Of a DNA stretch of 64,000 nucleotides, positions 1 through 64,000 are shown piece by piece. The DNA comes from Membranipora membranacea (taxonomy: Eukaryota > Bryozoa > Gymnolaemata > Cheilostomatida > Membraniporidae): positions 27,094,001-27,158,000 of the forward strand of contig OU612072.1 of NCBI GenBank assembly GCA_914767715.1, written 5' to 3'. The position numbers and the translations under genes are program-made. Under the pieces are notes generated by a model. It worked only from the letters and a program-made list of their open reading frames with translations. It was not told the origin of the DNA and ran no database searches. Numbering within the stretch: position 1 is the stretch's first letter; every line of letters starts with the position of its first letter.

Positions 1-2070
1 AAGTAGCAAGATAGCCTTGGTAATAGTAGACTCTTTAAAAGCCAACAACTGTTTTGGATGCAATAAAATCAGGGAGGTCCTTGATAAAATGTATTGTTTT
101 GTCTACCTTACCATACAGACTTGGATTAAATCAGATTAGTGATGGGGCGAACATTGTTGCACTGAAACAATGAAGAGTTGGCAGCCACCCTGGTTACGCA
201 ACACGTAAACACACCAATTATGTCAAACCACCGAAACTTACAAAATGCACTGAGGGAAAGATGAGATGGATTGAGATGCTCATCAACACACAGGGGTGGC
301 TTCATGCTGCTGGGCCGGCCATGAGGAGGTTGTACTAGAGAAGGCCTCGAAACAGCGCTTGACTCATGGTTTCTAGCTGAAGACCTGTGTGTTGTGCAGT
401 GGTACGCGCACCATTGTATGTTGTATCAGATTCAACCAGACGAATATTATTTGCATACAGTAGTGCACAGCGATTCTAGTTTATATATACCGCAAATGAT
501 CAAAGTAAGAGATTGCAATCTCACCTGCTTATATCCTAGAGTGATAACTCCGGGTAGCGTATTCTGAATCTACTATCTGCTCTGTATGATACTTGATATT
601 GTCCACTCCTGAGGTGGTATAGACTATGGAGGATGCTCGGTGCTGACCAGCAATGAGCTCTAATGTGCTATGTATAACATCTTAGTATTGTTTATAGAGA
701 TCGCTTGGCGCTGACTGACTGCTAGCTAATCCGCTAATATAGTTTTGTGCCTGCGGCTGTGCTTGCCGCTTGGGTACGTTGCCTTTGGGGTGGTGTAATT
801 GCTATGTGTTTGTAGCAGTGACCTGATTGGTCGCATGGCGGTGATAATCGGTTTGCTTGCCTTGGTGTGGGGTCTATTGTTTGCACTACTGCATTGCCCT
901 TCAGTGTGGATTTGGTTATCTATTAATGAGCATCACTCTTCAGTTATACTATAATTGAATTTTCTTTAATTTTACCTGTGATTAGTTGAGTCATAGGAGT
1001 TGACGAGAGCCTTTTGGATCACTGAGGTGAGATTTTGTATTATATTATTATTTTCATGTTTATTGATGCTCGCATTACTGATATTATTGACGTCAGATTT
1101 TTTGTTGTCAATGACTTTGATATCATTATCATTGTCATTGCTATTTATGCCAATTATCAGAACTGAACTGACGAAATGTTTTTTCTCTTATTTCAATTTT
1201 ACAACACGTATCGTTATAATATAACACATCAAACCGAAACTCAACCCAGAAACCTGGTTCCATACACCCCTATAACACCCACAAAACAATTATTACAACA
1301 GACATACGCTGCCCTGCATATTATCTATGATATCTTGATACGGTCCAACCCGGAGGTGGTATAATGATTGCTAGTTTTCTCCCAGCTGTAAGCTAATCTG
1401 CCATAGGTGTAATCGTGGTATAGCCATTGCTGGTAGCCAATCTGCTGTAAGCTAATCTACTAAGGGTGAAGCAGGGCATCAATATGGCCGAGATTGCATG
1501 GTACTGAGTCTGACTGACTGCTAGCTAATCTTGTTATATGGTACCTTAGTACCGTCAGACCCAGATGTGGGATAGGTATGTCCTGATGCTGAACTGCGGT
1601 AAGCATACCTGCTAAATTATAGCATGAAGCAGAGTGGAAGAGCATGAGATCAAGGGAAACAACTGCCTGAAAACTGCCATGCCACAGCAAGAGTTTATCT
1701 TGCCTGTCTTGACAAGCTTTGCCAGGTGGGGGAGGGGGAGAACAAAGCTGTCCCCCCCAGGGCCGTAACCTACGGCATGGCTGCTAGGGCCTGGCCCTAC
1801 CAATAATAGATAATTATCAAAGTTGAGAAAAGGTCAAAAATGGCATAATAAACCAATAAACCAAACCAAACCAACCAAACCCCCTTACACAATTTTTCAT
1901 AATCACTCAGTTTAATGACAACATGACAATAACATTAGCTTATTTCCTCTCACTGATCAGACATGATCATTTGCTTAGAGTGAAGTACATCCAATCACCA
2001 AGTTTCTTTATCCAACTGCTAGGTATTTAGGGCTAACTTTGGATTTCCCAAAGCCCTCAATGATAGCTAA
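1..2070. other. gene-poor DNA with a degenerate repeat cluster
   Basis: I see no convincing exon here. A 21-base string beginning CTGACTGACTGCTAGC occurs at 711-731 and again at 1510-1530. Variants of GAGGTGGTAT (about 609 and 1352) and of GCTAATCTGC recur around both, so 540-740 and 1310-1640 look like diverged copies of one repeat. The short open frames near 1000-1360 are AT-rich and low complexity and are not called as genes. Confidence 0.5.
1690..1800. repeat. diverged dispersed repeat, second inverted copy at 5690-5850
   Basis: The string GCCTGTCTTGACAAGCTTT (about 1701-1719) is present as its reverse complement near 5817-5835, next to GAGTTTATC in both places. Both copies also carry C/G-rich runs and GGCCCTACCAA. 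The order of the blocks differs, so this is a degraded repeat family and not a simple inverted duplication. Confidence 0.45.
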
Positions 2071-2244
2071 TAGGTAAATTCGCGACCTTGGTATATATAT
2101 GAAACTTAGAATTATCTCCTCATTGGTGATAAGGAGACAACTTGAATTCAAGTTGGATTCAGTTGGATTTCCCAATGAAAATGGGATTTCCATTGATTAT
2201 TTATTGATTATTTAATATATATACCAAGGTCGCGAATTTACCTA
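2071..2244. mobile_element. 174-bp MITE with perfect 30-bp terminal inverted repeats
   Basis: Positions 2071-2100 and 2215-2244 are exact reverse complements over 30 bases (core GGTAAATTCGCGACCTTGG). If the repeats are read as starting at GGTAAATT, the element is flanked by TA on both sides, the target duplication typical of Tc1/mariner-type elements. There is no coding capacity. The interior has an 18-bp palindrome at 2138-2155. Perfect terminal repeats suggest recent mobility. The superfamily is an inference from the TA only. Confidence 0.85.
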
Positions 2245-3776
2245 CTATGTTGACTCTTGATCAATGAACCTCGTCATTGATTTTATGGTGGACATACAGT
2301 ATCATTTTATGATAAAATATACATGTAAGAATACTCCACACATTTTGCTGTTTATAACATAGCAGCATTGTGTATTTTGATATCTTAAGATATTTTCAGC
2401 AGCTCAAAAGTCAAAACAAAATCTGAATTCCTAACTTTTTGATGACTATTCATAATTCTCTAATCATATTAACTTCAACATTAGCATTGAGTAGCATATA
2501 TATTTTTTGCGTGTTATTGCAGGTGAAATTACTGGAGCAAAGCTATCCGATTGCTGTAATATCTTTGACAGTCATGTGGCTCGTCACATACTCCAATTTT
2601 CTAGCGATGATGGGAACAGAAAGCGATAAATAGTAAAGGAATTATGTATTGTAGTTGGGTTTTGCACGTTGTCACATTTTGTGCAGAGTTTTGTTACATT
2701 TTGCACATGGTGTCATGTTGTGTGCGTTTGTCACTTTTGTCCTCAAACAAGCAAATGATTACTCCAATTAAGTCATCAAACATTGGCAACCACAAAGGTC
2801 ATTTACTGACTAAATGTGATGTTATAGCTGATATCGAGCATTATTCTCACCTCTCTACGGTTAACACTCTAATGACATAATCAACGTAAGACCCACTATC
2901 TCAGATATATACATGACAAATGTCACTTTACAAATGAATTTGTGATAGATTGTCAATCCGGACGCTACTGCACAACATATAATGAGGACTATAGAAGCGC
3001 TTCGAACAGCAATAGTATTTTGCGCTATGTAATTTATTATTTGATTATGATTTCTTTTTCTATGCTTCTTGGTTTTTTTAGTTTGAAATTTTGATATATG
3101 ATATTTAACACCGATCAATTCAAGGAGCAAATATGACCATTGTATTTGTAAACAACAACAAAAAAAGAAACAATAAGAAAAAAGGTATTGATGTAGTTAG
3201 GTGTATATATAAAAAAGGCTTTTTCCGCAAAGAGCTGTGTTGAATTACGGGAGGGCCGGGGTTTTGTGATGTGACAGGGTTTGAATGTAGGTAATGCTGA
3301 AATGGATGGCTGGTGTGCTCTGCTACATTATGGACATAGTTTATTCTCGAACACTGCCAAAAGACAGCCACTAAGATTATTTATACTGATATTGAATGTT
3401 ATGAAGAACGGTTATCACTTCTAAACTTGACTACTGTCAATGAATTTTTATTTTCTATGTCAAAAAATTATTTTAAAAAGATTAGCAACAATCCAAGCCA
3501 TCGATTTTTTAGTCGTATAAGATTCAACACTTGTAGAACATCCTTTTGCAGACCTATGATAAATAGAGCTGAAAAGTGTAGGACTGAGAAGAGAAAGAAC
3601 AGCTTTATCAGTTTCATATGAGACACAACAACTCATAAGCCTAATATGATGGTTTTTGCAATGATAGATGGTTCAAAATACACATACAATACAATATAAT
3701 AGTTGGGGCATCAAATGTTCTGTTAAATTCAATGCCGCAAGCCGCTCATCATGACATTCTACATATATGGCAAGAT
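2245..3776. other. intergenic, nothing recognised
   Basis: AT-rich sequence with several short open frames that lack splice sites, family motifs or unbiased composition. No repeat or RNA gene is recognised. Confidence 0.4.
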
Positions 3777-3959
3777 TTACGGACAACACTTAAGGCATAA
3801 TTTCTCAAGCCTTTCAAGTCTGTCCTTGTCCCCTTTTGACAAGTATGGAAACCAACTTGGAGCCGTGTATGAGTTCACTGACAGAATCCTCGATCTATAG
3901 AATGTGATCAGACTAGATGTGGAGACGCCAACTTCCCTAAGCCCGGTGATGGCGTCCAC
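3777..3959 (-). pseudogene. LINE reverse transcriptase C-terminal fragment
   Basis: The minus-strand frame reads SRILSVNSYTAPSWFPYLSK followed by GDKDRLERLEKLCLKC. This matches the region after the reverse transcriptase thumb in CR1/L2-like LINEs, where a Y-x-x-P-x-W-F block precedes a charged K-D-x-L-E-x-x-Q/E-K helix. Nothing else of the element is readable next to it. It is a dead 5'-truncated remnant. 3960-4400 beyond it holds nothing I recognise. Confidence 0.6.
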
Positions 3960-4446
3960 AGCTGGCCTCCACTTGATTTATCAACACAGAATCAACTTGT
4001 GGTCAGCTCATGGTCAGGTCAAGGTCATATAAAGGCACTCTTATAAAGTTGTGGCAAAAATGGAGGATACATCCAGCTTATTTAAAGCAACTTCTGCAAG
4101 TTCTGCAAGGAAAAAGCTTCAAGCATTCATCTACAGGTGAGCTGGTACATGCAAAGCAAATATTTCATGGCTAAACTGGCAGTCCCTTCCTATTCCTACC
4201 AAATTATGCACACACTGAGACTGAGTTCATTTTCCACATCTTCTCTAGACTAACCAACCAAACCAAAGTGAGGTTGAGAGTTTACTGTTGGCAGATCCAG
4301 TGGACAATAGATTCAAATGTAAGTGGAAAATTACCCTCCCTGTCCAAGGGAGCAGAAGTGCCCTGGCATCAAGGATGAGATACTGTCTTGTATAATTGCC
4401 TGAATGTTAGATCAAATGCTATTAATTAATTATCCTACTATTCTAG

Positions 4447-5524
4447 GCCTCCTACTCGCGATAAGGGCTTTCACCCTCACAGACAAACTGTCAATCACAC
4501 TCCAATCTGCAAAGATGACGGTAGCTGACGCCCAGTCACTGGCATCTAAGTACATTCGCACTCTTGAGGGATTGCGAAGTGACGACGACCTCGAGATGCT
4601 TTGGAAAGAAACTTCTCAATGCCAGGAAAAACTAGGTTAGTTTCTATGTTTTAGACCTGACTGCATCGAATATAACAAGGTGCGGATGTAACTATCCATG
4701 CTGCCTCATCTGATTTAGCTAATAGCACAAATTGATAGACATGTCAATGCTTAGGAGAGGAGTTGTAAAGATAGCCAGAATTTGGTGTCATTGTTCAACT
4801 TCATGTGGCGTAATCAATAAATTGCTACCAAGCTATATGGCATTATTTCATCAACCTCACGATCAAAGCTGTGCTCTGTGTATATTTGTCAGATGTTGAT
4901 CCGCCAAAGGAAGGCCGAGTGAGAAGGACACCTGTCCGGTTAGACGACTGTAACGGGACTGGTGTGATGTTATCCGTAAAAGAGAAAAGTCACCAGCTTT
5001 ATATGGAGGTTTTTGACCTGGCCATAAACGGCATCAAAGCCAGGTTCGAGCAGAAGGGCATCGAATTGCTCTCGCAGATGGACTTGCTCCTTTGCTCTGG
5101 TGCAAATCCTGCCACATCCACATCCACAATATGTGATGCTTATGGCTTTGATAGCTTTGATCTTGAGGCCGAATTGAGGGTTTATAAGAAGGACGACGAC
5201 ATTGTGAAATACGATATCACAACAGTGATAGCGTCTTATAAAAATAACCTAATAATAAACAAGTCATTATATCCTATCATATTCAAAAGTTTGAAACTGA
5301 TTGTAGTGTTAACCGCCACAAATGCGTCTAGTGAGCGCTCATTCTCTGCTCTCAGTAGGCTCAAGACAGCTGGGCGTACATCAATGATGCAGGATAGATT
5401 AAATATCTATTACTGCTACATGTTCACAAGAACGAAACAGATACACTGGACATTCAATCTGTCATCAGAGATTTTGTTCAGAGTCATCCAAGTAGAGAAA
5501 GTTCCATTGCGGTGTATAAGTTAG
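4447..5524 (+). pseudogene. hAT-superfamily transposase C-terminal part (ZMYM1-like), two exons
   Basis: Two blocks join across a GT-AG intron. Exon 4447-4635 follows an acceptor TTCTAG; intron 4636-4892 (257 bp) starts GTTAGT and ends TTTGTCAG; exon 4893 onward is in matching phase (phase 1, spanning codon GAT). The second block ends with LTATNASSERSFSALSRLKT plus a basic M-x-Q-D-R-L-N segment. This is the hAT C-terminal dimerisation motif, as found in transposases and zinc-finger MYM-type proteins. The N-terminal BED zinc finger and first catalytic Asp are not found upstream, so this is a 5'-incomplete relic or a degraded domesticated gene. No 8-bp target duplication or terminal repeats were located. 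Confidence 0.75.
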
Positions 5525-6849
5525 GCTTGATCAATTCGATAGTTATGGATATATCAATATTGTTGTTGGCATAATACAAAGAATAATTGGTATAGACAGT
5601 AACAATAAAACTCACACATAAACCCAAACCAGAAGATGGCCTTGTAATGCAAATAATAGTGTTCTAGTGCGATAATTTCGCCTTAAAAGCTCTGGCGTCC
5701 GGGGCTCCGCTGTCAGCCCCCCCAAATCCCCCAGCTGGGTTGTGTGGCCGTTTGGCCCTACCAACCAAAAGTTTAAGGATACCCCCCTGCCCCCCCCCCA
5801 CCAAAAAAAGAAAAAAAGCTTGTCAAGACAGGCTACTAGAGTTTATCATGATCCCTGATGATAGCCATCCAATTAGTGTAACTACTTGAGTTGTGCCCTT
5901 TCTTACTGGGGAGGACAACTCATTACAACTCACAACACTAAAACAGTGAACCAATGAAAAGGCCCTTCATAATAATACATGACCAATCATGTCGTAGCTT
6001 ACATTTGTGACCTTGACATTCCTACAAACAGAAACTGTGAGAGAAGAGAAGTTACAGAAGTGAACCTAAACTGTACAGGAGCAGAATTCTAATTTTCAAC
6101 ACATAAAGTCATCTTAAGTCTGCAGACTATCAGCTCTCATCTAATACACAGAGTTGACCCAAATAGTGACTTTTTTCAAGTTTTACTAAAACTGAGTGGA
6201 GCCATCAGCAATGAGGAAGTTCATTGCATCACGTTGGCTTCTGTCAACATCCTAACTGCACCAAGGAGTAACTCATTGAGTTTGACTGTACTACTCTACT
6301 CTACTGCATACTTTATTTTATGAAAAACAGTGCAAACTACTGCTGACTCGGAAGACACCCAAGAATATCCTGAGTTGAGAAGCTTACAAAAGGATCAAGC
6401 ACAGCTAATTATTTGTGAGTACATCATATTGTGTATAGACTAGCTAGGTATACCTTGTTGCTCTGTTAGTTGGTGTTCTGTGGCTGACTGCACTGCGCCT
6501 ACCCTATTGCCTGCTGGCCCTGTTAAAGGTTGGGGGTTATGACTAGTACCATTATGAGTTCAGGTGAAACCACAAGTCAAAAATTAAAGGACACTAATGA
6601 CAAAGGATTAGACATTGACTGAATGTGGAATACTTTAAAAATGGTATACTTTAAACTGCTTTCAAAAATATTGCACACAAGACAAGATCTAGAAACCACA
6701 ATTTCTGGATTACAGTTGAGACCAAGTGGAACATCAACTGTCGTAAATGCTGGTATGCAGTTTAAGGTTGTACCCTGAATTTTTACGATACTTACTGATA
6801 TGACGCCTAAAATAAATGATGCAAGAGTCTAATTGACCGTGACTACAAT
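5525..6849. other. intergenic, no gene recognised
   Basis: Contains the second copy of the 1.7-kb repeat (5690-5850) and C-rich runs near 5780-5800. No exon with family similarity was seen. A 17-nt imperfect palindrome at 6262-6278 is discussed under rejected items. Confidence 0.4.
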
Positions 6850-7900
6850 TACTGCATAAACAACCATATTTGTGATCGACTGGACTCAGGAGACACAAAA
6901 ACACTATATACATTCATTTCCAACCAGAAGGATACATCTAATAACATTGAACAGCTGGATGGTTGTAGTTCAGACTCAGTTGATATTGCTGAATTTTTCG
7001 CTGATGCTTTCGTCTCAGTTTTCTCCACAGATAATGCTATCACACCTCCTTATTCGATTCACCCCTGACCCGTCCGAGTCTGTGATGTTTGAAAGTCATG
7101 GTGTGCTGTAACAACTCCAATCCCTGGACACCTGTAAAAGTACCGGTCCTGACCTCCTCTCACAGGTCCTTCTCAAATTCCTAGCCCCTCACATCTACCT
7201 CACACTTACCATTATTTTCCAATACTCATACAACCAACATATAGTACCCAGAGATTGGCGCACCGCTCATGTAGTCCCTATATTTAACAAAGGCAAGAAA
7301 ACAGACCCATTAAATTATCGTCCAAATTCACTTACCTCCATTGTATGTAAATTGTTGGAACATGTAATAGCTCTTAACATCCGCGCCCACTAGGGTCAGC
7401 ACAGCCTGCTCTACAAACATCGGCATTGGTTTCGTCCGGCCCACGGTTGGGATACGCAGCTTCTCAACACCATGACTGACTTAATTGAAAATTTGATAAC
7501 GACATACCCCTAGATATTATTTTCCAAAAGCTTTGGGCGTTGTATCACACGCCAAACTATTCACAAAACATCTATAGTTTGGCATCCACCCAGACACTAT
7601 CAATTGGATTGCCTCATGGCTAGGTAATCGAAACCTTGCCGTTACTGTTAACTGTTAACCCCCCCCCACCCCCTGAACTGACAGACTTGCAAACAAGCAC
7701 GGTTAAAATCGATAGACATCTTTTTCAAAGAATCTTTACAGATGACGCCGCAGTTGACAGGAACACATTCTTACAACGCCACTTTGAGCACAACACCAGA
7801 CACTGAGCCACTAGGTGTCACAGCAACACTGATGTCAGAACATACTCCTTCCAAATCCGAGCCCTAAAATTTACGAACTAATTATATTGATGCATTTAAA
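6850..7900 (+). pseudogene. decayed LINE reverse transcriptase, plus strand
   Basis: Reading across several frameshifts gives, in order: an inter-domain linker ending in a D-A-F-V-S-V-F-S block (about 6980-7030); the RT entry block with S-T-G-P-D-L-L (about 7140); N-K-G-K-K-T-D-P-L-N-Y-R-P near 7290-7320, the RT motif that normally reads K-K-G-x-x-x-D-x-x-N-Y-R-P; and the far C-terminal N-T-R-H ... D-V-R-T-Y-S-F motif near 7790-7860, typical of CR1/L2/RTE-like LINEs. The YADD core is not readable, and stops and a C-rich indel near 7655 break the frame. It is inactive. Confidence 0.7.
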
Positions 7901-8259
7901 TAATTCTATTAGAATCAAAGCTCACTAGATCTTGCATGCTAATCTGGGAAGTTGTTATCTCTCCTTGTGTTTCCGATGGGTCCTGGCTGGTTGGTGGAAG
8001 TGGGGCGGGTGCAGCTGCAGCTTGACCACAGCCAACCCACTAGCAGAATATTGTATGTACATGTATATAGCCATATTGCCATGTCTTTTTATTCATTTTT
8101 TTGCTACTCAAAACCAAAACCCACGGCTGACCATTGAAAAGTTGTCCAGCCCAGTCAGCATCACCGGTTGCCATGCGATTTAAAGCCAGCTACGAATTTT
8201 GCCTCCAAGTTAACAATTACTTATTACGAACTACTGTAAACCATGTTATATTTCTCCAG

Positions 8260-8345
8260 TTGATGATATTACTACTGAGACTCTACTGGATGACTTCAGA
8301 GGATCACAGAGTAGACTGTCATCAAGGCCGATAAAGATTAAGTGA
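8260..8345 (+). CDS. possible terminal coding exon, unknown gene
   Basis: A strong acceptor (TTTCTCCAG, 8251-8259) opens a frame encoding DDITTETLLDDFRGSQSRLS followed by SRPIKIK and a stop (TGA 8343-8345). Charged, amphipathic composition and a clean acceptor make a last exon plausible. I could not find matching upstream exons, and no AATAAA lies nearby (the closest is near 9055). I do not recognise the family. It may instead be chance. Confidence 0.3.
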
Positions 8346-11300
8346 TTAAGATATTGTAAACCAGACTTTCACAGCCGCCACTCTGAAGGTAAATCCGCTT
8401 TCTACATTTTGGGACTACTTTAATTAAATACTTAACCAGTCCAGTCCAAGTGTATAGAGACAGAGAAGTGGTCCAGCAATGAACTCCCAGTATATTGGGT
8501 GCAGTGTTTCCATCAAGGGTAGGAAGATGGGTTTATAATGACCATCTGGAAGCCATGTTCACAACAGGATTATATGGCCATTTCCGCAAACGGACAAGAA
8601 TATGCAGAAGAAATTGAAATTTGATTTTCTTCTGCAGAGGAAGTGGGGTTTGTAGTTGCAAGCCAAATCACAAAATCATTTTCAAACATAGTGATTCTTG
8701 TACTTGAAGATGGCGATCCTAGCGCAATACAATTTGCCGGTCGCAACATCATCTTTTTTCAGGTCATTTTCAGATTCCTAAATTAATACATTCAGTTGTG
8801 TCCCGTGCTCTCTATTCAGGAATGGCATAAACATATCAATTTATACGCCAATTTTATATACCTTCTCCTACATAGCTATATCATTGACAACCTTAGTACA
8901 ATGTTAGTACAGTCAAGAAGGACAGTATTATGTTTGACATGTGGTTTTAATTTCAAGAGAAGACAACTCTCAGTGTGACTAATTTTCTGCAGTGTCAAAC
9001 AGCAAAGCGCCTAGTATGGATGAAATAGGGTATACATTGACTGTAGGTGTGCATAAATAAAGTTGATGTATATCCAAGATGAACTACCTACAGACTACTT
9101 TAGTTGCCCAAGATAGTTTCTATACCCTGATGTGTAAAGTATTCACAGTGTGACAAGTTTGACTTTTCAAACATGCATGAAATAAACAAAATTTAATGCT
9201 AGCTAAAATTTACTTGCCCTCTTTACATTATATATACTCTCACCTTAACCAACCAAAATTCAGTGGTAGCTAACATTCTGTGGTAGCTAACATTAATGTG
9301 GTGGTGTTGATATGAGATCATAAGAATATTTGTGGTGGCCCCTAGTACCATCAAAGATTATAAATACTAAGATATGACACTCCTATCAAACTGCGGTCTT
9401 CAGTTGAATAGGCAAGCGGCCCGCATGAAAACGAGTGTTACGCTTCAATTATGAGCTTTATGATTAGTGGCTTTCAATAGAATTTCAATAGAAAATTCAA
9501 AATTTACACAGGTAGCCTGTTTGTTTTTCATGAAAATTATGTATTTCCAAATTTCACTGAAACTTCAAATAAAAATATTTTAGATCCAGACATTTCAGGC
9601 ATCTCAATGATGTAAAAATCAAAATCATGTGTTGATTACAAACAAGTGATTTTGAGTTTTGAGGATTTTTTTTAGCAATCTTTACAAACTTTAAGATGTT
9701 TTGACACACAAGACTTACTCAGATAAACAGTTCTCTTTACATCAAAAACTAGTATTTGCATGTCTTAAAGTAGATCCATGTAAATAAATGTGTTATCTAG
9801 TTATTTCAGTCTTCAGGGTGATAAAAAATCCAAATGAATTTGACGGCCTCCTAGAGAGTAGTATTGAAATGTGTTAGCAGTGGGTGACTTGGAGAAGCTT
9901 TCTGTTTTGTGGCATCAGATCTTGTCCATTTGTGCACCACAGTTACTCAGCACATCTAAACATGGACTATCAATCTTACTGAATAAGTGCAGTCTATGTC
10001 AATGCACAGATCAGTTTCTTTGAAAATGAATTCAAATTTTTGAGTATCGAGTTAGTATGGATCTTACTCGAGAGGATATCGTAGGATCTTATTGCAAGAT
10101 TTGGTAAAAAACTATAAAGTACACTGTAGGATCAACTAAGTGACATTGGCCTTATCATAGCGGAAACATGACTAACGATAGTCTGACTACCAAGGGAAGG
10201 TGATATAAATGCAACTGTGGTGATCTTACCACTTACTATTTTGCCAGCGACTAAACGCCTGGTAGGTTAACTATATGATGGCTGAGATTATGGGTGGAGT
10301 TTCACTGATGTAGTTGAGTACTAGAGTATGGACCTGAGTTTTCATGTTATAACGCTAAGCTCAATCTAAAATAAAGGCCCCATCATTCATGCAGATGGTT
10401 GGGTAATTTTTGCTTAGCATATGTATAGAAGAGACATGTCCATATGGCGCTATGAACTGGACACTTTTTGGGCCGTCTCTATAGCCACATTTACCTCTTA
10501 AATTGGAGCAGATGTTCTCAAGTAAATATCTTGATTGAGGTGATTGGTAATAATGATTATTTTCATGGTTCACAAAAAGATTATGTTGGAGGGGGAGGGA
10601 GAAAAGAAGGCTGTTTTTGGCTGTTTTTATCTAGTTTTCAGCTTGTGAATGACAAATTTCATAAATCTGACACCATCCTTTGGTCAGCTTAGAATGACTG
10701 TTGGTCATAGGAAACTCTGTTTGATGTAAGGGCTATCTAGTATTGTGTGTACCTTGTCTTACTCATCTCACAAAGGAATGTTAGCCACTAAATCAAATAT
10801 ATCTGCAAGATCCATTGACTGACTACATGAATAAATGCCTAGACTGTGGCCCATATGTTCTGGTAACACATGTAAAAAAAATCAAGAGAATTGCATGAAC
10901 CATTCTCAGGCAAATCTGAAATAAGTAAGGCTATATCTGCAGAAAGAAATCATTTCTACATTGTAATCTTATATAAACAGAGCAAGCGAGCACAGCATCC
11001 TAAAATGACAAACACTCGTTTTCACGCTTGAATTGCTGTGGACAGGGAACAGCGGGAGTGTCATGTCATAGTCATTGGTACCATAGAGTATGATACATTA
11101 CATACAAGTAGATCAGTCCATTAATAATTTATGACTTCCTGAGATACTTTCATCTAACCTATAAACTGATAAACTCTTAATCACCTGAATTCTATTTACT
11201 CTCTTAGCATGAGAAGGCCTTAAATAAACACAAGCTCAAATTATAATCTTGTCGCAGTGCTCAAGGAAATCAAAGGGAGTGAAGCTTGACAGCAGAAACC

Positions 11301-11504
11301 CACAGACATTGATTAGTAACCCAGACTGGCTCTCATCGTGTAAAACTTAACAGGTAAGTTAGCTTCAGGTGATTATCTTATTTAGTAGTAATCTTTCATG
11401 ATGTTGCGATCTGAAGTGTGCCTTAGAAATCCCGTACTTAATTAGCATATATAAGCTGATCTGAAGCTTCAGCATGAGGCCTATTCAATCCAGTAAGTTT
11501 CGTT
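8346..11504. other. long gene-poor stretch
   Basis: No convincing exon. A 17-bp unit (CTGTGGTAGCTAACATT type) is duplicated in tandem at 9261-9294. Segments around 9372-9440 and 11003-11070 share ATGACACTCC and TGAAAACGAGTGTT in opposite orientation and may be remnants of one element or two inverted copies, weakly supported. The rest is AT-rich sequence in which I see nothing. Confidence 0.4.
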
Positions 11505-11740
11505 GCCTAGCGGGAGTAAGGAGCGGTCCAGTGATTAAGGGGTAAGGGCTTTTGATCAATGAACCCAGGTTGGATTCCCAGCGCCAAAATGCTTTGATTC
11601 GGGACATCCTTGCCAGATCCGTACGGATAAGGATGATAAATGGAGGATGATACAGGATACAACCCTGCATGCTTCAAAAACATTCGCAAGGGTATGAGTT
11701 CGCTACCCCCACAGGGGGTGAGCTCCATTGAATAAAGCTG
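11505..11740 (+). mobile_element. tRNA-derived SINE
   Basis: The head resembles a tRNA gene: an A-box-like stretch GGTCCAGTGATTAAGG (about 11524-11539) and a B-box-like CAGGTTGGATTCCC (about 11567-11580), about 40 bases apart as in pol III internal promoters. A roughly 150-bp unrelated body follows, ending in GAATAAAGCTGTC and a short A-run near 11740. It is not a functional tRNA, since the stems do not pair convincingly. A class II (Ser/Leu-like) parent is possible. Confidence 0.65.
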
Positions 11741-12553
11741 TCAAAAAAATTATCTCAATACTTATAAGGAGTTGTCAAAAATTTATTAGTGAGAAGATAA
11801 ATAAGCTTGACAACATGGAGCGCAGTCATATTGAATCACAACATCTCGTCACTGAATCTTATACCATATATTGAATTACAAACGGATATATTCACAAAAG
11901 AATTTTTTATATATATATATATATATATATGCAGAAATAGAGAACATGATAGCGAGTGGTGGATTGCGATACCAAAGATTCCCCTTGATTAGAGGAACTG
12001 ACCAATGAGAGAATCGCCCTGACTCACAGACCACAGACACATCCAAACCAGGATATCAGCTAATTAACAAATCAGGGAGAACAACTACAGTAAGTTATCC
12101 TGAGTACATCAAACTGATAAAACATATTCAGGTGTTAATAGGAAATCTGATGATGGGCAGAACATTTTATGTATCATCTTATCATCCTGTGGACAGTTTT
12201 GTAACAGACTTAATCTTGGGATTTTTGTGTAAGTCGAACATAAACTTTCCCTTCTCCAGCATAGCTGGACACTTCAGGAGTCTTCACTATTATTAAAGGT
12301 ACAGAAGTTAAGCTGCTCACTCAACCGTATCACAAAAAGAACCCTGTAAGTAAACAGGATGACACAACTCTGTTCTGGTCCCACTTCATGGATGACCTTG
12401 TTTGTTGGATATGGTAGGATGAGGTTAGGTTAGGTTGCTAAAGTACAATATGTTACATTCTACGTTATCAATGATACATAAACCTACATCACATTAAAAA
12501 GGAGTAGGATGTCTCCACATTTTAATGGTTTACATATATTGGACACTTAACAG

Positions 12554-12700
12554 ATGGATATGCAGATAGCAGATTTTCAAGCTGTCTACAAGAAACATGG
12601 ACCTTTCAACTTAGAAGAGCAAGTTCCATATCTGTGTAAACTAGCAGACAGATATAAGCTTCTATATGAGAGGAATGATCATTGGATGGATTGTTTAAAG
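12554..12700 (+). CDS. possible coding exon of unknown gene
   Basis: An acceptor (TTAACAG, ending 12553), a 49-codon open stretch starting ATG and a consensus donor (AAAG|GTAAGT at 12700/12701) bracket a composition-balanced peptide rich in Tyr, Leu, Lys and Glu, including VPYLCKLADRYKLLYERNDH. It ends in phase 0. No continuing exon could be linked on either side and the family is not recognised. Confidence 0.35.
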
Positions 12701-14234
12701 GTAAGTTACGTAAAGTATAGACTAACCCAACCTTTTTTCGGGTTTGGCAACTTTTTTTTGGGAGCATAGCATTTGGCTGCACAATTTTTTGGGCAAATTT
12801 GACTTGTAATACAGCTATATTGGGGAATTCCCAGGGTTGTACCCATGAACTTTATCAATATCGCATGGGAGTCGTAGGAGGGAGTAACCAGAGCGGTTTT
12901 TCCTCAAAACTTACAGAGCCCCAAACCCTAAGCTGTATATAAACAAAGCATTTTGCGCCTTCAAGGTGCCAATACTCGTTGCGGTCTCGGTAGAACACAG
13001 GATTTGGGTCCTCCTAGATTTTAGTACTAATGTCCATTACAGAGCATTGAGACATTTTAAAGCAAAAGGTTTTTGGATGAGACGCCACGACATACCGTGT
13101 TGACAGTGAAACTTCACAAGGTCAAACTCCACTCTGCAACCGAGTTATATCATGCCATTATATGAGGCTGTGTTGTTGAGCCTAGCCTATTTTAGCGTAG
13201 AGACATGTTCGAGTCGGGCCATAGTGATGAAGGAAAGCTATCATGTTTTGGTTTATATTTATTGATGAGCTCTTAACCTTAGAAAATATTGAAATTTGTT
13301 AATGAAAATCTTATAATCCCTTCATATTCTCTACAGATACCACAATAGACCCCCTGAGCACCTGTTAATGATTAACATAAATAGAGTCATAGCGTATTTA
13401 TGCTACTAATGGCAATTGTCGGGTTTGTTTTCCCCAATTTGACCTGCTAAAATTAATGATAAATACACCCCTTGGAAGTCCAATTTACTGCAATAGAGCA
13501 ACAGATTGATTTTTCTATATATAAGATTACTGCAATTTCATATGTAACAGAATACTGTGGAGTTTCCTGAGTATTTTTTTTTTCTCAAGAAGAAGAGAAA
13601 ATGTGTCTCAGTTTTTTTCTGTGGTAAGGGTACAATTGGCCGAACAAAATGATCAAATTGGCCAAGGTTGAGCAGGGCTGTGGATATAGATAGATGAGGT
13701 TTCTGCCTAAAACACACATACAGTGTCCCTAAAATTTTAACTGGTTTTGAATACCTTTATCTTTTAACATTTTACAAGCTAGTCAATACTCTAGTGCCAA
13801 TCATTGATAGCGAACTTTTACCTAGAAATTGACTAGTGAAACTCGTCTCTCGAAAAGCGAAGGATTGCAATGATCAAAAGACAAATTTAGATTTGCCATC
13901 ACCATTTTCGGTGCCAAACAATTTTATTCATTGCCTCACCACACTAAGCTATGCTCAACAGTTATTATATTCAAATATGCCATAAAGAGCCACCTTCTTC
14001 ATTGTTAGCTCTCAAATTTTGTTTCCAATATGTCATTTTTATTGGTTTTTATTTGAAATGTATCTGCTAATGATTTTCATTCATGACTAACTAACTGATT
14101 AAAAGTATTTGTGTATTAATTTGAACTAGTCTTAGATTTCCCTAGTAAATTTCACTGTCAATAATTTTTATGCTTGATTTTTTAATTAATTTTCGCCTAA
14201 TATTTTTAAATCCGCGAATTCTTACATGTATGTT
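12701..14234. other. intergenic, nothing recognised
   Basis: AT-rich non-coding sequence with no recognised exon, RNA gene or repeat. Confidence 0.4.
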
Positions 14235-14730
14235 TAAAGACTCTGGAAGGACCACAGCAATATATAGTCTGGCAGCTAGTTCAGCAGTAATTATGCAATA
14301 TTTTCATATTTATAAAATTCAGAGCACTTCTGGGTAAAAATGATGTATAGTGTTAGAAGTTGTTCTCCCTTTTCGTCTATTAGCTATGAGGTCTCCATGG
14401 GGAGTAGTGCTGTACCAGTCCAACGAACCATAACTTCTATCTACTTGGATCAGGGAGTTTGGGACCCAAACTCCCTGCTTGGGTGAACTGTATTTATTAA
14501 TAAATAGAGTTATCTGCTATTGTAAAAAGTCTCCTGACAATGGAACTATATTCATTTTAAACTTATGTGGATACCTCATAGCTCAGAGATGAGAAGGGAA
14601 GACAATTTCTAACACTATACATAATTTTTACCCAAAAGGGCTCTGAATTTTATAAATGTGAAAATATCGCATACTTACTGCTGAACTAGCTTCCAGACTA
14701 TATATTGCTGTGAACCTTCAGGAGTCTTTA
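14235..14730. mobile_element. foldback element with long inverted arms
   Basis: Arms at about 14235-14393 and 14573-14730 are inverted copies roughly 155 bases long with scattered mismatches. Both carry AAAGACTC, CAGCAATATATAGTCTGG, TTATAAAATTCAGAGC and GTATAGTGTTAGAA. The loop of about 180 bases holds a perfect micro-palindrome (14451-14477) described separately. No ORF. No clean target duplication was seen. It could be a foldback transposon or an inverted duplication of a SINE-like repeat, because its outer end (GTCTTTAAT) resembles the tail of the neighbouring SINE. Confidence 0.7.
14444..14484. mobile_element. micro-palindrome insertion with 7-bp flanking repeat (site A)
   Basis: A perfect 13-bp stem CAGGGAGTTTGGG with a 1-nt loop (14451-14477) is flanked by CTTGGAT (14444-14450) and CTTGGGT (14478-14484), identical at six of seven positions. 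It sits in the loop of the 14.2-14.7 kb foldback element. It shares CA...TG ends and the GGAGT core with the other sites. Confidence 0.6.
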
Positions 14731-14744
14731 ATTGTGTCTGGATA

Positions 14745-15065
14745 AAATTCCCTGACTTAAAGACTTTGTTTGAAGCTGCTCTTTTGTATCACATCTTATT
14801 CTCCATATTTTATTCTATCACGTGAGCGATTTTCAGCTTTAGAATCCAAATATTGAGGAAGTTATGGCCTCTCAAACTTCCAAGGTGACGGCAATTTATC
14901 GGCAGTAAGAATCAGCCGGCAATCCCTAGGGTACGTCACAACCATCGTACTTATTACGATACACTAATAAATATGTTGATGATCAAAATGTTCAGATATG
15001 TAACGGTCTCGAACCCAGGTCTGAATGGCTTTGCAGGCAACGCCGCTAACACCGAGCTATATTGT
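14745..15065 (-). mobile_element. tRNA-derived SINE, copy A (minus strand)
   Basis: Read on the minus strand from 15065, the head contains ATAGCTCGGTGTTAGCGG (A-box-like) and a perfect-consensus B box GGGTTCGAGACC (about 15011-15000). The body passes through GGTTGTGACGTACCC (about 14945-14930) and ends in a tail reading TTTTGTATCACATCTTATTC on the plus strand near 14782. It is the inverted partner of the copy at 15085-15425. Confidence 0.75.
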
Positions 15066-15084
15066 CTACTGCCTAACCTAGTTG

Positions 15085-15425
15085 GTCCAAGTGGCGTGAT
15101 GGTAGCGTTGCTGCCTATAGGTATGGGGATCTGGGTTCGATTCCCATCCAGGTCTGAATTTCGATCATCATCCTTTCTGTGTGATAATTAGTGTATTAAC
15201 TAATAACTCATAATATGTCTATGTCCATGTCTATGGTTGTGACGTACCCCAGGGGAAACATCCGCTTATTCCCAATGCCGATTGAAGGCAATCAGCCTGT
15301 AAGTTTGAGAGGCCATAACTTCCTCAATATTTGGATTCTAAAGCTGAAAATCGCTCACATGACAGAAAAAATATGGAGAATAAGATGTGATACAAAAGAG
15401 CAGCCTCAAACAAAGTCTTTAATCT
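15085..15425 (+). mobile_element. tRNA-derived SINE, copy B (plus strand)
   Basis: The head has TGGCGTGATGGTAGCG (A-box region, about 15094) and B box GGGTTCGATTCCC (about 15134-15146). The body shares TGGTTGTGACGTACCC (about 15233) and the 3' tail GATGTGATACAAAAGAGCAG (about 15383) with copy A in inverted orientation. The two heads lie only about 20 bases apart, so the pol III promoters point away from each other. Not a functional tRNA gene. Confidence 0.75.
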
Positions 15426-15589
15426 GCACCGGAAAACAAATTGAAAATATAGAATATTTCTCCAACTCATATAACTAACTCTAAATGAACAAAAAACTGT
15501 CTGATTCAGGGATCCCACAAACAACTCATACTAAAGTTTCAAGTGTTTCAATCGCTAGGCCATACTGTTAGCCTGGGCAGGCTGCCGGG

Positions 15590-15776
15590 CTACCTACCCA
15601 GGCTACCTGCCCAGGCTACCTTCCCAGGCTACCTGCCCAGGCTACCTGCCCAGGCTACCTGCCCAGGCTACCTGCCCAGGCTACCTGCCCAGGCTACCTG
15701 CCCAGGCTACCTGCCCAGGCTACCTGTCCAGGCTACCTGCCCAGGCTACCTGTCCAGGCTACCTGCCCAGGCTACC
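15590..15776. repeat. 13-bp minisatellite, 14 full units
   Basis: Fourteen contiguous units of CTACCTGCCCAGG (15590-15771) plus a partial CTACC. Only four units differ, by one or two bases (ACC, TTC and two GTC variants). On the complementary strand the unit contains GGGCAGGTAG, close to the GGGCAGGANG core of hypervariable minisatellites. CATACTG occurs just before (about 15561) and just after the array. All three frames are open because 13 is prime to 3, so the apparent 87-codon ORF is not evidence of a gene. 15777-16283 beyond it holds nothing recognised. Confidence 0.95.
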
Positions 15777-16387
15777 ATACTGCTATTGCAGTATTTCATG
15801 TTGTAGTCTAGCCTTAGATGTTAGACTTGAAAAATAACCCCTTTCCCATCCGATATCTTTATTTATTATAGTGGCTGAAGTTTATCCTAATAAGATCCTG
15901 TTGTTTTGATGACCCACTGGTCACATGACTTATGATGACCCGACGTTTTGACCAGTAACATTCTTGTGTCAATGAATGATCAATTGAGGGGCTATGTTTT
16001 CTGTTCGGCTGTTGAAGAACATGAGCTGGAGTGATATCTGTATGATTAAGGGGACAGATTACAGATGTTGAGATAGCTGGTAGTAGCATGTAATTGTCAA
16101 CCATTTTCCCAATAAGTGGGGAAAATATAACTAGCTAGATCGTTGAAAATTATGAGTTGGCCTCTCAAACTGTGGTAAGATTGATAATAATAATTTATGA
16201 TAATGCTTTTAGGAAAAAGGATGCTGATACTGAATCAACACCCTATTTTATGGGGCTTTCAAGATAAGCCAATCTCAGCCCCTTTTTGAATGAATAAATA
16301 AGTTTATTTGGGTAATTATGACAGGAACACATTACAATTAAGGCGCTCTCTGTGAATTCAAAAAATAAAAGAACATCAGTTATTTAA

Positions 16388-16764
16388 AGGGCAACCAAGG
16401 TTTCGCAGCAATGCATTAATGGGTAGCAAATAATGTGCTGGGCAGCATCAGCTTTGTGCATTACGCGATGCAAAACTCAAAGTAGTTGCTGACTCTAAGC
16501 TGGGTAACACTTCAGTTTAGGGGAGGTTCCAAGACTTTGCTGTAATAATTATAGAGCACAGGCTAAATAATAACAGGAACAGGAAACTGCTATGCGGTAT
16601 TCTCTTTTAGCTGAGTTTGAGTACCTGATGGAAGAAATGTTTCACAAGAATTCTGGCTGAATAATCACCCGAATTATATTTTGTCTTTTTCCCCATGCAG
16701 AAGGTGCAATCTGCTATTAATCAATGGCCATCAATGAGAAGTTGTTTGAATCCTTGGTTGCCCT
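16388..16764. mobile_element. 377-bp TTAA-flanked MITE, copy 1
   Basis: Bounded by TTAA at 16384-16387 and 16765-16768, with terminal inverted repeats AGGGCAACCAAGG / CCTTGGTTGCCCT. It interrupts the C-terminal/3' part of the LINE just after the SIRVL block. TTAA target duplications are typical of piggyBac-type (and Kolobok-type) transposons. There is no coding capacity. The sequence is a close inverted copy of 17395-17771. Confidence 0.9.
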
Positions 16765-17394
16765 TTAATACACGAATACTAAAAGGTGCAAAACTATCGA
16801 AGAATCTGTTTGTACGTGCCTTCGGCGCTCTATAAAAATTACGATTAGTCTCATAGCAGCTGTGCATGACATGGGAAGGATCAGCAATAAAATTCATAGC
16901 AGTATTATGCACAGTATTCTCCAAAATAAAAATCGATATCCAAGTCATAATGTCTCTGCTGAAATAGTTTAGTCAGATTTTCTTTCTGCTTATTAGTAGA
17001 ATTATTAGAGTTAAACCACAGTTCCAGGTTGTATGTTAAAATAGGCTTATTATAAGGCTTTGAATAAAACAGTCTTTCTGATGTCCATCTGGTTTAAAAT
17101 AGTTAAACCTGGAAAATGCATAAAAACGCTGCTTCAGCTTTCCATGGATATAATTTGTGTTGGATAGCCATTTTAAATTGTCATCAAAATTAATACCTAA
17201 ATATTTAAAAGAGCCTACACGCTCAATAAGATTATCATTAACAAAAATACAATCATAGGTTCCATAGATTCTGCTAAAATTCACGACCATCTATTTCATC
17301 TTGCTGGCATTAATTAAAAGATTCACTGAGGCACATAGAACAACAAACGTTTGGACAGTATTGAAGAAGGGGAAAGAGGTATCTGGATCTTTAA

Positions 17395-17771
17395 AGGGCA
17401 ACCAAGGTTTCAAACAACTTCTCATTGATGGCCATTGATTAATAGCAGATTGCACCTTCTGCATGGGGAGAAAGACAAAATATAATTCGGATGATTATTC
17501 AGCCAGAATTCTTGTGAAACATTTCTTTCATCAGGTACTCAAACTCAGCTAAAAGAGAATACCACATAGCAGTTTCCTGTTCCTGTTATTAATTAGCCTG
17601 TGCTCTATAATTATTACAGCAAAGTCTTGGAACCTCCCCTAAACTGAAGTGTTACCCAGCTTAGAGTCAGCAACTACTTTGAGTTTTGCATAGCGTAATG
17701 CACAAAGCTGATGCTGCCCAGCACATTATTTGCTACCCATTAATGCATTGCTGCGAAACCTTGGTTGCCCT
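17395..17771. mobile_element. 377-bp TTAA-flanked MITE, copy 2 (opposite orientation)
   Basis: Bounded by TTAA at 17391-17394 and 17772-17775, with the same terminal repeats and exactly the same length as copy 1 but inverted. It interrupts the same LINE inside the reverse transcriptase, between the YADD motif and the thumb (after VGLPNL). The two copies differ by few substitutions, for example GCATTACGCGATGC versus GCATAGCGTAATGC, so both insertions are recent relative to the LINE's decay. Confidence 0.92.
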
Positions 17772-20039
17772 TTAAGATTCGGCAAGCCAACAAGAGCCAT
17801 ATCATCGGCATACTTAAAAGCCTTGATATCAGGATGGGTAGATTTTAAAAAGTCAGTATAAATAGAAAATAAAACTGGGGATAGAACACAACCTTGTGGA
17901 CATCCTATATCACAGTTTAGAATATCAGATTTTTCTTCACCAATACGCACATATTGCTGCCTGTCTACTAAAAATGACATTATCACAGATCGAAGGTAGT
18001 GTGGCACATCAAAAACTTTTAGATTATCTAGTAAAATATTGGCACAATAGTGTTGAATGCTGATGTAAAATCCACAAATAAAATTCTGGCATAAGTAGAT
18101 GGGTTTTCCAAGTGCAACCTCAAAAAATAATCCAATCCTATACAGGCGTCTTTTATGCCACGATTCTTTTTATAAGCAAACTGAAGGCTATCTAAATCAA
18201 CGTAATTTAAAAGTTTGTTCTTGATAATTCTCTCAAAACATATCATTATAACTGATGTAAGGGCAATAGGTCTGTAGCCGTTTAGGGTTTGGCTTTTTCG
18301 GTAATAGAGAAATAGCTGATAATTTCCAGAGTTTGGGTAATGTACCACTTGAAAGACAGATATTAAGAATTTTACAAAATACTGACAGTTCATAAAAGCA
18401 TCGCTTCAAAACTTTGGATAAAATACCATCTGGTCCTGCTGCTTTTCCAGGCTTGCACTGGTGTAGTTGAGGTCGCACCTCCTCTACCGCTATCTCGCTA
18501 CCGTCATTTGATTTATTAGGAGTGTCAGGATCAGGTGGGTCAGGTGTTACTGCTGCTAGCTGTGAGTCGTTGTATCTAGTATAGAACTCATTTAGGCTGG
18601 TACAGAGTTCCTTCTGCTGTGTGGCATCCATCAGGTCTAAATTGGTGCTGCTAGGCTTGGTTTGGTTAGATATGGATTTGATGGCTTTCTTTGATGTTGG
18701 AGGACATTTTTGATAGCATTTTGTCATTGTATTGTATTTTTGCATCTTTTATTTGGTTTTTCTCTTTATTATTGTTTTTATGAGCCGCTTGCTTTTCGTG
18801 TAGGAGCCTATTGATTTTGGCAGTCATCCATGCGCATTGGTTGGTGTTGGAGTAAAACTGCTTTGTTGTTGAGTTGGAGGCTACCACAGGGTTGATGTAA
18901 TTGCCTCCACAGTTTGATGAACATTTGTTGTCATAAATATCTCCCAATTTGTGGTATCAAATGCAGCTTTGCATTTTTCTATTGTCTCTGAGTCGATCAC
19001 CTGCTTAAGAAATTTCTTCTTCTTTTGATTTTTATAAGCTGGGGTGTAAATGGGTACCATCTGCATAAAGCAGTGATCAATTTTCCCACAGGTGGAAGCT
19101 TGTAGGATTTGAATGCATATTTTATATTGGAGTAGAACAGGTCAAGTTTTCTATTGTCTCTGGTGTTGAAAGACACATACTGCTGTAGCTTGATGGATAA
19201 CCTTGCTTCATTGAAATCCCGACTATTATTATGGCACAATCGGGTTGGGTTTCGATACACTTTTCTGCAAAATTCTCAAGCAGTTCGACGGCAGCGGGGG
19301 TGTCCGAATCAGGTGGTACATATACTGCCAGGAGATTGATGATGTTTAGTTCCCTTGGCAGAGAATGTGGTAGACATTTGAGGTGCAACAATTCTAAGTC
19401 TTTAGAGAGGTAGCATCGTTGGATGGATGTGTTGGTACACCATTCTCTCCTAATTAACCACTGCACCCTCCACCACGTGATTTGTTGCAGGTAGAAGGGT
19501 CTCTGTCTGTTTGGTAGATGTCGAAACCGTCAAACGGGACATTGTTATCAGTGATGGAGCTGTGTAGCCAGGTTTCTGTGATTGCAATTGCACTGGCATT
19601 GCGGTAAGCTTGGTTATATTCTAAAAGGGCATTAAGTTAATCAACTTTATTTTTGATTGACCTGACATTTGCTAAATTAATAGCAGGTAAAGCTAGTTTG
19701 CGATGGTTGTGAACCGTTCTGTTCCTTCCGCTTCGTTTACAGCTTTGACGATGAATTAATCTATGAGGTAAATGTGCAGCAATCTGTTTAACAGTGCTTG
19801 CGCACTTATGGTCTCTGAATTTTAGCAAATCATCTCTACTATATGTAAGAGTTATCTTTCCTCTGTACTACTAAATTTGCCAAATCACTTCCTGTATCAA
19901 CTATAATAGCTGCTTAAGAGTTTATATGTGTATCTATCTGCTGTCAGTACTGTTCTGCTGCTGGAAAGTCCTCTTTCAGGTGACTTAAGTACTTAATTCA
20001 CTGATTTGTGGAAAATCCACTGGTTAAGAGCTGTATAAA

Positions 20040-20094
20040 CTAGTTAAAGACATACTTTGATGCTGGTATTTTGTATCACATCTTATTCTCCATG
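20040..20094 (-). mobile_element. SINE 3' tail fragment
   Basis: The plus strand reads TTTTGTATCACATCTTATTC and then TCCAT near 20070-20094, identical to the tail of the SINE copies at about 14782 and (inverted) about 15390, preceded by TTAAAGAC as in those copies. It is a 5'-truncated insertion just upstream of the NTase-TPR gene. The rest of 19850-20241 carries no recognised feature apart from a possible 5'-UTR intron boundary. Confidence 0.6.
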
Positions 20095-20241
20095 TTCGGA
20101 TTCTTCTCCCCTGACCTCATAAATAGAACCGGAGTGATGTACTCGTATTATCGTACATGAGGATTTTAGAATCAGGGGATTTTATTGACTAATACTATTA
20201 CAGGTATGTGATGACAAAACATACGTATTATTATACACAGC

Positions 20242-23200
20242 ATGACAAATTTTTTCATGGTAAACCTCATCTTTCTATTAAAGGCACACTCTCTCTATAA
20301 CTCAATATCTACCAGAAAACCTACAGAGGAACAATGGAGGATCAAAGCGTTTGAGTTACAGAAGATGTACTGGGGAGAAAACTCTAACATTGACTATGAG
20401 ACAATGAGAAATCTGACTAATGATCTAAAATATAAACTAAATTCTATCAGAGACAGATTCAGAGAAGAAAATGAAACTGCTGACGATTTAGTGAGTAAAC
20501 TCCACAGTGATAGCGCTGACTCAAGCGTTAAAAATCAATATTTTGAAGTTATGAAGAAAATATCACTGGAATGCTCTGAGGCTATGGCTGATTTTGCAGG
20601 TAGGATCATTAATGAGAGTATGAATGTGTTGAATGTTCCACCCCCTTGTGGATTTGAAACTGTGGCAATAGGATCTATTGCTCGAGGGGAGGCAACTCCT
20701 TACTCTGATCTGGAGTACCTATTTCTTATCACCAATGATTCCCAAGAGGCAGTCAAGTATTTCCAAACCCTGGCCATCACTTCTTACTTTATAATGGGGA
20801 ATCTCGGGGAAACAAAGCTGTCCTACATGGCAATCAAGGAGCTGTATAGTTGGTTTGATGACAAAGCAAAAAATGGCTTCAAGATTGATGGTTTGGCCGA
20901 GGGAGCGGGTAATATTCCAACAGGAAATAGTTCTAAAAATCACAATCACTTCATTGTCAATCCGAAACAGTTAGCTGATAGATACAAGAAAGTCCTAGAA
21001 AATCCAGATCCAAAAGAAGCATTGAGAGGTGATATCACTTCCATGCTGACTTACACCAAGTCATTATACTCGTATCAGAACGAGCAGAGTAATCTGTTAC
21101 AAGAGTTCAGGGATCTCATAAAACCGATGGTTAATAACAAGGCAAGGACAGAGTCCAATATGAATATGCTACAAACAGATGCAGATAAATTCAACTTTGT
21201 CCCAAATGATGATTTGATGCAGAAAGGTTTTAATGCGAATGTGAAAAGGGAACTCTATAGATTCCCCTCCATATTACTATTAGATATCTGCATTTTTAGT
21301 GACTGTACCGCACAATCATCTTGGGCATCATTAGAAAATCTTTCTAAAAGTGGAAAAATTTCTGACGATCTGTTTACTTCCATGAAATTCCTACTCGCTG
21401 CCGCCACATATATAAGGCTATCCACTTATCTTTACCATGACTCACATGATGACAGGATAGCCCTCACACAAAAGGTTACACAAACCCAACAAGACGCAGC
21501 TAAAATCAATCAGAGATCACAGCGATGGTTTTTACCATGTGAGTTATTCTCAGTTATGTGCACATTAATGACTCCGCTAAAAGAATATTTAGCCCATGAG
21601 AAAAAAAAGGATTTCACCAAATACTGTATGAAGCCAGATACTTTGTGGTCACAAGTAACAGCATTGTATTACAGTGGTAACCAATCACAAGCTCTATCTA
21701 AACTCAAACAGAGATGTGAAGGATTATGTGATAATCCTGTAGAGTCAGCTCTACAGTTAGCCCCAGTATTACCACACAGTACATACCATACACTGATTAT
21801 AATAGCAGAGACTCTGCACTGGTGTAGTGAGTACAGAGCAGCACTACAGTTATATAAATACATGACAGATAATAACATCAGTGATCAGACGCCGAATATA
21901 GCAGACTGTCATACCAAGCTAGGTGATAATAATACAGCTATAGACATACTGAACAGTATTACTGATAAATCATCTCATGTGTACTACTCATTAGGTCATG
22001 CATATTACTCAGTAGGGAAGTTTAAGGAGGCTGAACACAATTATATACAAGCATTACAGATAAAGTATAATAATACATCAGCTGAAGTCCTTACAGACTA
22101 TTATGGTAATCCGCTGTCTGCTACAGAAAATGATAGACAACACAAGATAGATTTGTTAGGTGCTGAATCACCAGAACATAAGCTGAGTATGATAACTAAT
22201 ATAACACCTGGTATCATCGCAAGCATAACATCATTAGGTATTGTATACAATGGTATGCAGCAGTATAGTACGGCTGAGGCTTATTATAATAAGTCACTAC
22301 AGTTTATATATGATCTGTATGGTGAAGGTGCTGCTGTACAGGTTAATGCTGTATTACTGTGTAATATGGGTAACAATTACCGTGACATGGAGCAGTACAG
22401 TAGAGCAGAAGAATGTTTCATACAGGCCTTATCTATACATAGAAAATTATCACAAGGTGAGGACAGTGTGGGTATAGCTAACACACTGAATAATATGGTT
22501 ATCAATTACAGTCACATGAAGCAGTACAGTAGAGCAGTAGAATGTTACACACAGGCCTTATCTATGTATAGAGAATTATCACAAGGTGAGGACAGTGTGG
22601 GTATAGCTGACACACTGTGTACTATGGGTAACAATTACGGTCACATGGAGCAGTACAGTAGAGCAGTAGAATGTTACACACAGGCCTTATCTATATATAG
22701 AGAATTATCACAAGGTGGGGACAGTGTGAATATAGCTAAAACACTGTATAATATGGGTATCAATTACAGTCACATGAAGCAGTACAGTAGAGCAGTAGAA
22801 TGTTACACACAGGCCTTATCTATATATAGAGAATTTTCACAAGGTGAGGACAGTGTGTATATAGCTAGAATACTATATAATATGGGTATCAATTACCGTC
22901 ACATGAAGCAGTACAGCAGAGCAGTAGAATATTACACACAGGCCTTATCTATATATAGAGAATTATCACAAGGTGAGGACAGTGTGGATATAGCTAACAC
23001 ACTGAATAATATGGGTAACAATTACGGTGACATGAACCAGTACAGTAGAGCAGTAGAATGTTACACACAGGCCTTATCTATATATAGAGAATTATCACAA
23101 GGTGAGGACAGTGTGATTGTAGCTAACACACTGTGTAATATGGGTAGCTTATACAGTGAGACCGGGGATAATAGTAAGGCTAGAGATGTGCTGAGACAAG

Positions 23201-23286
23201 CTCTAAATATTTACTCCAGACTAGATCCCGGGAATTCTCGTATTCAGAAGATACAAAGTTATCTTACACAGACAAAATCAGACTAA
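20242..23286 (+). CDS. nucleotidyltransferase-TPR protein (GlnD/DUF294-like N-terminus, 1,014 aa)
   Basis: An uninterrupted ORF in an otherwise intron-rich region. Residues about 130-330 resemble the uridylyltransferase GlnD / DUF294 type of nucleotidyltransferase: G144-S145-x-A-R-G-E-x-x-P-Y-S-D156-L-E158 supplies the G-S loop and the metal-binding D-x-E pair, and a later block (NPKQLADRYKKVLENPDPKE) matches the region after the palm in these proteins. A helical stretch follows, then tetratricopeptide repeats from about residue 560 to 1005. Six are nearly identical 42-residue units (708-959) of the kinesin-light-chain/nephrocystin-3 type and the last (960-1001) is diverged. The family occurs in sponges, cnidarians and other invertebrates; substrate and role are unknown to me. 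The first Met lies in a hydrophobic AT-rich leader that could be intronic (a possible acceptor CTATTAAAG ends near 20282), so the true start may be downstream or in an upstream exon. No signal peptide is confidently called. Confidence 0.9.
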   Translation: MTNFFMVNLIFLLKAHSLYNSISTRKPTEEQWRIKAFELQKMYWGENSNIDYETMRNLTNDLKYKLNSIRDRFREENETADDLVSKLHSDSADSSVKNQYFEVMKKISLECSEAMADFAGRIINESMNVLNVPPPCGFETVAIGSIARGEATPYSDLEYLFLITNDSQEAVKYFQTLAITSYFIMGNLGETKLSYMAIKELYSWFDDKAKNGFKIDGLAEGAGNIPTGNSSKNHNHFIVNPKQLADRYKKVLENPDPKEALRGDITSMLTYTKSLYSYQNEQSNLLQEFRDLIKPMVNNKARTESNMNMLQTDADKFNFVPNDDLMQKGFNANVKRELYRFPSILLLDICIFSDCTAQSSWASLENLSKSGKISDDLFTSMKFLLAAATYIRLSTYLYHDSHDDRIALTQKVTQTQQDAAKINQRSQRWFLPCELFSVMCTLMTPLKEYLAHEKKKDFTKYCMKPDTLWSQVTALYYSGNQSQALSKLKQRCEGLCDNPVESALQLAPVLPHSTYHTLIIIAETLHWCSEYRAALQLYKYMTDNNISDQTPNIADCHTKLGDNNTAIDILNSITDKSSHVYYSLGHAYYSVGKFKEAEHNYIQALQIKYNNTSAEVLTDYYGNPLSATENDRQHKIDLLGAESPEHKLSMITNITPGIIASITSLGIVYNGMQQYSTAEAYYNKSLQFIYDLYGEGAAVQVNAVLLCNMGNNYRDMEQYSRAEECFIQALSIHRKLSQGEDSVGIANTLNNMVINYSHMKQYSRAVECYTQALSMYRELSQGEDSVGIADTLCTMGNNYGHMEQYSRAVECYTQALSIYRELSQGGDSVNIAKTLYNMGINYSHMKQYSRAVECYTQALSIYREFSQGEDSVYIARILYNMGINYRHMKQYSRAVEYYTQALSIYRELSQGEDSVDIANTLNNMGNNYGDMNQYSRAVECYTQALSIYRELSQGEDSVIVANTLCNMGSLYSETGDNSKARDVLRQALNIYSRLDPGNSRIQKIQSYLTQTKSD
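22363..23118 (+). repeat. six tandem 126-bp TPR-coding units
   Basis: Units start at 22363, 22489, 22615, 22741, 22867 and 22993, each 126 bp, and differ at few positions. The peptide block QYSRAVECYTQALSIYREL recurs in most copies. A seventh, clearly diverged unit starts at 23119. Near-identity at synonymous positions means recent duplication or gene conversion. Short-read assemblies may mis-count these units. Confidence 0.95.
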
Positions 23287-23362
23287 TATTCAGGGTATAC
23301 AAATATTTATACCGGAGTAAATCCTTTAAATTCTAGTAGTAAATCGTCTCACTGTACAGAAT

Positions 23363-23368
23363 AATAAA
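23363..23368 (+). terminator. poly(A) signal AATAAA after the NTase-TPR gene
   Basis: A canonical hexamer 77 bases after the stop codon, followed by a TA-rich run. No competing signal lies between the stop and this hexamer. Confidence 0.6.
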
Positions 23369-24946
23369 CATATATATATAGGGGCCTATATATAATATAT
23401 AATATATATAATATCTACATACAGAAAATAACCATACATCTGAGATATTTGAGGGTTTCTTCCATTGTTCCCTCCTACCAATATTAGCAGATATAAAATC
23501 TACAAAGATGTAAGCAACCAATTTAATTACTTGTACACAAAATAACCCAATGGGTTCTAGTCTGGTAACACAAACATAGATTCCAAATAAAAAATTAATA
23601 TTTCTTAAAAATTGATTAGTTTTATCTTTTTCAGAACATCGAAAACATGGTTAATAAAAGCCATAATACCACCTCATCAACCAATCATACAGTAACCCTA
23701 AGTCCACTTATCACCTCTTATAGGAGTTGCCTTCCTCCACATATAGCCAACGGTTAGCTGACATAGTAATACAGTTACAGTTTTATTTATTACACTAAAC
23801 CGGATTTTCATATTGATTTATCAACTCTTTTTTTCCCACTTTATGAACTGCATTCTGGAATACTTTTCATCTCCCAAATGTTTTCTCCGTATTATAATAA
23901 ATTTACTTTGTGTAGCATTGTTTGTAGGATTCTATTCCGAATAATAACACATTACCAAAATTTTTAGACAATGATTATTATATATGGATCACAGTATGAA
24001 TCGGTCTTGTTTTATGATTATAGATATTTTAGTTGACTTACACTCATCTAATGCTTCATTTATCTGTCACATGTCTAGATGTCTAGACAGTTTCCAAATT
24101 TATTTTCTATCCATAAGTACCAACATTAAAAATATGTTCTAATACACGAGGTATACCAGATCAATTTGACAATCTCTGTAACATTTTAGAGACTGACAAG
24201 ACCCTCGCCATACAATGCCACCAAATCCTCAACATGGCGTAACTTTGGGGTTACGGTTATGAAAATATGTTTTATATACTGATGGCTTGTAGGAATTTCC
24301 AGGTATTCATAAATCTGCCGTTTTATTGTAACAGTTATTGGATTATTCAGACATAGTACGTTGGGATAAGAGCTTCATCTGTGTTCTCATGAATGATATA
24401 TGATGCCATCACAAAGCTGATAGTTTTATATAACATCACTTTCATATGGGTCTCTGTACCACATCTACATTTCAGACGCTCATAAATCAGAACTATTTGG
24501 TTCCAGTATTATAGCCTCAGACCTGTAGCTTTTAGACCTTACCTTACATGTGATTATATATATATATACAAGTAGTGGGCAGCTCTTACACAATATTAGC
24601 TGCTTCATATTAGTATCGAATTTTTTTTTTTATTCTTCATTATAAATCATTCAATGTGAGTGAACAGGGATTATGATATGACTTTATATACTATATACAG
24701 CTGAAGGGAGAAAAACCATCCCTATCAAAATAATACAAAACACGATCATATTAGATAAATTCTGTGATAGGATAACTTTGTCGGCTGATGTGTAGCGAAT
24801 CAAGCCATATCTGCTGATAAGTGAGGCTTACTCAGCAAGGCGCCTCAATGACTTATCTCTTCAGTCTAAAGCCATTTTATATAGATTTGGTAGACACCAG
24901 ATTTTACCTCTAATTTTATATTAATCAAATAGTATATTATTTGAAT
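23369..24946. other. intergenic, nothing recognised
   Basis: AT-rich DNA between two convergent genes. An 18-bp palindrome (TGTCTAGATGTCTAGACA, about 24070) and TA microsatellites are the only structures noted. No exon is supported. Confidence 0.4.
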
Positions 24947-26745
24947 TCATTTGAAAGGCATTAAAGTCAAAAGACGTGAAAGCTTTTTGAAACTGTTTAG
25001 CCATAGAAGCAATGAACTAAGTTCATTGATAGAAGTCTCTTGCTCTTTACTGTATTTACAGTTTCTCCAGTCTACAGATTCTGGTTTGTTTAGCATTTCC
25101 TCATCTGCCATCACTTCTCTCCCAAACTGTATCGGGAAGTTCATCTGTATTCTGTGAAACAGCTTATCACCGTTTAGCAGCTCAGCATAGAAATAAGTCT
25201 TACCTATAATATGTAAGCGATGAAGATTGACTGCAGTACACATACTGTGAACTAGGCAGGCTCAGTTGTAAACATGCGAAAGTAACAAACGCTTAGAGAA
25301 GTTGTGCTCTCCGAACTATATGATTACTGCATTTGTCAAGAGTGGCTTAGTGGAGATGGTCTTGGAGTCTACATCTTTATCGTGCATCCACTTACTTAAC
25401 TGATCTCTACACATTAATATCTATCTATAGAATAAATAATAATCTGTACAGACCTGTAGGGACTATCTCTTTGAGTTCAGATCTATCAGGAATTTCCACG
25501 AGGTCTATCCTCAGTAGCTCAGCATTAGACATAAATACACTCATACACTGATCTGCCTTGTCTTTAGGTATGGCTACTGTCTGTACTTGTGTGTGAGAAG
25601 ACTTAAAGTTCCTCTCAAAGAATACTACAGCTTTACCTTGTGACTTAAAAAACCTCTTCAGTGCCGCCTTGTACTTTGCGATTTCCTATAAAAGAAATTA
25701 GGAGCAGAACTGATAAATACATGTCTAACTGGCAGCAGCAAAGAGCATAAATGCCTTATTTGATTTTCCAATTATGACTTTTAAATAAAATCAGAAGTAG
25801 TTTGATTGCCGGTAGTTTTGGTATCGGACATGATTTATGAACTTGGTGTCAGCACAATATGTTCTCTCAAGGGGATAACTCTCTACGTATTGTATAGTTT
25901 TGACTGGTCCAATAACTGCAGAACTTGGCGTAAACAGGGAGTTATATCCAAGATCCAGATTCATTGTGATATAATAATAATTGGATTGTCTTCTAAAAAA
26001 CCAGGAGAGCACAACTCATGCAAAATTTATTATTAAAAGTTGCTGCCTCACCTCTAGAACTTCATCAGAGCAGGTAACAAGTGACTGGAAATGTCCGATA
26101 GGTAATATAAGTACATGCTGATCACTGAGGGGACCTTTAGCCATAGCTACATATACATGAGACCGACACAAACAACAAGATGCTTCTCAACCTCCGGACT
26201 GCCCAAACAGAACCAGCATGGACCTTTAGGCTTCGGAGGCTCTGAGGTTCTCTTAGCATCTGGGCAATCACTGTGTGGTCGACCTGCAAAGTAAATTGAA
26301 GAAATGAGAGAAAAATGAATCATGACACCAGGTCAGAAAGTTTAAAGTAACATTAGTCTTAGACTAAGCGTTTAATCAAAGGGATCGCCGTGAAGTAATT
26401 ATAAAAATGTACATTTCCGTGTCATGTATATCAATTATTGTACTTTTATCAGCTACCAAAACTAAGACACTTATTGACAATGTTACAGTAAGATTATCAT
26501 GTCGTTTATTTTCCAGCTGCTGATGATTGTCCGTAGAAGAATTCATTCCTATGAGGAGCAGCTCCAGATTCTCTCATCTCCATCACCTCCTGATGAGTCA
26601 TCTTATACAGACATTCTGTTGTGTCTGCTGCCTGTTTATGAAGCTCTTCTCTATCTATATACTTCATCGGTGCCATATTAAATGCATAGAGGTATTTCTG
26701 TTTCTCTTTGTTGCCTACAGTTGCTATGGCAACAAACCAGGACAT
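24947..26745 (-). CDS. CWF19L1: CWF19-like protein 1 homologue, C-terminal exons, frame disrupted
   Basis: Four blocks on the minus strand. (1) About 26745-26506: [20 protein letters not shown], matching the CWF19L1 segment before the linker. (2) 26283-26052: [18 protein letters not shown], the start of the CwfJ C-terminal domain 1 with its C-x-x-C. (3) 25685-25454: [20 protein letters not shown] and [20 protein letters not shown]. (4) 25203 onward: [20 protein letters not shown] and [11 protein letters not shown], CwfJ domain 2. Phases agree at the 25685/26052 and 25203/25454 junctions. CWF19L1 proteins act in late pre-mRNA splicing (lariat debranching context). Lesions: a one-base loss near 26150 (V-G then the [10 protein letters not shown] frame), a stop soon after [11 protein letters not shown] (about 26508) with no clear donor, and a 26-bp insertion at the C-terminus (25003-25035). 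The N-terminal half is not found within 27-31 kb. It is either a pseudogene or a gene with assembly indels. Confidence 0.85.
25003..25035. mobile_element. micro-palindrome insertion inside a CWF19L1 exon (site B)
   Basis: ATAGAAG (25003-25009), a perfect palindrome CAATGAACTAAGTTCATTG (25010-25028, 9-bp arms, 1-nt loop), then ATAGAAG again (25029-25035). Removing one 7-mer plus the palindrome (26 bp) restores the conserved CWF19L1 C-terminal frame, with [15 protein letters not shown] following SKEQETS. The insertion is therefore secondary and frameshifts the last exon, giving a novel 27-residue tail. Confidence 0.85.
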
Positions 26746-26830
26746 TCTGATTGTGGCATCGATTTTCCCGATTTCGATTTTTCGATTCTACACCTTCGCT
26801 TTCAACCAACCCTTGTGCCAATTTCGATTT

Positions 26831-26885
26831 TCGATTTCTCCTTATCGGTACTTTCGATTTCTCCTTATCGGTACTTTCGATTTTC
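26831..26885. repeat. 23-bp tandem repeat
   Basis: Two exact copies of a 23-bp unit starting TCGATTTCTCCTTATCGGTA (26831-26853 and 26854-26876) and a partial third, preceded by more TTTCGATT-type copies from about 26758. It directly abuts the upstream edge of the CWF19L1-like coding block, where the next exon would be expected. Confidence 0.85.
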
Positions 26886-26889
26886 GGTA

Positions 26890-27654
26890 TCGATATATGG
26901 TTATAATCTTAGAGATTAGTAAGCGAGTGAATTGAAGTGTGATAAGGTATTGTGTGAATGAAAAGAGGAATCGTAATAACCATATATCGACCGTAGTAAC
27001 CGTGACAATGAATTTACCGCTGTGTAATCGACTTCAGCTGTCACCTTATTAAATCGCGATAATGAGGTGTGATCGATTAGGTATTCCCAATATGAATCGT
27101 ATCTGATCGCACTAGTTACAGGGTCTTAGCCCATGATTATATTCAAAATAATATTGCGCTAGCCTCAATTATTAGCCATTGTTTTGTAAGCCTAATGCCA
27201 GCAATCACTCCTGGTATGCCTACCTGTAAATATGAGAGCACTACATAGTAAATCATTTGATTGTAGGACTAAACAGAGAGACATTGAGACAACGCAAACC
27301 AACACAATTATGAGATTATGTCCACTTAATCTTGTCACCAAACAATAGCTCAAGCACCTGTTTTTAAAACAATTTTAATTAGCCACACAATTACACATCA
27401 TTGTGAAAAGCAGCACATGATAACCCTATATGAGGAGAATGCTGTGTGTACAGCCTCTGCTTACAATTGAAATTGCTAGAATAATAAATTATGCTGTGTT
27501 AAACATTGTCCAGCTCCTATCTCAATTTTAACTTATGAATCCCTATGCTCAGTACTAAGACATGCACATATTTTGGTAACCTTCCCTTTATCATAATAGA
27601 TATATTGCAATTCAGTATTCATAGATCAGTTTCTTGCAGAAATCTGTAATCCAA
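26890..27654. other. intergenic, nothing recognised
   Basis: I looked here for N-terminal CWF19L1 exons on the minus strand and found none that I could support. Confidence 0.35.
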
Positions 27655-27775
27655 GAGTTACCCATGCCTGCCTATTGTCAAGCCCTGGGGACTAACCAAA
27701 CCCATGACCTCCAATACATGCGTGCTTAGCGACTGACACTCTTAGTGTATACCACCAACTCTTAAATCAATTTCA
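27655..27775 (-). mobile_element. tRNA-derived SINE relic
   Basis: On the minus strand, GAGTTGGTGGTATACACTAA (A-box-like) is followed about 45 bases later by CATGGGTTTGGTTAGTCCCC (B-box-like, GGTTTGRNNCC type), the spacing of a pol III internal promoter. The stems do not form a tRNA. No copies of its body were recognised elsewhere in the window. Confidence 0.5.
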
Positions 27776-28233
27776 TTCTTCTTAGCATGTTTTCTGCATT
27801 AATAAATAATCGAAGCAACTAAAATATAATCTATTTTAGCCACAATTTCTAAATTTAAAGATGCATTGCCGTTTGACTAAATAAGCCATCACAAAAGTAC
27901 AAGGAAGATCTTTTCGGACCGACAGAGTCAGTATAATTGTGGAGGCATGTGTCATATGAGATTATAATAATATTAATAACCATTCACATCATGGTTTCAC
28001 TGGCTTGCTATGCTTGGCTCAGGGAGGCTCTACTGGTCGTGGAGCAAGTCAATTGAATAGTATAAAACTCATGCACTTTCCCCGACAATCTGTTGTTTGA
28101 CAAAGGTGAGCTAACCTATATATACATGGAAATTACAACTTGACTACACATGAATAAAAAATCTTGTTGAGATATTAAACATTGAAATAAGATAGGAAAC
28201 CAAACAAGATTTTTGGGCTCAGTAAGTAACTCT

Positions 28234-28268
28234 AAATTATAAAAATGTTATTTTTGGGCTCAGTAAGT
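28234..28268. repeat. 35-bp dispersed repeat, inverted copy at 35443-35477
   Basis: A 35-base string containing TGTTATTTTTGGGCTCAGTA is identical to the reverse complement of 35443-35477. A shorter form (TTTTTGGGCTCAGTAAGT) also lies just upstream at about 28210-28227, so the motif is locally duplicated. Origin unknown. Confidence 0.8.
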
Positions 28269-28739
28269 GCCCAAGACTCATTTCCACATTTGATGTTGAA
28301 TGATGAGATTTTCTGCTAAATTACTCGATTCGAATCAGCACCATCAATAATTTATTTTATAATCAGAATATTTTGTAAAATGTAGTATTAAAAATTTATA
28401 ATCTTTGGTATTAACAGTATTAGGCAAACTGTAGTGGATTATAATTGTACTTGTGGCATTTGGGACAAAGGATTATTGTGCCTCATACATTGATTGAATT
28501 GAACGCTTGTTATAGATGGGGCTTTGTTTAGACAAAGAGAGTAGATATCAAAGGCTAAGGTCTCTGGCGTATTGCGCAATCGTTAGCATACATCAGGCAT
28601 ACTTTTAAAAAATAGATATACATGTTACATTTTGTTTGTATGCAATTTACAAGGATGCAAAAATCGGCATTTTTGGACAGCCCTATTCCAAACGACCAAA
28701 AAGATTTGGAAGAAATCGGACTATTGGAAGTAGGTTTGC

Positions 28740-28781
28740 GATACATCAAGGAGTTGTAGGTCTACAACTCCTTGGATACAT
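28740..28781. mobile_element. micro-palindrome insertion with exact 7-bp repeat (site C)
   Basis: GATACAT (28740-28746), then a perfect hairpin with 13-bp arms CAAGGAGTTGTAG and loop GT (28747-28774), then GATACAT (28775-28781). It has the same architecture as sites A, B and D-F. No gene is disrupted. Confidence 0.85.
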
Positions 28782-28964
28782 TACCTTATTAGTAAAGGCT
28801 GTTTGTTTGTAGATTTCTTAGAGAAATAATATTTTTTTAAATATTATTGTTGCTCATTGGGTTTATATTGGTATAATGCATAATTACATGCGGGTCTAAT
28901 TCACCTATGATAAATACACTTCCCTCTCTATGTGTTTGTAGTGTGTGTAACAGAGATCTCTTTG

Positions 28965-29215
28965 TGTTTGTAGTGTGTGATACAGTAATCTCTATCTGGG
29001 AGTTCTTATGGTCTGAAGACTACAAGCGTTTCACAGAGGAGCGGAATGTCCCCTATGTACGATAACCCGGGCGTATCTATGACCCCCCGTATCACATTTG
29101 ATGACCCATTATTAACCTAATTGTGTTGGATGTCCTAGAAATACTTCCTGAGATTAACAAGGTCCTGGATTTACTGCCCACTGACATTATTAGTATAAAC
29201 TGGAGAGTTTAATTA
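28965..29215 (+). other. degraded protein-coding trace, unidentified
   Basis: One plus-strand frame reads EFLWSEDYKRFTEERNVPYV, a stop, PGRIYDPPYH, two more stops, then LIVLDVLEILPEINKVLDLL. The peptide has normal globular composition and stays in one frame across about 230 bases, so it looks like a fossil coding segment with in-frame stops. I cannot name the family. Confidence 0.35.
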
Positions 29216-29499
29216 TATTACACTGGTAGATAATATACAGTAGTGCTGTTTACAAAGACAGACATTCACTGTCACAAAGACTTGTATAACCTGTTCTATA
29301 TATTCATACATACTGAGCTGTATTTGCTATTACATATAATTATAATATTTCATTAGTATATATGGCAATGATGAGTTGAGATAAAGAGAATTATCTTACA
29401 TTAATTTATTTTCCTATTTGACTCTGATACAATAAGAGAGGGTTTTATCACATGCCACATTCCACAGGATGAGCCGCAAAATATATTTTGTGTTTACTG

Positions 29500-29650
29500 G
29501 GTAAGATTTCACACTGCAAGTAAGAGGCTCATCAGTGAACACCTGGGGACTACAAAACTCCTGTAGTCTGTAGTAAGATTCAAACCTCAGAGGATCTCTG
29601 GTTAGCTGAAAGCTAGGTACTAACTTTACCACCTCCTAACTCCATTCAAG
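29500..29650 (-). mobile_element. tRNA-derived SINE relic
   Basis: The minus strand reads GTTAGGAGGTGGTAAAGTTA (A-box region), then 35-45 bases later CTGAGGTTTGAATCTTA, a good B-box match (GGTTTGAATCT). AGTCCCCAGG follows, also seen after the B box of the 27.7-kb relic. Not a functional tRNA. Confidence 0.5.
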
Positions 29651-31520
29651 ATTCACTGTATATTAGAGGTGAGGATTTGTTCGTAACAGTGCAGGAGCTC
29701 GCTCCATATTAATACATATATGTCATAGTTTTACTGTCGCTTATATTAATACTGATAATACAGGAAGTCGTCCCCTGTCCTACATTACGACTCATCCTAG
29801 ATCAGTATATCACAATAACCTTTACTAGGGTAGTTATAGCTACAGCATGCAGCTGATGCATGGAGTGTGATATAGAGGGCCTGCCTCTGCCCTCAATCAA
29901 AACAGCTTAGGTATTAACCTTGCTCGGTAATATTCCTCAGGAATTCAATTCATGATGTGTCATGAGTTATCTACCTTATATCGATGAGAAGATAGATCCA
30001 TAAGAGATACGTCAATAGAGATTAACATTTTTTAGGTCTGTGGGATTAAATCACCACCGTCATTGCACGGTTTTATTTCTAAAACCATAATCAGACGGCA
30101 ATGGACAGTAGGATGATATTTATGCTTTACAGTAACTGTTATTATAACTCTCACGTTGGACAGTACTGTATTGTACTGTACTGTGTTAGATAATAATAGA
30201 CTAAATTAAGTATATGGGGACAGCACAAAAGCCCACTTCAGGCTAGACATAAATGTATCATACAGCTGACTTGGTATAAACTGGAAGTATCGTCATCAAA
30301 TTGTGTATTTCCGTGTGATTAAAAATATTTCATGATTTTAATAAATGTTTTAGCAAGAGTTATCTAGCTTTAATCAATGAGAAGATAAATTCATCACAAC
30401 TATACGTATTATCTGTAAGAAACGGACTGGGCCGTGTACACAACAAAGTGTGGTTGGCTTGCTCCGAGTCTACTCTTTAATGAGCGAGTGGGCTTTTATC
30501 TTGAGTTTTAGGTTCTATTTGGTTTTAGCACTGAAAGCCGTCGCTTGAAGTACAATTACTATATAACCCACAAAAGGGTCTCAACACAGAGTTTATCTAC
30601 TCCACTGAATTTAATACACTTGACACCGTCTCAATATATTCTGATGGGTTTTATGAGCGATATCAATTAATATCCTGACAAAATGTAATACACGCACAGA
30701 GTTTATTTACTCCACTGAATTTAATGCACTAGACACACGTCTCAATTTTTCACTTAGATTTAATTCAAGGCTATTATAATACGCAGTCTAATTAAATCAT
30801 CACACGTCTCACTTTGTATGTATGGCAGCTTTGGATAGCTGCTGATGAAATTCCTGTCTTATCAAGACTGTCAATTTTATTCCTCAATATGATACAGCAA
30901 ACTGTGTCCTTGAATGACTGAGCTGTCTGAGTGATTTATGGTACTTAATATGATTCAGCTCTGATACATGAAAGCGCCAACAAGGCCGTCCACAAATGCT
31001 TCAAGTTTTAGACAGCCCTTGACTACACAATCGTGACTACTGAAGAGTCAGGTGGATATGATTACCAATTTGCATCAACCAGACAGGCATAAAATTAATT
31101 TATTTAGCATAAGATTATTTATTTAATTTCCCTGACCATTTAATTCAATTGAGGCAAAATACTGTATAAACTATTTATTTAAGATTAAAACAAATAATCT
31201 GACCTGATCCGTATCCTTATTTTTATCCTTGTTAAACTAAATGTTCGATGAGTGCTGATAAAAGCACTGATAGCACGGATATAGCTGATGTTACACAACG
31301 ATAAAAATTATACTCTATTATACAATCGATGAATTCACACAATTTATCACTTAAAATCCAATATCAATAGATACACGTCTGCACAGAATAACGATCTGAA
31401 CACTACTCTCTCACTTGACAGGCTAAAATACTACCGAATAAGACAACGGTCCTGATGCTACTGCCTGAAGCTGTGGCTGCTGCATATACTTATTGGTATG
31501 CTGCAGTGTATCCCTCAAGA
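29651..31520. other. intergenic with a partial tandem duplication
   Basis: 30585-30634 and 30695-30746 share CACAGAGTTTATCTACTCCA and flanking bases with few mismatches, a 110-bp period repeated once. No exon is supported in the rest. Confidence 0.5.
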
Positions 31521-31607
31521 TTATACAACCATATAGGTAATGTAGAGGTATGACGCATATGGGAGTATAAGGCTTGTGTGGAATTTACGCTGTATATGGT
31601 TGTATAA
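31521..31607. repeat. inverted repeat, possible MITE, related to 49.7-49.9 kb
   Basis: TTATACAACCATATA (31521-31535) is exactly inverted at 31593-31607. Both the ATTATACAACCA and GGTTGTATAAC strings recur at 49740-49870 together with CTGCAGTGTA, suggesting a small repeat family. No ORF and no target duplication was seen. Confidence 0.45.
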
Positions 31608-31940
31608 CATATCATCCAATAACATCAGATTAGCTGTTGCGGCCAACCAATAGAAATGCATAGTGACAATAGGCATGCATAGCAGGGATACTCTGATTAG
31701 TATGGGGATTAACCCTACGCCACACTATACTCTGTACTGCTCATTCATAAATTCTAAGGCTCCAGTTGCCTGGGATCCTTATGTTTAGGTGATTGGATGA
31801 ACTAAGGCACACTATTGCCATAGGTTTGATACTACAACCGTACATAGCAGACAGGGTCTTCACTGCACAGAATGATTGAGCACAGTGTACTACCAAGGAG
31901 AAACAGCAACATCACTTTATGAAATCATTTTTTTACCAAC

Positions 31941-34596
31941 ATGCATTCCCAAGACAATAGATCAGAGTCTGCATTGAACAACGTAAGTTTAATTATTATA
32001 ATTTTTATTTCCTGGTTGTTTTTCTGAAGATGCCATACTATTTGTTAGCTGAAAATTGCCAAATGACTACGCTACTGTACTAGCTACCTACGCCAGTTTG
32101 TAATTAAGGAAGGGCTGCCAGCTTACAATGAGGAGGAGGCCAGTACACCTAACAGAGCGAATTGGTCTCTTCTTAGAGACTGTGCAATCGATACTATGAG
32201 TAAGTTTTACCACATATTTTACTTGTTGTGAATTTTTATCCAGTCGAGAGATGATCAGCAAATCTATGATATTTCACAATAGCATAGTAGATTGGTATAC
32301 AATTTGGCTGTACGTGCTCGTTATCAATTGCGTTGTCATTTTAATATAGGTGCTGATTAAGTTTTTCCATTCTGCATGTGCTTGAACAACAGCCTAAATT
32401 TTATTCTTAGATGCCATTAAAAAGATTTATCAGAAATTTCTATTGGTATGTCAGTGATTAAAAAAAATTTGCTGCATAGGGAGTCAACCTTTTTGGATAT
32501 TGAAAATTTATAGTGCTTCTTCCCTTCCCTGCTGTGTAATGGTTGGCTTCTCTTGTTCTAAGAGTGGCAACCACTGTTAATGCTTCTGTGTCTTTTTTTT
32601 CAGAAAAAGATCATCACAGATTTGTAAATTTTACCCCCTCCTTATCAACAGGTATTATTTGGAAATCAATTTGTAATTATATACATATATGTACCAGCCC
32701 ATGATTTTTGCAAACAACCACTGTAGTTTCATCGTTTAAATAACTTGGGCGCTCTCACTAAATGACTGCAATATTCATAGGTTTGTTCTCATTGTGTAAT
32801 ACAATTTTTCTCATCCCATCACCTCTTTATTAGTGATGATTATTTTAAACTTTCCTATGAATGGTGACAGACTTTGCATGGAACATTGATGTGCAAAGAT
32901 GAATTCACCTGGAATTTACTTTAATATAACCTACAAACATTATTCTGTTATAGACACGGCTGCTCAGAGGATTGAATATTGCCCTCCAGCCTCACTGTCT
33001 CCGGAAAGACCCACAGAGCTAGTCATTGACGCTGAAGGTAGTTTGAATCATAATTTTTACAAATACAAATACAATTTATCTTTTGGTATAGAGAACTCTG
33101 ATCAGCAGTCCTGGGATTTAATATGGACAAGTCCAGCATTCCTGAGAGTTTTTATGTAGTACTTAACCAACTAGTTATCCACACTTGCCAGTATCTGAGA
33201 CAGTCTCTCATGACTGCAGCACTGCTGAAATATTGAAACTAACTTCGATGCAAACACTGAAATACCTAATTAACCTTCCCTCTGTTATTCATTTTACATG
33301 TCCATTTACAGATACTATGATTACATTGATTACATCGCCCTCCATTTTGCATTCCATTTATAGAAGGTAAATTTGTCCATTTCAGATTTGGCTCCTGCTC
33401 CTCCACCTGCTCTGACTCCTGCTCCTCCTGTTCCTAGTCCTGCTCCTTTACCTGGTCCTACTGCTGGTCCTGCTCCTGCTTCTACTTGTGCTGCTCCTTT
33501 TCCTGCGGCTTCTTCTGCTCCTACTCCTACTCCTGCGGCCTCTTCTGCTCCTGCGGCTTCTTCTGCTCCTGCGGCTTTTTCTGCTCCTGCTACTGCTCCT
33601 GCTACTGCTCCTGCTACTGCTCCTGCTCCTGCTCCTGCTACTGCTCCTGCTCCTGCTACTGCTACTGCTCCTGCTACTGCTCCTGCTACTGCTCCTGCTC
33701 CTGCTACTGCTACTGCTCCTGCTACTGCTCCTGCTACTGCTCCTGCTCCTTTTCCTGTGTCTATGGGCTTACCAAAATCCATATTGAGGCACAAAGTTGA
33801 AGTGAGTCTTAATGCATATCTACGAATTAGGTGTGAAACTTAATAAGCGAGATAGATATAAAACATGAGAGTGAGTAGGATATTGTGGACATACCTGATC
33901 GGTGAGAGAAAATATAGCGTTTAAAAAGCTGTTCAAAACTTATTCAAAAACTGAGGTAGCTTACATGATGGTCTTCAAAATCACATTATATATTATAACA
34001 GCAGAAGTAGCCAAGTTTACTACTCAATTAGTGTCTAAGTTGTGTAAGTTTTAGTGACATCAATAAAAATAGCAATTGTGTGGGAAGGAGCATGAAAAAA
34101 ACTTGATATCATGCTCAGAATATAGTTTACACACTCAATAACTTGTTTTTTATATTTTACATGTTGCCTGTTAGTAATAATAAATTTTATTGCAGAACAA
34201 GAAAACTATATTTATGACATCGTGGAGGGATGACTCCAATTATTTCTCGTGGCAGGAGGAGGGCAGTTTTGCAGACGGCTGCCCTGTTTTGGCAGCCTAT
34301 ATGAAAAAGGTATAGTAGGAGAGAGCTATAGAGTGATTTGATGATATAAAATATACAAATCTAAAAAATTGACATTTGATTATATTTAATTCACCATTTT
34401 ACAATCTCTATTTCTCAGCATAATTGTTATGTGTCGAGTTTTATACGACCATCTCGGATGGCGTTGGTTTCTAAGCATGTGGAATAAAATGCTGACCTAC
34501 TAACAGTTCCTTCTCTAGTGACGTCTTATTTAGATGTTCGTTCTTCTCTTTTAGTTGGAAAGGAAGAAGAGCGCAAAAAGGCGTAAGAAGAACTAA
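31941..34596 (+). CDS. seven-exon gene, 282-aa Ala/Pro-rich protein of unknown function
   Basis: Exons reconstructed by GT-AG sites with matching phases throughout: 31941-31982, 32097-32199, 32604-32651, 32954-33037, 33386-33801, 34196-34309, 34555-34596 (stop TAA 34594-34596); total 849 nt. The start is ATG 31941 (MHSQDNRSESALNN). Residues about 15-92 are globular-looking (AYNEEEASTPNRANWSLLRD). Residues about 93-215 are a low-complexity P/A/T/S run built on GCT-CCT-GCT-ACT repeats. Residues 232-269 are ordered (FMTSWRDDSNYFSWQEEGSF) and the tail ERKKSAKRRKKN is a likely nuclear localisation signal. I recognise no family. All six junctions keep frame, which strongly favours a real gene; the second acceptor (CTACGCCAG) is the weakest. 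Open minus-strand frames across 33.3-33.8 kb are shadows of the trinucleotide-like repeat. Confidence 0.8.
33400..33755. repeat. GCTCCTGCTACT-type microsatellite within exon 5
   Basis: A run of GCT/CCT/ACT triplets with hexamer and 18-bp higher-order periodicity, purest from about 33580 to 33755. It encodes (A-P/A-T)n in the gene above and opens five of the six frames artificially. Length polymorphism would change only the disordered linker. Confidence 0.9.
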
Positions 34597-34666
34597 TGGT
34601 CCAGATAATGACTCACATTTCTCTAACTTCATTTCAGCCTCAATACTATATGTTCTGAATAACCAT

Positions 34667-34672
34667 AATAAA
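34667..34672 (+). terminator. poly(A) signal AATAAA of the seven-exon gene
   Basis: A canonical hexamer 71 bases after the TAA stop and the first one downstream of it, supporting the reconstructed 3' end. Confidence 0.65.
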
Positions 34673-34915
34673 AACATTTAGTGCCTTTATTTGGTGAGGA
34701 ATTTAAGAATTCATTAATACTCACACTACAATACTAGTAGACTAGATTTTTGGTTTCAAACGAGATTTTGTTTTTAATCAAATTGTTACAAAATAATTAC
34801 TTTTCCATGTAAAGAAGTACAAATAAAAAGTCAAGTTCACACCCTAGTATTTCATTTAGCTAGAGCTTGTGCTTGTATTGCTTATAATTCTAATATTATA
34901 CCATGAATCGCTATT

Positions 34916-35437
34916 AGGAGTTGTCCCTACCGTAAGAATGCGCATCCATAACTCGGAGAATAATCATAGCAGGAACATGAAAATTTCATCGAGTGTTTTA
35001 TAGCGTGATGCGGTATGGAAAATTAAGACAAATTGACTAAAATGACAGTTTTGCAATTTTCGCAATAAAATGGCCTACAGAATTGAAAATTGGCATTTGA
35101 AACTCTTACGATGAAGCCACCTTGCACAACCGATCCATGATATGACTAAGCTGACCAACTATGACGTTGAATTTAAATTTTGGAAAGTTTGGCATTCACT
35201 TAATGATGCTAATATTATGCCAATAACCTCTATCTTGGTGGTAGTTTGGTGACGGTGGTGAGAACAAGGGCAATGCCTGCGCATATATTGCTTATCAGGA
35301 GTTGTCCCGGCCGTAAGAATGCGCACCTATTACTCGGAGTATATTCATAGCAGGAACATGAAATTTTTTCAAGTGTTTTATAGCGTGACGCAGTATGGAA
35401 AATCAAGACAAATTGACTAAAATGACAGTTTTGCAAT
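34916..35437. repeat. two direct copies of a ~142-bp repeat
   Basis: 34916-35057 and 35296-35437 share AGGAGTTGTCCC, CGTAAGAATGCGCA, CATAGCAGGAACATGAAA, GTGTTTTATAGCGTGA and AAATGACAGTTTTGCAAT in the same order with scattered mismatches. The copies are about 240 bases apart. No terminal repeats are obvious. The 35-bp repeat shared with 28.2 kb begins right after copy 2. Confidence 0.85.
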
Positions 35438-35716
35438 AGGCAACTTACTGAGCCCAAAAATAACATTTTTATAATTTGGAGTTGTGTTATCAATGCCCAT
35501 CATAAAGGGACAGTTCACTATAGGAAGGATACTAAAATATTCCTATTTCTTTGATAACTCGGTAGCAGCATATTTTCTGGAAGTGGCATTCTCAGATCAG
35601 GTACATGTCGTCTTGTCTTGTCTTTGAGAAGGGGCTGATCGAGGTAGCTCGAATCAACCTGGGTTCAGGTCTCAGGGACCCATAGAACTCAAGCCTTCCA
35701 TAAAACAAAGTTTAAT

Positions 35717-36050
35717 CTAGCATCGTTGTTCAAAACGCCCCGAAATACGAATGAATCGGAGCAAATCTGAAACTGTGATGCACGTTGGCTTAGCTGCCCC
35801 CTTTAGGACGGATTGACCAAAGGTTCGCTGCCTCGTCTGTTTGTAGAATTGGCATGAGGTTTCAAAGTGAAGGGCTGTATCCTTGTCTTGACCACATTTT
35901 GGACAGTCTATTTCATTTGTTAGCTTGAGTTTTTGTAGGTGTACCTTGAATGGCCCGTGACCAGTTACAACTGATATGAGGTTACTGATCTCTGAGCGTT
36001 CAAAGCAGAGGAGACCAGTTTCAAATCTTAGAATCAGTTCATTAATGAAT
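35717..36050 (-). pseudogene. LINE ORF2 C-terminal zinc-binding fragment
   Basis: The minus-strand frame reads SVVTGHGPFKVHLQKLKL, then CPKCGQDKDTALHFETSCQF. This is the TGHg...HL...C-x-x-C...H-x(4)-C block that follows RNase H in I/jockey-type LINEs. It reads into AT/GC triplet repeats upstream (36066-36350). It is probably the missing end of the RNase H fragment at 38.6-39.0 kb or of another copy. Confidence 0.7.
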
Positions 36051-36065
36051 GATTTTGTATGATTA

Positions 36066-36350
36066 CCATGTTTACGGTACCCGGCCATAATGCCATGGTC
36101 AAAATGCCATTGGGACAAAATGCCAGTGACATAATGCCATTGCCATAATGCCGTTGCCATAATGCCATGGCCATAATACCATAGGTGATAACACCACTGC
36201 ACATTATGCCAATGCCAAAATACCAGTTGTACAAAACGCCAGTTGTGTCAAAATACCAGTGGATAAAACGCCGGAGTGGACATAATACCATTTGGGACAA
36301 CATACCATATCCCAAAATACCAATGCCATAATGCCAAAATATGTTACCAA
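36066..36350. repeat. degenerate CCATAATGCC repeat array
   Basis: More than fifteen imperfect copies of a 9-18 base motif around CCATAATGCCA, with variants AAAATGCCA and AATACCAGT. Because the array largely lacks stops on the minus strand, it extends the LINE reading frame artificially. Confidence 0.8.
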
Positions 36351-36410
36351 ATAAAGATCAGCCACGCTGTATATTTTCTTGTTAGTTATATTACAGCTGC
36401 GAGTTGCTCA

Positions 36411-36560
36411 GTCAGAGTAGGAGGTGCTTCAGCTGGTTAGAGCCATCTCCTTCACTGCTCAAGTCTCGAAGTTTCTACGTTTGAATTTTGATGATCTCTG
36501 GGGTTTGTTGGGCCCCATGTGTACCGAAGGCTAGTGTGCGTTGCAGAAATTGCAGCCAAA
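36411..36560 (+). mobile_element. tRNA-derived SINE relic
   Basis: GGAGGTGCTTCAGCTGGTTA resembles the start of a tRNA with its A box. About 45 bases later CTACGTTTGAATTTTG resembles a B box. A unique body follows. The stems do not pair as a tRNA. Confidence 0.45.
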
Positions 36561-37279
36561 TATTGTGCCGCAAACTCTATGGGATATGGCAAATTAATTG
36601 ACTCACTAAAGTTGACCAACTTTATGTCTTGGCTAGAAGGGTTTTGACTGGTCTTGACTGATGCTATTACTGGCGTCATGAAGGCTAGCATGATTGAACA
36701 TAGTCTAGGAAAATTCTGTTCATGAGTTCATGAGTATGCAGTTTAGCATAAAAATACAATCTTTTTCAGCGCTAAGACACTGGAAAAGTGACATCTGAGG
36801 CAAGGCCATTTCTAGAGCGGTCATAATGATTATCCTTGTATTGGATACTTTTTTACATCTTGTTTATAGCTTTCAACATGATACCGACACATTTGGCAAC
36901 ATATTACAATGCCTAGTTTTTCTTTTTAATCGCAACAAGATACGTTTTCCACTTAGCGCCCACCGTACCTGCTATGCACCACTTGACCATCGACGCCCCA
37001 CCTGCCCGATTATGAGATTGCATCCTGGCCCTACCCAAATTTGTTGAACAAGGCTATACATGCCGTTACTTAACAAGGACCTTTATCCTCGCTTGTTATT
37101 GGTGTTAAGAAATTTAAATTTGTTGGATCAAGTGTTGCATTCATGGTTTAAAATCATGTTTAAAATATTTTGAATTGAGCATGATTTCAATAAAAGTTTC
37201 AAAATTCTGTATTCAAAAAGCATTTGTAATGGCATGATTTTTAGTTTTTCATAATTATTAGAACTGTGACCCCTGGTCT

Positions 37280-38280
37280 AATTCACTTGATGAGACGCAG
37301 AGCATTTTTGTAGAGTCGTAGCTAGCTATCACTTGCGTGGCCCCAGAACTCTAATTCGTTGATCAAAACCGGATGTAAAAGCTATAAATAATGTCAACCA
37401 TTAGATTTTGCTCAACAGCTGGACCGAGTGCTTGTATCATCATCATCAGGGTCAAACTTAATTTTTCTTTCAGGCTTTTAAAATGCTCATGGACCATGGA
37501 AGTTATATTGGAGTTTCAACCTACAAATTTTGTTGTTCCTTTTTCTTCTGGAATAGAGTTCCCGATTATGAGCTTTTAATCTTATGGGTTACAAATTTTG
37601 TTTGTGCTTCAAAAATATTTTCTGATAGTTTATCACAAGACGGTTGGTGATACACCATTCAGTTAACAGAGGTAAATTTCTCTTCGTTATTTCAGGCTTA
37701 GTACTAAAGATATTAGTATCGTCAGCAAAAGGTATTTAATTTAGATCGGGTGATGCATTTAAAAGGTCAATATTAAATTATATATTAAAATTAGTACTGT
37801 CTGAGAACATGACAGACAGTAAACCTGACTTAATTCATTTACCAAGACAAACTGTTTTCTATATAAAAGATATATTTCGAACAGTTGATATGAGGGAGAA
37901 GAAAATCTGAAATTTTCTGTATACTTATAATAATGTCGTGATTCATGTATATGTATTGTATTGAAAGATCTAAAAACAAACCCTGATTGATTTTTCCATC
38001 ATTAAAATGGTCGAAAAGTTGTTCCATTATAATATTGAGTCAGTTGTACTGAGCTTCCATCTAATGCCAAATCTCTAATTTGTGAGTAATTCTTTGCACT
38101 CTGAGTACTCTCTCATTTGCACAGAGAGGAGTTTTTTTGAAACCTTCGATGTCGAGCTTAAAATTGAAATGGGTCTGTAATCAATTTCTATGGATATCTA
38201 TTTAAGAAAAACAAATTTGCCTAGTAACACCACATTTTGACGAAACGGCTCTGTAAATTGGCTTTCTTACCTTTGAGTAG
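37280..38280 (-). pseudogene. decayed LINE reverse transcriptase, minus strand
   Basis: On the minus strand: FNDGKINQGLFLDLS (about 37990) is RT motif A (FLDLSKAFD type), followed by H-D-I-I-I-S; PFADDTNIFS (about 37720) is the catalytic F/YADD motif; the thumb remnant follows to about 37380. Upstream the frame is broken by several stops. It is a fossil of a different LINE family from those at 16-20 and 50-54 kb. Confidence 0.65.
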
Positions 38281-38556
38281 AAAAAAAAAGTTTGTTGATG
38301 GTGTATATGTTCGGAAGAGATGTAAAAACATATCTATATCCTTACTATCATACACGTCCTGTGACTCACAAACCCCTATAAAATAACTTTGCTGAATACG
38401 ATGGACATGGCCTAGCCGTGAAAGTTCATTTTGGGTGAACAGACTTTTTTTTCCTTGTTAGTTGTGACTGTAACTTGTTATACAATTAATAAATGCAGAG
38501 TTAACCTGCTCTATGTTCAATCATTGTGGTCTTATCGATGTCATTAGTAACATGAG

Positions 38557-39033
38557 TCAAGACTTGGCATTCGAAAAAAAGTTGAAGAATTGAACAGTTG
38601 TGAGAGCATTTGAGACAGCAGTAATTTCAGCTTGGAATACTGTTACTGTGTTTCCAAGGCATTGAAACTCTTCTATATCTCGTACAAAAGGAGGATTATT
38701 ATTACTAGTAATGAATACACCTGATCCAACGCCGAGATCATTTCGTGAACCATCTGTATACACATTGATGTCATAATCAGTTTTAACATCCCGTTCTATC
38801 CACCGCTCTCGGTCTGGTACCTCAAATTTCACATGAGTCATACCAAACACCAGTGTGCGGGGGATAGAGTCGGAAGGCATCAGGGCTGGTGAGCAAATGG
38901 TAGTTAGTATGTTAAAAATTGTGTTGTGACCATATTTATGATTTGAGTCCCACTGATTGCTTGCCATAAGCCTGTAACAGGTTCTCATAGCATGTGATTG
39001 AATTATAATATGGAGTGGGGTGAGATCTAGCAA
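38557..39033 (-). pseudogene. LINE RNase H domain fragment
   Basis: The frame begins with DLTPLHIIIQSHAMRTCYRL, the linker found before RNase H in I/jockey-type LINEs, and continues into NVYTDGSRNDLGVGSGVFI, the first catalytic Asp block (T-D-G-S), and TVTVFQAEITAVSNAL, carrying the catalytic Glu. The third catalytic block (S-D-S-x-A) appears degraded (FFSNAKS, stop). The C-terminal zinc block may be the one at 35.7-36.05 kb. Confidence 0.75.
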
Positions 39034-41380
39034 ATATTCAAGGGCTGCAGTAGGAGTTGTCTTAAAGAGTTTGAAAATGTTAATTCTGCCAGCCGGTTGA
39101 GTCGAGAGATGTATTTTCAGGTGTATAATCTACCAACAAACACATTGGGATGGAGAAAAAAATTCTAGTTCCTCAAACCTTCAAACCAGCGATGTAATTC
39201 TTGCAGTGTCATATGAAACAAGGTTATTATTCTGGGATATGTGGTAACACCTTAGTAATAGTATAGAAATTATTGATACGATGAAAAATTAGACCATGAC
39301 ATGATATAACAGTGGTCTGAATGATGCACCGCAAGAAATACACTGCAAACGATTGGTCTGGCATATCTAACCTAAGTGTATACATTATACAATGCTGAAA
39401 CCCCAGAAGTTCCTGGCCTAAATGACCAGAAAATTTAGAAAAAAAACAATATAACATTATTCAAGATTGGATGGTCAGCTCCAGACCCTAATCGACTCAA
39501 ATGTATGATATTGCATGACAAAAAGGCCACCCATCTCATACTTTGAGATACATAAATTTATCTCTAAACTGGGATTTTCTCATTCTGACAGTGTCTTAAC
39601 AAAAGAACAATCCTATAATGACAATGCTATCCCTGATTCCCCAGCTGTGGGTGCAGCGGTAACACTGTTTCTGGGACAGCTGAGAGCGGAGTTGCAAAAC
39701 GGCTGATTATACTACCAGGTTGTTGATATCAATTTGTGACAAATTTACATTTTCAGGTCATGATGTAACAAGGATTTTCTTTGTCTAAAGCGGTGAGCAA
39801 TTATTCTCATGAATGACCAGACAGATTCTCAAATTTTTCAGTTACATTGATTAATGGTTTATTACATAACAGAGCTGTAACATGCTGTAACAGTCATAAG
39901 GGACAACAGTAAATTGAAGAACAGTACCATAAAAATCCTAATAATTATTTGTAATCTTTGCCCTTAAAAGACAATTTACAATGTGCACACAGGAAAATAC
40001 ATTCGTTAATTTGATCGAATTCTAACTATAGGCAGTCGTTGAATAGGGGAACTAAGAAGTCGTCAAAATATGATCAATTCAGGGTCATAAACTGATCAAA
40101 AGGATCTAGTATTTGTATCAATGTAACTGTATGAATCAGATCTATGATTTCCAGTAGCCTACCCTCGCAGCAATCCCAAGAAATGAAACTATCAAGCTCT
40201 TTTACTCTGGTCCATGGTGATACACTGAACATCATTTATTGCTCGAGCGGGGCTGTTCATAATCTGCACTCATTAATTTTAATATCAGGTTTTTGTGGGG
40301 TTTGGTTGCAGTCCTGAAGTTGACCCGAAACTGTACTAGTATAGAGACGCTAGGCTAGATAGCATACACATCGAGGGAGTCGGCAACGAACATTATATTG
40401 GTTGTTGTACCAAAATTATCGCCCTCTTACATATGTTGCATAACTCTTCCTATTTAGGATAATTGGTATGGATGTAATAATAATCTCTACACCTTGTGCG
40501 GTGACACTGTGTTTGTAATAATGCTGCAGGCTACATCGTAAGGTTAGATTGGAGCGCAGCGTAAAACAGAAATATAAGTTGATACAAAATGGAGGCTCGT
40601 CGATTAGCTGGTTGGCTGTACGAGTCTTGACAAGAAATTGGTGCATAAAATGATGACAAACAAGTCTATACTTAGAATGAGTGCGGCTAATAGTAATCAA
40701 GATTTCCATGTAGTGAAATGTAGGACTGTGGTTTACAAAAAATGTCAGCATCAACATTTCTAATGGGTAAAAAACTGCTAATAGGTAATTGCGACAGCAT
40801 TGCTCAATCTGAAAACTTAGCTGCATGAATCAGATCTATGATTAAAGTAGCTTGTAATTTTTTCCATAAATATTAATTTTGACTTAGTTAATATACAATA
40901 GATGATGGCCAAAGTGTACAAGGATTTCAATAGTTGTTATTTTGGCCGATCAACAATCTGAAAACCACTAAAACTACTACAACCATTACAAAATAAAGTA
41001 CACCTATGCTGTAGTATGTTGGATAGGCCCTGGGGGCCGATGTCAGGGAGACATGCCCCAATGCTCCTATGAGAGTTGTGTAACAAAAGGCCTTTTGTTT
41101 GGTGAACAAAGGAGTACAATGGCAGGCAAAGTGTGCCTGTCTGAATGCATGTTGGATTCGTGTGATTGCATGCTGGGGCGCGTGTATGCTAGGCTCAGCT
41201 CTCTACTTTTGCTACACTCATTTGTGGGTATACACAATTCACCCGCTGCTACGATATGTAGGAACCACTGGTAAAGGGTATTTCACAACTGTACTTTATT
41301 TTGTAATGACAACTAAGTATTTATCATTATATATGCATGTGTAAAAAAGGTGAATACTGTTTATTTTGTGTTTTGTTGGT
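39034..41380. other. intergenic, one short dispersed repeat
   Basis: ATGAATCAGATCTATGATT occurs at about 40132 and about 40825 in direct orientation, each followed within 10 bases by AGTAGC, so a diverged repeat is present twice. The 136-codon minus-strand frame at 40416-40826 has no motif or splice support and is not called. Confidence 0.4.
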
Positions 41381-41389
41381 TGTATATAA

Positions 41390-41638
41390 ATCAAGCTGTT
41401 TGATTTGTTGTTGGAGCGTGTACATTTATTATGTGACCATTGTGTCAATGACTTATAAATGACTGTATATCAACTGTACATCAACTGTACATCAACTATA
41501 TATCAACTATATATCAACTATATATCAACTATATATCAACTGATTATAATTGTGATGGCATGCCTTATTTATACTATCGGCAGCATGCTAAATGAGCATG
41601 TGACTTAATTAGTGGTCACTGCATATGAGGACACAACA
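41390..41638 (-). mobile_element. probable Ty3/gypsy 3' LTR
   Basis: On the minus strand a polypurine tract (AAAGAGGGA, 41647-41639) is followed at once by TGTTGTGTCC, the TG start expected of an LTR. A TATA-like GTATAAATAAGGC (about 41574-41562) and AATAAATGT (about 41431) follow in promoter/poly(A) order. It lies directly downstream of integrase coding at 41831. The LTR's far boundary is not defined. It contains the 11-bp tandem array at 41467-41543. Confidence 0.55.
41467..41543. repeat. 11-bp tandem repeat, 7 units
   Basis: Seven contiguous units of ATATCAACTAT or close variants (ATATCAACTGT, ACATCAACTGT), lying inside the putative LTR between its TATA-like and poly(A)-like motifs. Confidence 0.95.
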
Positions 41639-41830
41639 TCCCTCTTTACCTCATTACACTTGAATGAGTAATTGAATGAGTAATTATCTGAAAACTTTAC
41701 ATACAAAAAGCGAGCATAAAATATTACAGCAACATAAATGTCTTATTTATAAAATTTGTCAGCAATAATATATTTTAGTATGTAAATGATATGTCAATGG
41801 AATCTCTTTATAGTGTAGAGATGTTCAGAG

Positions 41831-42337
41831 TCAATTGCAGCCAGCAGCTACCGTGCCATCCTTGCTATTATTCACGTTGTCAGTGGGGGTAGGATTTGCC
41901 TTGGCATGAAACCGCAGGAGTTCACTCTCCTTTGACTCTGTTTTGCTGCAGTGCATCTGGCACTTTTGACATGACGTATTAGGCTGATTTCCTTGATAAT
42001 ATGTGTAACAGAAGTCGTAGTAATCCTTGAGACTGCTTAGATAGTTAGTGTATCTGTCTGGAGTGTTCTTATGGCGTGGCGATCTTCTGACACTATTTTC
42101 CCTCTGAATGTATGATTTCATGGGTTCTCTTGTAGGGTCTCAGATGGGAACTGTTACGGACATATTCACGTCCATCTGAGGATAACTTACTATCATTATC
42201 ATACATGGGTAATTTGGTACGCAGCTTACGACCAAATAGTAATTCTGCTGGACTCTTACCAGTCGCAGGATGGGGTGTATTTCTATAAGAAAATAAATAC
42301 TTGTGGAGTTCACTTCCCCAATAGTAATATAAAGCAA
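41831..42337 (-). pseudogene. Ty3/gypsy integrase C-terminal fragment
   Basis: On the minus strand: SELHKYLFSYRNTPHPATGK, then SPAELLFGRKLRTKLPMYD (about 42300-42200), the hallmark end of the gypsy integrase core; after a frameshift near 42140, RRSPRHKNTPDRYTNY, the basic R-R-S-x-R-x-x-x-x-P-x-R-Y tail. The upstream pol (protease, RT, RNase H) is absent. The fragment abuts the 3' end of the KDZ-like gene on the same strand, so read-through transcripts are possible. Confidence 0.8.
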
Positions 42338-42446
42338 TCTGAAAATATCTCAGTATAGCATGCAGCTAAAAGTTAGTACGAGCAAGCCTGAACTTTTCCA
42401 TAACACTGAACAAGATTGAAGATATACACCAGCGACGTCCATGCCA

Positions 42447-45400
42447 TTAATCCATCTCACTGATGTCTCCATCTTCTTCCATCTGGTCATCTTGAAACAT
42501 CGTCATTAAGTCCACGGGCTAAAAGAAAAACCATGATAGATTTTGAGCAGATACACAATATGTGTGCATGACATGGTTTCAAAGGCGATGTCTGAAACAT
42601 GAGATAATAAAACCTTAGGGGTCGGAGTTCTGTCAATATATGCTTTTCAAAAGAGGCTTGGGCATAGACTGCAATGCATTCCAGACAAAATTACAGAGAG
42701 GTGAGAACAATTAGATCCATCCTAGCTGATTCATCTGATGCTTTAGGCAAATAAACAGATATGACAGTCCTCCTCATCTTATTTCTTTTCGAGAAATCAC
42801 TGAGACATAAATCGATGAACAGGTAATTTTTATATCCACCTCTCCCAAGCCACAGCATTCTCATATGCAACGGACTTGAAATTTGACTAGAAACTTATGG
42901 CCTACCTCAAAGTGATCAGTGAAGAGGTCTCTTGCTCTATCTACTATACTTTGTAGAAAAACATTTTTCGAGGATCTGCATCTCATACCTAGAAAACAAA
43001 TTTTACTAGTGTTACCCATCCTTCAACCAAGGAACACAAAACCAACTTATTTCCTGTAAACTGTTGGTCATACAAAATTACTCTAAGGTTTAATAAACCA
43101 ACTGAGATACTTGAACCCTTCGTAAGATTCTGTATTTACAGCATACTGAAAGCGCGTATCAAAAGTTTTATCACCACATGCAAGCCAAAAATCATAACTG
43201 AGGCTTGGTAAACTCACTGAGAACTCTTATCATGTTATCTCTTTCTCGCTCTAAGATGGGGATTTCCTCTTTGGTGCGGTTCAGAAGATGAAAGTTCTCA
43301 ACAGCTTTCAGCACTTCTGGTGTTATTCGAGATACTACAACAAACCAGATAACAGCTATCACAGTAACATAGCGGTACCGGTATAGCGGTACGTTATTTC
43401 GATTGATAGTTGATTATGTGATAATGCAAGTCAATACAATATCACATCCCTGAGGCACAAACGACAAGAGTTTCTGTGTTGCTATCAATCAATATTAATC
43501 AAAATCCTGTTCAAGCTAAATTTTCTACAGTGAATAACAAGCATTGTCACTCACCACAAGATCTGCTTGACCAAGGGAATTGCATCGTAGTCACAGCTGC
43601 GAGGATTGAGTCTACTGATACACCAAGGTTATTCTTGTTAAAGATCTCAGCCTGTTTTGTCAGCTTTGCCTTTTCTGCAGTGAGCTGACGTCGTTTGGCT
43701 GCTCTCCTCTTACTTGTGTCTAGGATGACAAACATTACAATGTTTGAAACTTAATAAACTGGGGATTTTGACAGTTTTATGTGCAGCTATATGCGTAGAC
43801 AGTAAAAATATAAAGACTTTAAGGTTTTTCGAGGACAAATGGCCAATTATCGAATTTAAAACTTATGTTCATATGCTTACCGGCAGTGTTGTGGATTTCA
43901 CTAGTGCGTTGGTTGTAAGAGCAGGCCAACTCCTCGATCTTTCTCTCAACAGGGTTCAATCCTATGAGGAAATAAAATTAACTCACACGGATAATATGTT
44001 ATACCCTACAGGTTTACACAATCAAAGTGAGTTTAACTGCCCGTTTTGAAGTTGTAGACAATAAAATGTTGCAGATAACAACTAGCCAGAAAGAAGTAGC
44101 TCACCATAGAGCTAGATAAAAATACTATCCAATACTACTGATGGAACGTGCATGCTTAATATTTTTCTATGAGAGATAGAGGGAGTGAGTGTGAGATTAC
44201 TTACCGGTGCCAACATTTTTCAGATCCTCTGCAAGAACACCCAAACTTTCCACAGTTAAGTCTAGTGACTGGCAGTGGGAGTTGACTGTCTCTGTAAGTT
44301 TTGTGATATTAGTATGAGCCTGTAAAGATGGAATGACAACTGCAAACATAATAAACTGTACAATCTCCACAATGTTTTGTAGGAGTTGTTTTTATCAAAT
44401 AGGCAAGCTCAAAGTATTAACTAAATAATTCACTCATTAGAGGTGTCAGACTTGTTGTGTAAGGACCTAATTCAGGATAGCAACATGTGTAGTTAGGTGA
44501 TACATGATGTTATTACAGAAAAAAGCATATGCATTCTCGTTTGAAACAAAAGCTTCCAATGTTCTAGACAATTGTACATTATCGTTGTATTACCTTGGTT
44601 AAGTTCTTTTTAATCTGTGCAGGCAGGTCCAGAAGTTTACGGAGATTCCAAAACCCTGCACCATCTTGCAGTCTTCGACGCCTTCCTAAAATTAGAAAGA
44701 TATAGCCTAAGTCTGTAAAAGATCCCAAAGTGTCCATAGACAATATTGCATGTTTTGTCTTTGGCTTTGCCTATCATATCACTTGCCTTGAATACGTATT
44801 ACCACTACAGAGCGCACTGACAGTATATAGTGTTAACATTCATTTGCTGACCTGTGGCTTCCATGGTTCTAGTGATTGCACCAAGTCTCGACATGTAGCT
44901 GTTGGCCTGTTCTGTGCATATTGAGAGTGTAGTGCTCTACATGTCTCCGTTTAGGCTGATGCAGCGTGCATATTTATCTTATGATGACAATACTCAGATT
45001 GAAATAGGAAACCAATGTGATGACCAATTTTACACAGCCTTGAAAGTCATCATAGGCATGATTGGTAATGGAACCACAAATATAACTAACATACTCATCA
45101 ATTTTGGACTTTCTCTTATATCGGTACAACTTCATGTTCCCATCGATGTGCACAGCATGGGGCTCCTCTTCACAGGCTGGGCAGCTATAAATGGCTCCTC
45201 CCGTCAGCATTTCAAAAAACCGCATCTCCTGCCGGCGCCATTCAGAGAATGTGTAGTTGAAGACATCCTGCTTCATGTAAAATGTATTCTAAAATATCAA
45301 CAATTTAATGTAAATATTGGCGATTGTAAGGAAAACAAAAAACAACCATTGTTTATTTCAAAGCAAACTCAAAGCAATGAACCAAAATATATAACTAACT

Positions 45401-48400
45401 TGCATCTAAGGTCATCATTGAAATATATAAAAAAAATTTAAGTGTGCAAAGCCAGGGTGTAGGAATTTCTAAAGTATGTTATCTCCCCTGTGACAGATAC
45501 ACACTAAAAATCTTGCAGTATAAAAGTATGCCTAGCCCTGGTTTGCCTAGGACAGTTCCAGGCTTCTATACTTACACCAGAAATTATTACAAAATAGTAT
45601 TGGTCATAGGTAGTATAGTCAGTAAAGTTATTTTTGTTTTATCTGTCACAGGGGGGAGAGGGGGGGGGGGAACATAATCTTGACCCTTTTAGATCCACGG
45701 TTTTCGCACTTTGAAATCGTTCAATAATGTACTTGTGCTGGTCAAAAATTTTGTTTTATTGCTACGAAATTGCTTTGATATGAACAGTTGTTGATTTTTG
45801 CTTTCCTAAACAATTTTCTAATTTTTCTGACGACATATTTTCAACACTGTCAATACCTTTCAAGAAAAATATATACCCGTCTGTTTGCTCTTGGATGCAG
45901 CAATTAATGCCTAATGCCAGATATGGATATCAAAATGATTTGAAGAAATAGCCAAAGGAAAATTACATACCACTCCGGTGAGTGAAGTGGTAAATTTCAG
46001 TGTCTCAAGCAGACTGCCTAGACTTAGTACAGGCGATATGTGCGTTAAGACGCTGGAATGGAACATCAGACTGAAGTCGATCCAGGTCTCACAGCGAGCA
46101 TCCACAGGCCACAGAGCAACCTTCACACAATCTACTGCCTCAACGTACCATCTCCACTCACACTTTGTACAAATACACTTTGGAATGGCCACACTTATCA
46201 GTCCTATAATAAAAATTCATTCTATCAATGGAATGCTTTTGAATAAATTAAATTATACAGATGATAAAACCTTACTCAGCTTTTCCTTTGCACTTCCTCT
46301 AAATTTAACCAACATATAAAGCGCTCCTCAAATGCCAGGCTGACAATAACATAACCAAATAAACATCAAGCCTAGTGTGTAAAGGAGGTTGCATAGGTGT
46401 CAATGTTAACTGATATAAACTTGATCAATGATATTGAGGCTTACTAATCAAATAAACTAATTATCGGTAGCTCAAGGTTCCAACTCAGCTTAGTTTTTTT
46501 CTGTTTGTAAAATCAGAGAGAACAGACTTAAATTGCCGATACTAACCAGTTAAAGTAAGGACGCTCACGTCCAGTTGACCAAGGCACTCTTCCAGCTCAG
46601 AAGCGCAGTTTGGACACTCATCATAAAGAATCTTTGGGCGATCAGCTGCAGATAAATATGATTTCCTTATAATGGCAACTGAGGGTGAAGTACGGATCAG
46701 GAATTGAATTGGATGTCTTCTATTGTTAAGTGCCAGGGTAATGCCTGTTATGGGGATATTGCTTATCAAATTAGTTCCAACTCTTAACTGGTGATCAGAT
46801 AATTGCGGTGTGAAATGGAATGAAGCATCAGTTAAGTTGCTCTTATGTGCAATTTGCAAACAAGGAGTTGTGTGATTAATTATCAAGAGAAGATAACCAT
46901 ATCTCTCCTGTTATACCATCCTCTACTAAATGAAGCAGCAGCATCCACATACCTATATTAGCTGTTCGACAAGACATGCCTTCCATAAACCGAGCCTCAA
47001 TATTATGTCTTATCTCATCCCTGCTTTTTTTTGATGACTCGATATAGGTGGGTCGCTTGTCTCTTTTGATCGACTCTTTAAGACGTATTACCAAATCAGT
47101 ATCATCTGTGGAATGAAATTTAACATTTAAATCATCTATAGTCTATACAACCATACTGCTTCATTAAAATGTAAAGAAGACTCACAATATATCATTGAAC
47201 CTTCGGAGTCTCTAGGTTAAAAACACCAAGCTTCAATTCACATAAATGTAAACAACATGCCTACACCATGCAGACGGGCAGCATGTCAACCTCAGGAGTT
47301 GCCAAGATGACCATTGTTGGTGTGTTGACAAATGAGGCACACAAATCAAATTTATCTTCGATTTAATGCTATAAAAGGTGTCTTAACATTAAGTAAACTC
47401 CAAAACTTACCATCATTCTCTACATATGGGAGTGAGCCTTGGTAGTCATTGTTGCTTGAAGAGTTCTTCACATCATGATGTCGCTCCACTGATTCAACAC
47501 ATCCTGCTGTTTCAAAACCATAACATAATTAATATAAAAAAATATGAATTTTATACCAGGAATATACATGCACTCTTCATCGAAGTTGTTGCCACATAGG
47601 CCTAGACCTTAAAAACAATCTACCAATGACACTGTCAGTCATGCTTGCATATTAACGACTTGACATATGGTGCAACTGTTCCCTTGTAGCGAAGCTGGAA
47701 CAATTTAGCTCCACATTTGTGTAATGTTCAAGTACAGCAGCACAGCATTTATGGGGATTTTTATAACCTTTTTGAAGTATCGGAAGTACGATATGTCAAA
47801 CATTCCCACTGTTCTTAGGAAGTAAACCTTGTCACAAACTGACACAGACATTTGGCAGCTAAAAGAACAGTTGATTTGCTTACCTTCAGCACGTCCATTC
47901 TCCATGCATTGTTTCACTCTCTTCACCAAATCCGCTTCTTTCTTTTCCAACAACTGTTTTTGTTTCTCTGAAAATAAATAATTGATGATACAGGTACTGT
48001 TTTATAGTAGAGTGTAGGCTACCTGTGGTGTATTCGAAGGTAGGGCCATGGTCCAACCACTTTTTCAGGAGGTCAATTTTGAAATAACTTTTAAGTTGTC
48101 ATAAGTGTTATGAATACGCATCGACTGATTAATGATCATCAAAAACAGTGCTCAGGGGGCCCCTCATGGCTCATGCTATATGTAGGGATTATGAAGCCAT
48201 ACCACTGATGAAGTTATTTAATTATGGAAACTTTCTGTTTCTATAAGGTTTAGAGTACATCAATACATTTAAAACTGAAAGATGTGAGGTATCCTTCAGC
48301 ACCAGGGCCCGACCTAAAACATGCCTTGGGTGGAAACTTGAACAAACAGCCTCTGAACATTGCATTTTCTTAATTGGTTGCAGAGGGGGAGTTAGTGTTT

Positions 48401-49359
48401 CGTATTTTATTGGGCTGAAAATTTCCTTGGGGAGGCCCCCATACCCCTAAGAACTGGATGGGCTGGAAGTGTGGTGGGCACATTTAACCTGATGGATTGC
48501 ACAATTTAAACCTGAAATGCCTAGGCCTATGATGAATTCCAATTACTTATAGACTGGATAAAGATAGATACTAGCTATTGTGAGCAGTAGAGTAATAGTA
48601 GAGGGAGACAACAGAAAGGGGGTCCACATCTTCAATCTATTTCTCTCTCTCTTGAAGAGTGAGTGAGTGTGTGAGCAAGGAGTATCCCGTCCTCGAACAG
48701 TGTGGGCCAGGAGTGCGAGTCATTTATTAAGCTTTACCATAGTCACAAGGAGTTTGCCAGTCTGTGAACTGCCCCCTATGAACGGCCCACATCTCTGGGC
48801 AGTTCAAAGGGGGCAGTTCACAGGCCTCCTTATAAGCCTTATTCATTTATGCCTATGAGCCTATCCATATCATCTATCTACGGACTGTTGCTTGTAAAAT
48901 AATTATATTTAGATAAAATATATAAATAAGAATAGAAAGATCAATAAAAAAATAATGATACACAGGCAGAGCCAGTCACAACAGATATCAAACAACAGCA
49001 TATACTTAAGCACACACCTGAGGTGGTATAGTTTCAACACAGAATTTTCATCGGGACTATGGAAACTTGGATTCTCATAAATCCGTCAATCATTCGTACC
49101 AGGTCAATAATCGTTTATGCCAAATTGATAGTACTGGTTCTTTTCCAACAACCTATGAGGGGGCCTGAGGAAGTCACCAGTGCCTGGCAGTTTGTTCCAC
49201 TCCTTGCCGGTCTTTATCAGTCACAGTGCACACATGCACAGCCAAGGAGGACTAGCTAGGAGCAAAAAAGGGATACTCATTGCACTCACCTTTTCTTCTG
49301 GCTGCCTTCAACTCTTTCTCCTTTCTCAGAATCTCTATGACCCTTTGAGTGGTATCCAT
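42447..49359 (-). CDS. KDZ-transposase-related gene, 15 exons, 580 aa, catalytic core absent
   Basis: Minus-strand exons, all with consistent phases: 49359-49290, 47967-47884, 47506-47411, 47105-46953, 46645-46547, 46203-45971, 45288-45091, 44936-44852, 44685-44594, 44319-44205, 43961-43881, 43719-43555, 43334-43218, 42988-42906, 42518-42447; total 1,743 nt. It starts MDTTQRVIEILRKEKELKAA (coiled coil). Cysteine motifs C145-P-N-C, C177-I-C-x-x-C and C281-P-A-C, with D294 in HIDGNMKLYRY, match the CxC zinc clusters and first core segment of Kyakuja-Dileera-Zisupton transposases. TEQANSYMSRLGAITRTM (319-336) and FWNLRKLLDLP match the end of the core. Coiled-coil KDZ-tail segments follow (SKRRAAKRRQLTAEKAKL; FPWSS), and an acidic C-terminus. 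The several hundred residues normally between D294 and E320 are replaced by a 154-bp intron, so DDE activity is unlikely. An intact frame over 15 exons suggests a maintained, perhaps domesticated gene. Function is unknown. Weak spot: acceptor CATGTAG of exon 8. Confidence 0.85.
48762..48823. repeat. 22-bp-arm hairpin in KDZ intron 1
   Basis: Arms 48762-48783 and 48802-48823 (CTGTGAACTGCCCCCT...) are inverted with one mismatch; the 18-nt loop can itself pair GCCCA/TGGGC. It is GC-rich in an AT-rich intron. No flanking direct repeat. It could be a small structured RNA or a MITE remnant. Confidence 0.7.
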
Positions 49360-49739
49360 GGCAATTATTATAATATCATGTAATATACTATTGGAAGGAT
49401 ATCTAAATTGGAACCTGTAAATGAACTCTGATTTTGAACTTTCTCTGCTGAAAATAATTTGCTGTAAAATTTGAAAATTTCTAATATGGCGCCGTGCATC
49501 CAAAGTATTGTTCCTATCATTTAATCTTCCTTATTTTAAACTATATTGGGTGCACAACTCTCTATGCAGATCAAATATTACGGGTGGGTGACAAATAAAT
49601 AGGGGTGGGTGGTTCTTAATCACAACCATAGATCCTAAGATTAATAAAGGATCTCTCATAGGTAGATCTCATCACCTCCAATCCAGCTAATAAGAAGAGC
49701 CAATAAGATTTCCATACTGCAGTGTAGGATTATATTCCC

Positions 49740-49880
49740 AATGTGGTTGTATAAAGCTAAGCCAATCAAGTCCAAGGGAATTATACAACCAATTCAGGAG
49801 TAAAAAAACACAAAATTTTCACAACCATATAGGGTGTAAAGCACAACCGCCATATGGGTTGTATAACCTGCGGGATGGGC
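49740..49880. repeat. GGTTGTATAA-type inverted repeat family, second locus
   Basis: Contains GGTTGTATAAAGC, ATTATACAACCA, ACAACCATATAGGG and GGGTTGTATAACC within 130 bases, the same terminal words as 31521-31607. It lies a few hundred bases upstream of the KDZ-like gene's ATG, so it may overlap its promoter region. 49360-49739 otherwise holds nothing recognised. Confidence 0.45.
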
Positions 49881-50158
49881 TGTCAATGGTGTATAGTACA
49901 CGATGCAGCTTTGGCAGGCAGTTTCACTTTGATGATGATATTATTGTTGAGCAAGCAGGTAGTTTCACTTTGATGATATAAGTGTTGCGCAAGCAGGTGC
50001 AGCTGGTGCAAGTATTACTTGTTTTGGGATGGACATTGTTATTTATGGATATTTTTTTTGATGCAAGAAACTAAGCATCAATAAAGTCGTCTAACATTTA
50101 TGAACAAAGTCTCTGCTACCATAACCGCATATGGAATACTATTAGCTCCCTATCTGAC

Positions 50159-53100
50159 ATGAAGCCTGCATCCTTCAACAATTTGAGACTTCTACATCAC
50201 AACGTAAGGTCATTATATAAAAAGATGTTTTATTATGAAAGCCTCAATCTTTATAAGTCAACCGACATTTTTTCTGTTTCTGAAACATGGCTCACTCCTG
50301 ATATTCCAGATAGTCTTGTTGACTTGCCTGGATTCTCAATAGCTAGATGTGACAGAAAATCTACAACAAAAACCCGGGGAGGTGGTGCTGCGCTCTTTGT
50401 AAAATCTTCATGTAAATTCTGTATAATAAGTCAATTGAGTGTTAAACTGTCCAAATTTTGTGACTCGGTTTGGATAAAAATACCTTCCACAAACAACCAA
50501 CACGGCTACATCATCGGATCAATTTATCTTCCCCCTGATGCTAATAAAACGAAATTCATTAAAATGATGAGCTCAATTCTACATCAAAACCAATATGTTG
50601 GCCATAAATTTATACTACTAGAAGATTTTAATATTAATTGGAATTCCTCATCAAACGAAAAACACATTTAGAGCAGAGCTTCATGTCTGCAGGGCTATTA
50701 CAGCAAGTTAATGGGATTTCATATATAGCCATTTAGGGAGAGAAAGCTTATTAGACCACAACTATGTGAACAGTGACATTAGCTTTAATAGTTGCAAGAT
50801 CCTGACATGCGATAGATCAATTTCTGATCACTATGCCACATACTTAGTAATTAATCAACATCATGCTATAAAACAGCCACGCAAACTAATTAAAACCAGA
50901 AATATGCACAGCATTAATCATGAGGAATTTTATAATGACTGTTCGAAACTTCCACTACTGCAAACAGCAACTGACATGAACAAATCATTGCATCACCGCA
51001 TGGAAAATAGTGAAAACTTTATCTCTAACCTGATTGACAAGCATGCTCCAGTTAAAACAAAAAGAGTGTGAGGTGTTAAAAACCAGTGGCTTTTCCCTGA
51101 TATTCAGCATCTCATTAATTTAAGAGACAAATTTTACAAGAGGGTATTCAAGGATATACCTAATCCAGCTACAGCGCAAGTCAAACAGTTCAACAAGTTT
51201 TGAAACTTTGTTACAAATAAAATTAGGAATGCTAAGAAAGACTTTATAAATGACTCATTATCTAAAGATGAAACAAGTTTTTTCACCTGCCTGAAATCAC
51301 TGACAGGAAAGAAGAAATCCTCTGATCAAATCGAGAAAATTAGCTATCAAAACTCTACCTACACCTCAAACTCTGACAAGGCAAATGCCCTTAATAGATA
51401 TTTCACCACGGTCGCTGGACAATCGGTTTTTATTCCTAAGATCGATCAACAACCTGACCTTTTCCATGGTCCAAGTTTCAATTTCACATATGTTGAGAGC
51501 GAAACAATCTACAAACTGATAAAGTCCCTCAAACCAAATAAACGTGGTGGCTTGACCATGTTTCCAGCTTCCCTGTACCAAACTGTTGCAGACCTATTAG
51601 CTCTTCCCATAGCCCTGATCATTAACGAATGCTACAAGAAATCAATATTTCCCGACTGCCTAAAAACAGCCCTGGTCACCCCACTCTTTAAGAAGGGCGA
51701 TAAAACAGACCCTTGCAATTACAGACCAATTTCCAGTCTGCCAATCATATCAAAGGTGTTTGAGCTAGATATGAAAAATCAAATTATGACGTTTATCGAA
51801 ACACATGGAATACTCTCTGATCGACAATTCGGTTTTCGTAAGCACCATTCCAGTGAACAGTAACTACTTTCTCTTTTGCAAAATTGGAGAACAACGCTAG
51901 ACAACCCTCAACCGAATTTCATATAGGTGCACTCTCTTTGGACGTACGTAAAGTGTAAAGATACTCATTAGCTTTACAAAAACAAACTAAAATTCATTAT
52001 GTAACAAACCCATGTATTATATATTCAAATTAAAAGTTCTTTTGTTTCACCAGCTTAAGCTGGAGACTCGTTTCAACTCCAAACAAGTTGTCACTGCTCT
52101 CATCTGCAGGATTAGGTTCAGTCCAATTTCAGGGGACAATAGAGTAATTTACTCTTCAAACAGGGGATCCAGGGTGCAGTATTGTGTCGAGGAGTGTATG
52201 TGTTGCAGCTTCTGGCCACCTCCCAACATCTTTAGGGGGCGTTGGCTGTCCGTGATTGGTCTGGGGGGATTTGGGCCCGCCCTGGTCTTTGTGTAGGTGT
52301 GTTCCCTGTATATCTGGCAGAACTTATCCTGGTTCAGTGTAATTTTACATGTGAAAGAAGGCAGCTCACTTTATTATGAACTCAGATCAGTTAGATCAAG
52401 ATATTATATACAAAAGCAGTTTAGAGGAAAAAGGCAAAAGGTATGAATATTAACCTTATCATTTTAATTGCAACATGCATTCCTTATGCAAGGATCAATT
52501 ATTTTATATATACCTTGAATTGTGTAAAGGCTTAATTTGACACCTTATTATTGTAAATTTTGGAAATAACACTTTATTTTAAAAGCTGTAAAGTAACACT
52601 ATACAGGTAACTTTTTGAGAACCTGTGTAATGCTTTTATAAATAGTCATTGTTTGTGTTAATCTTTTTAGATTTCACGGTGTGAATCTCGGTAAAACTCG
52701 ACAATAAATGGTATAAATTGTACGACAAAAGTCCGAGTTCCATCAGTTAAAATCCCAAGTCACAAAATCCACTAAACTGAAAGCCTAACGATAGGGAATC
52801 GTTAAATAAAGCATTTGACACTATAAATCATGGACAACACATCCACACTCTGAAGCGACTAAATTTCGCAGAGTCAACAACAAAATTATTTACATCCTAT
52901 CTTTCACATCGAACCCAAATCATGAAAGTTGATCATGATCAGTCCAGTGCACTACCGATTACATGTGGAGTATCCCAAGGAAGTGTCTAGGTTCAATCTT
53001 ATTCAATCTTGCACAAAACTGCATTCGCTTACGCTGATGACACCGTTATTTCCTGCACAGCAACAGATATCCCTACCTTAATGGATAAATCTGAGTCATT

Positions 53101-54055
53101 GATGAGAGAAGTATCGACATGGTATTCAAACAATCTCCTTCAACTCAACTTATCCAAAACCCAATACTGTATTTTCTCAAATAGGAACGTAGAAGATTTT
53201 TACCAAATCCAAATAAACAATTTGAAAAATAGAATCCAAGCATTCGCTCAATCTTCTTGGAGTTATTCTTGATTCAGAACTTAGTTTAACCCCTCAGGCT
53301 AATGCCACCGCCTCTAAAGCAAACAAAATGGTCTACTTGTTATCAAACTAAAATAATACATGACAGTAGAAAACTCATTGAAGACTTACAAATCACTGAT
53401 CAGACCTAATGTAGAATACTGCTCATCATTGTACCCTGATGGTTTAGTTAAAAATTCAGATACATTAGAAAAAGTACAAAATAAAGCAATCAGAATCAGA
53501 AACAACAAACAATTTTCTGTCACATCTGGCCGCTTGCTCCTAAATTTACATACTCTCCACAGTAGAAGGAATTTTCTTTTTCACAATTTTGTCAATCGAG
53601 AGTCCATAAAGGCCGTGCATCCAAGCACATACTTCATCTAGTTAGCAAATCAAACAGACATACACGATCACTTCGTAGCAACTGTGCAATGATTAATCCC
53701 TCATTTAGATCAAACCTAGGCAAATCAGCCTTTTTAAATATTTTTCATACATTTGTAACTAAGTCAACCAAGCCTCATGAATCATTATCATTTAATCCTA
53801 CCTTATGTTGTTAACTTGTATTTTTGTTTGCCACTCTCTGTTTCTTCTTTTCTTTTTTCATCTTATTCATCCAATTTATGATACCATGCTTTCATTATCC
53901 TACACACATATATAGTATGTAACACCCTACCACTTATATCTTTTTATTCAAGTCATTTTTTGTATCTATGTTAATGTGTTTGAGGTCAACAAGTTATTTT
54001 TAATTTGCTTTAATTATAAACTTTTAGAAAACCTCAATAAATAAATAAATAAAGA
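50159..54055 (+). mobile_element. non-LTR retrotransposon (LINE), interrupted and frameshifted
   Basis: Plus strand, in order: endonuclease LRLLHHNVRSLYKKM (about 50190), FSVSETWLTPDIPDS (about 50280), ILLEDFNINW (about 50620; normally G-D-F-N) and SISDHYATYLV (about 50825); reverse transcriptase TPLFKKGDKTDPCNYRPISS (about 51680), DRQFGFRKHHSSEQ (about 51830), KAFDTINH (about 52810), GVSQGSV (about 52970) and FAYADDTVIS (about 53025); a C-terminal HTRSLRSNCAMINPSFRSNL block (about 53655); and an AATAAATAAATAAATAAAG tail (to about 54054). Domains and tail are those of CR1/L2-like LINEs. It is inactivated by stops, a frameshift near 52988 and a 0.85-kb insertion. The 5' end is not defined. Confidence 0.9.
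51957..52811. other. ~0.85-kb insertion splitting the LINE reverse transcriptase
   Basis: The LINE frame stops making sense after LSLDVRK (about 51953) and resumes at KAFDTINH (about 52808). A TAAAG sequence stands at both junctions, compatible with a short target duplication. The insert has no recognisable coding or clear terminal repeats; it carries GGTAAAACTCG and AATAAATGG near its end. It could be a solo LTR or a non-autonomous element of unknown class. Confidence 0.55.
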
Positions 54056-55190
54056 AGAAATTTAAAAGACCATTTAATTAAGGTAATTAGCATTTATAAT
54101 TAAAAGTCTCCATTATAATTACCAATAATTTTGGTATAAACATAGCTATAGCAGCCAGCTATTTCTGTGCTGTTTGCGCTTTCCTATTGTTCCAAGTTCT
54201 ATAGCTATGACTATGACTCATTTGTTTTAACCATCAGCCAGGATTATTACACGTGGCAGCTCAGCAAGAGGAAGGTTTATCTCTGGCCGCCAGTAAATTT
54301 ATTTACGTTTATCATGCTTTCAAATTGCTCCAAGAAACGTAATAGAACCCTACACCATGTAAGTTAAATTTTTTAAATGAATAAGTTTAATCTGATGCGT
54401 TCCTAATATGTAGCAAACTGTTTGTAGAGATTTCTATCAATTGCTATGGCTGTAACTTAATTTTGAACGCATATTATTATGTCAAGTGTTCTATATTCAA
54501 TATTATCATACAAACAAACGTTATATAAGACCATATTATTTATACCCATTTTAGCGGAGTTAATTATTAGCTTGGAGGAGTTATGTTCTGGACAACAGCT
54601 GGTTAATTCAACGCCATAGTATATTAAGTCTATGTTCAACGTCCTCTCCTATCAATAATTTTAAGAGTTTAAATTCATTTTGTAATTCGTGTACTTTGTT
54701 TATTGTTTTTTTTTGTCTTGTTTGTCATTCTGATGACGATTTAAATTTATGTCATTGCATACCACATGTTAAATCGTTTCGTCTTGTTCTGTCCCATCGT
54801 TACATTGTCAGTATTTTTATAGGTTAACGTCTTCTAAATAAAATAATTACCCATAAGTCAGTTGGCAATTAATACGGACGCCATATACCATCATAGACAT
54901 CCCCTCCCCTGTGCCCAATATAGAAATTGTCTTTTTCTGTAAGGTTAGGAGTTATGTGACCAACATTCATGAAATATTGCCATGTGCACCTGTTTACTAA
55001 CACAGCAACATGCGCTCCCATGTGTATCCGGTTAAGAATATTGTTGTCGATTCTGTAACAGACGAGGGAGAAGTTTAGAGTGTGTGTAGTTAGTAGTGAG
55101 CAGATACTTCTCAGGGCATATAAGGTAATTTTGTGAACCCGAGTTATCTCCACATCTCGAAAAGGCCAAAAATCATATAAATTATAAAGC
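54056..55190. other. intergenic, nothing recognised
   Basis: AT-rich flank downstream of the LINE. No exon, RNA gene or repeat is supported. The 119-codon minus-strand frame at 54869-55228 has no motif support. Confidence 0.4.
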
Positions 55191-55192
55191 GA

Positions 55193-55607
55193 AAAACTTC
55201 TTTTGTGGCTGGCATAAAAAGTTATCAAGCTACAGACCTCAAATATTTAGGACACACTCACAAACTGTGTATTTCTTTGCCCCCCATGAAAGTGGAATAA
55301 TTGCATACATAAGCCGGCAGCAGGGCAGCAATTTATATCATTTTTTAACCGTTTTCCGTAAAGCTTTCGATATCTTGGTAGATATTTTCCTTGTTTACTA
55401 AAGAAAATAACCACTATGTTCCTCAGAAGATGAGCAATCCAATGATATAAAAATTTGTGGTGTCAGACCATTTGAAGCCATGCTGCTGCTCAAAAGAAAA
55501 TGTGCTTCTACATTATTTGATTGATTTGCGATGCTTTAGAGAAAGCTTCTTTTGTAGCTGGCATAAGCAATTATTGAGGTACAGACCTCAGATTTTCAGG
55601 ACATACA
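55193..55607. repeat. two direct copies of a ~66-bp repeat
   Basis: 55193-55257 and 55541-55607 both read CTTCTTTTGT, GCTGGCATAA, TACAGACCTCA and TTCAGGACA-type words in the same order with about a quarter of positions changed. It is part of a larger diverged repeat, probably. Confidence 0.6.
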
Positions 55608-57129
55608 CTGAGTTTCATGCACCATATATCATTACCCAACCAGCAACATTATTGTATAATTAACCCTGCCTGCCAAATAAACTACATTCATTATTGCTAT
55701 TGTATTGTTATAGTATAATCCTTTACAGTTCTAGCCCAGTTCTAGTCAATATTATATAATTGGATTGACATTGTATTCAATGAGTTTGTATTTAGATGAC
55801 CAGGCAAGTTAGCTGCTACAATGAAAGCATTACATTCGAATTTTCCTCCTCACAATTTTTGTAAGCACAGAAAACTCTTAGTATTGAGTATGATGAGCCG
55901 ACAAAATACCTATGTTCAACTCATCTGTGTTGTACTGTAAGCCTACCCTAAGCTATATCTTGTGCAATCTAAGAATGTAGGCAGCAACTGCATAAATAGA
56001 ATACATCAGCTAAATTATGCTAGCAGAATTATCACAAAACTTTGCTACTAATAAAAAAGTACAACATCGCTCACCAGTTGAGCGAGGATCTACTTTGTAT
56101 TAATCGCCCTACATGCCTAAGTGGAGAAGAGTGATATGCGAATGAGGCCATATTCTCCACAGAACTACCGAAAATATGCTGACTGATGCTAGAAAACATA
56201 CTTGGTGTCAAAGCATGCAGTATTAATACTGATTATTGGCATAGTCTTAATCTACGCTCCTTGGGATTTTTGAGATTGAATGGCTCTGAGCAAGGATTTT
56301 GCTCTGAATGCTATGGTATGTGGGTAGAGAGAGGCAAAGGTAAATCTATTGTAAACCTGGTATACATTCATTACCTGTCTACAAAGGAGCTCTTGATGTT
56401 AAACTTTATCATTCCCAGCCATCTCAGTTATATGGTGTGCAGGAAGCAATTATGGCATTTTTCTCTCTCACTCTTGGATGGTAGTTCCCTAGCAGGTGTT
56501 GGCACTAGTACAGATAGTATTGAAATGTTAGGCTAGTGACAAGACAACAACGTTTACAGTAATACATTTTAAGCTGTCAGCTTGTGTGCCACAAGCAGGG
56601 AGGTTAGCCTTTCACAGGCATAATGACTTAATTACCTCAATATTCCTTGTCAAAATTTTTAATTATCGAATTAATTGTCGCTGGTAGTTAATCCTACACA
56701 CACATTCCATTGCACTTGTAACAAGTCATCATGACACACTTGTGGAATTAGAGAGACAGGATGTCATCGTAAGCTGACCTAACTTCCTGTCTTTTGCTGC
56801 CGATAATGAATGCGATGAGTTTTTAATTTTGCGAATGTACATGTTTACAATGATGGTTGTTTTGGTGAAAGTACAATCATGATCATTCTTTGACAGAAGA
56901 GTGAGGGGGCGGGAAGTTTAAGCCTTTTATGAAAAATACTAGATGGTTGACCAAATTCCATTTGTATATTTTCATCGAATTATTTCACCAAACTCTGCTT
57001 CCAAGCTCATCATAGTACAGAGTAACTATGCCAAAAATGAGATTGCTTTGCAAAAAAATCTCTTGCGCCCTTATTATCCGGTATTTGCAACCATGTTTCA
57101 TTGATTTTCCTCTGCTACTTGGTCAACTA

Positions 57130-57181
57130 CAAGAGCTGAGCCAGATATAACATACAGTGGTTGTATCTGGCTCAACTCTTG
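57130..57181. repeat. hairpin with 22-bp arms
   Basis: CAAGAGCTGAGCCAGATATA (from 57130) is inverted as GTATCTGGCTCAACTCTTG (to 57181) with two mismatches across 22-bp arms and an 8-nt loop. Ends are CA...TG as in the micro-palindromes, but the flanks (TCAACTA, ATAATCT) do not match, so it is not counted with them. Confidence 0.7.
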
Positions 57182-57813
57182 ATAATCTGCTGCTAGCTCA
57201 TTACGATAATCTATGTGTTTACCCAAAGGGTTAACCATTTTTAAATCTACTGGTACCTTTTAAAGTTCTGTGCAGGTTGCCCATGAATGCCAATGTCAAC
57301 AAAATTTACATTCTGACTGGCTTATCTTGATTATGACTTCATGGGTAAACAACTTGGATAACAACAATACATCCAATTATGCTTGAACTCAGCTGCTTGG
57401 CTAAGATGTTGATGTCAAGTAAAAGGTAAACAATTGGCAAATAGACACTGAGAATCTTGTTCAATTCAATAAGCTAATCCCATTAAAGTGATCAGGCAGA
57501 TTGAACTGTACATTGTAGCCATTGAATGCATGCATTGAAAAGTTCGGTGTGTTGAAAGTTCTTTCAACCTAAAGGTTTATCAATGAATATCAAGACTGAT
57601 TTCACCAACCTACTCCAGATTAATACAATTTTCACCTAAAAAGGTTTAATTTTTTTAACATTTCATTTCAAATCAATTGCATGTAATTGAGTGATGTGGC
57701 TAGTATCGGGCAAAACAACATCGATGCATCAGTTCCATGTGGTCTACCGAATACATTTCCTAGAAGTTTCGACCATCACGACAGGATTTCCACAATGCAG
57801 CTATAGTCTGGAG

Positions 57814-57849
57814 TTCCAATCAAGGAGTACTTTTACTCCTTGTTCCAAT
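57814..57849. mobile_element. micro-palindrome insertion with exact 7-bp repeat (site D)
   Basis: TTCCAAT (57814-57820), hairpin with arms CAAGGAGTA / TACTCCTTG and loop CTTT (57821-57842), then TTCCAAT (57843-57849). Same end sequence CAAGGAGT as sites C and E. Confidence 0.85.
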
Positions 57850-58136
57850 CATTTCAACAAATTCCTGCCAAAGGAATACCCACACTGATATTTATTCTGT
57901 TATATATGAGACCGGTAGCTTAGACAGGCGGCTGGGTTGCCAGATTAGGGGCTTGTAGGGCCATTACATCAGTTAAGATTTAGAGCGGTAAATAATTGCC
58001 TGGACAGCCTTGTAGCAGATAATCTTTCAAAGCTATCAGCTTAATATTATCGCCTGCATTGATATATTTAGAATTTACAGTGACCATCAGACATTCCGTA
58101 CAAACGAGTTCTATTGTGTCATTTAACTATAGGTCT

Positions 58137-58182
58137 GTTTGATCAAGAAGTAACAGGGGAAGCTGTTACTCCTTGGTTTGAT
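58137..58182. mobile_element. micro-palindrome insertion with exact 7-bp repeat (site E)
   Basis: GTTTGAT (58137-58143), hairpin with 13-bp arms CAAGAAGTAACAG / CTGTTACTCCTTG (one mismatch) and loop GGGAAG (58144-58175), then GTTTGAT (58176-58182). It adjoins the right copy of the 56.2/58.3 kb inverted repeat. Confidence 0.85.
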
Positions 58183-58319
58183 TTACCCTTGCTTCTCTCT
58201 ACCCACATTCCATAAAATTCAGAGCTTGCGCTCCATGCCCAGAACATCTTCAGCCAACAAACAGCTAATGAAAGCCATCCACGCCAAAAAATCCCAAGGA
58301 GCGTAGATTAACCCTTAGT

Positions 58320-59572
58320 GTGTCATCTACATAATCCCTCTGGTTAGCTATTCTTGTTGAAATTCCTAAAAATGATAAGGGGTTGTAAAAATTGATATAT
58401 CTTAAAATCTAGAGGGTGTAGAAGGAAAGTTTATATAAACTTCTTCTAAACAAGATTTCTGATCTATCTATATAACTTTTAACCACCCAGCAATAACAGA
58501 AATGATTGATGAGGTATTGAAACACACAAAAAAGTGTACAACTAGACTTAATTTGTATAATATATCTGAACCACTGAACTCAATCCTGGAACAGCAGCTC
58601 ACTCATAGCCTTATAAACAGTAAACACTCAATTTAGGAATACTTACTTGATTTTATGAACTCCTCAATCCTCTAATAATTTAAGTTTATAGATGTCTATG
58701 TGATTTGCTATGTGAAATGCTATGTGATTGGCTGTCCCTAGTAGAGGGTGCCATCTTTACTGTATGACCACGTGACAGTCACCTGACTAAAACCATTACA
58801 ACAAGATGCATTCTTCCGGATATAATGCAGTCTCTAATAAAATATTCATTGATTTATGGATTTGTTTCATAGTGTTTTATTGTTTTATATTATCAAGACC
58901 GGCATAAATAAAAGTTGTTATGTTCGAAATAACAACCAAATAAAAGAAAAAGACACTAGTTTATACAAATTGCTGCTCACAGAAAATTGATTTTTTTAAT
59001 AATCAAACATTGCGCAAACTCCAAAAAGCTACTAGGGACTGAGCTCGATGTCAAATGAAAATTGTGAGAATGTCTATTGGAAAATACAGCTCCCTGATTG
59101 GAGAATGGTGAGTTGAAAATGCTATTCTAAGAATAGTACAATTCAATGATCTGAACACAAATACTCTCACACCGGTCTTACAGAGTCATAATTTGTACCA
59201 CTGGACAGGGAATTTTGTTTAGATGAGAAATAAAAAAATAACTAACTCTTTACGAGCAATGATACTACCATGGTGATGTTTATAGCAAGGAGGGTTCAAT
59301 GTTAGCAAAGTTTATGCAGGCAGTGCCATCGTACTATAATCCTCTATCAATTGGTAATCTGCTTTGTACTAATTTCTAAAAATTATTAAACTGCCTTGTA
59401 CTAACTACTAACCCTAAAGTAGTCTTGGACCTCACTAACCAAAAAATGTGTACTAGCAGCACCGATTCCCACCTAACTGCAACCCTCTATGAGCCATAAG
59501 AAGCTTAACACAGGGATAAACCGACTTGTAAATTTGCCTGCCATTGCTAAACACAATGCCTGAGAAACCATT
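58320..59572. other. intergenic, nothing recognised
   Basis: No exon or RNA gene is supported. AT-rich sequence without recognised repeats. Confidence 0.4.
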
Positions 59573-59607
59573 CTGTGATCAATGAAGAAGGAGTTCATTG
59601 CTGTGAT
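59573..59607. mobile_element. micro-palindrome insertion with exact 7-bp repeat (site F)
   Basis: CTGTGAT (59573-59579), a 21-nt imperfect palindrome with arms CAATGAA / TTCATTG around GAAGGAG (59580-59600), then CTGTGAT (59601-59607). Its ends match the CAATGAA...TTCATTG ends of site B. Confidence 0.8.
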
Positions 59608-60282
59608 CAAACCTCAATATGTATGGGTGCGCTATACAAATGACACTTCTTGTTTCGGACATACAAAGGTAGACCGACCCTCTCACCAACCTCAACCGGA
59701 CTCACCCACACAGTTCAGTGACAACCGACAACCAAATGTATCATCTAATGATATATGACAAGATGTAAGATCAGTGCATCAACATGAACCTAGTGCTCAG
59801 CCTATTTGTCGAGTGATGAACCTTTTGATCATGTTTTGGAAATGAATTGAAAGCTGTTTATTTTAAAAAACAAGTCGTACTCATTGTACTCTTAAATATA
59901 ACTGATATACATGTTAATCCACAGTAGGAATACCTGCATTGAACTAAAGTTCACTGATGCCTGAATAGGATGCAAAGCATTGGAATGAAAAATTATGAAT
60001 AATCGACGAGGTGAGAACAATAAACTGTCAAAAAAAAAAATTGAATCAGTAGAAAATACTAAAAAGTTTAGATGTTATTCACAATCAACAACCCTAGAAG
60101 GCCTCCTGCGATTGTCAACAGGATAATAAAATACCAGTAGGCGCAAGAAATGCCCTAAAGTCAATTGATATATCAATACAAATGTGAACACTGAACAGCT
60201 TGAAACTTTGATAAAATGAGAGCATGTGCCCATCCCTATCAATTACCATATGGGGAAAGTTTATGTGGCACTACTTTTTGAT

Positions 60283-60895
60283 CTATCGATTCAACAGTGT
60301 GCAGTGACAACATAGTGCTGCGCAGATATAAGAGTGTGACTTTTGTGACAGTTCACTATCGGAGGAGGTGCTTATGGTGCATATTTGATGTGTCATGGCT
60401 GGTGTCCACTCTATACCACCATGAGTCTCAATTATAGTCTGAAAAGAAGAAAAATGTATATCAATCACTGTGTCATACTTTCAGAGCGATTGTGGCTAAA
60501 TTAGGGGGAGGGTGTCAACGTGTCGCTGGCTAAAGTATCCTCAATTTGATATATTTGGTATATTCGATATTTACCGCAACCCATCACAAAAAAAAACTAT
60601 ATATAATACGCGTCTAAGTGATGTAGCAACAATCATGAATCAGAGGATTACATTGTTTGACATAATAATTTTGTTGGTGACTCCCAAAATATTGATAGAT
60701 AAGCATTGGTGATCATTCAAGCCCATACATACCTTGGTTGGGGGGGGGGTATTTGTCCCTGGTGTCTTCACAACTTCAGTTCCAAGTGTAACAAAGAGAG
60801 CATCAGCAGAGTGTGCTTCTTTAAAGCTGGAGTTATTGGTTGTGGGTGACAAGGTGTGAGAAATCTGCTGAGTATGATGCTCTGTCGTATATCTT
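60283..60895 (-). CDS. weak two-exon candidate, C-terminal part of an unknown gene
   Basis: On the minus strand an open block 60895-60733 (RYTTEHHTQQISHTLSPTTN, then SSFKEAHSADALFVTLGTEV) ends at a donor AAG|GTATGT in phase 0. Acceptor TTTTCAG at 60439 opens 60438-60283 in phase 0 (TIIETHGGIEWTPAMTHQIC ...) to a TAG stop. The peptide composition is plausible and the junction keeps frame across a C-run (a 10-base C tract, so indel-prone). The upstream acceptor is weak and no further exons were connected. Family not recognised. Confidence 0.35.
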
Positions 60896-60999
60896 CTGAG
60901 TCACTGTCCCCATTCTACGTTCACTCCTCCAAATAGTAAAACTGTAAAAAATAATCTTGTATGTAGAAATTTCATGATGTGAAGTCAAAACAACGGTAA

Positions 61000-63268
61000 G
61001 AATGTTGTAGAAAAAAATTATGTGCGGAGTTTGGGACACCATATATGAGTATATCTGTGAGAAATGACCTCCTGACAGCTATCTATTGTATGCCGTCTAT
61101 AGAATATGATGAAGCTATGACTGTCCATTAATCTCCGAATTGAGATGTATGTAGGCCCACGCGGCCACATCAAAACAGCACTTTTTGAAGTACCATACTA
61201 TCACAAAAGACAAAAGTATGCAAAGCGAAAGCAGATATAATATATATAAGCTCAGTGTCAGGCCCAAGGGGAAACAACATTACCAAATGCTCACTCCGAT
61301 GGTTTGTTCAAAAGCTTCAGGTGTCATACAATAACCCCCCCCCCCCCCCCACTAATTCCCTTCTAACAGAGGCACTGTTGAAGTTTAGATCAGAGTACAC
61401 AATATGACGCAAAAATCATGGCTCAGAATAATTCATTTTAGCAATCAGGAGTGGGGAAACTTTTCAATATGGAGTAGCGTTGGTTGGGTGGTTGGCCATC
61501 AATAATGTTAAGTTGGTTGGATGAAGACATATTTCTTCTTTCTTTGATCCAGAACCATTACAAGTTCTGTGATAAATGCCTACATTTCAAGTTCCTCCCA
61601 TTTTACTGGTGACACCAGAAGCGAATCCAAATGCAGAAAAATTCGATAATACGATAGGGATAATGACATAACATACACTGTGACATTGCATTGACTAGAT
61701 TGGAAAGCAAGCACTATGTGCTCGACATCTACTTGACTCTTTGTTAGGTTATTTACTGAGCATGGTGACAAAAAGTAAAACATTCTCTACCTCAAGAAAA
61801 ATTTTAATCTAATTTGCATATATTTGGAGCTGCTCCCCCTCCAGCCATCAACACAAGACAACATCGTTTTACTTGGATTTTACTAGGATTGGAGCAACCG
61901 GAAATGCAGGGTGAAAATATTTTAATTGACATACAACTTATATTATAATCATGTGGGAATTTGCCAACAGCATTTACAGCCATGCTTTTTTTATTGTTAT
62001 TCAGCAGACTGTTAGTACTGCAATGGTTGTCGGCACTTAGTTTTTGTAATAGAGGAGAACTCCGAAGGCACTTGGGTGCCTTTCTCAAGAATTGGATGTG
62101 ACAACCCTGTCACAACCATCCAATGAGCTCATTAAAACCCAAGTATCTTAAAACTTTGAACGTGAGGTCACCCACTGGAAGTTAGTGACGGAGTTGAGAA
62201 AATGTTGGCTAGCCATAATTTTATTACTTCAAGCCATCTTCTCGAAATGCAAACTTTTCCTATTAAACTAACATTACTCCACTAGAGTAATCCCATCATT
62301 GAAAGTGGGGTCCAATGGTATTGAAGTAACTCACGGTTTAATCTTCTGGCAATTTCTGGCGGGAAGCCATGGTTTATTAGCTACTGAATACCATCAAATC
62401 ATCTTCTGATCTAAAACCACATATTATATATATATACGGGACGTGTGAATATTGAGTTTTTTGAGATATTCATATATCACTCTAAATACAATAGGACGAT
62501 AAACTTGATATTACATAATATTCAGGATAGTTGTCTAAAGATGATTTGCAGTAAATTACTCCTCTAGCGGAGGTGGGAGTCTATATGAAGAAATGAGAGC
62601 AAATGTTAGCTTGCTTAAAATGCAGCTATTTGTGAATTTTCCCTGCTGCAAATACTTAACTCTCTTAGGGTATACACAATGTTACATTGACTGCCAGCAA
62701 CTCACAATTCGGCACATATTATATAATATATTGACTATGGACCAAATTTGTTTCCCCGGTTCGGCTCAACAAATAGGAATGGTTGAGGATGAATTTTTTT
62801 CGCAATTCTTAGTTTTGGATTTTTTTACCAGATGTATTATTACTGATGAAAACCGTGTAAGCCCTCTTTCTTTCACCCTATCTAGATATGAAGTTAGGGC
62901 ACTGAGATTATTGCATTTGGAGCCGGATTCTAACATTTTAACAAATTACAAATAACACAACACTTAAAAACCAAAATCACAATCTGATCGCTCACCAGCT
63001 GAGTGAGCAATACCTGCTAGGGGTCTCACTTTCAAATCGTTCAGTCAATGATTGAACTATATACATTCTGAGCGAGCGATTTGGGAGTGATGTTGTCTAA
63101 TTGAAAGACCAAGTGGGCAATAATTTCGAGTGATGCGATAGTGATAATTTGCTTTAGTAAAGTATCGCTCTTTCTAATTGAAAGACACCCCTGATTGGCA
63201 AACTACAGAAGGCTACTAGTAGTGATAATAACTAACAGTTACTAGCTAGACTTCTTAGTTAGTCTACT
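61000..63268. other. gene-poor, some open frames without support
   Basis: Contains a 16-base C run (61335-61350) and a hairpin around 62090-62130 (TTGGATG ... CATCCAA, with TGACA/TGTCA). Frames at 61580-61783 and 61804-62088 (minus) and 62593-62955 (plus, 120 codons) lack splice signals or motifs and are not called as genes. Confidence 0.4.
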
Positions 63269-63323
63269 CATTCTTCACGACTGAGTAGTAGAGTACTACT
63301 CTACTACTCAGTCGTGAAGAATG
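63269..63323. repeat. perfect 55-nt palindrome (27-bp arms, 1-nt loop)
   Basis: The left arm 63269-63295 (CATTCTTCACGACTGAGTAG...) is the exact reverse complement of 63297-63323, with a single C between. Ends are CA...TG like the micro-palindromes, but the flanking 7-mers (GTCTACT, TAAAGAA) differ. It should extrude as a cruciform. 63324-64000 holds nothing recognised. Confidence 0.95.
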
Positions 63324-64000
63324 TAAAGAAATTACTGCATCAAGAGATAGAAGACCTCCCTCTCTGCCTCAAAGTTATTGTGGGATGGTTGGGGATATGA
63401 AAAGCATTTTTTACAAATCGCCTTGAAAACTTATTTGGGCTTCATAGACAGATTCTGAGCAGTTTGAAGCACATTTATCTTCAGGCAACAATCAGCAATA
63501 TGCTAACTTTAAGCGGGAAAACTTAGATTTTTTGAGGATGATACTTTTCTCGGACATATGCTATAGAAAATTTCTGGGCTGGCCTGACTGATGAATTCAA
63601 TTCAGTCACCAGAACTGGAGAATATATCATCAGTGCTTGTTCACATTTAACTATTTTCACATTGAATATTCCATTGTCTTTATATATGGGTGGGGGGCTA
63701 CATAACCAAAAGGTTTTATCATTCACCAAGTATTTTAATTCTTTGATTCCTATATTTTATATAAAGGTCACCTCTTAGATTTCATTTGTCCCAGTTGATA
63801 TTATTGAAAGTTTTGTGGGAATGTACTTATAAAATAAACAACTAAAGCATTCACCTTGTCAATTTTTGATGGTAAATTCATAGCACTGGGTACGCTTACC
63901 TCCAAGCGATTACCACCAGAAAAGGAGCCTAATTTTCAATGTGTTTGCATCGTTTATATACGTTATCATGGCAAGTGGAAGGTCTCATTATCTATAGTCT

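Follow-up and report, generated by a model that had tools for sequence, protein, structure and literature searches.

Excision scars of transposons have mostly been studied singly, in laboratory assays. The P element of Drosophila is cut 17 bp inside its ends, leaving 17-nt tails (PMC7776569, PMC2895639). The junctions reported after its excision consist of a target duplication, a CA..TG palindrome from the two retained 17-nt tails and the second duplication, and include microhomology, blunt and insert joins (PMC2895639). By our count of Table 1 of that paper, 44/66 isolates keep CA..TG between two target copies and 22/66 lost a target copy or CA..TG; scars of the latter kind would escape detection here. 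Those junctions were obtained in an assay with flies mutant for Rad51 (spn-A) and the P element duplicates 8 bp, whereas the scars described below are standing ones in another genome, belong to several arm families and carry 7-bp duplications. Two other P-superfamily elements of Drosophila, 1360 and Galileo, generate 7-bp duplications at palindromic targets of the form nTnnnAn, namely GTTNAAC (PMC3276498) and GTANTAC (PMC4168063). Outside insects, zebrafish Pdre2/THAP9 shares the CA..TG ends (CATACCTGTCAAC) but has 13-bp terminal repeats and 8-bp duplications (PMC10983969), compared with 29 bp and 7 bp here.

The window, a stretch of 64,000 nucleotides of Membranipora membranacea, contains eight palindromes of 14-32 bp, each sitting between two target duplications (Table 1). 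These loci are very probably excision scars of P-superfamily cut-and-paste transposons with 7-bp target duplications.

Palindromes with 7-bp flanks in the window

Six of the loci had been named in an initial annotation, and their coordinates and 7-mers (five flank pairs exact, one matching at 6/7), palindrome lengths of 19-32 bp and CA-to-TG ends were all recovered. The arms are as described there, except that 58144-58175 carries one arm mismatch and that the palindrome at 59580-59600 has perfect arms of 7 bp around a 7-nt centre. Two good loci (63-90 and 59930-59963) and five weak candidates were added. The flanks of 63..90 are a two-letter 7-mer, and both of its palindrome ends match the terminal core defined below. 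A 498-bp inverted-repeat element (14234-14731) carries the 14444 footprint in its loop.

Table 1. Footprints and candidate footprints in the window, given as flank / palindrome / flank
Feature	Position	Structure
Footprint	63..90	ATAAAAT / CAGGGAGGTCCTTG (14 bp) / ATAAAAT; exact 7-bp flanks
Footprint	14444..14484	CTTGGAT / 27 bp, arms CAGGGAGTTTGGG / CTTGGGT
Footprint	25003..25035	ATAGAAG / CAATGAACTAAGTTCATTG / ATAGAAG
Footprint	28740..28781	GATACAT / CAAGGAGTTGTAGGTCTACAACTCCTTG / GATACAT
Footprint	57814..57849	TTCCAAT / CAAGGAGTACTTTTACTCCTTG / TTCCAAT
Footprint	58137..58182	GTTTGAT / 32 bp, arms CAAGRAGTAACAG / GTTTGAT
Footprint, asymmetric trimming	59573..59607	CTGTGAT / CAATGAAGAAGGAGTTCATTG / CTGTGAT
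Footprint	59930..59963	ATACCTG / CATTGAACTAAAGTTCACTG / ATGCCTG; flanks 6/7
Weak candidate decayed footprint	2255..2286 (palindrome from 2262)	CAATGAACCTCGTCATTG; flanks 4/7
Weak candidate decayed footprint	6202..6233 (from 6209)	CAATGAGGAAGTTCATTG; flanks alike only with a 1-nt shift
Weak candidate decayed footprint	6255..6291 (from 6262)	CAAGGAGTAACTCATTGAGTTTG; flanks 6/7
Weak candidate decayed footprint	8470..8504 (from 8477)	CAATGAACTCCCAGTATATTG; flanks 6/7
Weak candidate	11550..11598 (from 11557)	CAATGAACCCAG...AAAATG, 35 bp; flanks 6/7

The pattern of a palindrome with 7-bp flanks is real and lies far above chance. An unrestricted scan of the window (exact flank repeat of at least 3 letters, perfect arms of at least 6, at most 70 bp, no terminal bases imposed) returned four loci with 7-bp flanks, all of them CA..TG, and none in six Markov-2 simulations. 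At other flank lengths the scan gave 4 matches at 4 bp, 13 at 5 bp, every one inside the tandem repeat 41475-41520, one at 6 bp (36291) adjoining another tandem repeat, and one at 9 bp, which is the locus 57821 offset by one base; no matches were obtained at 8, 10 and 11 bp. The same six simulations summed to 8 matches at 5 bp, 2 at 6 bp and 0 at 7 and 8 bp. When CA..TG was imposed and one mismatch was tolerated in the flank and one in an 8-bp arm, eight matches with 7-bp flanks were found, including a tandem-repeat artefact at 36144, and none with flanks of 5, 6, 8 or 9 bp; in 60 simulations of the 7-bp case there were 13 matches in sum and never more than 2 in any one. Furthermore, with a terminal core CA[AGT][GT]GA at both ends, which was picked after the loci had been seen, a 7-bp flank repeat (at most one mismatch) accompanied 7/19 core pairs lying 10-36 bp apart in the window and 1/809 pairs lying 37-2000 bp apart, and 300 simulations of this test produced 3 in sum, with a maximum of 1.

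Chance palindromes or a low-complexity artefact could account for the match at 36144 and for the exact 5- and 6-bp flank matches, which fall within or beside tandem repeats. As an account of the footprints themselves this reading has a negligible probability: the simulations give far fewer matches, seven scars of other sequence were encountered within loci fetched for a different reason, and the genome search described next, with its zero control matches, already contradicts it. The earlier argument that exact 7-mer matches are not random was borne out by both the simulations and the genome search.

Probable scars of one arm family across the genome

The window's own genome (339 Mb) was searched with the arms of the 28740 footprint (CAAGGAGTTGTAG..CTACAACTCCTTG, at most 30 nt apart), and 67 places were found, against 0 for a reversed-pattern control. 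Among the 50 places listed of these 67, which have 44 distinct flanks, the 7-bp flank is exact in 37, carries one mismatch in 12 and is absent from one (L042), and exact flanks of 4-6 and 8-10 bp occur in 0/50. Other arm families of the window recur as well, that of 14444 at L063:2744 and L078:1224, and the 25003 arm type (CAATGAAC) at L001:854, L004:2652 and L053:787.

The 7-mers follow a motif. T at position 2 and A at position 6 are each present in 7/8 window scars, and in the genome set, taking distinct loci that have no more than one flank mismatch, they are present in 31/43 and 35/43, respectively. A 7-bp duplication with this preference is the pattern published for 1360 and Galileo, and the remark in the initial annotation that P elements make 7-8-bp duplications was on target. 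The likeness to 1360 and Galileo lies in the duplication and the motif; their terminal sequences probably differ from those here, and the transposase here is represented by broken fragments.

The 44 distinct loci of the 28740 type contain 21 different junction sequences, one of which, a 28-bp form, is shared by 19 loci and is identical to the junction in the window. Classified by join, 20 scars show a 1-nt overlap, one a 2-nt overlap, six are blunt and 17 contain an insert. Their 88 ends retain 13 nt (26 ends), 14 nt (6), 15 nt (5), 16 nt (47), 17 nt (3) or 19 nt (1), where 13 nt is a floor imposed by the two-armed search pattern, which shorter retained ends escape; asymmetric scars such as CAAGGAGTTGTAGACCTTG show that ends below 13 nt do occur. 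The scars retain at most about 16-17 nt although the parent repeat is 29 bp, a ceiling that resembles the 17-nt stagger of Drosophila P. In scars of at least 33 bp, the base after the fully kept 16-mer (26 cases) is T in 19, C in 4 and A in 3. The parent ends found carry A at this place; the cut may be at 17 rather than 16, in parents of another subfamily.

As to the enzyme chemistry and repair pathway of scar formation, we infer that the transposase would duplicate 7 bp of target at insertion and would make staggered cuts at excision, one strand being cut at the element end and its partner about 16-17 nt into the terminal repeat. Each broken chromosome end would keep the 16-17 terminal nt of the element as a 3' tail, and end joining would unite the two tails through short microhomology, after trimming or with short inserts, a part of these inserts resembling polymerase-theta-like copies of the tails. 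The predicted product is a CA-to-TG palindrome between two copies of one 7-mer; it measures up to about 34 bp, or more where an insert is present. Arm differences between loci would then reflect different element families sharing the terminal core CA(A/G/T)(G/T)GA.

The initial annotation had also entertained ultra-short elements, 14-32 bp long and made of terminal repeats only, which a transposase would move in trans. A target duplication with inverted repeats is indeed the layout of an inserted element, the 28-bp junction common to 19/44 loci would befit a mobile unit, and scars exceed parent ends in L077-L094 (16 scars, one unexcised end, one unresolved). However, the centres within one arm family vary like repair junctions, with overlaps, blunt joins and inserts, and asymmetric forms exist; different loci bear the ends of different families; and the 28-bp form is also expected from a join at a 1-nt overlap. 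A self-mobile micro-element requires a shared sequence through the centre, and the 44 loci do not have one in common, though 19 do. Drosophila P, moreover, moves only when at least 138 and 216 bp of its two ends are present (PMC1562414), and such micro-elements are highly improbable.

A parent element and its transposase

Excision remnants of a larger element with CAAGGAGT ends were the other possibility raised initially. This reading is supported: for the 28740 family, the genome of the window contains an element of that sort, with the same ends and 7-bp duplications. It is a 10,698-bp insertion at C2:32192050-32202747, whose 29-bp terminal repeats are 28/29 identical, whose CA..TG ends match the 28740 arms, and which has an exact GTTTGAG on either side as its 7-bp duplication. 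A broken transposase piece within it matches the TNP-like RNase H domain PF21787 (E 1.6e-20), as does a related C5 copy (E 3.6e-19), both above the curated cut-off. The TNP-like GTP-binding domain PF21788 is also matched, by the parent with 28.5 bits (E 2.1e-6) and by the C5 copy with 24.9 bits (E 2.9e-5), which barely passes the cut-off of 24.8. A parent is demonstrated for this one window arm family only; the other arm families would probably have parents of the same superfamily.

In L075 and L076 (all three coding-strand frames) and in L109 (four ORFs), which are broken copies, no THAP domain was found, and the transposase piece had no match in a sequence search of the PDB. Within the window no parent element or P transposase was found, the Pfam scan covering part of the six frames. 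Two shorter candidates, C5:29289913-29292632 and C2:32194159-32198148, were rejected as parents, being without matching duplications and sharing sequence that runs past those end sites; the longer C2 element described above is the actual parent. The long terminal-core pairs inside the window likewise provided no parent, and a Pfam search of the window candidate 11726-14004 found nothing. A viral contig set scanned with the scar pattern had 0 matches, which says nothing about this genome.

Footprints of hAT transposons would be another source of such palindromes, and hAT ends often start with CA. The window encodes a hAT dimerisation domain at 4871-5524, and the target preference of hobo, NTNNNNAN (PMC3276498), resembles the motif of the 7-mers here. 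Yet hobo duplicates 8 bp (PMC3276498), a length of exact flank absent from the 50 listed places, and the 28740-family parent matched the TNP-like domains, a transposase unlike that of hobo, and no hAT domain. Nor is hAT excision known to leave 16-17 nt of terminal repeat, and a hAT origin is highly improbable. A superfamily such as Dada, which makes 6-7-bp duplications, would fit in duplication length, but the parent has TNP-like RNase H and GTP-binding domains and the targets are varied, with the motif given above; this origin is exceedingly improbable.

Empty sites

Support for excision remnants from an empty site comes from a single paralogous pair, outside the window and at a scar other than 28740: where the C2 copy of the element reads GCCACAC-32 bp-GCCACAC-19 bp-GCCACAC, a single GCCACAC stands in the C5 copy. 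This site may also be explained by a deletion in C5. It was the one informative case in a comparison of the joined flanks of 70 scar entries (some loci twice), in which almost every match spanning the join was to the scar or to a copy of it. For the seven window scars other than 58144, no empty site was found in the genome DNA compared. The inverted-repeat element around 14444 yielded none, and the inverted duplication 56247-56346 / 58180-58311 decides nothing for the 58137 scar because its homology starts inside the right 7-mer.

What the scars may record

The initial annotation knew of no named family of this kind. That is not correct: P-superfamily elements that make 7-bp duplications are described (1360, Galileo), and excision junctions of like architecture appear in the published table for Drosophila P (PMC2895639). 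The scars are of an already known kind, unusually abundant here, and the novelty is modest; a literature search at the level of the titles and abstract openings listed found no report of natural genome-wide P footprints. It is conceivable, though rather unlikely, that the genome holds thousands of scars from several P families, with intact parents rare, which would mean excision largely uncoupled from re-insertion, and that the scars form a genome-wide natural record of end joining; here "thousands" is not a count but an extrapolation from a non-random sample, the seven unascertained scars of other sequence in about 201.5 kb. If true, runaway or host-harnessed excision would be an example of such uncoupling.

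In conclusion, one genome retains many scars with exact duplications and readable junctions, so that an assembly can show where an uncharacterised P-like transposase cuts and how its host habitually repairs the breaks. Since a parent with matching ends lies in the same genome, the sequence records both the jumping and the mending of the breaks. With the rule of a 7-mer, a CA(A/G/T)(G/T)GA palindrome of at most about 34 bp and the same 7-mer, annotators can tally former P insertions that have lost the body of the element.

Probable excision scars in the window

The palindromes flanked by 7-bp repeats are read as scars left by excision of a P-superfamily transposon with a 7-bp target duplication. 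The initial annotation described six loci of this architecture, in which a CA..TG palindrome lies between two copies of a 7-mer, and its description matched the window sequence exactly. In a scan requiring exact flank repeats and perfect arms of at least 6, with no terminal bases demanded, 7-bp repeats were found at four loci, all of them CA..TG, and at none in six simulations. The same scan returned four matches with 4-bp flanks, 13 with 5-bp flanks (all from one tandem repeat) and one with 6-bp flanks; the sole 9-bp match was locus 57821 with a one-base shift, and flanks of 8, 10 and 11 bp gave none in the window. A relaxed window scan requiring CA..TG gave eight matches at 7 bp, for which 60 simulations totalled 13, and none at 5, 6, 8 or 9 bp. 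One of the eight, at 36144, was rejected as a tandem-repeat artefact. Near-perfect palindromes (arms at least 9, loop at most 10) numbered nine in the window, three with exact 7-bp flanks and one with a 6/7 match; the remaining five, the perfect 55-bp palindrome at 63269-63323 being one, had 2-7 flank mismatches of 7, the value of 2 belonging to the AT-rich site 23373.

A terminal core, CA[AGT][GT]GA, was picked post hoc from the loci themselves. It stood at both ends of 19 window pairs 10-36 bp apart, with a 7-bp flank repeat (at most one mismatch) in seven, and such a repeat accompanied 1/809 pairs 37-2000 bp apart; 300 simulations of short core pairs with 7-bp flanks gave three in total. 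With the two scars added (see table), the eight window palindromes span 14-32 bp, and four lie inside 2,116 bp (simulated chance 0.0086). Scars only were seen in the window, with no visible parent element among core pairs up to 2000 bp apart.

Among the other window features tabulated, the loop of the first MITE-type element contains the 14444 scar, and homology in the inverted duplication begins within the 7-mer that flanks the 58137 scar on its right. The 129-bp tandem repeats of the TPR ORF, about six with 91% matches, suggest a recent expansion.

Coordinates of the parent element, added scars and other window features
Feature	Location	Description	Flanks
Parent insertion	C2:32192050-32202747	10,698 bp; terminal repeats CAAGGAGTTGTAGACCAGGAGGAGAAACA, two ends 28/29 identical	GTTTGAG either side
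Added scar	window 63-90		
Added scar	window 59930-59963		
hAT ORF	window 4871-5524	C-terminal dimerisation domain, PF05699	
MITE-type element	window 14234-14731	inverted repeat, TTAAAGAC-like ends	
MITE-type element	window 14757-15422	neighbouring inverted repeat, TTAAAGAC-like ends	
TPR ORF	window 20242-23286	1014 aa, TPR repeats	
Probable retrotransposon remains	window 17726-18169, 51204-51863, 38557-39129, 35717-36247	reverse transcriptase, RNase H and zf-RVT matches, clear (17726-18169) to weak	
Inverted duplication	window 56247-56346 / 58180-58311		
Perfect palindrome	window 63269-63323	55 bp (27+1+27), CATTCTTCACG to CGTGAAGAATG	no 7-bp repeat

Precedent in Drosophila P

The second strand is cut by P transposase 17 bp inside the terminal repeat, as PMC7776569 states, so that 17-nt tails stay on the donor ends, as given in PMC2895639. 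Table 1 of the latter presents excision junctions as a target copy, CATGATGAAATAAC..GTTATTTCATCATG and a target copy, the same architecture as the window loci. By a count made here from that table, CA..TG and both target copies were kept in 44 of 66 isolates, with spacers of 7-44 bp; the other 22 did not keep them and would be invisible to the present type of scan.

Scars and parent element in the genome

The window was placed at C8:27094001-27158000 of its own genome (339,339,785 bp, 18 contigs), in which the arms of locus 28740 occurred no more than 30 nt apart at 67 places, with none in the control. Among 50 listed of these 67 (44 distinct flanks), the 7-bp flank was exact in 37, had one mismatch in 12 and was lacking in one (L042), and exact flank matches at 4-6 or 8-10 bp were found in none of the 50. 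The 16-mer CAAGGAGTTGTAGACC was matched at 59 places on one strand and 63 on the other, and its control at none. In a sample of 18 single-ended places with 5 kb (L077-L094), drawn from the first 100 listed 16-mer matches, 16 were scars, several of them asymmetric (for example ATTCAAA / CAAGGAGTTGTAGACCTTG / ATTCAAA); L086 was the end of an unexcised element, and L088 was assigned to neither class. L077 and L082 have a 7-mer and part of the flank in common and may represent one copied scar. At the places examined, scars were more numerous than elements.

Pieces inside the parent, whose ends match the 28740 arms, correspond to PF21787 (TNP-like RNase H) and PF21788 (TNP-like GTP-binding), TNP denoting P transposase. 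A related copy on contig C5 carries the same two domains. The transposase frames, read without any mending, are interrupted by stops.

Within the parent (L075:1764-1835) lies a double scar, in which GCCACAC, a 32-bp scar, GCCACAC, a 19-bp scar and GCCACAC follow one another. The same place in the C5 copy has one GCCACAC, followed by matching downstream sequence except for one extra ATTCTTG unit. Since GCCACAC is single in C5 and threefold in C2, it is most simply a target duplication, and the target was probably hit two times, giving two different scars; alternatively, a deletion in the C5 copy may have left its single GCCACAC.

T stands at position 2 in seven of the eight window 7-mers and A at position 6 in seven of eight; symmetrised, this T2/A6 pattern reached 14/16, top among 12 position/base tests. 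It was spotted with the Galileo 7-bp consensus already known from PMC2775673 and PMC4168063; the 1360, P and hobo data came only afterwards. T2 was present in 31 and A6 in 35 of the 43 distinct 28740-type loci whose flanks differ by no more than one base. As recorded in PMC3276498, 1360 makes a 7-bp duplication with the motif GTTNAAC, P an 8-bp duplication with the motif GTCCGGAC, and hobo an 8-bp duplication.

Other arm families

Other window loci have CAGGGAGTTTGGG, CAAGGAGTAACAG and CAATGAACTCC ends. Pairs of terminal cores were examined in 54 fetched loci (201,968 bases before overlap removal). Outside the two-armed family, 15 scars were found among 55 both-ended pairs 10-36 bp apart. In eight of these scars one side held the sequence used for the search and in seven neither side did, the seven including a CAGGGAGTTTGGG type (compare 14444) and a CAATGAAC type (compare 25003); at 37-60 bp, one of 22 pairs matched. 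Widened to 59 loci, which cover about 201,507 unique positions, the set held the same seven unascertained both-ended scars and nine one-ended matches, which were not clearly above chance. Scar density in the window (7 in 64 kb) was above that of this non-random 59-locus sample. A CAAGGAG-family scar, at L077:100 and L082:4851, lies with duplicated AATGAAC within CAATGAACTCCCTCC sequence, which resembles the terminus of a further P-type family.

Cut position and junction repair

The 88 scar ends kept 13 nt in 26 cases, 14 in six, 15 in five, 16 in 47, 17 in three and 19 in one, where 13 nt is the lower limit set by the search pattern and the single 19-nt end is ambiguous through overlap. In scars of at least 33 bp, the base after a fully kept 16-mer was T in 19/26, and T is absent there from the parent ends examined. 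Junctions at the 44 distinct loci comprised 20 with a 1-nt overlap, one with a 2-nt overlap, six blunt and 17 with an insert, some inserts repeating the tail's GTTGTAGA units as judged by eye. These loci yielded 21 distinct junction sequences, and a 28-bp junction was common to 19 and also present at 28740. The 19-bp scars are consistent with the CC at the end of the tail having paired with the GG further inside it, and junction repair would have been polymerase-theta-like. Retained ends top out at about 16-17 nt, whereas the terminal repeat has 29 bp, which implies that the transposase cut 16 nt inside the repeat, or 17 nt inside, supposing that position 17 was T in many of the parents.
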